Source: Marisa cornuarietis (lineage: Eukaryota; Mollusca; Gastropoda; Architaenioglossa; Ampullariidae). From it: DNA of 64,000 nt. Position numbers and translations under genes: made by a program. Within the stretch, counting starts at the first letter, position 1. Each line of letters opens with the position of its first letter. Of this stretch, positions 1 to 64,000 are shown in pieces. The DNA is taken from contig SMMW01000087.1 in the NCBI GenBank assembly GCA_004794655.1, positions 2,303,501-2,367,500 on the forward strand, in the 5' to 3' direction. The notes under the pieces are model-generated. The model was not told where the DNA came from. It worked only from the letters and a program-made list of their open reading frames with translations, and searched no databases.

Positions 1-276
1 AGCTTTTTCTCCCTGTATTCTGGTTTAAAATTGCACAGCAAGATTCTCAGATCCATGACACCAGTGTTCTGGGAGCCATACTTAGGTGATCGAAAGTGAG
101 CTATCATGGTGGAATGTCACCTGTGATATCACTTGACAACGTGATATGGCAGTCTCCCTGAACCACCATGAGCTGTGCATTAGGTACAAATGTAAGTAAA
201 TGATTCTATTACAACCCAGAATTTTTAGAAGATACAGTTCAAAACATCAATATGCCCTTTAAGTTGAAGGATTATC

Positions 277-432
277 AAATCTACTGCTTACATGAATACA
301 GTAGCATGTTTATACGAGTGTGCAAGTTGCTTATATTACATCTGAAAAAGGTTTTTTTAAATCTACTGTTTACATAAATGCAGTAGTACGATTATGTGAT
401 TGTGCTCATTACTTATATTACAGTACATCTAA
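277..432. repeat. Degenerate tandem duplication, about 80-bp unit
   Basis: Two adjacent copies of a segment that begins with an AAATCTACTG-like motif and ends near CTTATATTACA. They are recognisably similar but diverged. There is no coding potential. The rest of 1-820 holds nothing else I can identify. Confidence 0.6.
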
Positions 433-828
433 AAACAAGTAAAAATAAAAAGTACAGTAGCAAATTATATCTAGAACTTTGAAAACAACAATATTACAAA
501 CAGAATTAGAAACTAGCCAATAATACCTAATAGTATGTAAATGACGAATTATCAGAAATTACTGTCAGTAGTATTAGTTGAAAAGGGAGAAGTTTTTGAA
601 CTGTTCACGACTGACTGTTGCCTTGAAAAAAATATATATCAGCTCAATGAAAAGGGCATGAATGTCTTTTATAAAAAAAACATATACTCTTATTAAATGA
701 TGCAGTCCTGTGATTTTAATTTCGGTGATATATAAATATATGTGTATAAATCATGATGGGGATTTTAGCAATAATTATAATAATATTTTATTAACAAACA
801 AAAAACTATGCTGACTACTCGCCTAGCA

Positions 829-958
829 CTTAGTTACCTGTAAGTGTAAAAACTTTGGAAGCACTTGATCGAATTAACTTCGTCCACCTAAGTGGCTACC
901 TGTAAGTGTAAAAACCTTTGAAGTACTTAATCAAATTATCTTCGTCCACCTACGGGTG
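829..958. repeat. Tandem duplication, about 66-bp unit
   Basis: The segment starting CCTGTAAGTGTAAAAAC and ending CTTCGTCCACCTA occurs twice in direct succession with few differences. Function is unknown. The following 960-1740 shows no gene or recognisable element. Confidence 0.65.
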
Positions 959-1744
959 TCGATAAAATGAACGTATCCTTAAGAACTGCGTAACCAAAAT
1001 TAATCGGCGAAACTGTGGTAAAATATTTTTAGTCTCCTTTGAGAGACCGCGAAAAGGGAGTGTACTCTACGACCACAGCACCCAGTCGATTCGACCACCA
1101 AGTACAGAAGTGGGTATTCACACTTGTTGCTCGTTGTATGTAAACAAAATGAAAAGACATTTTTTTCTATAAAAATCAGTTACGTGATACAGATATTTAT
1201 ATCGACTTAGATCCACTTAAATTCCCTCTCTCACACGTACACACACACACAGTGCAAATTGTACGTGCGTCAGCCTAGGACGAAATTTACCTGCAACTGG
1301 TTCGTGGCCCATCCCTTCTTCCAACCCAGTTTTACACTTGAGTAATACATGGAAATCTTCCTCAAAAGAAAGTGTAGACTAAAGAGACGAGCCAGAGAGC
1401 ACTTGAGTAATTTAAAAGGCTTTGTGCATAAGTTTTAGAGAGTCGACTTTCTTCTCTCATTTGCACACGACGCCAATCACGCCATGCTCGCTTTTAGTCA
1501 CCCGTTCTGGGAACTTAATTCATACATAATGACGGGAAAGTATGGTTTCTTTACAGTCCTCGAGAGCTGCTCGCTGCCCAACGGGGTCGGTTAGGGTTAG
1601 CTCAGGTATCACGTACTCGTGACCTTACATAGTTCGCTTTATTTGCTGTGGATCTACAGACCACCTCCCACTGTCACGAACAGGGTTACAGTCGTGACAT
1701 TTTCCTTATCTACTTGACTACAGTAATACACTAAATAACAGTCC

Positions 1745-2045
1745 TCATGTGCTTCTGGGAGATACTAATGTGCACTTTGAAGCCACATCTTATCCTGATA
1801 CTATCAAACTGACAGAGATGCTGCATACCTCCCATTTCGTCGTCAGCGACACAGCCAACTCGATCGTAAATAAAAGATGATCTCTCATCTGACCACTACA
1901 GTATTCTCCTAGAACTGCCTTGCCAACGAAATATTTCCGGTATTTTGCGTCCCACTTCGCAAAAATTTTCAGAGACAGGTCTACAACGCTGCGAAACGAC
2001 GTGCTGCCAAGTGTATCTACATTATTGGTAGACGCATATCGATCA
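1745..2045 (+). mobile_element. LINE endonuclease remnant
   Basis: Plus-strand translation contains a GD-N-HF pattern followed by DTIKLTEML and a VSDT-like stretch. This order matches the end of an APE-type endonuclease domain of CR1/L2-like non-LTR retrotransposons. The frame is broken and no reverse transcriptase follows, so it is a dead fragment. The family assignment rests on motif recognition only. Confidence 0.5.
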
Positions 2046-2050
2046 TACCT

Positions 2051-2195
2051 CAGTGGCGTAGGAAGATGCTCGGCTTTGGGGGGGGGGGGCGGCAAGCTCC
2101 ATGCTGACTATGAATAACGTTCACATTCTTGCCTTCCCAGCATCTTTTTTGAGGGGGCGGCGGCCCCCCTTGCCCCCCCTGTTCCTACGCCACTG
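2051..2195. mobile_element. Short inverted-repeat element (MITE-like)
   Basis: The left end CAGTGGCGTAGGAA and right end TTCCTACGCCACTG are perfect 14-bp terminal inverted repeats. They flank about 115 bp with a G-run on the left and a C-run on the right, so the whole unit can fold back. TACCT occurs just outside both ends and may be a 5-bp target duplication. There is no coding capacity, so it would be non-autonomous. The superfamily is not resolved. Confidence 0.75.
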
Positions 2196-2462
2196 TACCT
2201 TCAGGGCGAGGTAACAGAATGCATCTCTTCCAGACGAACTAGGGCAAGGCTATCCCCAGCTCAGTAGCGGGGAGACCACACCCAACCCAGCGTGATAGGA
2301 GAATGGTTCTTTCTGGACGAATAAGCAGCCGGTGGTGTTCCTATCGGGGCGGGGAAACAGTAGGAAATACCCCATGTGTCCAGTGACAGGTCCACCATGC
2401 GATAAAGAGCCTCGTTATAAGCTCTGGCCCTGGGGTGGGATCCCAGCAAAAAATCCACCCCT

Positions 2463-3862
2463 TGTAACGTTTTGAGTGAAGAGTGCACATAAATGCTTGC
2501 GAGCGTTAGTGTACATCTACATGTACCTACGCTCGCGGCACTTTTCTTCCTTTTTCACACAAAAAGGCCCGGTCAACCGTTCCAACATTTAATGTTTTAA
2601 AAGAAAAGGAGAAATGAAATGGTAAAAGAAATAACGAACTGTGTAATGACGGATGGAAAGTTATTAGTCTCCCCGGCAATGTCACCTGTCTGCTTTGTCG
2701 ATTCGACGGTCAGGTAATCGATCCTGCACGATTAGTCAGATGAGGTAGTGTTCGAGAAACAGGAGTTCACTTCATCGATATAGGAGTCTGCCTGAACTGT
2801 CGTTCTCCTAGCTGCAGGTCTGCAGGTGAATCGTCTGCACAGGAAATTTCTCGTACTGTTGATCGGCAGGTATATCCAAGGCAGGTGAACAGACCGCATA
2901 CAAGTTAACCTTGATTGATGACCGGCGAACTATATCCAAAACAGGCGTATGATTGCACAGAAGAAGGTATATCCAAATTCACGAATCAGAACATAAAGAC
3001 CCACGTGGAACACAACAGTAGATCCCGGCTTGAAGATCAGACGTGCTGTAAGTAATCCTCGATCTATGACGATTCAGCACTGCCCTTCGGCAGGAGTGTT
3101 TCAGCATCTGTAGTTACCGATGTGAAAGTCCGTAGAGTCTCAGAGATAATAATAATAAATGAAGATTTGTATAGCGCATATTCACACTCATAGAGAGCAT
3201 GCTCCGATGAAATCCACTCAGAAGTAGAGATCTCGACGGATTACAATGAACATCAGCCGTCGCCGTGTCACCCAGTTCTCCCTAGAGGGTTGCTGCAGAA
3301 GGGCTTCACAGAAGTAGAGTCAATGACGGATCACAGTCAACAAATGCCGCCTCGGTGTCTCCCAGTTCTCGTTGGAGGGTTGCTGCAGAACGGCCTCTCA
3401 GAAGTAAGGTCCCTGACGGATCGCAGTGAACAACTGCCGCATTCGTGTCTCCCAATTCTCTTCAACGTCTCGCCCGTTACAAGTCCTTCACTGACCTCGT
3501 GTAGGTCTGTCTTGTCTGAAAGATCTCAGCTGAATGCCGGGGAAATGTTAAGCTGGCTAACTTAATCCTGCCTTACCCCGGTTGAGACCAATCGAACGCT
3601 AGCTAGTTACTCGATAACTATGGCGATCACCTAGCGACACTATGGGTACGTGGGATCCACGCAGACCAAATACATTAATTTACCTTGTGGTGTAGTCGGC
3701 GTGGATTCTCACCTGCGTCGGCCGAAATTACACAACACCATGTGGAATTCCAGATTAAATCTTGTTTACAAAAGGAGTCTGGTCTTCTCCTATCGCGTCA
3801 TAGCGTGATGCAATTTTGTGGTTTGCGTCACACGGCCACGTGGCTTCTCAAGAACGGAATAA
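2463..3862 (+). mobile_element. LTR-like repeat, copy 1
   Basis: Starts TGTAACGTTTTG and is similar over about 1.4 kb to 53101-54519, which has LTR-style ends. It carries three direct subrepeats spaced 90 bp apart (each beginning near CAGAAGTA at 3219, 3309 and 3399), and a near-palindromic arm pair at 3655-3666 and 3695-3706 with one mismatch. A 91-codon open frame over the subrepeats is not a gene. The right end is unclear because similarity to copy 2 stops near 3862. A minus-strand open stretch at 2261-2488, just upstream, was not recognised. Confidence 0.6.
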
Positions 3863-4520
3863 AGTCAGTCTCTCCCTCTCTCCCCCTCTGTCATCCTTTG
3901 TCTCCGTCTCTCTCTCATCTCTCTCTTTCCCTCTCATCCTCTTTAACCCTCTCTCACACACAAATAATTTGTAGATTACTGATATTGTTAACAACCAATT
4001 AATCTATGCTGCAATTTTAATGAAGTAAAGGCACTGTATTTATGTATTGTGTACTTTCATTTGATTCCCCCTCCACCCACTACTCCAACATCGGTTATGG
4101 GCATGAGCCTACCGAAAAAAAAGAAAATTGCCATTATCATCCCCTCTCTCTCATCCTCTCTAACCTTATCTCATCATCTTTAACTCTCTCTCTCTACCCC
4201 TCTCCCCCCTCTCTCACAGAGGCGACAGACTTACCAGCTAGGCCTATCTAGGTCAGTCAAGTCCTTGGCTCACCACCCTCTCTATCCTCCGGTAGTGGCA
4301 TGCGCTAACGACCCACGGTACAGTATCGCCAGTTCTTCGCTGCCATTAGCGTTAGGTCTGTGCGCTGAAATTCCTTTGCGCGTCATGATGCAATATTTGG
4401 TGAGTTGCGTCACCTCGTCACATGACTTTCATAAGATCGTGGCCACAGAAATGAGATCTAATAGCCAAAAGTAGCAAATCAGAATAAATAACACGTGTTA
4501 TTTTATATTTGAATCGGGAA
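3862..4520. repeat. CT-rich low-complexity DNA and partial repeat
   Basis: Two pyrimidine-rich tracts (about 3870-3960 and 4140-4220, CTCTCC-rich) alternate with a segment at 4380-4440. That segment resembles 3785-3850 (GCGTCATGATGCAAT-type motif followed by a CACATG/CACGTGGC stretch). No gene is seen. The repeat may belong to the LTR-like element immediately upstream. Confidence 0.45.
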
Positions 4521-4589
4521 GTGTTACAAACATCCCTCAGAGCCTGCAAAAGGCAATCAGAAGAGAAAAGGAACAAACAGCGAACACAG

Positions 4590-5400
4590 AGCCACACGAC
4601 TCATGACAAAAGACATTACTATGCAGGAACTGAAGAACGCCATCAACCAACTGAAAAAGAAGAAATCTCCTGGCCCAGACAAAATCACAAATGAGATGCT
4701 ACAACACTTCGGTAACGGTGCAAACTACTAAACATATTTAATCTTAAGCTGGAAACTAGGCCAGGTACTCCAATGTTGGAAGGAGGCCAGGATGATTCCC
4801 ATTCTAAAAAAGTGGAAGAACAAGACAAAAGTCCTGAGCTACCGTCCCATTTGCCTTACAAGGGTGGGGGGTAAATGGTGTTTTAGCCAGCAACTAAGAA
4901 TGTATCACGGCAAGACAGCCAGTCTTGTAAGCAGATATGCAAAGAAAGAACGGCGTGCCCGAGACGAGAGCTGAACCCTGGACAGCCAACCCTCATTGTA
5001 TTAGCGATCATTAGCCTGAAAAGCTGTATGCAAGACCATAGAGCACATCATCAACCAGCGTCTGCAGTGGTACCTGGAAGAAGAGATGATCCAGGGTGCT
5101 GGTGGATGGACACTATAGCCAGAAGGCACTCCTGTGGAAAGGCAACCCACAGGTAGGAGTTCGCTGACAGATAGCAAAATCGGGCGCTGAAGTCAGGCAG
5201 GATGAAAACAAGGTCAGCACCACCGTTACCGTAAGCTACATTAGATGTCATCCCCAATGTGCTCCTGTGGAGATGCAGAACCAACCACAGAGCACATCCT
5301 GCAAAAGTGTAAATTCCTCCACAACTGTGGGCGAAGGTCTGGCCCTCGACACCAAGCTGTACAGACATATAGGGATGCTTCGCAGATGACTGCCAGTTTT
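4590..5400 (+). mobile_element. Non-LTR retrotransposon RT remnant
   Basis: Plus-strand frames show, in order, ELKNAINQLKKKKSPGPDKI (classic start of a LINE reverse transcriptase), an IPILKK...SYRPICLT block, then KTIEHIINQRLQWYLE, and near 5250-5320 a CSCGDAEPTTEHILQKC tail typical of LINE C-termini. Stops and frame changes lie between them. A SINE splits the RT between the SYRPICLT and KTIEH blocks. This is a dead, internally deleted copy. Confidence 0.8.
4872..5030 (-). mobile_element. tRNA-derived SINE, inserted in a LINE
   Basis: On the minus strand this reads GGTTGGCTGTCC, then a B-box-like GGTTCAGCTCTC, then GGGCACGCCGTTCTTTC, then a tail ending TTAGTTGCTGGCTAAAACACCA. The same blocks in the same order occur on the plus strand at 12967-13142. 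It interrupts the RT of the surrounding LINE, so it is younger than that LINE. Confidence 0.75.
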
Positions 5401-5559
5401 ATCTTGAAAGCTAAGATTTTTTGTCTAAGTGTGACAAAAAATAAGCGAACATCGCTTCCAAAAAATCGTTTGAATGCTGTGGACGAAGGTGTTTATGGGT
5501 GTGGAATGGATGAGACTAATACTTCATTGTAATGACACAGAATTGTAACACCAAATAGT

Positions 5560-6300
5560 GGTGGCATATAATTTTGCAAGAATGAATAAAGTATTATCAT
5601 TGTTCAACAACTCCACTGCCTACGGTCTACCCAGCTTCACAACTACCAGGTCTTTAGCGACCGCTTCATTCACAGCATCTCCAACATTCGCACATCTTGA
5701 TTCCATGTCAGTACCCAATCACATCTTACTCAATGTTTTTCCTAGTTGTTTCTTCACCGAGTTTCAACCAGTCTCTGAATCTTATTTTAAGATGATGATT
5801 CTCGAGGCCAAACCAGCAACTTGTTAGACCCAAAGTCCACCCCACCACCCAGATTCTTGAATTGACTAATTGATGTTTTACTTCCTTTCTTCACAAGCAT
5901 TGTCAGTTTATCAAACGGCATGTTGTCCTGCCTTTGTTTTTTAAAAAAGGCTTTGATGAAACCCACACTTGATGTCAATGTGTTACACACCTACCACCTG
6001 GGCCAGTCTCTTAACTTTTCTTTCCTCTCTGAAGTACCTGAGCAGGTCATTTTGACACAACTCTGGAATTATTTACAAGATCACCATCTCGTCCCCACTA
6101 CCCAGTTAAGTATCATCCTAGTACTGAGACTGCTCTCATCAAAATAATAACTCACTGTGTCCGCCTTTTACAGTGGTGATGTTTCTGTCTTGGCTCTGTC
6201 TTATAGGTTTGATTTCAAATGACTCATAGCTGTCTGTGCTCTGCTCTAATTTCTCTTAAGGCAATTGTCCTGCCTATTTCTCTAAACTACTCTTCCTCTA
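5560..6300 (+). mobile_element. CR1-like LINE RT remnant
   Basis: Across frames the plus strand shows FQPVSESYFKMMILEAKPATC, a stretch with LSNGMLS and FKKAL-KPTLD, then a YH--QSLNFSFLSEVPEQVILTQL block and a STETALIKI-like block. These are the usual succession at the start of a CR1/L2 reverse transcriptase (KPSLDP, NYRPVSNLPFLSK, STETAL). Frameshifts break it several times. From 6300 to 6960 I see only AT-rich sequence. Confidence 0.65.
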
Positions 6301-6976
6301 CATCCCTATCGGAATCCTTCTAGCGCTCTGCTCCAACAACAAAATAATGTATGGTCATAAGTTTTTTAGTTATGGTGCGGCAAAGTAGTGAATCTCCCTT
6401 CATTTTATATTCACTGCTTATCCACCATTTGTTTGAAAGTGCAACAAAAACATTTTTTTTCTTTGAGCACTATACTAAGTCCACAACTAACTTCTTTCCA
6501 TTCATAACTCTTGATTAGTCTGACCTGCCAATATCCTTTTTTGGATTACTTTTTAGCTAGCTGTTGCCTCTGTCTTCTCTATCTTTTATACTTCATTCTC
6601 ATTGTTGTCTTGCCGTTCTTCCATGTACAACACATTAACCTACTTTTTGTAGCACTTATGAATTTTACTTTATGAGCGTGATTCTGAACTACATAAATTG
6701 AACATGATTATTATCAAAAGCATCAACTTTTCCAGACAGAAACTTGGTTGTGGCAGTTAAGGTTTCTACCTGAAAAAGTTGATGCAATTGATAAATAATG
6801 CAGTTCCGAATTGTACTAAATGTATGGCAGTCTTTTTTTTTCATTAAGTAAAAACCACAGAATACCCAAGCTGCGTGAATAATGCTTCATCTTTAAGTAT
6901 AAGCATTTGAACTTGTCAGTAATTAAGGAAATTTGAAAGATTACTAAATACACTGACATAAGCAGGATTTAGAATG

Positions 6977-6982
6977 CATTTA
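6977..6982 (-). terminator. Likely polyadenylation signal of UQCRB
   Basis: AATAAA on the minus strand, about 125 bases downstream of the UQCRB stop codon. This is a plausible 3'-UTR length for a short mitochondrial-subunit gene. Confidence 0.5.
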
Positions 6983-7106
6983 TTTACACAATTTTAACAC
7001 TTTCACAAAAAATTCTTTTAGACTAAAAAATTTCCATTCCTTAAGTCTTCATGCTTGTCAGACTTTCTAATATTTAAAGCAACTCAGTGTGGGAAAAAAG
7101 TACAAG

Positions 7107-9004
7107 TTATTTTCTGTTCCACTCTGCCCGCTCTTGATTTTCTTTCTCCACTTCTTTGACATAAGGCATCAAATATCGAATATCCTGAAATAGAAAAATA
7201 TCATTCAGTTTAAAAAGATATTCAAAAACTTTCAGAAATATGTTAGGGATAAGTTAGCAACTGCATCCAAAAGAATGATTTGGATTAACATAGATTTGAA
7301 AAACTGGGCTATTCAGTGCCATAAATATATCTGCAAAGGTTGGCTTACACAAATAGCTAAACAACAGGCAACAAATAAAGAAATGTCTCTTCACCTAACT
7401 GGCTGGAGTGGGCAGAACTCTGTGGTATTTTTGTCTTATCTGATGTCTTCCTTGTGTTAGAATTGTGATTGTGAATGTTTTTGACGTGCCTGCCAGTGTA
7501 TTTGGAACGTGGTGCCTTTTCCATTTTGGTGGTTTGGTTCCTTTTCAACATGCAGACTTCACGATTGGCGCAGTTCTGTGGGTTACATGTCCACTTGACC
7601 GTTGTTGATCTGCAAACTTCTGCCTGCTGGGGCTTATTCGTCGTTCAAGTGCGACTGGTTCCGTCAGTTGTACGTGCCATTTGAAACTGCATTTGCTATG
7701 GAGTGTATTCCGGCTTGTATGATACATTTGATATTTGGGATGCAGATGGTGGTTCATGCTGTATGTGAATGCTGCCCACTGGCATGAAGTACACAATCTG
7801 CTAAGCAGGTTTTGTCATTTGTGAAGTGCCTTGAACTTGTCCATAGGGCAGGGTAAGGCGCAATACAAGTAAACTTTTACTATTATTATTTTTACATTAT
7901 ATTCAGGCATTAAAAAACAGCCTTTTCTGGGCTCAGTAAAAGAAATACAGTGTACGTGTAAATGAATGTGTTTGTATGGTGTTTTTTGTATACGTGTGTA
8001 ATATAAACTACCTCTTCCATCTTCATCCATTCCTCTTTCGGTAAGATTTCCTTTCGATTAGAAAGGTACAAAGCCCGCGAGATACGAAACTGGCGAGCAT
8101 CATACACATCTGCTGGCAGACGACGAATTGCCTCTTTCACTTCAGGAGTTTCATACAGACAGTCATCTCTCATCAAGCCTGAATCAAGCATTGATGATAG
8201 CTTTAAAACACATCAGTGGCTTAAACATAAGATTTAAACCAAAGACATTACAAATACTTTTACAATTAAGAAGTTTGAAAGGGATAGTAAATCCATTACT
8301 TAAAAAGTCAGTAGTCATCCTATTTCGTACTTGACTTGTGACACTAATCACATGGATGCCCAGTTATATATAATTTGCACCTGAGTAATATATTTCTTTT
8401 TTTTAATAAAAAAATGAGTGCTCAGGGATTAACTGAACATACTATGAAATTGTGGATGCTAAAAATCTGCATAAAATAATAATAAAAAAACGAAACATTG
8501 TCCTGACAGGAATGATGATTTAAAAAATAAAGTAATAACATCTTTAAACTTGAGTGACTTCGGGTTATTAGTTCCTAATCATGATGGGTATTTACTTCAT
8601 TTGTGTGCATTTTCATTTACTTTTCGTAATATACTAACGTAACTAACCTAAGGAGGGAAAGTATGATTTGTAGTAGGCCCAGCGCTGTAAAGCCCGCTTC
8701 CATGCAGGAACTGAAAAGTCAGAAAAATTATGCTGTAGATGAACTACAGAGATAAAAATTAAAATTATATTCTCAGAGCCGTTATTTCGCAAGTGCAGTA
8801 CAACAGTACATATTTTCATAGCAGAATCTATGGTTGTGTGAATTTATAAATGGAAAAGCTATTAAACTAAAAAAAAATGAACAAAAATTACATTAAAAAA
8901 TTGCTAATGTAAAATTCCATTTACAAAAATAAACAATTTTGTCTATAACTACAGCCGGTTACAAAGGAAAGATGACCTTCAGCCACAACTCTGCGTGTCG
9001 CCAT
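7107..9004 (-). CDS. UQCRB: Cytochrome b-c1 complex subunit 7
   Basis: Encodes a nuclear subunit of respiratory complex III (ubiquinol-cytochrome c reductase) on the matrix side of the mitochondrial inner membrane. Four exons on the minus strand: 9004-8977, 8710-8648, 8178-8012 and 7184-7107. All introns are GT-AG and every junction keeps frame, giving 111 aa, the same length as the human protein. Diagnostic blocks are LGLMRDD near residue 30 (created across the exon 2/3 junction), EAIRRLP near 45, [15 protein letters not shown] near 77, and a charged C-terminus ending EWNRK. The start is the ATG at 9004, with exon 1 coding only nine codons. It is divergent from HS1BP3, whose ATG lies 275 bp away. 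No defects were seen. Exon boundaries are inferred from splice consensus and family alignment. Confidence 0.95.
7440..7890 (+). mobile_element. LINE/SINE 3' fragment in UQCRB intron 3
   Basis: The 3' part (GTGAAGTGCCTTGAACTT..., then GGCGCAATACAAGTAAA followed by a TTATTATT tail) matches the style of CR1/L2-like 3' ends at 13700-13760, 46650-46690 and 58640-58690. Upstream sequence to about 7440 is probably the same element but was not identified. It lies wholly inside an intron. Confidence 0.5.
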
Positions 9005-9279
9005 TTTCACTTGCAGGCTGCCCCGAAGAAATTTAGCGAGGTTAAACAATGTCACACGTTTAACCGGAAAAGTACTTTATAAACTAAACGTATTTTTATT
9101 TTCAAAGGATCTTTGTATTTAATTCATTTTTATTTTCTTTAATTTTAACAACGTTTTGTTGCTCTTGCTGCTGCTACGAGCGGAGCATGGCGGAATGTTT
9201 GAGGACAGGGGGTGTATACAACTTGTAATCACATAGTTTTTTTCCTTGTGAATTCGAGCTTATTTATATTTCTCCAACC
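9005..9279. promoter_or_regulatory. Shared bidirectional promoter, UQCRB / HS1BP3
   Basis: The 275 bp between the two divergent start codons must hold both core promoters and 5' UTRs. There is no TATA box at a convincing position for either gene. The segment is more GC-balanced in its middle (GCTGCTGCTACGAGCGGAGCATGG-type sequence near 9168-9190) than the AT-rich flanks, as is common for housekeeping promoters. Function is inferred from geometry. Confidence 0.6.
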
Positions 9280-12200
9280 ATGCCAAAAGCAACAGTGACG
9301 GTCAGGTTAGTACCAGTAGGTCTAAAATGAAATAAATTAAGTTTCTTCTGGGTAATGGTGTAATTACGTGTTATCGATTTGCATTTCGTCGTCTGCTACA
9401 CGAACCAGAAGAGCAATCAGTGTACATAACTTGCAGGGTTGTTATTAGCGATAGTCAAATGATATTATATATATATATATATAAAACACATAAAGACTTA
9501 TAAAAAGTAAGTTTTTATTTTGTTAAATAAGGTTTAATCGCCGATTGTGATATACACATACAAGTTAGGCTGTTCCTCAGAAAGCTTTTTGCTTCTATAC
9601 CACTTGACAGTGCTAATGCATACTGTTTTTGTTGTTTAGGAAAATAAATTAGTGCTTAAAAGAGGTTAATTTCAGCAACAATAATTGTGTACTTTTGGTA
9701 ATTATATGGACTTTTTGTGCTATAACTGGCAAAGAATGAGTGGATTGTCTACAGAGATTTTATGATTTTTATTATTTTTTGATTTTTTAATTTTTTCAGG
9801 GAGCTGAAGAACAAGGAAACCTGCATAGACTTAGCTGTGGTTTCATACAAAGAATTTCCAGCCAGTTTCATGCGATCAACCTATGAATTCCAGATTGTTG
9901 TGGTATCCAGTTTATCTTGTTTCAAACTACCCAGTCACAAAGAATCTGATGTGGTACAGTTTACAGTAAGTCTGAAAAACACTTAACGTGTAATACCTTG
10001 TGAGACAAGAACTTAAAATATTTTGTTCCTATGAACAAGGAAGAAGATATGCTGATATCAATCAACTTTAAACACAGCTCTTTTAATCTTTTTTTCTTCA
10101 CTTTATGAACACTTCCCAAGAGAGGTTGTGAGTAGTTTTTACACATACACCCATTTATGTAATAGTACACAGCATGAGACATGATAGTTTTACATTAGCA
10201 GCAACCTGTTTATCTCGAAAAACTATTGGAGAAAATGCAAAGCATTTTTATGGATTTAGGTTTACAAGAAATTCAATGAATTTGAGGAGCTACGAGAGAG
10301 ACTAAATGAAGCCTACTCAGGAACAGTCTTTCCACCCATAGAAAAAAAGTCCATCATGGTGAATGACACTGTGCTTAAAGAAAGACGCAAAAGCTTGGAT
10401 GTTTTCATGAAATTCATTGCTGCAGCTCCACGAATTTCCACCTGCTATCATGTTCTTGCATTCCTAGGTAAGCTGTAAGAACTCAGCAATCCTGACCATG
10501 GCATTATAGCATGCATTGATGAGTTGCTGATTAATAACGTCATTAGCTCTTTAAAGTTCAGAATGTCATGTTCAGTTATTGAGTAAAAGTTGAGTTTATT
10601 TTATACATGTTCAAGTGAACTGCAAAGTGCTCTTGTAATTTTAAATATCTAATGGTTTGTAAACATTCTATGCACTTGACAGGTTCCTCAGCCTGACAGT
10701 TAAAGACTTTATTTAACAGTGTACATTTTGAATGGCTTTAGAGACTCTGTGTACATGAATGTATTAATAGCTAAAAACCATCGGCACAGGTTTGAACAAA
10801 GTAATGGTAATTTATGGTGGTTGTTTAAGAGGTGGATCCTCAGAAAGCCAGACGTTTCTCTGCGGAAACAGACGAAGTAACATCCAAAGAGAGTAAAAAA
10901 GGGTCGCAAGAGGAAACTGACCAATCAGAGGAAAAGTAAATTAAATCTATGATTTTTATGTGTATGTGAATCTGGTTACATTGTTATTTCACTTTCTTAT
11001 CATCTTGCTCTTTCTGCTTTAATTGTGCATAGATATATGCATCTTTTTGTGTAATTTTTCTATTTAAGCTGAAGAGCATATTTTGTTTTAAAAATGTTTT
11101 TTTTTCCTAAATAAACAAGAATGCTTTTAATATGATGTGAAAATGCAGATGCGTGTGTTCTTCATTTATTTTTATGGAACTTATCAGGGGAAGCACTGAC
11201 CTTTTTGATGAAGAGGATGATGTCGGTGAAGATTTCCTGACCTCTACAGACAACGCTAGTGAGGGTGGTGACATTGCTTCTAGAAGTGAAAACATTGACT
11301 TTTTTATTTCAACAGCAGAAACATCTTCAGCCAGTAAGTCTGATATATTTATAAAATAACTTCAACTTTTGTCACGTAGTTTTGTTGTTGTTTTTTTTAG
11401 TTACGATTTATTTTACATGATTTTGTTTTTTTATTTATCTTTTACATAACTAAAAATGTTTATTGGCATAGTGCTTATTTAATTTTTTCTGTAGGCTAAA
11501 GAGCTATCTACTCATGGCTATCATGTGTTTGAAGAAGTAAATTTACATTATGTCTATTTTGTTGTTAAAGAAATCTTAGGGCTATATGATGTCAGGACTA
11601 AGTTAAACATATTCCGTTCTCTCCTAGGTGCCCATTTGTTTGAAGCACAAGACCTGAAACGTGAGTTGACAGAGGAGGATGAAAAAGAGTTTGCTTTCAT
11701 CCCTGATGCCATTGTCAAAAAGCAAGATGTAGTCATCTCTGCAGAGGATGACAATGATGACCTTTTAAAGTAAGTATGATGTGAACTTTGGTTAAATTTT
11801 GGTTAACAGTGACTCTAATATTAGTTTATTCTGTTTTAGATAATCTACTGTACAGTTATTTGGAACATTTCACGTCAGTCACTTTAATAAATTGTATCCT
11901 CTGATCAGCAGAGTTATAACGCGTGAAAGGTATTCCAATCACTTTATTCCTTATGCGAGCATGATCTGCGTAAAATGCAAGTGCAGAGCATAGAGAACCA
12001 TATATATTTTTCATCACTATAAAGATTATATAGACACTAAACAATCTTAAGGTTTTATATGATAAAGTGGGGTATACCTCTAGATTGTATTTAAATTAAC
12101 TCCAAGTAATAATATGTCTTGATCATCTTGCTAATCAGGCTTTCATTTGAATATCATTCGCCTCTAGTATTGGCGATGTACAGGAACTTGAGCAGCTGGT

Positions 12201-12594
12201 TCTTCAGAATCCAGAAAAGATACAAGAGCAACATGAGGAGCAGCAAAGAGAACGAGAGCAAAAGCAAGTTACAACTAAACCCTCTCCTCCACACAAGCCC
12301 ACAATAGCCACAAAACCCAAGCTGAAACCAGCCGTGCCATCCAAACCTATGTCCAGAAGTCCAGACTCTTCTAGTAAGCCAACAGTGCCACAAAAACCCA
12401 TACCAGCACCACGAAACCTGAAGTCAGAAGCTTCAAAAGCAGCCTCCAAGGTTTCAGTCCCAGCAAACAGTGCAGAGGCAAGAGGAGATAATTCAGAGCC
12501 TCGTGTCCAGGAGACTGAACTTACAACTGATGACATAATGAGCTATATTTCAGCCAACACCAGTGATGATGCAGATGTTGATCTGTTTTCATGA
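9280..12594 (+). CDS. HS1BP3: HCLS1-binding protein 3-like PX-domain protein
   Basis: PX-domain protein; the human relative binds phosphoinositide/phosphatidic-acid membranes and has been linked to autophagosome formation. Seven exons: 9280-9305, 9800-9965, 10260-10467, 10830-10935, 11188-11333, 11628-11769 and 12168-12594, all in frame, 406 aa (human about 392). The PX domain spans roughly residues 9-130, with DVVQFTVYKKFNEFEEL matching the human DVVQFLVSKKYSEIEEF block and a KERR motif near 103. The middle is acidic and disordered (DEEDDVGED, AEDDNDD). Then comes a Gln/Glu-rich stretch, a Lys/Pro-rich region (KPTIATKPKLKPAVPSKP-like), and a conserved C-terminal DDIMSYI...DLF motif that corresponds to human DILQYIQ...SLF. 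AATAAA follows at 12751. A broken duplicate of exons 6-7 lies at 31737-32503. Confidence 0.92.
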
Positions 12595-12750
12595 CTGGTT
12601 TTTGAATTAAATAGTAATAAGTAATAAGTAATAAGAAGTCTGATTATTTAGTGGGTTATTACTATTTCACCAGATTAAGATGACCCAGGAACTTAATGAA
12701 AATTAAGCAACTGATTTCCAAAATATAAGAATTTTATGCAACTTTTAAAA

Positions 12751-12756
12751 AATAAA
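12751..12756 (+). terminator. Likely HS1BP3 polyadenylation signal
   Basis: AATAAA 157 bases after the stop codon at 12594. A second AATAAA near 12876 is an alternative. Confidence 0.5.
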
Positions 12757-12892
12757 AGGCTGTTTGATTAATGTGAAAAAGATGCAGCTGAAGAAGATTG
12801 TAACACAACTCTAAAAGTCTAGTGGGATGCTTATTTTTAAAAAATGACTGGGTTGAGATTAATATTATTATTACAAATAAAATAATATTGGA

Positions 12893-13770
12893 AGCTTGAC
12901 AAGTATCGATCTATCTTTTTCAAACTGCGCAGGATCAGCCGCATCAAACATCTCTCTGTTGCCTCCACTGGGCAGTCCGGTAGCATAACGGTCAGCGTCT
13001 GTCACCAATCAGTGAAGGTTGGCTGTCCTGGGTTCACCTCTTGTCATGGGCACGCTGTTCTTTCTCTGCATGTGGCCTCTGTTTACAGGGCTGACTGCCT
13101 TTCTGTGATATAGCCTTAGTTGCTGGCTCAGGGTAAAACACCAATTCAGACCCTCCCTCACTGGCTGCTTCTACCAATTAAGCAGCTCCAGAGAGTTCAA
13201 AACAGTGCTGCCCGCATTGTATTCCGTAAGCAGAAGGCCGACCATGTCACACGGCTTCTACGCGATCTGAAGATCGCCTTGCCTTGCTACCATGAAGGCC
13301 TTGCCCCAATCTATTTGTTTGAGCTTGTATTGCCATGCCAGCCTCTTAGGTCAGTTCGCTTGGCCCATGCCGGATTTCTCTCTATTCCACGTTTCAGACT
13401 GGAGATGTTTGGCTGTTGCTCTTTCTCCATTTCCGCCCTCAGTAGTTGGAACGGCCTGCCTCCATCTCTGCGCACAGCGTAGTCAGTACATGGCTTCCGA
13501 TCTGGACTTAAAACATATATCTTTGGAAATACCTACTATAACTAGTTCATCCCCCAGTCCTTTCTTCCGCACACACCTATCTCCGTTCCTTCATATTCTT
13601 GTATTGCTAACCGGTGCATGTTTGCTTATGTATAGTGTGCTTGTTTGTACTCGATTGTAACGACCACTTCACATAACCTCTTTCCCCACAGCCCCTGGTC
13701 TCTTGTGAAGTGCATCAACCTCACCTTCATGTGGAGAAATGCACTATACAAATCCTATTATTATTTTCTC
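12893..13770 (+). mobile_element. CR1/L2-like LINE 3' end, split by a SINE
   Basis: The left part (to about 12966) encodes FKLRRISRIKHLSVAST. The right part (from about 13143) encodes QRVQNSAARIVFRK, HGLAP-like, FLSIPRFRLEMFG and SWNGLPPSLRTA blocks, which are hallmarks of the RT C-terminus of CR1/L2 LINEs. The 3' UTR ends in ATGCACTATACAAATCC plus a TTATTATT tail. It is 5'-truncated and frameshifted. Confidence 0.85.
12967..13142 (+). mobile_element. tRNA-derived SINE, plus-strand copy
   Basis: The head resembles a tRNA: A-box-like GGTAGCATAACGGTCAGCG near 12980, B-box-like GGGTTCACCTC near 13030. Then come GGGCACGCTGTTCTTTC and a tail with GTGATATAGCCTTAGTTGCTG and AAAACACCAA. It sits between two blocks of LINE RT that belong together, so it inserted into the LINE. 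Its tail recurs at 39838 and 57020, there followed by (CCAA)n. Confidence 0.8.
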
Positions 13771-15652
13771 AAATTGGAGTGAATAACATCACTGTGTTGT
13801 CAAGATGCATACCTGCAAAGAGATCAAACCTGTTAAGTCACAATCAAATTTAGGCTTAATGAGCATATAGTCTATAATTCCCCCATTGACTCTACCCTTG
13901 ACAACATAAGTATACCTATGTGCATATCTGTCTGTGTTTTTGACGTGTGTCTGTGCATGGTGATTTCTGAGAACACGAGTCTTGAGAATGCAGGAAGCTG
14001 TTCTCTTAGATTTAAAAAAAAGAGTCTTTTGTACTGAGTTCATCCTTGTCATTTATAACAAACATTGCAAGCCAGTAGACATTAATGTCAGATGATTAAG
14101 ACATAGGGCACCAAGGATAATAAGATGCTGCAAACAGTTTGTGTGTCTGTGTGTGCATGAATGCTGAAATGCTGTGTGTATGTCAGGAGGATGAGAGTAA
14201 TGGAGAAATGTAAGAAAGAAATGGGTTGAGAGACATTAAAATATTAGACCTTTTTTTTAGGATTAAGGGTTGAGGGACATTAAAAAGACCTTTTCGGGAT
14301 AAAAGGTTGAGAGACATGAAAATATTATACCTCTTTTCAGGATTCAAAAAATCCTTCTGCATTTTATACAATATATTTGATGCAAGGCCATAATAATTGT
14401 GCATGCTTGCTTTCTTAATTTTCTGCTCATTCATCATCTTTTAAAACTTAAGTTTAAACAAATATTGTTTCAATTTTAAAGCATCAGGAGCTCAAAACTA
14501 AATTCAGTGATTCATAATCATTATACTTAATTTTACCTTTAATTTGAGCAGAGATAAAATAGATTATTTTTGTAAGAGTTCTAATTAGTCCTTGTTTTTA
14601 TCATTCAAAAGCAGATATTTAAAATGTTAGGTGTATTTGTTTCATGTTATTTTGTTGCTTTACTTGTTTAAAGTCACTTTACAGCAACTGAGATAGCTGG
14701 TGTGGACATTTTTAACTTGTGGTGGACCTCTTGGGAATGATGTTAGTGATAGAAATATGAACATATTTAAATTTTAAAAGAAATATTTAAAAGAGTGAAG
14801 AAAAAGGACAGCTTTCTGTGAAATTTTAAATATTGGTCTCTGTGATGTCAGGTTGGTCTAGTTATGGAGGTAAAGTGAGGCTTTGTGTTTGGAAAATACT
14901 TATTGTAATTGTTTTGCCAGAGATGCTTTTATAAAAGAATGCTTTTTAAATAATTAACATGCCTGCTCAATGCATCTGCAGACTGACCAGTCAAACAACA
15001 ACAAAACAACCCTTAATTTTTCAAACATTCCTTTGCATCCATTTTTATGAAAGCTGTGTCAAGACAAATTTAAATATCTGTTTCTGCATAGACTGCATGC
15101 ACAGTCTATAAATTCTGAAAGCATGCATCTGTGAATTCTACCCCCTGATTTTCTTAAAATCCTACTAATTATATGTTTCAAGAGATTGAATTCCTCATAC
15201 CTTCGAAGGAATACAATATGACTTAATTCAATACATTTATTACAAATTAATAGAACATAAAATAATGTGATAAGTTAATAATAAATGAATAACAAAACAA
15301 AAGATTCTGACCAGTGAAATGTTGAATTTGATCTTTATGCTTTTCCTTTGAAGTAATCATTTATTGTTGATTTGCTCTACTTGAGCACATGTTATTGCTA
15401 CTAATATCTTTTTTCATTTTTTTGTGGCCAGTTTACTTTTCTCTTTCAAACTATGAATCACTGTGTTCACTTTTCAAGCATTGTTTCTGATAAATGCTTG
15501 AACTTAATGTTGCAGGTTGTTGGAGGGGGGAAAGTAAAGACAGATGAGGTAGAGAAGCGGGGCTTATGTGTCAACTTGCTGTTGGCTGTCTTTCATTACC
15601 CTAATTCAAGCTTGATTTTCAGGGAAGTCTATTATTATGGTTACAACATTGT
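13771..15652. other. Intergenic DNA; 14.8-15.35 kb is duplicated
   Basis: No gene seen. 14224-14345 holds three imperfect direct copies of a GTTGAGRGACATKAAAA motif. From about 14800 to 15355 the sequence is closely matched by 32506-33055, where it follows the HS1BP3 duplicate directly. The second copy has therefore lost the interval corresponding to 12412-14800. Confidence 0.7.
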
Positions 15653-17900
15653 TCCTATTTTATTGTTATTTACATCCACGAATCAAATAAATATTTTGAA
15701 AATCACATTTTGTGCTTTGTGGCTGAGCACGCCAGGCATTCTGCATGAGGAGCTGCTTGCAGAGAGCCGCATATCGCTTTTACAAACTCTTTTCCAATGA
15801 AGATATTGTGGTTCTATAATGGTCGGATTTATTCCAGACTACGCACTCTCGACAGGGCGTCTTCGTCTGCGCTGGTCCGTCCTGGTCGGTATGAGATGTC
15901 AGTCATAAGAAACCAGTGCAACTAGCCACTAGTGACCGCTTGCATCTAACCTCTAGCCAGTGCAACTAGCCCCTAGTGACCACTTGCATCTAACCTCTAG
16001 CGGCAGTCTAGCCAGTGCAACTAGCCACTAAAGTGACCGCTTGTATCTAACCTCTAGCCAGTGCAACTAGCCACTTGTGACCGCTTGATTCTAGCTTTGT
16101 TGACGTGAGCTCGTATATAGGTCATGGGATTGTTGTCAGTCAACATAGAGAAGCTGTGACCACGTAAATAGTTAGGGTGCACCTCGAACGATTGGATGTA
16201 GTCTGGAAAACCCAGTACCGGAAGACAGACAATCCTTGAATTTCCTGAATACCCTTTCCTCCCTTGCACCTCAGACCCACTTGACAGGTTTCTTGGCTTT
16301 TAAATCGTCACAACTCTTCTTACCCTTTAACTCGTACGGCAACAAGTACTTTAGGGGGCTTGGCGATCCCTTCACAAAACGTTCATTATGCGTATCTAAT
16401 AAACTGCCGCACATCTTCAGGTGTTCTGGGCACAGGTCAGTTTCTCACCTTATTACACTTTTCATGGTCAGTCTCCACACCTACTACTGACACGATATTT
16501 CCGACATCTTTTACTCCATCTTGTGCGAATGTACACTTGGGAATCAGCTTCAACCCACAATTCCTTAATCTGACCAGCACTCTCTCCACTCTTTCCAGAT
16601 GTTCATCAAACGCGCAGGAAATGATGTTAACCAGAAACACCAGTCATATGTGGAGGTGTAGGTCGTCCAAACACTCTTTCATAAAAGCTGAAATTTGGGA
16701 ATGTGGCAGATGCATTAGCCAGCCCCATTGATGTGCGATTGTCTTCTTAAAATCTGATAGGCGCCATTGAAAATGCCGTACGCTTTTTTATATGTTGTTT
16801 GGCTTTGTAGCGAAGAAGGTAAAATACGATGATCCTGCTTCAGCGCCTAGAATCTATACTCAGCAACGCGTAGAAATGTTTGATTACCCGTCCGTTGAGC
16901 TGTCTGTAGTCATGACGATTTGGTACTTCCACTGTCCAGCAGCTGCTGTAAATGTTCTTTCACTTGTTTGTACATTAGGGTGACATTCGGCGATGGCGTT
17001 CTTTAGTTTTATTTTATGCCTCAGTCGTGCGACATGGCCGACATCAGTTTCGCCTGTTGAAAAGTTCTCTGGGCGACCGCTAAACATGTCTCTGATGTGC
17101 GACTGCTGCACCACAGTTAAATGCGGTGAGATACTGCATCAGCACAGATTGATAGTGGTGGGCTGTAAACAGCGTACTTAACGCCAGTCTTTTATGATTT
17201 ATGCTCAGGTATTTCTTCTTCTCCACTGGTTTTTTTGTGTGTCCTGGCTCATATAGAACATAAACGTGCTAGTCTTAACGTCTGGCTCTTGTGTCGTTTG
17301 TAGGCTCTGTTCCATCTTGCTTCTCGGATCTTTTAAAGCATTACACTCCATATAGGTATCTTTGTACTCTTTTCCAGATAAGCTAAGCATTCTTTCTACA
17401 TAGCGGGTCAATTTTGAAGAAACGTCTCTCTTTTATGTCGTCGTGCCTTTTTAAACTGGCACCTCTATGACTCAGGAGTTAGCTGGAAAGTTTCTCTCAA
17501 TGCCACTTTAACAGTATTGAAATTCACGTCGTTCAGCATATGTAAGCCACAAATATACATTGGCTGTTCGGCCCTTCAACTGACCAAGCAACACTTCCCA
17601 ACAATTTTCATCCCACTTCTATATGAGCTACACACTCAAAGCGTCCTAAGAAAGTGTCCAGATCTTCCACAACTTCATCAAAAACGGTAAGTTTTACTCG
17701 ATAAGAACTGATCCACAGGTATGATTGCGTTGAGTCGACTCCAGTCTCGAGCCGTTTCTTTTCCAACATGAAAGAACACCGACACAACAGTCTTTTACCA
17801 GTTGCCGCCCCTCTCAACGTTCGGCAAGATTCGGCGCCCGTCCCGGTCAAAGACACCGAACAGCCGAAAAAAATCTCTCTTTCTTTCAGTCCTATTTATA
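15653..17900 (-). mobile_element. Decayed Ty3/Gypsy element, copy 1
   Basis: Minus-strand fragments occur in the order expected for Gypsy. A gag-like block lies at about 17610-17790 (VKLTVFDEVVEDLDTFLGRF). The RT lead segment at 16985-17110 reads DMFSGRPENFSTGETDVGHV. RT palm/thumb at 16440-16640 reads FDEHLERVERVLVRLRNCGL. An RNase H-like piece at 16060-16260 reads SMLTDNNPMTYI. Stops and frameshifts separate them, and no flanking LTR pair was found. A second copy lies at 35043-37060 and a gag-end fragment at 52325-52760. Confidence 0.75.
15910..16095. repeat. Tandem repeat, about 45-bp unit, four copies
   Basis: The unit CAGTGCAACTAGCCACTAG plus TGACCGCTTGCATCTAACC is repeated about four times with small changes. 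It lies at the 3' side of the Gypsy remnant. The paralogous locus (35307-35345 and 35740-35760) has one unit split by an insertion. Confidence 0.8.
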
Positions 17901-17989
17901 TTAGTGGAGCCTCTCATTGACTCCGTTACATGAAAGAGCGGCTGAGATAAGACGCGCCCACGCACTCCCACCCAAATCACTCTCCATCC

Positions 17990-18290
17990 ACCCACCTTTT
18001 CTGTTTCACGTTCTCATCCAAGCAAAGCAGGTGTGTAACAGGTACTACTCTCCCCAAAGACGGCAGCTCCACGACAGGTATCCGCATCGGTATTGTGACA
18101 GAAACAGTGGAAATGGCTATAGGCTGGACAGGGTCTGGCGCAGCGAGGACATCAGGTTTACTAGGAAGTTCCCCGTAGTACCAATCGGGATTTACGGATG
18201 TGAAACGTAGACTCTGACGGCCGAAACGGAGAACGCAGGCATTCCATAGAACAAGTGCCAGAGGAGGCTACTCCGTATCTCGTACCTCCC
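17990..18290 (+). mobile_element. LINE RT C-terminal fragment
   Basis: Plus-strand frames give VVPIGIYGCET, then TLTAETENAG and CQRRLLRISYLP. These correspond to the YGCETWTLTAE...CLRRLLRISYLPH block near the end of many LINE reverse transcriptases. The same fragment occurs at 52900-53100 and resumes at 54520, where an LTR-type element interrupts it. Confidence 0.7.
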
Positions 18291-19248
18291 TATTAATGCC
18301 TTCAAAGGATGCGATAAAGATGTAGATAGAAAAACATATTATTATTATTGTGATGGTGGGAGGAGTGTGGTAATGGCATGTTCATTGATGGTAGAAAGGA
18401 AACTAAAGCTTTACACTAAAGGAAAAGTAGCATCCACTGGGAGTATCTACGCGCCTTCTTCAAAAGTAAAAAGCCAAATGGTCATTCAGATTTGTTTGTT
18501 TACACTGACGTGATGCAGACTACGTGTCTACACATCAGAACTCCTGGAATTATCTCGATTCCTCACCGGTGTAAACTTTATGGTGTGCATTTTTGTGAAG
18601 ACGTCTTTGTTTTTGAACTAAACAAATACCGGCTGCTGCTCTTCTCCCTTCCCGAGATGTACTTCATCGACAACTTGACGTGAAGGACCGTAACCTCTTG
18701 TTTCACCACCAGCCATCCTAACACGGGAGGCTTGGGTGTGTGTGGATGGAACCAGATCCCTTTTCCCCCGAGATGGCCAAGAAGAGGTAAAAGGGCGTTC
18801 CTATGTTTGCTTTGCATACGTGGGTCTCCTCTGTCCTGCCAACCGACACATACCTGCGTCACTTCGCCTCCTCCAAAGTGCAGGTTGAACGGAGAAGCAG
18901 ATTAGAGTTACAAGGCAGACACAACTGTCGTCACCTTTTGCTGTCGAGGCTACAAAAGTCTTTAAGAAGATACAATACTAATGCACAAGTCACAAGCCAG
19001 GCTTAAGGCAGCGAGAGGGAAAGAAAGGACATCGTCTTTACTTAACTGTTCTGGTGTGAAAATTGGGAATCTGTGATACATCATTCTACAAAAACTTTTT
19101 CTTTAATCTGAGCAGCTGTGTGGCAGCATCGATCGAAATAATTAACATAAATTCAATTTCTCTGTAACAGTTTGATTACCAAGTAGACCACACCCAACTC
19201 AGACCATTTAGATTACATCAAGGTAGAAAACAAGAAAGCTGCCAGAAG
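18290..19248 (+). promoter_or_regulatory. Copy A upstream region
   Basis: Collinear with 38225-39258 (copy B) and 55290-56399 (copy C). The last 120 bp before the ATG are nearly invariant in the three copies, including ATCGATCGAAATAATTAA and the leader CAAGAAAGCTGCCAGAAG. This marks the likely promoter and 5' UTR of the repeated gene. A fragment of the same region is misplaced at 31500-31735. Confidence 0.6.
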
Positions 19249-22200
19249 ATGCTGATATTTATTCTCCTTTTATTTACAGGTGAGTATGTTTATTGTCTCT
19301 TTTGCAATGTAGCACGCGTGCATATTTTCTAGGGAAACGGTTTTGACTTTCAGTATTTTTACATTATAAAGGCTTTCTCCAGATCTTGACACACCTTCTT
19401 CATACTGGCACCCAGAACCGTCTCCTTTCTGCTTCGTAACAGTGATGTCTTAGAAAAAAAAACCTTCTTGATGAACTTGTTAATGTTGTTGGCGACAACG
19501 AGGCTGCTGGATTACTTTCATCCCTAAGAATTAGTTATTACGAAAATTAGCTCGAGGCTTGAAGAACGGTCTTAAAATACTTTGCCCTTCATGTCTCCCC
19601 AACGACGCCTTTCCAGTATTCAGTAATTACTATTCTATTAATCTGGAGCCTGAACTGAAATGAAAATCTCGTTAGAACTAGTGTTAAATGCGAAACTACT
19701 CCAACACAGAACGTTATATATTTATATATTTATGTCTGTAGACAGCCAAAATAAACACAACAGTTGATGAAGTAATTTGACGAGAACAAAAACAGTTACA
19801 ATAATAATCATAAGATTAATTTTTATGAGGTACATAATTAACAACTCTGTAAGAGACAGATTATTGATGACAAGGTAGGGGGAAAAATTATATCATAAGA
19901 AAACGTGTGCATAAAACGTGCAGCAGCAACGATTTCACACCAATATTTCAGTTTTTGGGGTCTGCTTTTTATGGTTTCATATTGTTAACAAAGTATTTAT
20001 AAATTAGCGTTCAAGTCGGGTTTCTCTTCATTTGTGTCAAAAAATTCCAGTCTTACTGGGATACTCATCCCTCGCAGCCAAATAGATGTCGATCCTTAAT
20101 ATACAAATTTATTCCGATTTTATTCCCAGGTCTCATTCCAGTTGTATTGTACGCTAGTAATAGGCTGGATTGTTAGTAATGCATTAAGCCTTCCAGGAGA
20201 AGGAGCATCTATGTTTTTCGTTGCGGCAACAATTTTTTAAAAATAAAAAACCAGTTTGGTTCACTGCAGGGCGTATGTTTGATGTGTGGAGTGATTTGCG
20301 TGCGTCAACACACTCAGGCCTCACTACACTTCGCTCACCGTGTGTCTTCAGAATCTCGCAGCCATTTGATGTTTGAAGGAAAATAGAACGAAAAAATTTG
20401 TTTGCTATTTTTATTTCCGTTGGTCAACTATTACAGGTGCGCCTGTCACCACGAGGCTGTACTGAAATACGTCCTGGGCCGTGTCAACAGGTCTTGCGCT
20501 TGATACTAGCGGTGACAAGGGACAGCTTGGATAATCAGATGAGGTGGAAAAAGTCCTACCACCCTGGAGACTTGCTGGTTTGGCGAGGCTACGAGTGCGC
20601 TGCCACTATGCACGTGAATAGATGATAAACGAACGGACAGGGATAGAGAGACCTCTCCTCTGACGGGCGTTATACTTGCCTCCCCTCAACCCCACCTTGG
20701 CTTATGTGAGCTGCCATATCCGCTGTCCCTATAAAGTCAAGAAATTGAACTGGTAGGCAATTAAAAACAAAAAAATTGCACAGATAGAAAGAAAGACAGA
20801 GTGGGTGGTGTGATGAAATCTTTTTGTTCACACACACACAGATCTAGCGAGAAAGCAAGAGAAAACAGAAAGAGAGAAAGGGTGGGGTGGGGTGCGGGTG
20901 ATGGGAGACTTTCAAGAGGTGTCTGTGTGCGTTTGCAAACGAACAGGGGCTGATCAAGGTGTGGTCGCCCACGCTCTGTCGCACCCAGCGTCACATACTT
21001 ATTCTCATCATAAACGTGTTCACTTCAACCTACGCCCCAAATATAATGAAGTGAAGGAGACTGTGGGCAGGTCTGTTCAAACATGGGATGAAGACATCGC
21101 TGTGTACAGAGCGACACAAGCGCACCACGATGACCATTGTGCTGTCAGAGGTGTCAACGGTGACGGGGAGTGGTGAGAAAGGAAGCCTGTAGGAAATAAC
21201 GCAGGTTCCTTTACAGAATTAAATGGGAATAAGAGACAAATGTTTGGTACAGCCCACGTGATCTCGCGATATCAGTCTGGCCGACAAGCCGCACCATTCA
21301 GGGCTGCATTGCAAGACTGCACCTTTCTTCTTCATACATAAAAATATCCGCGGGACCTAATCACCCATCCCCTCCCTCAATTTATGGTGGGCTTCGTGTA
21401 GGACAGATGTGAAAACATCCCCTAGACACGAAAGATTGCCTACAGATCGAGATCTCAACCTGTCGCTCCCTCTGTCAGCTGCTTGAATAAAAAGTTTTAG
21501 TTATCATATTTTAAGAAACTGCTTATGGCTCAGAGTGCGATAAGAAATATTCCATAATCTTCTATAATATTCACAATTTGTGTACATTTTAATTATGAAG
21601 TGCTTACCGGCAAAGGGTGTGACCTATATATGCTCTACTGCGAAGGAAGCAAAATTATCCAGCATGAATGAAGAAATTTTACGGTAATCGTTGCTGATAA
21701 TTCAAGTTTTAAAATCTTATCTGCCTACTCTTCCTTAGGATTTGCTCTACTTTACTCAGTATATACAACAGTCTCGAAATGACCAGCTAGGGTCGGACTG
21801 CCAAGATGGAGTGTACATGAGCAGACGGATCTCAGGCGAGGCTCAGGATCAACAAGTCATTTGTAAAACCCAGTAGAGAGCTCGCGAAATAAGCGCGTGA
21901 AGGTGTCAGCTATGGTGATGTGTGTCGTGTCTCATAACATGGCAAACAGTCTGCTTTTTGCTGTCCTATAATTTTAATTTGCTTCAGTGATAGAGCTCGT
22001 TCCCAAAGGTCCTGTGAATTTTTGAAATGGGTTCTTTGTTGCCTTTATTTTAAAAGACTTCAAATTTCAGCACTGTCTGTGACCCACCCTAGGACCAAGA
22101 ATTCAATCCCGTTCTTCCACTCTTTGAGCAAGTAGCTCTTAAAACGACCGCATATAGTAAATATACCTGTTGCTTGACAACTGGGAAGTATTCGTTCTCA

Positions 22201-23325
22201 CCTTGATGACAGCCATTGTTGTGTTCACGCAGCAAGTAAGGGATGCGGAGGCTTGCATCATACTGAATCATTCAGCAGTAGGACATTTTCGACACCTTTG
22301 TACTTAAAAAAAAGAAGGGCTAGCATGGAAACAGTTTGAAACACACAAAAACGCTGGAGGAAAAAAAGCTTCAAATGTTGACGGAAGTCTGTGAGACGCC
22401 ATAAATAAATAAATTTTGGTGGTGATTATGATAAGTTATAGTGAATATCTGACATTTTGGTGAAAAATAATGTTGGTAAATGTGTAATTATTGGCTACAA
22501 ACTTTGTGAACATCGTGTTATCTAACTGTGCATAACTTTTTGCTTTTTTCCACCTCCAGGGCTTCTGTCAAGGAGTTGGAGTTTGAACAGGAACTGCACT
22601 TCTGCTGTTATTAACTGTAACTTCGTCAAGGCAGGGTTCATAGCAGCATCGGTAACCCCTTGCATGTAAGTCCCAGTTTTACAAATAAACGTAAACAGCA
22701 TGGAAGCCAGACCAGTGTCAAGGTTACTCATGCAACTGTGTGTTAGACACGACACAGAACACGCTAACCACTCGTCTTTACCTCATCACCCAATAAGGAC
22801 GATGCGCGTGATGTGCGTATGCGTTTCTTTACCGATCGCATCTAGCTTAATATTTTAGTTTAAGTTTCTCATCATTCGTCTGTGCTAGTTATCGTTTGAG
22901 TCTTACAGTCCGTTACACTGACAGTTTTTCAAGGCAGTGATGGTTGTAGAGATCGGTCCCCCAGATATCGGGATTAGTCCCCAAGATATCCACCGTACAT
23001 AATATCTGAGGACCGCTCGTCTTGTCGTACCGAGGGGAGGCATCTCCGTTACAGAATAGAAGTGGTTGAGAGGGGGGGGATGGAGAACTGAACTTAAATA
23101 TTTATTTGATGGGTCAACGACCCGTTCAAAGCAGGGCGAGATATGATTTCATCATCGTCCGAAAAGAACATACACATATATAAGACATGAATCAAGTACA
23201 TAGATACGTTCATATCTTTTCAACCTCTCATTACTTAACACCAACACTCATACCAATCATTCTCCATTTGCCCTCTCTTACTCTTTCTTCCCTATAATAG
23301 CTCGCGCTTGCACAATCCTGAATTG

Positions 23326-23388
<63 letters not shown>

Positions 23389-24627
23389 GCACATCACATT
23401 CACCAAAACTAAGTTTTCTTAGTTTTCTCTCTCTCTCTTCCATCTTCCTCTCCTACACACACGCACATCATACTCACTCACACACACACACACACACACA
23501 CACGCACGCACGCATGCACGCACAAACACACAAACACACACACACACACACATTTTAAGGCGATCGACCCCAGCGTGCTTTACATGTTGGTCAATTCTGT
23601 GAGTCCAACCACATGGGATCACATTGTTTGTCAAGTATTTCCAACATTCTCGTTGCGTCTTTTTAAAGCATAAAAGATGTACATCGCTACATTTCTTATC
23701 TCGTTAGTTTCCCCTCGAGACAACAACACAGCGAACGTCGTGTGCTGGTACCCATCATTTATCAGGGGTGCAAGATACTTGAAAGTTGTCTTTCAATCTT
23801 TGTTTGAGCAGCAAGATAAAAGCCCTAGCATCTCTTACCCCGCTTTGTTCCCACACATGCCTAAATCCGTAGTTCTGCAGGGTATCTTCCATTGCCTTCG
23901 CCCACGGTAGTCCAAAATTGAGCTGCATGTTGTAAGCTTAGTTTGGGAATCTTGACCTGTCCATGGTATTAAGTTTTAACCAATATTTTACAGCTCCTAT
24001 TGTGATGTTGATATACAGAGGGTATCTCCCGCTCTCGCTATATACCATAGGATTAGAAGTTTTAATATCTAAGCACAGAAACCTTAAGAGGGAGAGAGAA
24101 TACGAAATGAGTGTAGCTGAGCACCTCGCTACCCGGCATAAGCAGTCGCTCCCTTTACCCGATATACTGGAAGCCACGTGCCTTTGTTAAGTTACACAGA
24201 GAGCGGGTAGATAAGGGCGAGATAGAACCGGATAAATAACACAAGACTATAATTTATAATCCACAACATTGCTTCATTAATTTTACCACACACAAGCGTC
24301 CACTCCCTATACTAACCCTGCATCTACATTTTACAATCTAAATATCTTACTTTAAGAAGCTGACATTCCGCCCACCTTTACAGATCACCTCTCAGCCCTC
24401 CTCAACTTGTGTGCCAGTCGTCGCTACATTTCTGTCTCTTCCGAAGTGAAAGGATTTCTTTTAAAAGACAGCAACCAGGTGTTTTCTCTGTTGTATATAC
24501 ACAAATACGCTCCGTATGTTGCTTTTAGAGTTCGCACCTTTCCTTTCGCTAGCTAACCTGTCAACGTGTGGTCACGTGGTCATCCCTATATGGCTAAATC
24601 CTACCCCGTAATACCATCATGGGTGTG

Positions 24628-24692
<65 letters not shown>

Positions 24693-27600
24693 GCAGAAGC
24701 ATCCTAATGCGTAATAAGGAAGCAAAGAGTCTCTCTGTCTACCTCATTCCCTTTAAATAGTTTTTTCAAGCATAAGAACTATGACAGCGAATGTCTTTAA
24801 GAAGCAACCTCGATCCTTTGTCTTCCTCCAGGTACACACCAACATATATCACCTGCATAGGCAACATTTTATCGATGACTTCGGCTTGCGATGAGCTGTC
24901 TACCCTGGTGTTGAGAGACTTGACGTACTCAGAAGCAAAGAGCACCAACTTAAGGCTAAACTGCTCTTATGGTATGTTTGGGCTACCATACACCAACCTG
25001 AAGCTCCACGTGACTGCGTGCTATTCTTTGTATAACACCTTTATCCATCATAAAAGCAGCTTCCTCTTGTAAACTGACATTATAAATATGCATCTTCTTT
25101 GTCTCAACATTCATTTATAGATGATTACGCGCTTCTTTTTGTGTAATCCTATATAAAAGTATTTTTTTGGCGCAAGCATAACTTTAGGCATTGCAAACGT
25201 GCTTCCTCTGTGGATAAAGTAATTTTATTGACAGTAAACGTGCTTCCTGTTTGGTTAAACATATTTTCATGTACGTAAACGCACGATCCCCAGGCATAAG
25301 GATACTTTATACGGTAGTTTGCATCTCCGTCAAATGGTCAATAAAATTTCAATTCTTGACATTTCTTCTGTTTTGTTTGTAACTCCCCATGGGTTGGCAT
25401 TGTAGACTGTAACGAAATGGGTTTAAAATGCATTTTCTTCATCTTTCCTCCTAGTACTTTGTCAGTTCACATGACTACCTGTTTATAGTAGTATGGGGTA
25501 TGGCACGCACAGACACAGGTACACACACGCATTGCACACACACACACACACAGGTATAGAAAGGTAGGTGACATACCTTGTGACCGAAAGAGAGTGGGAG
25601 GGGGTTGGGGAAAACCACTAGCCGAATGGCGACCCGGCCGAAGGAGAGCGGAAGGGGGTCGCCTAGTAACAAGGACAGGGCTTCTAGAAAAGTCGGGTAT
25701 GAGGGGGATAAGAGGGTGAGAGAGGGAGAAGAGAGGTCAGTCGAACGGAGAGAAGAGAGGTGGGAGGATCGCCCCACCAAGGAGTTGTTAGAGCTTGATG
25801 TAGATTGTAGAGCTTTCGCCTAGTCAGACCTATCCTCTGACACAATAGTAAACCGGACTCAACCCACGACGGTGTTGTGTTATCATTGTGGTGAGACTGA
25901 GAGAGCGAACCTCATCCTACCCTGTTACATTTTTGGCGCCCAATGTGGGGCACTGGGCGAAACTTTGAGTGAAGCTTAGTGCCGAAAATGGAATTGACAG
26001 AAGAGGAAATGCAAGTGCTGGAGGCCTACAGGAATCTGGCGGTGAAGCCCACAGCAGACACCGCCGCTAACTTACAACAGTGGATGGCAGACAATGCCGA
26101 GACAACGGGAGCTACACTGTCGAAGGCGAGCGGGCCGCAGATACCACGACTGCCACCCTTCTCTGGCGGGAGAAGCAGCGACACGGCGCTCGACCTCTGG
26201 AGGTATGAACTGATGTGCTTGCGGGGACGATATACTGATGATATTGTGTTGGAGGCTGTTCGCCGTTCATTGAAAGGAGAGGCGGCAAGAGTGGCCATGC
26301 GTCTGGGCCCGCAAGCTACACTAGACGAACTGCTGAAAAAGTTTGACAGCATATTTGGTCTGGTGTTATATGACCAGGACATACTCGGCGCCTTTTACAA
26401 CGCGCGCCAGGAGGCCGGGGAAGATGTTACTCAGTGGCGGTGTCGCATTGAAGACACCCTGACACAAGCCCTGAATGCTCGCCTCATTGAGAAGCGGGCG
26501 TATGATGAGACGCTGCGCTGCAGACTATGGGGTGGCCTGCGTCAGCCCCTGAAGGACAGGACTGCCTACAAGTTCGAGATGGAGACAGACGTGGATAGTC
26601 TATTCCGCTTCATACGGCAGGTAGAGAGGGACGCCGAGGAACCAGCCCACAAACCAGGTGCTGGTAGACAAGCAACAGCTAAAGTGGCACAACCGACCCC
26701 CATCGAGGACTGGAGGGCGGAGGGGAAGAAACTGTCGGCGGAGGTGCAGTCGTTGCAGCGCCAACTGCAACAGAGGCCAGGCGACGGGCCCGCTGCCAGC
26801 AAAGAGCCAAAGCAGCGGCCGCCACGCCCCTCCTATGAGGACGAGGGGCCGACATGTTTTAGATGTGGTGGCAAAGGCCACATTCAAGTGGGGTGTCGAG
26901 TGCGCGCTGACCATCTGCGCACACCGTTAAACTACAAGCTGGTCTGCAGAAGGGAGCAACCGGTAGGCCAACACCCGCCAGCACGCGGCCCCGGTTGGGA
27001 GGAAACATTGATAGGACCCAGCACGTGTGTAGATGTCTGTATCGAAGGTGTAGCCACAGCAGCGCTGCTAGACACGGGTGCCACTGTATCGACTGTGACG
27101 GACACATTCTATCGTCAGAAACTGGCACACCTGGCCGTCCGTCCGCTTCAAGAAGTGTTACACATTGAATGTGCAGATGGCCGACTGCTCCCGTACATAG
27201 GGTACATCAAAGCGGACATACGAGTGGAGGGGGCAGGGGGCGGGGCTGACAGCTTCCCTTGCCTATTGTTGGTGGTGTCATCGACCAGGTACAGCGACAA
27301 TGTTCCAGTGCAGCTAGGTACAAATGTCCTGGAGCAACTTATGCACCAGGCACAAAAGAAGCATGGACCCCAGTTCCTGCAGGACGCACAGCTGCAACCA
27401 TCACTGCATCGTTCTTTTAGTTGCCTAGCGATGCGAAGCAGAGCTCTGCGAATGAATCGAAATAGGCTGGCGTACGCGCGCTGTTTACAGACCATCAATC
27501 CAGTCAACGAGGTTCCGTGCGAACGCCCCACAGGTATGACCAAGGCGGCACCAAACTGTGTAGACTCAATGACTATCTCGCCACATCTGACAGTGAAACA

Positions 27601-30600
27601 GCAGTCGCGCATCAAAGACAGGGTTAGCAGCCACACCGAGAATTTTGCAATCAGCAAAACGGATGGTGGCAAGGTCACACGTGTGAAGTGCAAAGTAGAG
27701 CTAGCAAACGGCTCAAAGAAAAAACGGACTCGTAACCGCAACATGCTGCTACCAGTAGGCGGCATATTAGAGGATGAACATCAACAAGAAGGTGCGAGAG
27801 ATCACTTGCCTCATCGCAGGCCACGAAAACCACGCCGCCCGCTCAGAAATGACAACAGAGCAGATTCATCCGCCCGTGAAAGTGAGAGCGACAGCGACAC
27901 ATCTAGCACAGCGCTCGTACATACACGGCCGCCGGCCACCAGGTCAAGAGGGCAACCGATGGCGAGTGCTGTTAGTAGCGAGGAAGAGTAGGGTAGGGAC
28001 GAAGATGAGATGGAGTTACCCCGTCCGGTCCCTGACCCAGATTCAGAAGCCACCACGCAGCCTCCAATGCCAACGACAGGGAAGTCCCATCCGCTCAGGA
28101 AGGGGGGAGAGAGGAGGAGGAGGGCGCACCACCGTCACCACACCACGCCCCTCGAGTGTCAGCAAGGCCACGTCAGCAACCAGCGTGGATGAGAGGCGAC
28201 GAATTTGTCCTTCGCCTGCAGCCGAGCCCAGACGATAGCCTGAGGTGCCAGAAGATTATCTTGTTGCTGAACAAACTGTCTTCAGAAAAACTTCCTGAGA
28301 GTGTTATAAGCATGTTAATCGAGGCTGTCTGGCCACTGTTGTAAACACACACAAACTCGCACGCTATTCAGGCTTTATGAGGAAAGGACTTTGACGATAT
28401 TGTGATTGGATATATGTAGATTCATTTACTCTGTATTTTATATATGTTTGTAGTATGTTTATATTAGAAAAACCGGGTTGCAGGTTTAAATGTCGAGGAC
28501 GACATTTCTCCTCGAGGGGGTGTGTATAGTAGTATGGGGTATGGCACGCACAGACACAGGTACACACACGCATTGCACACACACACACACACACACACAC
28601 ACAGGGATAGAAAGGTAGGTGACATACCTTGTGACCGAAAGAGAGTGGGAGGGGGTTGGGGAAAACCACTAGCCGAATGGCGACCCGGCCGAAGGAGAGC
28701 GGAAGAGGGTCGCCTAGTAACAAGGACAGGGCTTCTAGAAAAGTCGGGTATGAGGGGGATAAGAGGGTGAGAGAGGGAGAAGAGAGGTCAGTCGAACGGA
28801 GAGAAGAGAGGTGGGAGGATCGCCCCACCAAGGAGTTGTTAGAGCTTGATGTATATGCTTTCGCCTAGTCAGACCTATCCTCTGACGCGCTAGTAAATCT
28901 GAACCCACGACGGTGTTATGTTATCATTGTGGTGAGACTGAGAGAGCGAACCTCATCCCACCCTGTTACATGTTCATCACCTGTAGGCAAATAAAATTAC
29001 ATGCTGTCATCTATTGTTCTGTGACAGATATCCCTGAAGTCTTCCTGCTAAATGACTGTGAGAAGCAAAAATCCAACTGTTCAAAACTCAGTGTTTATCC
29101 GTTTGTTGAGGGGGACATCAACAAGAAGTGCGAGTTAGTAACCACTCATTTCTTTAAGGCAAATATATCAGTAGGCATAAATGCACCAGTAAATCAGAAT
29201 GCATCAATATATTGTGTAAGTGTATACGATCATGATGTTGTCAAATTCATTTAACTACACGTAGAGAGAGAAAGAGAAGGGGAAGATCGCATTAATTACA
29301 AACTAATTATAGGCGTGTGTGTCAGGTATCTGGAAACATTCCGAAGCTGCTTTGACAAAACGACAGCAGCATGTGAAGACAGAAGTGACATCGTCAGGAT
29401 CGTCAACATGGAGCTGACAAGACTTCAGTGTGAGTTTGTCTGACATCGGTCTTGCACTCTGTGTGTGTGTGCGTGCGTGCGCGCGCGCGCGTTCATGTGT
29501 ACGTTTATGTCAACACGTCTGTGTGAAGGGATAAGTGTGTATGTGTGAGTGTAGATATGTGTGTATATGTGAATGGATGTGTATATGTGGGTGTGAATAT
29601 AATGCTTGGGATGTACACATTCGTGCACCCATACAGCAGGCAAATGTGTATGCACGTGTATCAGTACACACACCTACCAACGCGCTCACACACACACACA
29701 CCCACACACACACCATATACAGCCATGTGTTAGTGAGATAAAACTGTGAATTGTAGTATTGTAGTGTATTTATTATTCTCATTTTAAACTATTTATAAGT
29801 GAAGACTTCACACCAATATGCTATAGTCATTTTTTGTCTGCCCTCCATTCCACTTATATCACCAGCCCGTACATTTACATACATTGTAATCCTGTCAGTG
29901 GGGAAAGTGAAGATGTCGTTCTTTCTTTTGCAGACAACTCTACGTGTGTCGGTAAGAACTCTTGCTTTCTTAGTAGTGTGAGAAACTGAGCAAATGATTC
30001 ACGGAAACTGAAAACAGAGAGAGAGAGAGAAAGGTAGAGAATATGGAAAAAAGAATACGCAGGAAAACAAACAAAGAAAAAAAACCCAACAGATTTGTTT
30101 CTGTCTTATCACACATTTGGCTGAGTAATTTCTAAAGCTCCCCAGTTAATGTATCGATGTAGTCAGTGAAGTTAATTAATGTAGTCAGTATAGTTAATTA
30201 ACGTAGTCATCTTTCCCGCTAATTCTTGGAGACGAGCGAAGCATTAACGAGGTTTCTAAAGCCCAGCTTATGTTTAAAAGTGTTGTAGGTCTTAATTTTC
30301 TAAAAACAAACAATTTTTTTAATATTATTATCGAAACCTCTATATACGGGAGTACCTTACACATTATACCACCAGCCTAGAAAACACTTTATGATTTATT
30401 TATTTCTTATTTTTTTATTATTTATTATTGTTTCACGAGCATTACTCCTGACACCAATCAACATAGCTGTCACTAGTTGTAATTATAGTCAACTGACATG
30501 TCCACTTGTTCGTCTTCCTCTGCAGATTTATGACACTCTTCATCTTTCCTATTTGTTTACTGGTTCCTCTTTGTATCTTCTATGCTTGTCTTTTATTACT

Positions 30601-31334
30601 TGTTTGCATAGTTATTTCTCTTTCCGTAATTCGTATTCTGTTTTCTACTTGTCTTAAGCTCTGAAAGCATGCTCATTGGTTAGATTGACTATGCGCTATA
30701 TAGTGTAAGATTAGCAAACATGATTTAAAGTACTCAGCTCGGAGATTAAAGTTAATATTAAAATAAAGCTGTGACGAAAAAATAATCAGCCGGACAGCAA
30801 CCTATACAATTACTGTCTTTAAAACAAATACACGAATTCTCTGTCGTGACCCTGGAAGAATCAGATAAAGGTAGTCCCGTGACACTGAAGGAATGAGATG
30901 TTAAAGATACTAAAGACCCACTGTTCTCGGGGGCAGCTATTGTGAGGGCCGTACCCATCTCCTGTCCCTTGTTGCCTTACCTTCCCTAACCCTCTAAGTA
31001 GTCAAGCACCACTCCACAACTGGGTCAAGAGAGCGGAAGCAAGCTACATCACAAAGGTATCGAACTTATTATCTTTTATCTGCACGTTTGAGTTTGAGCA
31101 AGGACAGTCTTTACTAATGTCTATTGTTTAAAACACCGCTATTCTCTTTGCCTTCGATTGGCATCGTGTAAAAATTGTTGGCAATCCACGCCGTGCTTCT
31201 TGATCTGTCATCCAGGATGGCAATCCACGACGATAACCACAACGACAACCAGCACCACGGCAGCGACTACAACACGGGGTAAGTGTCTCCTATTTGCCAC
31301 AAGGGGCGCTCCAGTGCCCCAGAGGTGGTCGTGA
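19249..31334 (+). CDS. Copy A: secreted six-cysteine/mucin-like protein, 3' truncated
   Basis: Not recognised as a named family. Exons: 19249-19279 (signal peptide), 22560-22665, 24832-24971, 29028-29133, 29326-29429, 29934-29951 (18-nt microexon) and 31216-31278 (Thr-rich). All are GT-AG and in frame. All 12 cysteines of copy B are present at the same positions, in two six-Cys domains (residues 23-90 and 103-167). The Thr-rich exon is 66 nt shorter than in B, phase kept. The genomic copy ends near 31498, so the exons for the rest of the stalk and the C-terminal anchor are absent. Reading through the last donor gives a stop at 31332-31334 and a predicted soluble 207-aa product. A 3.5-kb Gypsy element sits in the intron between exons 3 and 4. 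It may be a functional secreted form or a pseudogene. Confidence 0.65.
20890..21330 (+). other. Intron 1 segment shared by copies A and C
   Basis: Closely matched by 58150-58605 and absent from copy B, whose intron jumps from the equivalent of 20480 to about 21955. The long open frame at 20892-21176 is not conserved in length and shows no recognisable domain. I treat it as intronic repeat, not a gene. Confidence 0.5.
23070..24085. mobile_element. About 1-kb insertion in copy A intron 2
   Basis: Copies A and B match up to AGAAGTGGTTG (A about 23070, B about 42265) and again from GAATACGAAATGAGTGTAGC (A 24099, B 42291). A carries about 1 kb of extra sequence between, with two (CA)n arrays (23329-23387 and 23478-23551). 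No coding domain or clear terminal structure was identified. Confidence 0.6.
24630..24689. repeat. (CA)n microsatellite, copy A intron 2
   Basis: About 30 uninterrupted CA units. The paralogous position in copy B (42838-42870) has only a short C-rich/CACA and GAGA tract, so the array expanded or contracted after duplication. Confidence 0.95.
25484..25929 (+). repeat. 5' LTR of the Gypsy derivative
   Basis: Direct repeat of 28525-28970, ending CCCTGTTACA. It contains a short CA array (25537-25552), a purine-rich GAGAGAGG region and no coding function. The open frames at 25475-25823 reflect base composition only. Confidence 0.9.
25934..25951 (+). other. Primer-binding site, tRNA-Lys(CUU) type
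   Basis: TGGCGCCCAATGTGGGGC begins 4 bases after the 5' LTR. It is complementary to the 3' 18 nt of animal tRNA-Lys(CUU), including CCA, except one position (T for the expected C). Confidence 0.85.
25988..27991 (+). CDS. Gag-protease polyprotein with truncated pol
   Basis: 667 aa from the ATG at 25988. Gag occupies about residues 1-285. A CCHC zinc knuckle CFRCGGKGHIQVGC lies near residue 290. A retropepsin active site LLDTGATVS lies near 360, with a later VQLGTNVLEQL block typical of the flap/C-terminal part. Near residues 530-575 the RT lead sequence (FAISKTDGGKVTRVKCKVEL) appears, then the frame runs straight into an integrase C-terminal motif RNRNMLLPVGG near 583 and an acidic/arginine-rich tail. 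RT core, RNase H and integrase core are missing: an in-frame deletion of pol. A TAG at 27989 ends the ORF, and the same frame continues to about 28192 with tail-like sequence, so this stop may be secondary. Confidence 0.88.
   Translation: MELTEEEMQVLEAYRNLAVKPTADTAANLQQWMADNAETTGATLSKASGPQIPRLPPFSGGRSSDTALDLWRYELMCLRGRYTDDIVLEAVRRSLKGEAARVAMRLGPQATLDELLKKFDSIFGLVLYDQDILGAFYNARQEAGEDVTQWRCRIEDTLTQALNARLIEKRAYDETLRCRLWGGLRQPLKDRTAYKFEMETDVDSLFRFIRQVERDAEEPAHKPGAGRQATAKVAQPTPIEDWRAEGKKLSAEVQSLQRQLQQRPGDGPAASKEPKQRPPRPSYEDEGPTCFRCGGKGHIQVGCRVRADHLRTPLNYKLVCRREQPVGQHPPARGPGWEETLIGPSTCVDVCIEGVATAALLDTGATVSTVTDTFYRQKLAHLAVRPLQEVLHIECADGRLLPYIGYIKADIRVEGAGGGADSFPCLLLVVSSTRYSDNVPVQLGTNVLEQLMHQAQKKHGPQFLQDAQLQPSLHRSFSCLAMRSRALRMNRNRLAYARCLQTINPVNEVPCERPTGMTKAAPNCVDSMTISPHLTVKQQSRIKDRVSSHTENFAISKTDGGKVTRVKCKVELANGSKKKRTRNRNMLLPVGGILEDEHQQEGARDHLPHRRPRKPRRPLRNDNRADSSARESESDSDTSSTALVHTRPPATRSRGQPMASAVSSEEE
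28514..28520 (+). other. Polypurine tract
   Basis: GAGGGGG lies immediately upstream of the 3' LTR, the expected position for plus-strand priming. Confidence 0.7.
28525..28970 (+). repeat. 3' LTR of the Gypsy derivative
   Basis: Near-identical to the 5' LTR. It differs mainly in CA-array length (longer here, about 28573-28602), a 6-bp difference near 28852 and a few substitutions near 28885-28916. Confidence 0.9.
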
Positions 31335-31499
31335 TCGTCACAGACACAACAAGGAGGATGAGCAGAGGGTTTGGATCTCGGCGCTGGCATACCTAATTTT
31401 TCCCTCTTGACATCTGTTTATGGAGTTAAACTTGCTTGCAGGTCTTTTTTTTAATCAATCTGCGTAACGCCAACCAACCAACGCGTCGTGTGTCAGACA

Positions 31500-31735
31500 T
31501 GTATGTAAGGGCCTTCTTCAAAATTAAAAGCCAAATGGTCAGTCATATTTTTTTCACACCAAAATGACGCAGACTACATGATGCAGACTACGTGTATACA
31601 TACAATGACTTCTGGATTTTTAAAAAAATACTGGAGGTGGCAGAATTTAGCAATCGCGATTCCTTACCGGTGTAAATTTTGAGGTGTGCATTTTTGTGGA
31701 AGACGTCTTCGTTTTGGGACTAAACAAATACAAAT
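31500..31735 (+). other. Misplaced fragment of the copy upstream region
   Basis: Matches 38430-38625 and 55390-55580 (CTTCTTCAAAATTAAAAGCC through GTCTTCGTTTTGGGACTAAACAAATA). It directly follows the broken end of copy A and directly precedes the HS1BP3 fragment, so both sides are rearrangement junctions (about 31498 and 31736). Confidence 0.75.
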
Positions 31736-31736
31736 A

Positions 31737-32503
31737 CCCATTTGTTTAAAGCACAAGACCTGAAACATGAGTTGACAGAGGAAAAGGAGAAAGAGTTTGC
31801 TTTCATCCCTGATGCCATTGTCAAAAAGCAAGTTGTAGACATCTTTGCAAAGGATTACAATGACGACCTTTTAAAGTAAGTATGATGAATTGAACTTTGG
31901 TTAGCAGTGACTCTAATATTAGTTTATTCTGTTTTAGATAATCTTCTGTACAGTTATTTGGAACATTTCACGTCAATCACTTTAATAAATTGTATCCTCT
32001 GATTAGCAGAGATAGCGTGTGAAAGGTATTCCAATCACTTTATTCCCTATGTGAGCATGATCTGCGTAAAATGCAAGTGCAGAGCATAGAGAATCATACA
32101 TATTCTGCATCACTATGAAGATTATATAGAAACTAAACAATCTTAAGGCTTCATATGACACATGGGGGTATTCCTCTAGAATGTATTTCAATTAACTCCA
32201 AGTATTGATCATCTTGGTAATCAGGCTTTCATTTAAATATCATTCGCCTCTAGTGTTGGCGATGTAAGGAACTTGAGGAGCTGGTTCTTCAGAATCCAGA
32301 AAAGATACAAGAGCAAAATGAGGAGCAGCAGAAAGAACAACGAGAGGAACAGCAAGTGACAGCTAAACCCTCTCCTCCACACAAGCCCACAATAGCCACA
32401 AAACCCAAGCTGAAACCAGCCGTGCCATCCAAACCTATGTCCAGAAGTCCAGACTCTTCTAGTAAGCCAACAATGCCACAAAACCCATACTAGGACGACG
32501 AAA
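31737..32503 (+). pseudogene. Duplicated HS1BP3 exons 6-7 (broken)
   Basis: Closely matches 11629-12412. It retains most of exon 6 (31737-31872, with its GT donor), the intron, the exon 7 acceptor CCTCTAG and the first two thirds of exon 7. Exon 7 has lost a base near its start (GATGTACAGG became GATGTAAGG), shifting the frame. The match ends in CCCATACTAGG, where deletion joins it to the equivalent of 14800. It has no promoter or upstream exons, so it cannot make the parent protein. Confidence 0.9.
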
Positions 32504-32505
32504 AG

Positions 32506-33055
32506 GAAAAGGGCAGATTTGTGTGTAATTTTAAATATTGGTCTCTGTGATGTCAGGTTGGTTGGTTATGGAGGTAAAGTGAGACTTTGTGTTTGGAAAA
32601 TACTTACTGTAATTGTTTCGCCAGAGATTCTCTTATAAAAGAACGCCCTTTAAATAATTAACGTGCCTGCTCAATGCTCCCGCACACCAAACAACAACAA
32701 CAACAACAACAACAAAACAACCCTTAATTTTTCAAACTTTTCTTTGTGCCTATTTTTATGAAAGACGTGTTAAGACATTTAAATATCTGTTTCTGCATAA
32801 ATTGCATGCACAGTCTATAAGTTCCGAAAGCATGCATCTGTGAATTCTACCCCATGATTTTCTTAAAATCCTACTAATTATATGTTTCAAGAGATTGAAT
32901 TCCTCATACCTTCGAATGAATACCTGTGTATATGACAACACATTCAATACAAATTAATAGAACATAAAAATAATGTGATGTTAATAAATGATTAACAAAA
33001 TAAAAGATTCTGACCAGTGAAATGTTGAATTTGATTTTTATGCTTTTCCTTTGTG
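32506..33055 (+). repeat. Duplicate of the HS1BP3 downstream intergenic DNA
   Basis: Collinear with about 14800-15355. It contains a CAACAACAA expansion (32692-32716) absent from the parent. Similarity stops at TTTTCCTTTG, where unrelated LINE-bearing DNA begins. Confidence 0.85.
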
Positions 33056-35042
33056 TTAGGGATACGCAACGTGCAGACAGGTCACAGACACCACACACTG
33101 ACCGCACGGCGTTCCGCACGTGTTCTTTCACGCAACACAATACAAAGATCTGTTCGTGGGTTACTAATGCTGTGTAATTTCGGGGTGCTCTAACTTATAT
33201 ATATATATATATATATGTATAGGATAACTGCACAATTCATCACTTCCAATACACAAGAGGATCTAATCAGTATATATCAAAAAGCATGAATCAAAATGTC
33301 AGTAACGTAGATATCCCAAATCCCAGCCATCAACACAATCAACCTCAACAAACCACTCTTCTCTCTATTAATCGAAATCTCGCGAATGTTCAAGTCCACA
33401 CAGTTTCTTCAAAAGGTGATCAAAATAGGAAATACCAACGTCCAAAGATGATATTCGTATTTAGACCCAAGAATGATCAAAACACACTTACTGTTAAGTC
33501 CGGTCCGGTGATGTCAACCGCTTCACATCACTATCCTAAGGTCTATCAAAATGAAACTTTACATCCCCCAAAATAAGAAACGCCTCCTTTGTAAGTACAC
33601 TGTCCAGCAGCATGGCAAACTCCTCATGAAACAGAGAATCTGAAAGCTGATTCTTTTTAGACGGAGGAGGTCTATATAAACAAATGATTTCTAATGTCTG
33701 CTTGGCTAATGTCAGTCTTGCTCTTATGTACTCTAAGGACCTGAACTGTGTGTGTCTCTTCAACACTGTAAACTTCAGATGTAATTTAAACAAAACACCA
33801 ACTCCACGTCCACTCCTATCACTCCAGGGATTATGTGCAAGGTCTTTGATTACTGATTCATCGCCACTCTCCTCTCTGACAAGAAAAAGACATCAAATGC
33901 ATTTTCCAGCACTAAATCATGAATGTCCACAGCCTTGTTGCAGACTGATTGCACATTTAAGTGACCAACACATATACTTGTCACATTTTTCTTTTCTACT
34001 GAAAGTCCCCCCACTCTTGGACCAAGAAAAATTCTCATTAAAATTAAGGTAACATTTCTTTTTCCCACCATTTGTACCTCGTTTGGTGCTTAGGGAAACT
34101 AGGCAGTCTCCTGTTCTCATACGACCATGTTGATTTGGTCGGTCGTGTTTCCAGCTGGTGTTACGGGGGATGACGTTAACTGGTTCACTCTCATCGCGCC
34201 GATGCTGATGCTGATGTGCGGGGAAAACATGATTCACCAGAGAGTTGACAACAAACAGCGAAGCTTTCACAATACTGGAGTCAGTCTCATAACCAGGTGA
34301 AGAGGACACGCGGACGAATAACGACTAGTGGCAGAGCAGGTGATGGATTTTTTCAAAGGACGCTGTTTACGACCAGCACGACAGCGACGGATTTGAATCC
34401 GTTGTCTCGACGGGGTATCAACATTCACAGAATCATGGTAAAGGGAAACTCTCCTCAAAGTGTCAACTAAACAGGCTGGAAGTTGAAGAGTAGCAAAGGG
34501 ATTCAAGAATGCTAACTGAGATGTCGTGTATACAAACTGTATTGTCATAATTCAACATGTGCCGACCAAAGTGTTGGTGAAATAAAATCTGCATTATTTT
34601 AAAATGAGAACTATTATGTAAAAATAAAATGCAGTAAGATTTCAAAAATAAACAATAAGACAAAAATGATGAAAGGTATTAGACCTGACGAGGATTTAAA
34701 GTTAGGCTAAGTTTCAGAGAAGAGAAAACAGAACAAGCAACAAGAAAACGAGATAAAGAATCAGATCTAAAATCTAAATAATGGCGGAGAATGTAACCGA
34801 AGTAAAATAATCCGCAACAACAACAGAAAGCAAGGCAATTACAGGTAGTTAAACAATAACAAAAGAAAGCTTAAGAGAAACAAATACAACTTGGAACTAA
34901 AAGAAACCTATGGGTACGAATAAACAAAGACGTTGCACAAGAAAGTGGAAAAATCACAGGAGAACAAAGCAACTCAGGCTCAGCCTCGTTTTCAAACATA
35001 GTTACAAAAACATGGTTTCCGTGACATGGTTACAAAACTAAT
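33056..35042 (-). mobile_element. CR1-like LINE 5' region (ORF1 end and endonuclease)
   Basis: The minus strand reads, upstream to downstream, RRCRAGRKQRPLKK (34267-34548), then LNVQSVCNKAVDIHDLVLEN (about 33890-34010), then LEIICLYRPPPSKKNQLSD and ILGDVKFHFD (33536-33793). This is the order and motif set of a CR1/L2 LINE apurinic endonuclease. No RT follows within the insert. It is frameshifted. 34560-35042 holds only AT-rich sequence, and 33194-33216 is an (AT)n tract. Confidence 0.75.
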
Positions 35043-37060
35043 GCTATTTATTGTTATTTCTATCAACGAATCAAATAAATATTTTAAAATCGCATTTTGG
35101 GCTTTGTGGCTGAGCACGCCAGGCATTCTGCATGAGGAGGTGCTTGCAGAGAGCCGCATATCGCTTTTACAAACTCTTTTCCAATGAAGCTATTGTGGTT
35201 CTATAATGGTCGGATTTATTCCAGAGTACGCACTCTCGACAGCCGACAGGGGGTCTTTGTCTGCGCTGCTCCGTCTTGGTCGGTACGAGATGTCAGTCAT
35301 AAGAAGCCAGTGCAACTAGCCACCAGTGACCGCTTGCATCTTGCCTCTTTGGGGTCCCCTTAGAAATCTGAAGAAGGGGTCCCAGGCTAACTTTAAGGGG
35401 TCCCTTTACAATGTGAAAAAAATCAACAAATCAACGATGATTTTAACCACGCTGTCAACGACATCTTGGAAATAGGTTAATAGAACTCTTTCCGGTAAGG
35501 GGGGAAAAAAAAACTCAGTGCAAGGGAAGTTACTCTCACCTTGTAGCAGACGACAACAATAGATTGGGAGACGATGTCAGACACTACACGTACCCAATTA
35601 TCTATCTGTTCTTCGTCCAAATTTGAAGGGGTCCCCTGGGACCCCATTGACGAAAATTGAAGGGGTCCTACGAACTTTTAATGCGTACTGTACGCAATTT
35701 TTTTTTTTTTTGCGTTAGCAGAAGCCCTGCTCTAGCTCTAGTGACCGCTTGCATCTAACCTTGTTGACGTGAGCTCGTATAGGTCATGGGATTGTTGTCA
35801 GTCAACATGGAGAGGTTGTGACCATGTAAATAGTCATGGATTTTCTGTGATAGCTCACGTGAGCGCAAGAAGTTCTACCTTGTACGCCGGGTAATTGTGC
35901 TCAGAACAGCTCTGCCCCATGCGGGGAGAACAAATCGCTCTCTTCTGGTTGTCTTGCCCCTGGTACACTCCTGCTCCCGAACTACGAATATTGGCGTCCG
36001 TGTGCAGCTCCAACGATTGGAAAACCCAGTACTGGAAGTGAGGACAGACATTCCTTTAATTTCCGGAATACTGTACCTCTTCCTCCCTTGCACTCCAGAC
36101 CCACTTGACAGGCTTTTGAATTGTCGCCACTCTTCTTCTTTTTACCCTTTAGTTCGTCCGGCAACAAGTACTTTAGGGGGCTTGGCGATTCCTTCACAAA
36201 AAGTTCATTATGCGTATCTAATAAGCTGCCGCACATCTTCAGTTGTTCTGGGCACAGGTCAGTTTCTCACCTTATTACACTTTTCATGGTCAATCTCCTC
36301 ACCTACTACTGACACGATATTTCCGACATCTTTTACTCCATCTTGTGCAAATGAACACTTGGGCTCAGCTTCAACCTACAATTTCTTAATCTGTCCAGCA
36401 CTTTCTCCACTCTTTCCAGATGTTCATCAAACGCGCAGGAAATGATGTTAACCAGAAACACCAGTCATATGTGGAGGTGTAGGTCGTCCAAACACTCTTT
36501 CATAAGGAGCTGAAATTTGGGAATGTGGCAGATGCAATAGCCAGTCCCATTGCAGTGCGATTGTATTCATAAAATCTGATAGGCGCCATTGAAAATGCCG
36601 TACGCTTTTTGTGTTTCTTGGCTGTTTCTACTCACCATTTTGATCCTGCTTCAGCACCTAGAAACTACTCTATTCTCGCCAGCGCGTTTGATTGTCCGTT
36701 GTTGAACTGTCCGTAGTCATGACCATTTGGTAATTTCACTGTCCAGCAGCTGCTGTAAATGTTCTCTCATTTGTTTGTACATTCGGGTGGCATTCGGGGA
36801 TGTCGTTCGTTGAATAGTGTGTCGTTAGTCAGTTTTATTTTATGCCTCAGTCGTGTGACATGGCCGACATCAGTTTCGCCTGTTGAAACGTTCTCTGGGT
36901 GACCGCTAATCATGTCTCTGATTCGCGACTGCTGCACCACAGTTAAATGCGGTGAGATACTGCATCAACACAGATTGATAGTCGTGGGCTGTAAACAGCG
37001 TACTTAACGCCAGCATTTTATGATTCATGCTCATTAACTAAAGGATTTGTTATTCTAGTG
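35043..37060 (-). mobile_element. Decayed Ty3/Gypsy element, copy 2
   Basis: Paralogous to 15653-17190 with the same gag/RT/RNase H debris on the minus strand. It is interrupted by about 390 bp at 35345-35735 that is rich in GGGGTCCC motifs. The flanks show that this copy arose with the HS1BP3 fragment as part of one segmental duplication. Confidence 0.75.
35345..35735. mobile_element. Insertion rich in GGGGTCCC motifs
   Basis: Absent from the paralogous position near 15930. It contains several GGGGTCCC/GGGACCCC motifs and ends after a T-run (35698-35711). No ORF or clear terminal repeats. Class unknown. Confidence 0.5.
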
Positions 37061-38069
37061 CTTCAAAGCAGAAGCTAATGTCTAGAAAGCAAGAACTATC
37101 ACCCAACTGACGTGCGCGAAAAAAAAGTCATCTCATCTTTAATGACTTAATCAAACTCTTCATCAAAACAGTCAAAACGGAAAGATGTTAATTGATCACA
37201 CAGAAATGCAGACAGAGACTAGATGTATGAAGAAGGTCAAACACAATAATAGTGAAGTAGGTTAACACAGGCAGAGCTGCAGACGATTTTCCAAGATGAT
37301 TTCATTTTGCGACATGGTGTTTCTAAGCAAAAATTCAACCTGCACTGGTGTATAGTATGATTCAGTGTATGATTCAGTGGTGCCGTCTGTTACATTGTAT
37401 TGCTTTTTTACTTCCTCTTTCTTTCTTTCTTTCATGTTCCGTTGATTTATAATGCCTGTTTTACTGCGTTTTCAACCTTCTTTCAAGGGAGTACTTTTGT
37501 GTAACTCTCGAGTATTGTTACAACACTCACATCAGCTCCACTCCTATTCACAAACATCTTTTGAGTTCTTCGCCAGAAAGCTTATATTGCTCACATATGC
37601 AGTGTCAATTATGGATGGATGGATGGTGGGTATACAATCACAACGACTGAGATCTTACGTTACCACGACCTTGAGAATTTACTCGGATGTGGTGTCTCGG
37701 TTTTACACCACACGGTTGTACAGATTTCTCTTATTTTCAAAAACACGCGATAAGCAGTCTTGGTCAGTGGTGGACTGCCGGCTGTATCCGTGAACAAACA
37801 GCAGTCAGCTGAAAACAGATAATAACAACCTCAACACGTCCGCCATAAGCTGTTTCTCAACATGCATCTCTGTGTCATCCTCTCGAGCTGCGACGAGCAG
37901 CAAAGAGACCGCACAGAGACGAACAGAAGAAGTGGAGGGGAACAGGCTTACTCTGACCTGACAAGAAAACAGATTTGTGAGGATTAAGGTGTGCACACAG
38001 CCGTTGTTGGTGTTACTGCCGTCTCTGATTGTCCTCATTATCAAGGCTGTGGTGACGATGAGCAAAATG

Positions 38070-38142
<73 letters not shown>

Positions 38143-38224
38143 GAGGCTGAGTGGTATTTGCGGGTCTCAGAGTGACGCCCCTGAGTAAAGATGTCAAACC
38201 AATTCCTGTACGTGATGAGACTTA
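37061..38224. other. Inter-copy DNA upstream of copy B
   Basis: 37110-37540 is matched by 54880-55290 upstream of copy C. The remainder (37540-38070) holds no recognisable gene. A (CA)n array occupies 38072-38140. Confidence 0.6.
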
Positions 38225-39258
38225 CCTCCCTATCAATGCCTTAAAATGGTTACTTCACAGGAAGTGATACAGATGTAGATAGAATAAGATCATCACATCG
38301 TCTTATTATTGTTATGGTGGGGGTGGTGGTGGTGGTGGTAAGGACATTTTCATTGATGGTAGGAAGGAAACTAAACCTTTACACTCAATGAAAAGTAACA
38401 CCCGCTGGAGATTTCGACACGTATCTACCCGCCTTCTTCAAAATTAAAAGCCAAATGGTCAGTCAGATTTTTTTTTTACACCGACGTGATGCAGACTATG
38501 TGTCTACACATTAGGACTCGTGGATTTAAACAAATACTGGAGGTGGTAGCATTTAGCTGCTCACCGGTGTAAACTTTAAGGTTGCATTTTTGTGGAAGAT
38601 GTCTTCGTTTTGGGACTAAACAAATACTGGCGTGAGACACGTCACTGCCCTTCCCCCTTCCCAAGATGTACATCATCGACAACTTGACGTGAAGGACCGT
38701 AACCTCTTGTTTCACCACCAGCCATCCTAACACGGGAGGCTTGGGTGTGTGGGGGTGGAACTAGATCCCTTTTCCCCCGAGATGGCCAAGAAGAGGTAAA
38801 AGGGCGTTCCTATGTTTGCTTTGCATACGTGGGCCTCCTCTGTCCTGCTAACCGGCACATACCTGCGTCACTTCGCCTCCTCCAAAGTGCAGGTTGAACG
38901 GAGAAGCAGATTAGAGGTACAAGGCAGACACAACTGTCGTCACCTTTTGCTGTCGAGGCTACAAAAGGTCTTTAAGAAGATACAATACTAATGCGCAAGT
39001 CACAAGCCAGGCTTAAGACAGCGAGAGAGAAAGAAAGGACATCGTCTTTACTTAACTGTTCTTGTGTGAAAATTGGGAATCTGTGATACATCGTTCTACA
39101 AAAGCTTTTTCTTCAATCTGAGCAGCTGTGTGGCAGCATCGATCGAAATAATTAACATAAATTCAATTTCTCTGTAGCAGTTTGATTACCAAGTAGACCA
39201 CACCCAACTCAGACCATTTAGATTACATCAAGGTAGAAAACAAGAAAGCTGCCAGAAG
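38225..39258 (+). promoter_or_regulatory. Copy B upstream region
   Basis: Collinear with the upstream regions of copies A and C. The near-invariant block before the ATG (GATCGAAATAATTAACATAA, CACACCCAACTCAGACC, GATTACATCAAGG) is the best candidate for the core promoter and 5' UTR. It is predicted from conservation only. Confidence 0.55.
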
Positions 39259-42200
39259 ATGCTGATATTTGTTCTCCTTTTACTTAAAGGTGAGTATCTA
39301 TTGTTTCTTATTTTATCATGTAGCAGGCGTGTATATTTTCTAGGAAAGCGGTTTTGACTTTCAATATTTTTACATTATAAAGACTTTCTCCAAATTTTAC
39401 CACACCTTCATCCTATTGGCAACCATAACCGTCTCCTTTCTGCTTCGTAACCGTTATGTCTTAAAAAGAAAACCTTCTTGGTGAAGTCGTTGATGTTGTT
39501 GGCGACGACGTGGCTGCTTGATTCTTTCATACCCAAGAACTTATTATTACGAAAATTAGCTCAAGGCGGGAAGATGAAACTATGGGAAAGAACCGATTCT
39601 GCAAGATGATGGCAACAAAGAATAGAGAGAAGCAGGTGTGTATGGCGGCCATCATGCTCTCAACCTCATCAAAGCCGTCAGCTGAAGGGTGGTCCTAACG
39701 TTGCTTTCCAGTGCTCTAGTCTCAAGAGTGTATCACTCTTCCTATATTTATGATCATTTCTCAGGGTGCTAATGCTAAAATTCTGTATTTGATATTTATG
39801 TTTTAATGTTTAATGTTTTAATTACCATCTTTCGGCGTGATATAGCCTTAGTTGCGTAAACCAACCAACCAACCAGCCAACCAACCAACCAACCAACCAA
39901 CCAACCAACCAACCAACCAACCAACCAACCAACCAACCAACCAACCAACCAACCAACCAACCAACCAACCAACCAACCAACCAACCAACCAACCAACCAA
40001 CCAACCAACCAACCAACCAACCTTCTGTTTTCCTTTTGTTTTGTTTTTTTACTTTTTTCTGTACTTTTAGTAAGAAATCACCCAAGAATTGATGCTGAAA
40101 TTTTTTAACGCTTTCTGTCATTTATGGTAAATGTAACCGAGCTGTTTTGCAGCCACATTTCAAGAAAACAATCACCTTTAAATGACAGCCTTTTGGGTAA
40201 GTTAGGAGGGTTTTCATGGAAACGACACACCATTCTGTTAATCTGGAGCCTGAACTGAACTGAACTGAAAATCTCGTTAGAACTAGTGTTAACTACACCA
40301 ACACGGAACGTTATATATTTACATATTTATGTCCGTAGACATATTAAGCAAAATAAACACAACAATTGATAAAGTAACTCGACGAGAAGGACAACAGTTA
40401 TAATAATAGTTATAACTAATTTTTTATGAGGTTCATAATTAACAACCCTCTAAGAGACAGATTACTGATGATATGGTAGCGGGAAGAAAATAATATTTAT
40501 CATAAGAAAACGTGTGTGTAAAAGGTTCAGCAGCAACGATTTCACCCCAATATTTCATTTTTTGGGTCTGCTTTTTATGGTTTTTATATTGTTAACAAAG
40601 TATTTATAAATTAGCGTTCAAGTCGGGGTTCTCTTTATTGGTGTCAAAAAATTCCATTGTCTTACTGGGGTACTCATCCCTCGCAGCCAAATAGATGTCG
40701 ATCCTTAATATACAAATTTATTCCGATTTTATTCCCAAGTCTCATTCCAGTTGTATTGTACGCTAGTAATAGGCTGGATTGTTAGTAATGCATTAAGCCT
40801 TCCAGGAGAAGAAGCATCTATGTTTTTCGTTGTGGCAACATTTTTTAATAAAAAAAAACTAGTTTGGCTCACTGCAGGGCGTATGTTTGATGTGTGGGGT
40901 GATTTGCGTGCGTCAACACACTCAGGCCTCACTACACTTCGCTCACCGTGTGTCTTCAGAATCTCTCAGCCATTTGATGTTTGAAGGAAAATAGAAAGAA
41001 AAAAGTGTTTGCTATTTTATTCCCTTTGCTCAACTATTACAGGTGCGCCTGTCACCACGAGGCTGTACTGAAACACGTCCTGAGCCGTGTTGACATATAA
41101 TTTTAATTTGCCTCCATTCAGTAATAGAGCTCGTTTCCAAATGTCCTGGGAATTTTTGAAATGGGTCCTTTGTTGCCTTTATTTTGAAAGACTTCAAATG
41201 TCAGCGCTGTTTGTGACCTACCCTAAGACCAAGAATTCAATCTCGTTCTTCCACTCTTAGAGCAAGTAGCTCTTAAAACGACAGCAGATAGTAAATATAC
41301 CTGTTGCTTGACAACTGGGAAGTATTCGTTCTCACCTTAATGATAGCAATTGTTGTGTTCACGCAGCAGGTAAGGGATGGGAAGGTTTGCATCAAACTAA
41401 ATACTTCAGCAACTTAGCAACAAAAAAAAAAAAACAAAAACAAAAAAAAAAGACTAGCACGGAAACACGCAAAAACTCTGGAGGCAAAAAAAGCTTCAAA
41501 TGTTGACGGAAGTCTGAGACGCCATAGAAAATTAATTTTGGTGGTGATTATGATAAGTTATATTGAATATCTGACCTTTTGGTGAAAAATAATGTTGGTA
41601 AATGTGCAATTATTGGCTACAAACTTTGTGAACATCCTGTTATCTAACTGTGCATAACTTTTTGCTTTTTTTCCCCCTCCAGGGCTTCTGTCAAGGAGCT
41701 GGAGTCTGAACGCAAACTGCACTTCTGCTGTTACTACCTGTACCTTCGTCAAGGCAGGGTTCATAGCAGCATCGGCAACCCCTTGCATGTAAGTCCCAGT
41801 TTTACAAATAAACGTAAACACCATGGAAGCCAGACCAGACCAGTGTCAAGGTTACTCATGCAACTGTGTGTTAGACACGACACAGAACACGCTAACCACT
41901 CGTCTTTACCTCATCACCCAATAAGGACGATGCGCGTGAAGAGGTGTCTGATGTGCGTATGCGTTTCTTTACCGATCGCATCTAGCTTAATATGTTAGTT
42001 TAAGTTTCTCATCATTAAGAGGTCTGCCCATTAATTAACAAAAGGCCCGTAATCTCTTTTAAATGGCCACTTAGATGGAGGAAAATACCTTTGTCTGTGC
42101 TAGTCATCGTTTGAGTCTTACAGTCCATCACACTGACAGTTTTTCAAGGCAGTGATGGTTGTGGAGATCGATCCGCCAGATATCGGGATTAGTCCCCAAG

Positions 42201-44232
42201 ATATCTGGGGACCGCTCAACTTGTCATACCGAGGAAAGGCATCTTCTTTTAAGAGCAAAAGTGGTTGTGGATTGGAGGGAGAGAGAGGGAATACGAAATG
42301 AGTGTAGCTGAGCACCTCGCTACCCGGCATAAGCGGTCGCTCCCTTTACCCGATATACTGGAAGCCACGTGCCTTTGTTAAGTTGCATAGGGAGCGGGTA
42401 GATAAGGGCGAGATAGAACCGGATAAATAACCCAAGACCATAATTAATAACTAACAAAAATGCTTTATTAACTGTACCACACACAATTAAACACGATTGT
42501 CCGCTTCCCTAAAGCTAACCCTGCATCTACATTCTACAATCTAAATATCTTACTTTAAGAAGCTGACATCCCCCCACCCTTACAGATCACCTCTCAGCCC
42601 TCCTCAATTGTGTGGCAGTCATCGCTACATTTCTGTCTCTTCCGAAGTGGAAAGATTTTTTTTTAAAAAGACAGCAACCAGGTGTTTTCTCTGTTGTATA
42701 TACACAAATACGTATGTTGCTTTTAGAGTTCGCACCTTTCCTTTCGCTAACTAACCTGTCAACGTGTGGTCACGTGGTCATCCCTATATGGTTAAATCCT
42801 ACCTCATAATACCATCATGGGTGTGTTCCCCCACCCCCCCACACACAAACAAAGAGAGAGAGAGAGACGCAAAAGCATCCTTGTGCGTGTAGAAGCAAAG
42901 AGTCTCTCTTTCTACCCTCAATCCCTTTAATTAGTTTTTTCAAGCACAAAAATTATGACAGCGAATGTCTTTAAGAAGCAGCCTCGATCCTTTGTTTTCC
43001 TCCAGGTACACACCAACATATATCACCTGCATAGACAACATTTTAGCGACGACTTCGGCTTGCGATGAGCTGTCTACCCTGGTGTTGAGAGACACGACGT
43101 ACTCAGAAGCAAAGAGCACCAACTTAAGGCTAAACTGCTCTTATGGTATGTTTGGGCTACCATACACCAACCTGAAGCTCCGCGTGATTGCGTGCTATTC
43201 TTTGTATAACACACCTTTACCCATCATAAAAGCAGCTTCCTCTTGTAAACTGACATTATAAATATGCATCTTCTTTATCTCATCATTCATTTATAGATGA
43301 CTACGCGCTTCTTTTTGTGTAATCCTATATAAAGGTATTTTTGCGTAAGCATAACTTTAGGCAATGCAAACGTGCTTCCTCTGTGGATAAAAGTAATTTT
43401 ATTTACATTAAACGTGCTTCCTGTTTGGATAAACATATTTTCATGTACGTAAACGCACGATCCCCAGGCATAAGGATACTTTATACGGTAGTTTGCATCT
43501 CCGTCAAATGGTCAATAAAATTTCAATTCTTTACATTTCTATATCATGTATATACTGCTAATATAAGCACTTACTGGAATTGCCACTTGGGGCTAAATAA
43601 AGTTGTATTGCATTGTATTTCTTCTGTTTTATTTGTAACTCCCCATGGGTTGGCATTGTAGACTGTAATGAAATGAGTTTAAAATGCATTTTCTTCATAT
43701 TTCCTCCTAGTACTTTGTCAGTTCACATGACTACCTGTTCATCACCTGTAGCCAAATAAAATTACATGACGTCATCTATTGTTCTGTGACAGATATCCCT
43801 GAAGTCTTCCTGCTAAATGACTGTGAGAAGCAAAAATCCAACTGTTCAAAACTCAGTGCTTATCTGTTTGATGAGGGGGACATCAACAAGAAGTGCGAGT
43901 TAGTAACGACTCATTCCTTTAAGGCAAATATATCAGAAGGCATAATTGCACCAGTAAATCAGAATACATAAATATATTGTGTAAGTGTATAGGATCATGA
44001 TGTTGTCAAATTCATTTAACTACACGTAGAGAGAGAGAGAGAGAAAGAGAGAGAAAGGGGAAGATCGCATTAATTACAAACTAATTACAGGCGTGTGTGT
44101 CAGGTATCTGGAAACATTCCGAAGCTGCTTCGACAAAACGACAGCAGCATGTGAAGATAGAAGTGACATCGTCAGGATCGTCAACATGGAGCTGACAAGA
44201 CTTCAGTGTGAGTTTGTCTAACATCGGCCTTG

Positions 44233-44315
<83 letters not shown>

Positions 44316-44504
44316 TGCGCGTTCATGTGTACGTTTATGTCAACATGTCTGTGTGAAGGGACAAGTGTGTATATATGAATGTAGATCTGTGTGTATATGT
44401 GAGTGGATAAGTGTGTATGTGTGTGTATGTATGTCAGTGTGGATATAATCCTGTGGACATTCGTGCACACATACAGCAGGCAAATGCACACACCTACCGA
44501 CGCG

Positions 44505-44545
<41 letters not shown>

Positions 44546-45283
44546 ACACAATATATATATATATAGCCATGTGTTAGTGAGATAAAACTGAGAATTGTAG
44601 TGTATTTATTATTCTCATTTAAAGCTATTTATAAGTGAAGACTTCACACCAATATGCTTTAGTCGTTTTCTTTCTGCCCTCCATCCCACTTATATCACCA
44701 GCCCGTACATTTACATACATTGTAATCCTGTCAGTGGGGAAAGTGAAGATGTCGTCCTTTCTTTTGCAGACAACTCTACGTGTGTCGGTAAGAACTCTTG
44801 CTTTCTTAGTAGTGTGAGAAACTGAGCAAATGATTCACGCAAACTGAAAGCAAGAGAGAGAGAGAGAGAGGTAGATAGAGAATATGGAAAAAAGATAACA
44901 TACGTAGGTAACAAAACCAAAAGTTTTGTTTCTGTCATATCACACATTTGGCTGAGTGTCACAGCCACTGGCGTTCACCTAACGCCAGAACATTTCACAA
45001 ACAACTCTGCCTCTTTTGCAGGCCTGTATACATTTGATTATATCAGCAAAACATTGTAAAATAATTTTAAAAATTCTACTGTACAAAAAAAACTAATTCT
45101 TAATACACATTCCAAAAATTACTAATTACACAATCACTCTAATTAATAAATATTCTAATAGAAAGTACTTGTTTAAAGTCCTTCACAAAGTCTTTAGTCA
45201 CTGTTCTTTTTTGATAATGTTCTTAATTTCAGTCACTGGGGAGCTGATGATCCAAGAATTCCAAAGAAAATAACTACATATGT

Positions 45284-45376
<93 letters not shown>

Positions 45377-48300
45377 CACTAACCATAAACGCTTCCACTA
45401 GGGGACGGACGTTATAACAAAACTCGGGGCTGCCTCTCGGGGCCAGACGTGATATACAAAATGGATTTGCCTCTGGGGACGAGCCACCCAACTTTTTAAC
45501 CATAAACGCCGCCTCTCGGGGTCAGACGTTTTCACAAAATGGTGCTGTCTCTGGGGACGAGCCACCCAACCTTCAAACACAAACGCTGCCTCTCGGGGCC
45601 AGACGTTGAACATGAAATGGCGCTGCCTCTAGGGACGAGCCACCCAACCTTCTATTAACAGACGCCGCCTCCGGGGGAACGGGTATTACATAACTGGCGT
45701 TGCCTCTTGGGGACGAGCGATCACAATTCTCCTGGCCAAATTCTCCAGGGTACAAATAATTCCAGTTAACTGCGCCTATAACAATCACAACAAAACCAAC
45801 TTACTAATACATATTTATGTCATTAAAACAATACAGGAAAAATTCAACTTTTACAGAAAACATCAGAGATACTAAAAAAACATAGAAACAACGCACCTTT
45901 CTCGGAAGACGCAGCCTTCACTCCCCCACACGCAGTGTCTCTCCACTTGCCGTGTCTCTCTGGGTAGTGAAGCACTGGGCCGGAGACAGTTAATTACTCT
46001 TCTCCCTATCTAGAAAAAAAAAACCTTTGAGTCATGTGCCAGGTGCGACTCGGCCACCCACACTGTACTGTTAGCTCCCATGACATCCCTTTGTAACACT
46101 GAGAAATTTCTAAAGCTCCCCAGTTAGTGTATCGATGTAGTCAACGAAGTTAATTAACGTAGTCAATATAGTTAATTAACGTAGTCATCATTCCCACGAA
46201 TTTTTTTAGATGAGGGAAGCATTAACGAGGTTTCTAGAGCCCTGCTTATTTTTGAAAATGTTGATCAATAGTAGGCCTTAATTTTCTAAAAACAGTCGAC
46301 CACAATTTATTTATTATTATTGAAACCTCAATTTACGAGAGTGCCTTACACACTATCAACAGCTTTGACTGCTTTATTGTTGTTTCCCACCAGCCTAGAA
46401 AACAGTTTATGATTTATTTATTATTATTTATTATTGTTTCACTAGCATTACTCTTGACACCAATCAACACAGCTGTCACTAGTTGTAATTATAGTCAACT
46501 GACATGTCCACTTGCTCGTCTTCCTCTGCAGATTTATGACACTTTCCATCCTTCCTATTTATTCCCTGGTTCCTATTTGTATCTTCTATGTTTGTCTTTT
46601 ATTACTGGTTTGCATAATTATTTCTCCTTCCGTTCTTCGTATTCTGTTTTCTTTTTGCGCTATATAAATCACACATTTTATTATTATTATTATTTATAAA
46701 AATAAAATATCGTTTAAACATGTTTGTGTAGGATTAGCAAACATGATTTGAAGTACTCAGCTTGTTTATGAAAGTTAATACAGTATTAAAATAAAGCGGT
46801 GACGAAAAAGATGAGCCGTACAGCAAGCTATACAGTAACTGTCTTTTAAAAAAAACACGAATTCTCTGTCGTGACCCTGGAAGAATCAGATAAAGGTAGT
46901 CCCGTGACACTGCGGTCATTGAAGAACTGAGATGTTAAAGATACTAAAGACCCATTTTTCTTGGGGTCAGCTATTATGAGGGCCGTACCCATCTCCTGTC
47001 CCCTGTTGCCTTACCTTCCCTAACAGTCTAAGTAGTCAAGCACCACTCCACAGTTGGGTCAAGAGAGCGGAAGCAAGCTACATCACAAAGGTATCGAACT
47101 GCGGTTATTATCTTTTATCTGCACGTTTGAGTTTGATCAAGGACAGTCTTTACTAATGTCTATTGTTTAAAACATTGCTATCCTCTTTCCCTTTGATTGG
47201 CATCCTGTCAAAATATTTGGCAACCCACGCCGGGCTTCTTGATCTGTCACCCAGGATGGCAAACCACGACCGCACTGACTTCAACGGCCAGTCTGTCGTC
47301 TAGGCAGGGCTCGACGACGATAACGACATCGACAACGACATCAAGAACGACAACCAGCACCACGGCAGCGACTACAACACGGGGTAAGTGTCTCCTATTT
47401 GCCATAAGGGGCGCTCCAGTGCCCCAGAGGTGGTCGTGATCGTCACAGACACAACAAGGAGGCTGGGCAGAGGGTTTTGATCTCGCCGCTGGCATATCTA
47501 ATTTTTCTCTCATGACATCTGTTTATGGAGTTAGGCTTGCTTGTAAGTCTTTTTTTTTTAATCATTTCGTGTAACGCCAACCAACCAACGAGTCGTGCAT
47601 CAGACTAGCTCTATCTTCCCTTCCAATCCCCCGCCCTTCTTACAGCCAGTTGCTTCACCTTTACTCACACGAAGAAAAACATCGATACTTATGAGCTGAT
47701 AAGATGAATGATATGTTAATGTTAACGTTTTTAAGGATCTATATCATCTTTAAATTTACTCGCTAGCCATGAGCTTTACAAGCTAGGCGGTAAGTGCTAT
47801 GGATAATCACGTGACCTTGCAAATGTGACGCAAATGTTCCACGTCCTCTATGATACCAGGACGGACCGATCCCGCAACTACGACGACCACCACAGTTCCA
47901 AGTGCAACCAGCACAGCAGCGCCCACTACTCCAGGTGAGAAAGTCTGCGTGTTCTCCTTCTACGGTGATTAGCGAGTTATTACGTGTTCTACTTTAAATA
48001 TTTTTAGTTTTTCGGGTTTTTCTGTTCTTTCTAATACAGCTTGCTCGGAAAATAGCACAGTGTCAAAGTGTTTAACATTTGAATGCTGTGTGTTACGCCT
48101 TCTGCCTCTTTTATCTGTATAATGTCCATCAAAACGCAGGACTGCTTTTGCAAATGCGCTGATGGGTTTCTGATATCAAGGACTACTACGTACTCTGGCG
48201 GAATTAGTCAATGCACGGACTTTCAATCTGAATGAGCATCATTGAGGGAATGTATAGGCAATAATATTTTGTGCCAAATATTAATACGTTATATATTATT

Positions 48301-48474
48301 TATATTATTATACAGAAGGTATTGGTTTAAAATGATCTACAGAAACTAGAACAATATTGATTTATTATTGTCTTTATTATTGACTAGTACCTTTGCTTGT
48401 GGAGTTTGTGAGAGACAGACACCTGGCTAAGCTATCGGACGAAGGGATGAGCGAAAGAGAGAGAGAGAGTGTGT

Positions 48475-48554
<80 letters not shown>

Positions 48555-48839
48555 TCGTCCAACTTTTGCATATCAGTGAATTCATTCCTTTTAGACAACA
48601 GCAACAGCAACAATAACTCTCCTGGTGTCCTAGTCAAAGGAGGCAACGGAGGCAACATAGTCGGTGAGTAAAGCAAGTCATGCGAGAAAGACGCTGATTA
48701 CAGTTTATTAGTAATCATGATTGCTAACTCTTAAAGGGACAGAGTTTGGTCCCATTAACATAAGTCGACGCACAGAGCCTTTTGAAACAGAAGCATATGT
48801 ACGTAAAACATACAAAACTTACACTAGCCCTTCTCCCTT

Positions 48840-48871
<32 letters not shown>

Positions 48872-49111
48872 ACACACACACACCAGTCCATTTTCATCAG
48901 TGTACCGTTTGACAGTCACTGTTCCACTTGCGTATTACTCGTATATATTCATAAAGAATTGGAGCATAGGTTCCGTTGTCTCTATAATCTTCTTACACAA
49001 CATCTCTGTCGTCGCCACAAGTGATGAAAACCTGAATAATGTGTTGCAGTATCCTCAGTGACATGGATGGTCTTGCTGACGACACTAGTCTACATGTGGG
49101 CGCGCACATAA
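39259..49111 (+). CDS. Copy B: signal peptide, two six-Cys domains, mucin stalk, C-terminal anchor
   Basis: Complete 10-exon gene of unrecognised family, 279 aa. Exons: 39259-39289, 41683-41788, 43006-43145, 43793-43898, 44104-44207, 44770-44787, 47255-47383, 47860-47934, 48595-48663 and 49050-49111. All are GT-AG and every junction is in frame. Residues 1-18 are a hydrophobic signal peptide. Cys domain 1 has cysteines at 23, 30, 45, 54, 65 and 90; domain 2 at 103, 110, 127, 136, 144 and 167. Four N-glycosylation sequons are present (22, 89, 109, 164), three of them NCT/NCS. Residues 170-236 are a Thr/Ser-rich stalk on two exons. 238-259 is Asn/Gly-rich. 261-279 is hydrophobic ([19 protein letters not shown]), suiting a GPI-attachment signal or a membrane anchor. 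It should be a cell-surface glycoprotein; ligand and role are unknown. Confidence 0.75.
39838..40022 (+). repeat. SINE tail with (CCAA)n expansion
   Basis: GTGATATAGCCTTAGTTGC, the SINE/LINE 3' tail, is followed by about 40 nearly perfect CCAA units (39861-40022). Copy C has the same tail at 57020-57081 with only five units. The LVGW/NQPT open frames here are translations of the repeat, not genes. Confidence 0.95.
43537..43618 (+). mobile_element. Short LINE 3'-end insertion in copy B intron 3
   Basis: About 82 bp present in B but not in A (25363), ending AATAAAGTTGTATTGCATTG. This is a common 3' end of non-LTR elements. ATTTC occurs at both edges and may be a target duplication. Confidence 0.65.
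44236..44311. repeat. (GT)n microsatellite after copy B exon 5
   Basis: About 38 GT units just downstream of the exon 5 donor. The copy A position (29461-29490) holds a much shorter GT/GC tract. Confidence 0.95.
45289..45375. repeat. (CA)n microsatellite within the solo LTR
   Basis: About 43 CA units inside the LTR. Confidence 0.95.
45395..45735. repeat. 78-bp minisatellite within the solo LTR
   Basis: Four units, exactly 78 bp apart, marked by GAGCCACCCA at 45481, 45559 and 45637 and a diverged GAGCGA at 45715. Each also has GCCTCTCGGGG and CAGACGTT. 78 is divisible by three, which explains the long overlapping open frames here; there is no sign of translation. Confidence 0.9.
46400..46700 (+). 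mobile_element. LINE/SINE 3' end in intron 6 (copy B)
   Basis: Ends GCGCTATATAAATCACACA followed by (TTA)n. The related stretch in copy A is 30390-30700, and copy C keeps only the end (58611-58700). The element predates the duplications. Confidence 0.6.
48471..48552. repeat. (GT)n microsatellite upstream of copy B exon 9
   Basis: About 40 GT units, ending 42 bases before the exon 9 acceptor. Confidence 0.95.
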
Positions 49112-49326
49112 CTCCGTACTCCTTCACGGGGATACAGCATGCTATGACTTTCTTTACTTTCTGCTTGATCGTTTATTGTCATTTTTGTTTAAGATGTTAT
49201 TGTAACCTGTCCACTTTTCCCAGTGTGGCTTCCATTGGTCACTTTTTTATTTACTGTACTCTCGGAAAAATTAACTTTAGACTTAAGTTTTATCATAGGT
49301 TTGCACGAGGAGGAGGAGGGAGACAA

Positions 49327-49381
<55 letters not shown>

Positions 49382-49892
49382 TGTGTGAGCGTGCCTCCAA
49401 GTGTGTGTAGGAGGTGGGGGGAATATATATATACACACATACATACGTAAACACATTTATATTTTGCACGTGTTTGTTGTGTGAGATTTTATGTCAGAGT
49501 AGTGGTGGGCGAAGAGATAATATCAATGCATTCCTGCACTTACAATACAAACAACATTCTTTATTATTTTTCCTGCTAAATAAGTTCTCAACTTTAACTA
49601 TACTAGTATTCATCGTAACTAACCCTGGAAGGCACAGAATCAATGTACAATATTTATTAACATATTTTAGTCCTGATATGGTTATATAATGTTACTGCTT
49701 TTGTTTCTGATATTTGTTTAACTGCATTCAACGAACTATAGAGCTATTGTACCAAAATCTTCAAGTGTCTTTGCTGCAACTGTATTTTATTCTCGTAATT
49801 AACCAGTTTTCATTCATGGGTTCAGTTCACTTGCTTCTGCTGTGTATGGAAAGCATCAGCCATTGCTATATCTCCACAACGTATTATTATTA

Positions 49893-49926
<34 letters not shown>

Positions 49927-50500
49927 TATTGCAGCCTAGACTTTGTGTGTAGAAAGTGTTGATGCTTGCGTATGACTGTCACAAATTCTTCCAGTGACAA
50001 GAGTAATTCAAATTCTCACAGTAGAAAATAAATACAAGTATTTTTTATTTACTTGTTATTGTCTGTAGTATCTAGCAGAGGTAAAAAAAAACTATGACGT
50101 TTATATTTTTATTTTCTTTGCTTTTCTTTATTTAAGTGAGGTCCTGAAAACCTTTTGTGACTCTCTTTCCTAATGTCTCTAGAAAAATAAGAATCTTGTC
50201 CGAAACGAGAAAACAAGAATGATTAACATGAAAGAGTGAGTATACAAATTGCTGACAAGTTGATTTAGAAATGTGTATGTATGCATATATAAAAACAAAG
50301 TAAAGAAGCTGGTAATCCCACACATAGAGCATGGTATTCATACACTAACATGGAGCACGCTATGTATGCACTAACATGGAGCATGATACTCACACTATAA
50401 CATTATACATGTCCACACGAGTACAAGTAAAGATATCACAGGTAGTAACTAATTGTACACATTTGAAACATGATGACAACTTTTTCTCTCTTTATTTCTC

Positions 50501-50534
<34 letters not shown>

Positions 50535-50553
50535 CACAACACACACACACCAC

Positions 50554-50625
<72 letters not shown>

Positions 50626-50700
50626 GACGTATGCATAGGCCAGATAAACATGTTCGTAATATAACTCGTCGCGGTTTTATTAAAGTAGGAACCGAACATG
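49112..50700 (+). other. Copy B 3' flank, shared with copy C
   Basis: Collinear with 60330-61800. It includes (GT)n at 49329-49378, (TTA)n at 49886-49928 and (CA)n at 50510-50622. No gene seen. It presumably includes the 3' UTR; no convincing poly(A) signal was assigned. Confidence 0.6.
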
Positions 50701-51650
50701 TTGATGCAATTTTTTTTCTTTTGTTGCTTATATAAAATATAACATGCACGATGACATCAAAATTGAATACTGATTTTACAAAATCAGCAAGAGGTAATAT
50801 GGAGAGAACCACCTTATCATTTTCAGGCTAAAGGTTAAGTCATGATGACTGTCACACGGTTTTTATTTTGTTTTACAAAAAGTCAAAAATCAAGACTTCT
50901 GGTGTTGAGCATCATTTCAAATGAAAACCGATAACACTCTTTTTCTTAACCCTTATAAAACTATAGAAAGAAAACATGTTCGCACAATTTGCCTTTTTCT
51001 GCAGTTTTTGTCTTCAGTGCCATTATTTAAGTGCTTATACTACAAGCATTTTAGTGAGTAGTTAAACTGCTGTATATTTCAGTTGATTTTTTAAAAACTG
51101 AACTGGACTCGATCGCATAATGGCCTCGAAGTATGCACGATGCTCGGATTCCTTGGCAGTTCTGTGGTGTTCCTGCTTTTTATATGAACTCAAGGCCACT
51201 GAATACTTGTAGACGGTGAGTATATAAGATCAGAGAGCGGTTGGCGTCCTGTCAGAAGGATACAGCGAGGCAAGATTGGCAACACGCTTTTGTCAACAGC
51301 CTCGTCCGGCACCTCCAAACCGCCACATCCGCAGTTTCATCGTTTTCCGTCAGACTGTTGATATGAATGCAAAAAGGTCTTGCACAGCAGGAATCTCTGC
51401 ACTTGAACTGCAGATGGCGTGATAATACCGTCGAGACACATTAAAAAAAAACAACAGACAGGCGGAGGGACACAGAGAAAGTGAGAGAAGGTGATAATGA
51501 GAGATGATGGTGAGAGAGCATTCATGGATTGGCGTATGATGCAGGACTTGTAAATAATTTGAACAATAAAGTAATGGTTTATATTTTACGCATACCATAA
51601 TAATATTGTATAATACATTTATGTAAATGGCTTCTGTGTCATCACTAGGT
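50701..51650. other. Unassigned intergenic DNA
   Basis: No gene, repeat or duplicate identified. Confidence 0.4.
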
Positions 51651-51654
51651 CGCT

Positions 51655-52310
51655 CTTATAAATTTTTCTGGACTGGCATAAGTGTTTGCAACTAGCCATT
51701 TTCAACTAGAAACCAGTTAAGAGGCGTACCGATGTTTGCTTTGCTTACGTCGGTCCCACTGTCTTTGTTTTGAGCACGTGCGCGCGCACCTGCGCCTCCT
51801 ACGACGCACAGGCCGAAAAAAAGCGGACAACAGCAATAATAAACAAGGGCGTGAAAATAATGATAATGATAATGAACCCAGATTTGAAAAGGCATGGAGT
51901 ACTCTTTAACCCTCTTTTAATTGTCTCTCTTTTTTTTTTTAATTCTTAACAGCGTTCTCATACTGCGGCACCCACTGTTCAAAACCAAATAGATGTCGAT
52001 CTTTAATATGCAAATATATTCTAATTTCATTCCAATGTGTCATCATTCCAATTGTATTCTGTGGTGACAGCGAAGTTTTTGTCTTTGATATTAATTTATT
52101 CAACGTGGCAAGAGAAGAAACACCTATATTTATTGTCCTTTGCGGCAGCGTCTTTTGTGGCAATTTTATTCTCTCCAGGATGTACATATGTTTGACATGT
52201 CGGATGATTTGCCTACGTCAACGCACTCAAGGCTCCCTACCCTGCCTCACCTTTGGGGATGTACCCTGACAAAAGCATTTTCTCGTCCCCACTCCTCTCT
52301 CTATCTCTCG
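51655..52310 (+). pseudogene. Degenerate remnant of a fourth copy (upstream/intron 1)
   Basis: Diverged matches occur in the right order: 51720-51790 to the upstream region near 18800 (GGCGTNCC-ATGTTTGCTTTGC), 51985-52060 to intron 1 near 20077 (CCAAATAGATGTCGATC), and 52180-52240 to 20270-20335. The signal-peptide exon was not found. It looks like an older, decayed unit. Confidence 0.55.
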
Positions 52311-52324
52311 CAATCTATGTATGA

Positions 52325-52760
52325 ATCAGGAGTTAGCTGGACAGTTTCTCTCAATGCCACTTTAACAGTATTGAAATCCACGTCGTTCAGCAAATGGACG
52401 CAACAAATATACATTGGCTGTTCGGACCTTCAACTGACCAACAAGCACCACCCCCCAACGATTTCCATCCCACTTCTATAGCTGAGCTACACACTCAAAG
52501 CGTCCTAAGAAAGTTTCCAGATCTTCCACAACTTCATCGAAAGCGGTAAGTTTTACTCGATAAGAACTGATCAACAGGTCTGATTGCGTTGAGTCGACTC
52601 CAGTCTCGAGCCGTTTCTTTTCCAACATGAAATAATACCGACACAACAGTCTTTTACCAGTTGCCGCCCTTCTCAACGTTTGGCAAGATTCGGCGCCCGT
52701 CCCGGTCAAAGACACCGAACAGCTGAAAAAGTCTCTCTTTCTTTCAGTCCTAATCTTCAT
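52325..52760 (-). mobile_element. Gypsy gag fragment, copy 3
   Basis: Paralogous to 17475-17910. The minus strand again shows VKLTAFDEVVEDLETFLGRF, and this copy has a longer open frame (94 codons) than copy 1. Confidence 0.7.
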
Positions 52761-53100
52761 TAGTTATGTTAGTGGAGCCTCTCAATGACGCCGTTACATG
52801 AAAGACAGAGCGGCCGAGATAGGACGCGCCCACGCACACACCCACACACTCCCACCCAAATCACTCGCCATCCACCCACCTTTTCTGTTTCCCGTTCTCA
52901 TCAAAACAAAGCAGGTGTGTAACAGGTACTACCGTCTCCAAAGAAGGCAGCTCCACGACAGGTATCCGCATCAGAATTGTGGCAGAAACAGCGGCAGTGG
53001 CTATAGGCTGGACAGGGTCTGGCGCTACGAGGACATCAGGTTTATTAGGAAGTTCCCCGAAGTACCAATCGGGATTTACGGATGTCAAACGTAGACTCTG

Positions 53101-54519
53101 TGTAACGTTTTGGGTGAAGAGTGCACTTATAAATGGATGAGAGCATGAGTGTACATCTACATGTAGCTACGCTCGCGGCACTCTTCTTCCTTTTTCACAC
53201 AAAAAGGCCCGGCCAGCGATTCCAACATTTAATGCTTTAAACGAAAGAAAGAAAGACTGAGAATGGTAAACAGAAATAGTGAAACTGTCTAAAACTGATG
53301 GAAAGTTAGGTCTCCCCGGCAATGTCACCGACGTGTTTTTGTCGATTCGACGGTCAGGTAATCCAGCTCGATCGGTCAGTTGAGTTAATGTCCAATACAC
53401 AGGAGTTCACTTGTCCCGCATAGAAGTCCACTCAAACTGACGATCACGAAGTTGCATCCAAGGCAGGTGAGTCGTCTGCACAGTTCTCCCGAACTGATGA
53501 TCGGCAGGTAATATCCAAGGCAGGTGAACTGACCGCATACAAGTTCACCTGGATTGATGACCGACAAATTATATCCAAAGCAGGTGTTCGAAAGCACAGA
53601 AGAAGTCCGTCCAACATTTAGATCTACGAGGAAGATCACGGCTTGGTAGGACCGCCTCGCTATAGACAATCTGCTGTTCATGTTGATTCAGCTTTGTCAT
53701 GCGGCAGGAGTGTTTCAGCGTCCGTAGTTACCGATGTGGACGTCTGTAGTCTCGCGCAGATTCCCGTAGAGTCCTTCTTAGAAGTAGAGTCCCTGACGGA
53801 TTGTAGTGAACATCTGCCGCCTCCGTGTCACCCAGTTCTCAATGAGGGTTGCTGCAGAGTGACCTCTCAGAAGTAGAGTCCCTGACAGATCGCAGTAAAC
53901 GTCTACCTTCTCCGTGTTACTCAGTTCACTTCAATGGCTCACCGTGTATAGGTCTGTTTTGACACAAAAAAAACTCCACCGAATCCAGAGACTAGCTTGC
54001 CTATGCTTGGCCCTCAGTGTAGGCAGTGATTCAGCATCTACCCTTCGGTAGAGACATTGCCAGTGTCCGTTACGATTCTCCCGCTGGCGGTGTGTAGGTC
54101 AGTCTTGACTGAGAGATCTCTGCTGAATGACGGGGAAACGTTAATTAAGCCCCCCTTACCTAATTCCCCGTCTACAGGTTTTGACCGATCACACCCTTAG
54201 CGTTCGAGTCACTAAGGTGATCGTCTAGTGACACTATGGCTAAGTGGGATCCACGCCGATCAAATACATTAATTTACCTTGTGGTGTAATCGGCGTGGAT
54301 TCTCACCTGAATTACGCACAGCTACACCATGTCGACTTGCTCAAAAATTAATCTTTTGTAACTAAGGAGTCTTACATTCTTTATTGCGTCATGGTGTGAT
54401 GTAGTATGCAGGTTTACGTCATACGGTCACGTGGCTACCCAAGAACGTGCCGCTGTTCTACGTAAACTTTTGAGCAAATGATACACTAAAAAATGGGGTT
54501 TTAGCCGCGATACGTTACA
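53101..54519. mobile_element. TG...CA element inside a LINE, probable solo LTR
   Basis: Starts TGTAACGTTT and ends ATACGTTACA, so the ends are short inverted repeats TGTAACG/CGTTACA. CTCTG flanks both sides (53096-53100 and 54520-54524). The empty site is seen at 18200-18215. The interior is related to 2463-3862, with about 90-bp subrepeats near 53779 and 53868. No coding region was recognised. Confidence 0.8.
54249..54300. other. Perfect 12-bp inverted repeat in the LTR-like element
   Basis: ATCCACGCCGAT at 54249-54260 and its reverse complement at 54289-54300 bracket a 28-base loop. The related copy at 3655-3706 keeps the arms with one mismatch, so the structure is shared by the family. 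Confidence 0.8.
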
Positions 54520-55289
54520 CTCTGCCTGCCGAAACGGAGAATACAGGCATTCAATAGAACAAGTGCCCGAGGAGGCTACTCCGTATCTCGTACAAGAACT
54601 TAGTACGAAGCACGGTCGACACAATTGCAGGACAGCAGGAACCTCTACTTGGAAAAGTCAAGCGGCGTGAACTGGTCTGGCACAATACCTTGTCGAAGAC
54701 TGTCCTTTAAGGTACATGAAAGGAGATCATCGCCGCGGTAGCAGGAGGAAGAACTGGCTGACGATTGTGAAGGAGTGGCCTGCTGCTCGTCCCTCACAGG
54801 ACCTGTTCACCATCACTCAAGACAGACCTGAGGGGCGGGCCTTGTCAGTCGTCGCGCTGCTCTCATCAACGATCATCTCATCTTTAATGACTTAATCAAA
54901 CAGTTAAAACAGTCAAAACGGAAAGATTTTTATTGATCACACAGAAATGCAGACAGAGACTAGAAGTATGAAGAAGGTCAAACACAATAATAGTGAAGTA
55001 GGTTAACACAGGCAGAGCTGCAGACGATTTTCCAAGATGATTTCATTTTGCGACATGGTGTTTCTAAGCAAAAATTCAACCTGCGCTGGTGTAGTAGCCA
55101 TCAAGATTTTAACATCTTGTTATTTAACTGATTCAGTGGTGCCGTTTCATCGTTTTGCTTTTTCCTTTTCTCTTTCTTTCTTTCTTTCTTTCTTTTTCCG
55201 TTGATTGATAATTCCTGTTTTACTGCGTTTTCCACCTTCTTTCAAGGAGGTACCTTTGTGTAACTCTCGAGTACTGTGACAACACTCAC

Positions 55290-56399
55290 ATCTACTGACA
55301 TGTTCATTGATGGTAGAAAGGAAACTAAACTTTTATGCTCAATGAAAAGTAGCACCCGCTGGGGATTTCGACAAGTATCTACGCGCCTTCTTCAAAATTA
55401 AAAGCCAAATGGTCAGTCAGATTTTTTTTTACACCGACGTGATGCAGACTATGTGTCTACACATCAGGGCTCGTGGATTTAAACAAATACTGGAGGTGGC
55501 AGCATTTAGCAATCGAGGTTCCTCACGGGTATAAACTTTAAGGTTTTTGTGGAAGATGTCTTCGTTTTGGGACTAAACAAATTCTGGCGTGTGGCACGCC
55601 ACTGCCCTTCCCCCTTCCCAAGATGTACTTCATCGACAACTTGACGTGAAGGACCGTAACCTCTTGTTTCACCACCAGCCATCCTAACACGGGAGGTTGG
55701 GTGTGTGGTGGTGAAACTAGATCCCTTTTCCCAAGAAGAGGTAAAAGGGCGTTCCTATGTTTGCTTTGCATACGTGGACGCCTTCTGTCCTGCTAACCGG
55801 TACATACATGCATCACTTCGCCTCCTCCAAAGTGCAGGTTGAAAGGAGAAGCAGATTGGGGGTACAAGGCAGACACAACTGTCGTCATCTTTTGCTGTCG
55901 AGGCTACAAAAGTCTTTAAGAAGATACAATACTAACGCACAAGTAAGTGTAAGTTATCATGATCAGACTGAAAAATAGGAAAACACTTGTCCTCGTACGT
56001 CCTCGATTCCAGAATTAACGTCTGTACGCCGTTAGCATTTATCATGTATGTGTGTTCTTTGTCTAAAGCACTTGAGTTCATCTTAATGGTGGAGAAAGGT
56101 GCTATAGAAATCATCATCATTATTATTATTATTAAGTCACAAGCCAGGCTTAAGACAGCGAGAGAGAAAGAAAGGACATCGTCTTTACTTAACTGTTCGG
56201 GTGTGAAAATTGGGAATCTGTGATACATCATTCTACAAAAACTTCTTCTTTAATCTGAGCAGCGATGTGGCAGCATCGATCGAAATAATTAATTAACATA
56301 AATTTAATTTCTCTGTAGCAGTTTGATTACGAAGTAAACTGCACCCCACTCAGACCATTTAGATTACATCAAGGAAGAAAACAAGAAAGCTGCCAGAAG
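55290..56399 (+). promoter_or_regulatory. Copy C upstream region
   Basis: Collinear with the upstream regions of A and B, including the conserved leader directly before the ATG. A 189-bp LINE tail is inserted at 55945-56133. Confidence 0.55.
55945..56133 (+). mobile_element. LINE 3'-end insertion upstream of copy C
   Basis: Absent from copies A and B, where GCACAAGTCACAAGCC is uninterrupted. It ends GGTGCTATAGAAATCATC plus a (TTA)n-type tail. AAGT occurs at both edges. Confidence 0.75.
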
Positions 56400-58656
56400 A
56401 TGCTGATATTTGTTCTTCTTTTACTCACAGGTGAGTATGTTTATTGTTTCTTATTTTATCATGTAGCAGGCGTGTATATTTTCTAGGAAAGCGGTTTTGA
56501 CTTTCAATATTTTTACATTATAAAGACTTTATCCAGATCTTGCATCACTTTCATCCTATTGGCAACCATAACCGTCTCCTTTCTGCTTCGTAACCGTTAT
56601 GTCTTTGAAAAAACAACCTTCTTGGTGAAGTCGTTGATGCTGTTGGCGACGACGTGGCTGCTGGATTACTTTCATACCCAAGAATTAATTATTGCGAAAA
56701 TTAGCTCAAGGCTTGAAGACGAAACTAAGGACAAGAGCTGATTCTGTAAAATTATGACAACAAAGAATAGAGAGAAGCAGGTGTGTATGGCGGCCATCAT
56801 GCTCTCAACCTCATCAAAGCCGTCAGCTGAAGGGTGGTCCTAGTGTTGCTTTGCCGTGCTCTAGGCTCAAGAGTGTATCACTCTTCCTACATTTATGGTC
56901 ATTTCTCAGGGTGCTAATGTTAAAATTTAAAATGAATTGATCTGTACATTCTGTATTTGGTATTTATACATGATTTTCGTTCTGTTTTTCAACGTTTTAA
57001 TGTAACATTACCATCTCTCGGCGTGATATAGCCTTAGTTGCTGGCACGGCATAAAATGGAACCAACCAACCAACCAACCAACCTCGACGAGAACAAAATC
57101 AGTTATAATAATAATAATAATAATCATAAGATTAATTTTGATAAGGTTCATAACTAACAACTCTGTCAGAGACAGATTATTAATGACAAGGTAGTGGGAA
57201 AAGTAATATTTATCATAAGAAAACGTGTCCATAAAACGTGCAGCAGCAACGACTTCACACCAATATTTCAGTTTTTTGGTCTGTTTTTATGGTTTCCTAT
57301 TGTTAACAAAGTATTTATAAATTAGTGTTCAAGTCGGGTTTCTCTTCATTTGTGTCAAAAAATTCCAAGGTCTTACTGGGATACTCATCCCTCGCAGCCA
57401 AATAGATGTCGATCCTTAATATACAAATTTATTCCGATTTTATTCCCAGGTCTCATTCCAGTTGTATTGTACGCTAGTAATACGTTGGATTGTTAGTAAT
57501 GCATTAAGCCTTTCAGGAGAAGAAGCATCTATGTTTTTCGTTGTGGCAACATTTTTTAATCCAAAAACCAGTTTGGTTCACTGGGCGTATGTTTGATGTG
57601 TGGAGTGATTTGCGTGCGTCAACACACTCAGACTTCACTACACTTCGCTCACCGTGTGTCTTCAGAATCTCGCAGCCATTTGATGTTTGAAGAAAAATAG
57701 AAAAGAAAAAAGTGTTCGCTATTTTTATTTCCGCTGATCAACTATTACAGATCACCACGAGGCTGTACTGAAATACGTCCTGGGCCGTGTCAACAGGTCT
57801 TGCGCTTGATACTAGCGGTGACAAGGGACAGCTTGGATAATGAGATGAGGTGGAAAAAGTCCTACCTCCCTGGAGACTTGCTTGTGTGCCGAGGTTACGA
57901 CTGTGCTGCCACTATGCACGCGAATAGATGATAAACGAACGGAAAAGGATAGAGAGACCTCTCCTTTGACGGGCCTTATACTTGCCTCCCCTCAACCCCA
58001 CCTTGGCTTATGTGAGCTGCCATATCCGCTGTCCCTATAAAGTCCAGAAATTGAACTGATAGGCAATAAGAAACAAAAGAAAAATGCACAGATAGAAAGA
58101 GTCAGAGAAAAAAAATGTTGCGAGAAAGCAAGAGAAAACAGAAAGAGAGAAAGAGTGGGGTGGGGTGGGGTGATGGGAGAATTTCACGAGGCGTGTCCGT
58201 GTGCGTTTCCGAACGAACAGGGGCTGATCAAGGTGTGGTCGCCCACGCTCTGTCGCACCCAGCGTCACATACTTATTCTCATCATAAACGTGTTCACTTC
58301 AACCTACGCCCCGAATATAATGAAGTGAAGGAGACTGTGGGCAGTGCGTGTGTTCAAACATGGGATGAAGACATCGCTGTGTACAGAGCGACGGAAGCGC
58401 ACCACGATGACCATTGTGCTGTCAGGTTCTGATTCACTGGCGACGTGGAGTGGAGAGGAAGGAAGCCTATAGGAAATATCGCAGGTTCCTAGAACAGAAT
58501 TAAGTGGCAAGAAGAGGAGGCAAATGTTTGATAGAGCCCATGTGATCTCGCGATGTCAGTCTGGCCGACAAGCCATTCGGGGCTGGATTGCAAGACTGCA
58601 CCTTTCTTCTTCCGTTCTTCGTATTCTGTTTTCTATTTGCGCTATATAAATCACAC

Positions 58657-58696
<40 letters not shown>

Positions 58697-60329
58697 GAAA
58701 TATCTTGTTTAAACATGTTTGTGTAGGATTATCAAACATGATTTGAAGTATTCAGCTAGGAGATTTGTTTATTAAAGTTAATATTAAAATAAAGCTGTGA
58801 CGAAAAAGATCAGCCGAACAGCAAGCTATACAGTAACTGTCTTTTAAAAAATACACGAATTCTCTGTCGTGACCCTGGAAGAATCAGATAAAGGTTGTCT
58901 CGTGACACTGCGGTCATTGAGGAACTGAGATGTTAGAGATACTAAAGACCCATTTTTCTTGGGGCCAGCTATTGTGAGGCCCGTACCCATCTCCTGTCCC
59001 CTGTTGCCTTACCTTCCCTAACAGTCTAAGTAGTCAAGCACCACTCCACAGTTGGGTCAAGAGAGCGGAAACACACTACATCACAAAGGTATCGAACTGC
59101 GGTTATTATCTTTTATCTGCACGTTAGAGTTTGAGCAAGGACAGTCTTTACTAATGTCTATTGTTTAAAACATTGCTATCCTCTTTCCCTTTGATTGGCA
59201 TCGTGTCAAAATTGTTGGCAACCCACGCCGGGCTTCTTGATCTATCACCCTGGATGGCAATCCACGACCGTATTGACTTCAACAGCCAGTCTGACGTCTA
59301 GCCAGGGCTCGACAACGATAACGACATCGACAACGACATCAACAATGACAACCAGCACCACGGCAGCGACTACAACACGGGGTAAGTGTCTCCTATTTGC
59401 CATAAGGGGCGCTCCAGTGCCCCAGAGGTGGTCGTGATCGTCACAGACACAACAAGGAGGCTGGGCAGAGGGTTTTGATCTCGCCGCTGGCATATCTAAT
59501 TTTTCTCTCATGACATCTGTTTATGGAGTTAGGCTTGCTTGTAAGTCTTTTTTATAATCACTCCGTGTAACGCCAACCAACCAACGAGTCGTGCATCAGA
59601 CTAGCTCTATCTTCCCTTCCAATCCCCCGTCCCTGTTACAGCCAGTTGCTTCATTTTTACTCACACGAAGAAAAACATCGATACTTATGAGCTGATGAGA
59701 CGATCGATGTGTTAATGTTAAACTTTATAAGGATCTATGACATCTTTAAATTTACTCGCTAGCTATGAGCTTTACAAGTTCGTCCAACTTTTGCATATGA
59801 GTGAATTCTTTCCTTTTAGACAACAGCAACAGCAAAAATAACACTCCTCGTGTCCTAGTCAAAGGAGGCAACGGAGGCAACAAAGTCGGTGAGTAAAGCA
59901 AGTCATGCGAGAAAGAGGCTGATTACAGTTTATTAGTAATCATGATTGCTAACATTTAAAGGGACAGAGTTTGGTCCCATTAACATAAGTCGACGCACAG
60001 AGCCTTTTGAAACAGAAGCATATGTACGTAAAACATACAAACCTTACACTAGCCCTTCTCCCTTTTTCTCTCTCTTTCTCTCTCTCTCTCACACACACAC
60101 ACCTGTCCATTTTCATCGATGTACCGTTTGAGAGTCACTGTTCCACTTGCGTATTACTCGAATGTATTCTAAAGAATTGGAGCACAGGTTTCGTTGTCCC
60201 TATAATCTTCTTACACAACATCTCTGTCGTCGCCACAAGTGATGATAACCTGATTAATGTGTTGCAGTATCCTCAGTGACATGGATGGTCTTGCTGACGA
60301 CACTAGTCTACATGTGGGCGCGCACATAA
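56400..60329 (+). pseudogene. Copy C: signal peptide, stalk and anchor exons only
   Basis: Retains exon 1 (56400-56430), the Thr-rich exon equivalent (59253-59381), the Asn/Gly exon (59820-59888) and the C-terminal exon (60268-60329). The cysteine-domain exons 2-6 are gone: intron 1 jumps near 58611 directly into the sequence equivalent to 46630 in B. The second stalk exon is also deleted (junction near 59779). All remaining exons are phase 1, so joining them would still be in frame (96 aa, ectodomain almost purely mucin-like). However, the Thr-rich exon's acceptor reads CCCTG instead of CCCAG, so normal splicing is unlikely. Probably a pseudogene; a mucin-only product through another acceptor cannot be excluded. 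Confidence 0.65.
57000..57081 (+). mobile_element. SINE/LINE tail with short (CCAA)5
   Basis: GGCGTGATATAGCCTTAGTTGCTGGCA followed by AAAATGGAACCAACCAACC. It is the orthologous insertion to the expanded array in copy B. Confidence 0.75.
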
Positions 60330-60543
60330 CTCCGTACTCCTTCACGGGGATACAGCATGCTATGACTTTCTTTACTTTCTGCTTGATCGTTTATCGTCAT
60401 TTTTGTTTAAGATGTTATTGTAACCTGTCCACTTTTCCCAGTGTGGCTTCCATTAGTCACTTTTTTATTTACTGTACTCTCGGAAAAATTAACTTAAGAC
60501 TTAATTTTTATCATATGTTTGCACGAGGAGGAGGGAGGCAAAG

Positions 60544-60588
<45 letters not shown>

Positions 60589-61695
60589 CGTGCCTCCAAG
60601 TGTGTGTGTAGAAGGTGGGGAATATATATATATATATATATAAACATTTATAATTTACACGTGTTTCTTTTGTGAGATTATATGTCAGAGTAGTGGTGGG
60701 CGAAGAGATAATATCAATGCATTCCTGCACTTAAAATATAAACAACATTCTTTATTATTTTTTCCTGCTAGGTAAGTTCTTAACTTTGACTATACTAGTA
60801 TTCATCGTAACTAACCCTGGTAGGCACAGAATCAACGTACAATATTTATTAACATACTTTAATCCTGATTTGATTATATAATGTTATTGCTTTTGTTTCT
60901 TAGATATTTTAAATGTATCCCATGAACTATAGAATTATTGAACTAAAATTTTCAAGTTTCTTTGCTGCAAACGTATTTATTCTCGTAATTAACCAGTTAT
61001 CATTCATGGGTTCAGTTCATTAGCTTTTGCTGTGTTTGGAAAGCATCCGAAATAGCTATATCTCTGCAACTTATTATTATTATTATTTATTGCAGCCGAG
61101 ACTTTGTGTGTAGGAAGTATTGATGCTTGCGTATGACTGTCACAAATTCTTCCAGTGATAAGATTAATTCAAATTCTCATAGCAGAAAATAAATTCAAGC
61201 ATTTATTATCTACTTGTTATTGTCTGTAGTATCTAGTAAAGGTAAAAACGTTAATATTTTTATTTTCTTTGCTTTTCTTTATTTAAGTGAGGTCCTGAAA
61301 ACCTTTTGTGACTCTCTTTCCTAATGTCTCTAGAAAAATAAGAATCTTGTCTGAAACGAGAAAATAATAATGATTAACATGAAAGAGTATATGACAAGTT
61401 TATTTAGAAATGTGTATATATATATATATATATGCATATATAAAAGCAAAGTAAAGAAGCTGGTAATCTCACACACATAGAACATGGTATTCATACACTA
61501 ACATGGAGCACGCTATGTATGCACTAACATGGAGCATGATACTCACACAATAACATTACATGTCCACACGAGTACAAGTAAAGACATCACAGGTAGTAAC
61601 TAATTGTGCACATTATGACAACTTTTTCTCTCTTTATTTCTCGCACACACACACACACACACACCCACACCCACACCACAACACACACACACACG

Positions 61696-61736
<41 letters not shown>

Positions 61737-61800
61737 AGACGTATGCAGAGGCCATATGAACATGTTTGTAATATAACTCATCACGGTTATATTAAAGTAG
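60330..61800 (+). other. Copy C 3' flank, shared with copy B
   Basis: Collinear with 49112-50700. It contains GT/GA and AT microsatellites (60545-60590, 60624-60642, 61416-61432) and a CA array at 61646-61734. No gene seen. The match ends near 61805, marking the end of the duplicated unit. Confidence 0.65.
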
Positions 61801-63834
61801 GAATCTAACCCAATGAAAAGATTTGTTTCGGGCAAATTTCTGACCTGAAGTACGCAACCAGCACCTCTTGTATGTAAATTAATTGTCCTGGCAGTGCCTC
61901 GAGGTGAGGCATTTGTACATTGTACTCTAGACCAGAGACTCATTGGCAGGACAGTGACCTATGGCCTTGTCGGGATTGTGTGGACAGGCTTCTGGGCTTC
62001 ACGAATCGCTTCGATGGTGGACGTAGTCATATGTATTACTAAGAATTAATAGTTTAATGAAGTGGACTTCCGCTTCATCCATACGGCTACTGTCTGTTAC
62101 AAGTAAAACGGGACACATCTTCGACAGTTTTTACTCTTCTTGAAGTACATGGAAACGGACATAAGTGCAGATCCAAGCAGTGGTCTAGCATTTAGTAAAG
62201 GTGAACAGAAAGTAATAAAGATGTAATAGCTACAAGGATGACAGCAAGTGTTCGCGTTTACAGAGAAAATGATATGCTTGTTTCCTTTGTAGCAAATGTA
62301 GATAAAATTCTTCAGATATATGGAGCTGTTTAGGTTGAGTAATAATTACTTCCTCTTCAAAACAAAAATAATAATGAATATTTACTATTTGACAAACTTT
62401 TCATGCAACTGTTCTCGTCTAGTATCAACGTCAGTTACATCCAGTGTAACTACCTGTTGTTTGGGCTTACCAACAAAAATGTCAAATATGCTATCTTTAT
62501 TTACTTCCCCATTTGATAAACTTCATTTCTTATGATATATGTATGTATATATATATATTTATTATTTGTTCAATAGTCTGTGGTCAGGCCTATGGAAGTT
62601 TTGCCATGTGTTATATTCTATATTTCTGTCTCACGATTTAAAATGTTAGGGATGGGAAAGGGAGGGGTTATTTTACTTTTTGCGTTTATTTTCACGCTAA
62701 ATAGAGAACAAATTCTAAATAAAGAGTTCTTTATCATAACCATTATTACTATCACTATAACTTGAAGCCACAAAACTATCCGTTTAAAATGCCTTCATAA
62801 TACAAAGAAATTTTTTGAATTTTAAGGTCAACGCACCTCTTATCATATCATGACAATTATTATTACTAAAGTGTAACTACCTTCTTATACGGTGCAAATA
62901 TAAGGCATGTGTAGACTGAGTTGTTTCATTATTTAATTTTTACATGTACATAGAATAACAACAAAATGTTGAGACCCCCTATGATTTTATTATATTTACT
63001 GGCATATGCATGTTTATGTAAGATTCCAATACAATACTAGGACTTCAATAATAGGTTTCAGGCCCATACTCAAGCTGTGTGGTGGCTCAAAACTGAGTAG
63101 GCACACATCATCATAAAGACAGTTTAATCTACATTGTTCCCAACAAGTTTATTTGTACATTCATACACACGTATCCACATTTATCTATACATGATTGCAT
63201 GCATACAGTATTAAGCGCAGCTATATCTCTGAATTTCTTTGGGAGACAATAAAAATATAAAATTAATGCAAATGTAAGCATTGAGAAATGGTCTTTTCGC
63301 CGAGCTAAAGGTAACACCTATGAACAAGGGAATGTGTTGATTATAACGATAGCTCGTTACCTTTGTTATTATGTCCAGGTATTTTGGTGTCTGACAGTGT
63401 TAAACAAGTAAACAATTCTGCGTTCACTCACTACACTATCATTGCTGGCAGACAACCAAAAGCACACATCAATTATAACAGTCCCTTTATCCTTGTTGAT
63501 ATATATATATATATATATCCCGTGTCAACTAACATTTAAGAGTTTCGTGTTCACTTTGTTTTTCTCTGTTTTGTAGAGGTACTCCCTCTAAAACTTAAGT
63601 ATAAATGACTACAATCTATCTCGGTCAGAGATGTTTTTTTACAGAAAACTTCTTCAGTGTAAAGGTGAACTAAACGTACCTTTACTGCGTTCAGTTGAAC
63701 ATGTCACGTTGGTGTGAAGAACCGTTAGAGAATTTCGTTTTTAATCTAGGGATAGCAGTGGGGCAAAATCTATGTAGCTAACATAAACATCGCCATTCAG
63801 TCGCACATCAGACAGGCAGACAAATAATAATAAT

Positions 63835-63868
<34 letters not shown>

Positions 63869-64000
63869 GATTTCTGTAGTGCTTTACCCCATCATAAAAG
63901 GTAGGTTCAAAACGCTCTACAAAAGAAAACATACACACAGCTGATCTCAAAAACAAAAAGTGCATGGTGAGCCCTGTTAGTGTAGCTACTCATGTTAATA
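61801..64000. other. Intergenic DNA, no gene seen
   Basis: AT-rich sequence with short (AT)n tracts (62551-62560, 63499-63518). At 63822-63935 a (TAA)n array is followed by GATTTCTGTAGTGCTTTACC, the minus-strand 3' end of a CR1/L2-like LINE or SINE. Confidence 0.5.

Follow-up and report, generated by a model that had tools for sequence, protein, structure and literature searches.

A clustered family of six-cysteine, stalked surface-type proteins in the apple snail Marisa cornuarietis

The window, a 64,000-nucleotide stretch of the Marisa cornuarietis genome, holds three collinear units that share a leader and open with the same initial coding exon (19249-19279 in A, 39259-39289 in B and 56400-56430 in C), as had been noticed from the letters alone. 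What kind of protein do these units encode, and which of them are still genes? The reading that we consider reasonably probable is an ampullariid surface glycoprotein, probably GPI-anchored, with an outer module that changes faster.

Copy B and its Pomacea counterparts

Copy B, on the + strand, is a complete gene. Its spliced assembly from the window has ten coding exons joined at nine coding GT-AG junctions, one fewer than the sequence-only reading had counted, and encodes 279 residues in the order signal peptide, two six-cysteine modules, Ser/Thr stalk (84 residues, 52% Ser plus Thr) and hydrophobic C-terminal tail. Seven of the nine coding introns are phase 1, as had been stated for most of them, and two are phase 2. 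The exons are given below with their alignment to P0001, a protein of Pomacea canaliculata.

Exon 1, 39259..39289, + strand: start codon and first half of the signal peptide; ends in phase 1; GT donor; its 11 residues align with MVIFVLLMFTG of P0001
Exon 2, 41683..41788, + strand: end of the signal peptide and module 1 cysteines 1-3; ends in phase 2; AG/GT; 22/35 identical to P0001
Exon 3, 43006..43145, + strand: module 1 cysteines 4-6; ends in phase 1; AG/GT; 30/46 identical to P0001
Exon 4, 43793..43898, + strand: module 2 cysteines 1-3; ends in phase 2; AG/GT; 24/35 identical to P0001
Exon 5, 44104..44207, + strand: module 2 cysteines 4-5; ends in phase 1; AG/GT; 30/35 identical to P0001
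Exon 6, 44770..44787, + strand: last cysteine of module 2; YNSTCVG spans its junctions and is identical in P0001; ends in phase 1; AG/GT
Exon 7, 47255..47383, + strand: Thr/Ser stalk; ends in phase 1; AG/GT; aligned to P0001 with one 6-residue gap
Exon 8, 47860..47934, + strand: Thr/Pro stalk unit; AG/GT; P0001 carries a second, similar unit
Exon 9, 48595..48663, + strand: Asn-rich end of the stalk, with GGNGGN ahead of the tail; AG/GT; aligned in P0001
Exon 10, 49050..49111, + strand: hydrophobic C-terminal tail and TAA stop; AG acceptor; aligned in P0001, both ending in WART

P0001 (296 residues, independently annotated) aligns with the copy B product from end to end, and the complete protein and architecture proposed earlier for copy B are borne out by this match and by the spliced assembly. 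Over exons 1-6, 119 of 168 residues are identical (71%); the gaps are one residue in exon 3, six in the exon 7 repeat, and a further 24-residue unit resembling exon 8 in P0001. Copy B is best explained as a working ampullariid gene whose product is a surface glycoprotein, and shares the fair likelihood of the whole reading to which it belongs.

The NCBI name of P0001, “cell wall integrity and stress response component 3-like isoform X2”, points to yeast WSC proteins. Neither B nor P0001 matched the WSC domain in Pfam at E values up to 10, and the fungal-type name most likely reflects just the Ser/Thr stalk. A second pair shares another version of the design: copy E, a second complete gene of 232 residues with a 37-residue stalk, lies downstream of the window at window-equivalent 70.8-82.3 kb, and P0003, the uncharacterised P. 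canaliculata protein LOC112563236, is built in the same way with a stalk of 48 residues and an extra cysteine at residue 18. In an unrooted tree of five sequences, a branch with support 100/99 splits (E, P0003) from (A, B, P0001), and A groups with B at 93/91. Orthology of both pairs, B-P0001 and E-P0003, is supported by these sequences; copies A and B fall into the orthologue group of P0001 by the tree, together with the full-length alignment for B, while A is without the 3′ part. It had been expected that annotation based on open reading frames would miss the gene. In Pomacea this is not so: both counterparts carry NCBI names, one of them the fungal label. The open-licence literature returned nothing for that label, for LOC112563236 or for GPI-anchored cysteine-rich Pomacea proteins.

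The six-cysteine modules

The cysteines of each module are spaced as C-x6-C-x14..16-C-x8-C-x7..10-C-x22..24-C, and all 12 are kept in B, E, P0001 and P0003. Other six-cysteine modules likewise pack several cysteines into a small extracellular unit, and some are GPI-anchored. The present spacing differs from the usual patterns of EGF, trefoil, Kunitz, peritrophin-type chitin-binding and Ly6-like modules, and a Pfam match to any of these was absent at E values up to 10. Searches of Pfam (as proposed earlier for the product), NCBIfam and PDB brought up no relative. The matches were all weak: picornavirus VP3 (0.065), ApoM (0.079), eS12 (0.14), PRK01631 (0.17), DUF494 (0.18), RGM_N (0.61), invertase inhibitor (0.85), GltG (2.2), allergen Arg r 1 (2.4) and Dicty_REP (4.3). 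The RGM N-terminal domain (PF06535) reached 10.8 bits against a cut-off of 24.2, in one of the four members. GDNF receptor/GAS1 (PF02351) had no hmmscan match, and its profile hits the genome once, on contig C2, and nowhere in the array; T20D4.11-like/DUF19 (PF01579) had no hmmscan match up to E 10. Among 5.8 billion proteins, just the two Pomacea proteins and one fragment scored at the depth of these searches. The single-protein search of this collection covered 32 candidates, of which 2 scored, and both alignment searches covered the best 8000, a depth at which a distant relative could be missed. The earlier suggestion of a cell-surface-type glycoprotein family with no named relative is supported for the libraries searched.

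Module 1 scored 18.4 against module 2 in a profile comparison, where cysteine-fixed shuffles had a mean of 10.2 (sd 2.3) and 2 of 400 reached that score. Furthermore, both modules have phase 1 introns at their borders, and in both a phase 2 intron interrupts the codon that follows the third cysteine. Because the score beats most shuffles and the intron phases match, an internal duplication is the probable origin of the pair; hhalign's own probability for the pair is 7.8%, and the phase 1 intron between exons 5 and 6 is extra in module 2 and absent from module 1.

The modules appear to evolve at different rates. Between B and P0001, identity is 40/67 in module 1 vs 53/65 in module 2 (p 0.0075), and between E and P0003 it is 44/68 vs 51/65 (p 0.088). 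A faster-evolving outer module 1 is the best explanation, significant in one of the two orthologue pairs. Structure prediction, proposed earlier as a check for residues 19-169 of the copy B product, was run on P0001 and P0003 and proved too uncertain for use: confidence was very low (mean pLDDT 38.5 and pTM 0.21 for P0001, 39.4 and 0.26 for P0003), with alignments of ten rows, two of them full sequences and eight single exons. Three helices appear in module 2 in both predictions, but with a block pLDDT of about 40-57 they do not provide a basis for searching known folds.

The same data may be read in another way, to which we give a smaller but appreciable share of belief: a structural or mucus-type glycoprotein of the epithelial glycocalyx, egg capsule or reproductive tract, whose modules have no part in recognition and serve just as cross-links or spacers of the mucin stalk. 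Its Ser/Thr richness, a stalk length that differs between species and the better conservation of module 2 would all suit such a protein, whereas a stalk of just 84 residues in B and 37 in E argues against it, as does the finding that each of the four complete proteins has two conserved modules and an anchor-like tail.

The C-terminus and a possible working model

The complete proteins end in ...YMWART (B), ...YVWART (P0001), ...YVWTRM (P0003) and ...SVWAIM (E). Judged by eye and with a hydropathy scan, all four would be compatible with a GPI signal, for which a small-residue site, a spacer, a hydrophobic tail and no cytoplasmic tail are expected. A type I single-pass membrane protein would be compatible with the basic residue that follows the hydrophobic stretch in B, P0001 and P0003, but E has no charged residue there, and about three residues at most follow the stretch in any of the four. 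Since E ends in WAIM without a charged tail and NG[GS] precedes the stretch in 4/4 proteins, a GPI signal would describe the C-terminus somewhat better than would a membrane-spanning helix, and single-pass anchoring seems to us rather unlikely.

Under the surface glycoprotein reading, the signal peptide of the copy B product would be removed, an O-glycosylated Thr/Ser stalk would carry two disulfide-bonded six-cysteine modules, and a GPI anchor would most likely take the place of the hydrophobic peptide at the C-terminus. Module 2, which adjoins the stalk, would be the conserved and probably structural part, and the outer, faster-changing module 1 the likelier one to contact a ligand. Anchoring, glycosylation, disulfides and surface recognition are what we infer; the immune or mucosal role suggested earlier is a hypothesis.

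The array and the divergence of its copies

Copy B sits in an array whose copies are best read as being gained, lost and perhaps converted. The other copies in the window are as follows.

Copy A, partial, 19249..31278, + strand: exons 1-7 kept, exons 8-10 not found
Copy A exons 1-4, + strand: 19249-19279, 22560-22665, 24832-24971, 29028-29133
Copy A exons 5-7, + strand: 29326-29429, 29934-29951, 31216-31278
Copy C, remnant, 56400..60329, + strand: exon 1 56400-56430, exon-7-like 59253-59381, exon 9 59820-59888, exon 10 60268-60329

The seven exons of copy A are all open with consensus splice sites, its exon 7 being 66 nt shorter than in B with the frame kept; exons 8-10 were not recognisable by tblastn at E 0.05. 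In copy C, the acceptor of exon 7 is changed from AG to TG and exons 2-6 and 8 were not found, the sole exon 8 match being weak and inside its exon 7. What had been described as a three-copy family is therefore one complete gene, a truncated copy and a remnant in the window, and the array extends downstream to a decayed copy D (window-equivalent 67.0-68.1 kb) and to E. In genome searches that scored the best candidates, the array accounts for all 15 matches obtained with P0001 (29 candidates; E up to 0.32) and for 14 of the 17 obtained with P0003 (18 candidates; E up to 10); at the sensitivity used, the family is one locus in the M. cornuarietis genome. B and E are best explained as two old paralogues retained in both species compared, A as a recent, 3′-truncated copy, and C and D as remnants. 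Duplication and truncation, perhaps also conversion, are seen within about 65 kb.

Between B and E, dN over exons 1-6 is 0.213 and dS 0.801 (dN/dS 0.27; 0.31 in module 1 and 0.14 in module 2), which indicates purifying selection. For A vs B, dN/dS is 0.97 over exons 1-6 (17 non-synonymous and 5 synonymous changes), 1.76 over residues 19-92 (13 changes) and 0.37 in module 2 (5 changes); strict module 1 (residues 23-90) has zero synonymous changes, and its changes are too few to interpret. Exon 2 differs at 9/106 positions vs 6/294 in its flanks (p 0.005), but it was rejected as a positively selected hot spot, as 9 or more differences occur in 32.5% of the 3621 overlapping windows, each of 106 aligned bases, that were taken from non-exon sequence. 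In five aligned blocks together, differences are rarer in exons than outside them (22/505 vs 278/4151, p 0.044). On these counts, the A-B divergence shows neither constraint nor a convincing positive signal.

Could copy A, and perhaps C, be functional too? Read-through beyond exon 7 of A would give a soluble form of 207 residues before a stop, its exons could be spliced into B, and C could make a short anchored peptide. The open exons and splice sites of A are consistent with this, as are the joins of its exons 1-7 to exons 8-10 or 2-10 of B, which keep the frame (258 and 459 codons including the stop), and a polyadenylation-signal-like hexamer starting at 31523. Frame agreement is expected from the prevalence of phase 1 introns, hexamers of this kind are frequent, the dN/dS of A vs B gives no sign of constraint, and C is missing both modules and the exon 7 acceptor; we regard function of these copies as unlikely. 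A bolder proposal strikes us as quite improbable: an undescribed fold confined to apple snails in a recognition locus, with B and E as anchored receptors and A as a soluble form or, by splicing into B, a four-module receptor. The orphan family is interesting without being categorically new. Finally, the idea that open segments lined up by chance to give the copy B model, which nothing found but the small size of the exons would suggest, can practically be dismissed, because an independently annotated protein of another species aligns over the whole length and a second gene, E, has the same design with a low dN/dS against B.

The surface glycoprotein reading has a possible parallel in Biomphalaria glabrata, where PTC2 is a cluster of polymorphic single-pass membrane genes with extreme allelic diversity (PMC7494358). 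These are reported to be likewise clustered small snail membrane proteins with no known domains and no relatives outside gastropods, and two PTC2 genes are relatives without a membrane segment, as copy A is without an anchor. PTC2 proteins are described there by a transmembrane segment and extreme allelic diversity (PMC7494358); the apple snail array is known from one assembly. The analysis describes a genuine family of orphan genes in apple snails, exposes the misleading database name of one member and offers a defined gene pair for tests of surface expression and recognition. Should parasites or microbes prove to be bound by the outer module, this would be a further snail case of clustered orphan surface receptors beside Biomphalaria PTC2 and GRC, whose kind of cluster is marked by extreme allelic diversity tied to parasite resistance.

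Apart from the gene itself, intron 3 of copy A contains a stretch (25480..28974, + strand) without an aligned counterpart in B, in which direct repeats flank an open gag/protease-like frame at 25973-27988.

Complete genes B and E

Gene B, the complete copy inside the window, is made of ten coding exons spanning 39259-49111 when spliced from the genomic sequence, and its nine GT-AG junctions give 279 residues followed by a TAA stop. The nearest relatives of the protein are Pomacea canaliculata proteins. Its annotated counterpart there is P0001, a 296-aa protein labelled 'cell wall integrity and stress response component 3-like isoform X2', which aligns to B over the whole length with gaps of one residue in exon 3 and six in exon 7, and has one additional exon-8-like unit; the word 'isoform' in its label suggests transcript support in P. 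canaliculata. A second complete member, E, lies beyond the window, where nine exons encode 232 residues, and groups with P. canaliculata LOC112563236, whose protein is P0003. Over exons 1-6, covering the signal peptide and both six-cysteine modules, identity to the P. canaliculata relatives is 71% for B and 73% for E.

Exons of gene E (window-equivalent coordinates)
70814-82275: total span
70814-70844: exon 1 of nine
74323-74428: exon 2 of nine
74570-74709: exon 3 of nine
77676-77781: exon 4 of nine
78186-78289: exon 5 of nine
78691-78708: exon 6 of nine
79567-79656: exon 7 of nine
81672-81713: exon 8 of nine
82214-82275: exon 9 of nine, includes stop

Predicted surface character and modules

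Ser/Thr residues make up 52% of the stalk in B, 41% in E, 41% in P0001 and 25% in P0003, and the hydrophobic C-terminal end is preceded by NG[GS]. Together with the signal peptide, these features point to putative GPI-anchored surface glycoproteins. The nearest functional model, by analogy only, is the Biomphalaria PTC2 cluster of small orphan membrane proteins, two relatives being without a membrane segment (PMC7494358).

Each module lies between phase 1 introns and is interrupted, in the codon following its third Cys, by a phase 2 intron; an additional phase 1 intron precedes the last Cys of module 2. The two modules of B match in BLASTP (E 5e-5, single comparison), and their profile-profile score is 18.4. 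Shuffles that kept the cysteines in place averaged 10.2 (sd 2.3, maximum 22.7), and 2/400 of them reached the observed score, as did 1/200 in a separate run. The probability that hhalign itself gives for the module pair is only 7.8%. Taken together, these results favour an internal duplication. Two structure predictions placed three helices in module 2 at mean pLDDT of only 38.5 and 39.4, from which nothing is concluded. By sequence, conservation is lower in the outer module than in the inner one (84/135 versus 104/130 identical, pooled over two pairs; p 0.0018, which is generous because the pairs are related to each other).

Family history and reach

An unrooted tree built from five sequences (A, B, E, P0001 and P0003) has one branch (support 100/99) with E and P0003 on one side and the other three on the opposite side; A pairs with B (93/91). 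The simplest reading is that two paralogues are older than the split from Pomacea, A and C being later copies. The P0001 and P0003 entries give the same length for the longest contig (34,737,321 bases), consistent with, and not proof of, one linked pair in Pomacea. Between B and E, exons 1-6 give dN 0.213 and dS 0.801 (ratio 0.27), with dN/dS of 0.31 in module 1 and 0.14 in module 2. Exon 5 is identical at 97/104 bases and 31/35 residues between B and E, and at 23/35 residues, a lower share, between E and P0003 (p 0.044, a weak test); this closeness suggests gene conversion, which may have run from B to E or from E to B.

Among the best candidates scored in the assembly (534,278,870 bases, 572 contigs), all 15 P0001 matches (limit E 1) and 14 of 17 P0003 matches (limit E 10) lie inside the array. 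The three P0003 matches elsewhere (E 0.73-3.6) are interrupted by stops and seem to be chance hits. Among the matches listed from 5.8 billion proteins, the only hits were P0001, P0003 and P0002, a 154-aa fragment with unspliced flanks; two of the three protein-collection searches scored the best 8000 candidates. At that sensitivity only, the family appears confined to ampullariids.

Partial copies and neighbouring features

Since repeats of 80-90% identity tie 11.6-31.5 kb to 31.7 kb onward, the duplicated unit is about 20 kb. Open frames at 11495-11770 and 12151-12591 have no Pfam match; at the start of the next unit, 31737-32503 is a 90% identical copy of 11631-12416. Copy A has consensus splice sites on exons 1-7, exon 7 being 66 nt shorter in frame, and tblastn found none of exons 8-10. 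Its intron 3 contains, at 25480-28974, a 672-aa open frame with weak matches to gag, PNMA and aspartic protease, set between direct repeats of roughly 460 bases that are 93% alike; B has no aligned counterpart. Copy C retains exons 1, 9 and 10 and a stretch resembling exon 7 that has TG where AG is expected; the B stretches holding exons 2-6 and exon 8 have no aligned counterpart in it. Beyond the window, decayed D (67042-68057, window-equivalent) carries stops in its exon-3-like and exon-4-like pieces. An older repeat pair (2463-3856 and 53101-54447, 72-78% identical) is apparently unrelated to the gene units, and 7913-8212 on the minus strand is an exon from a gene for the 14 kDa subunit of ubiquinol-cytochrome c reductase (PF02271, E 1.6e-19).
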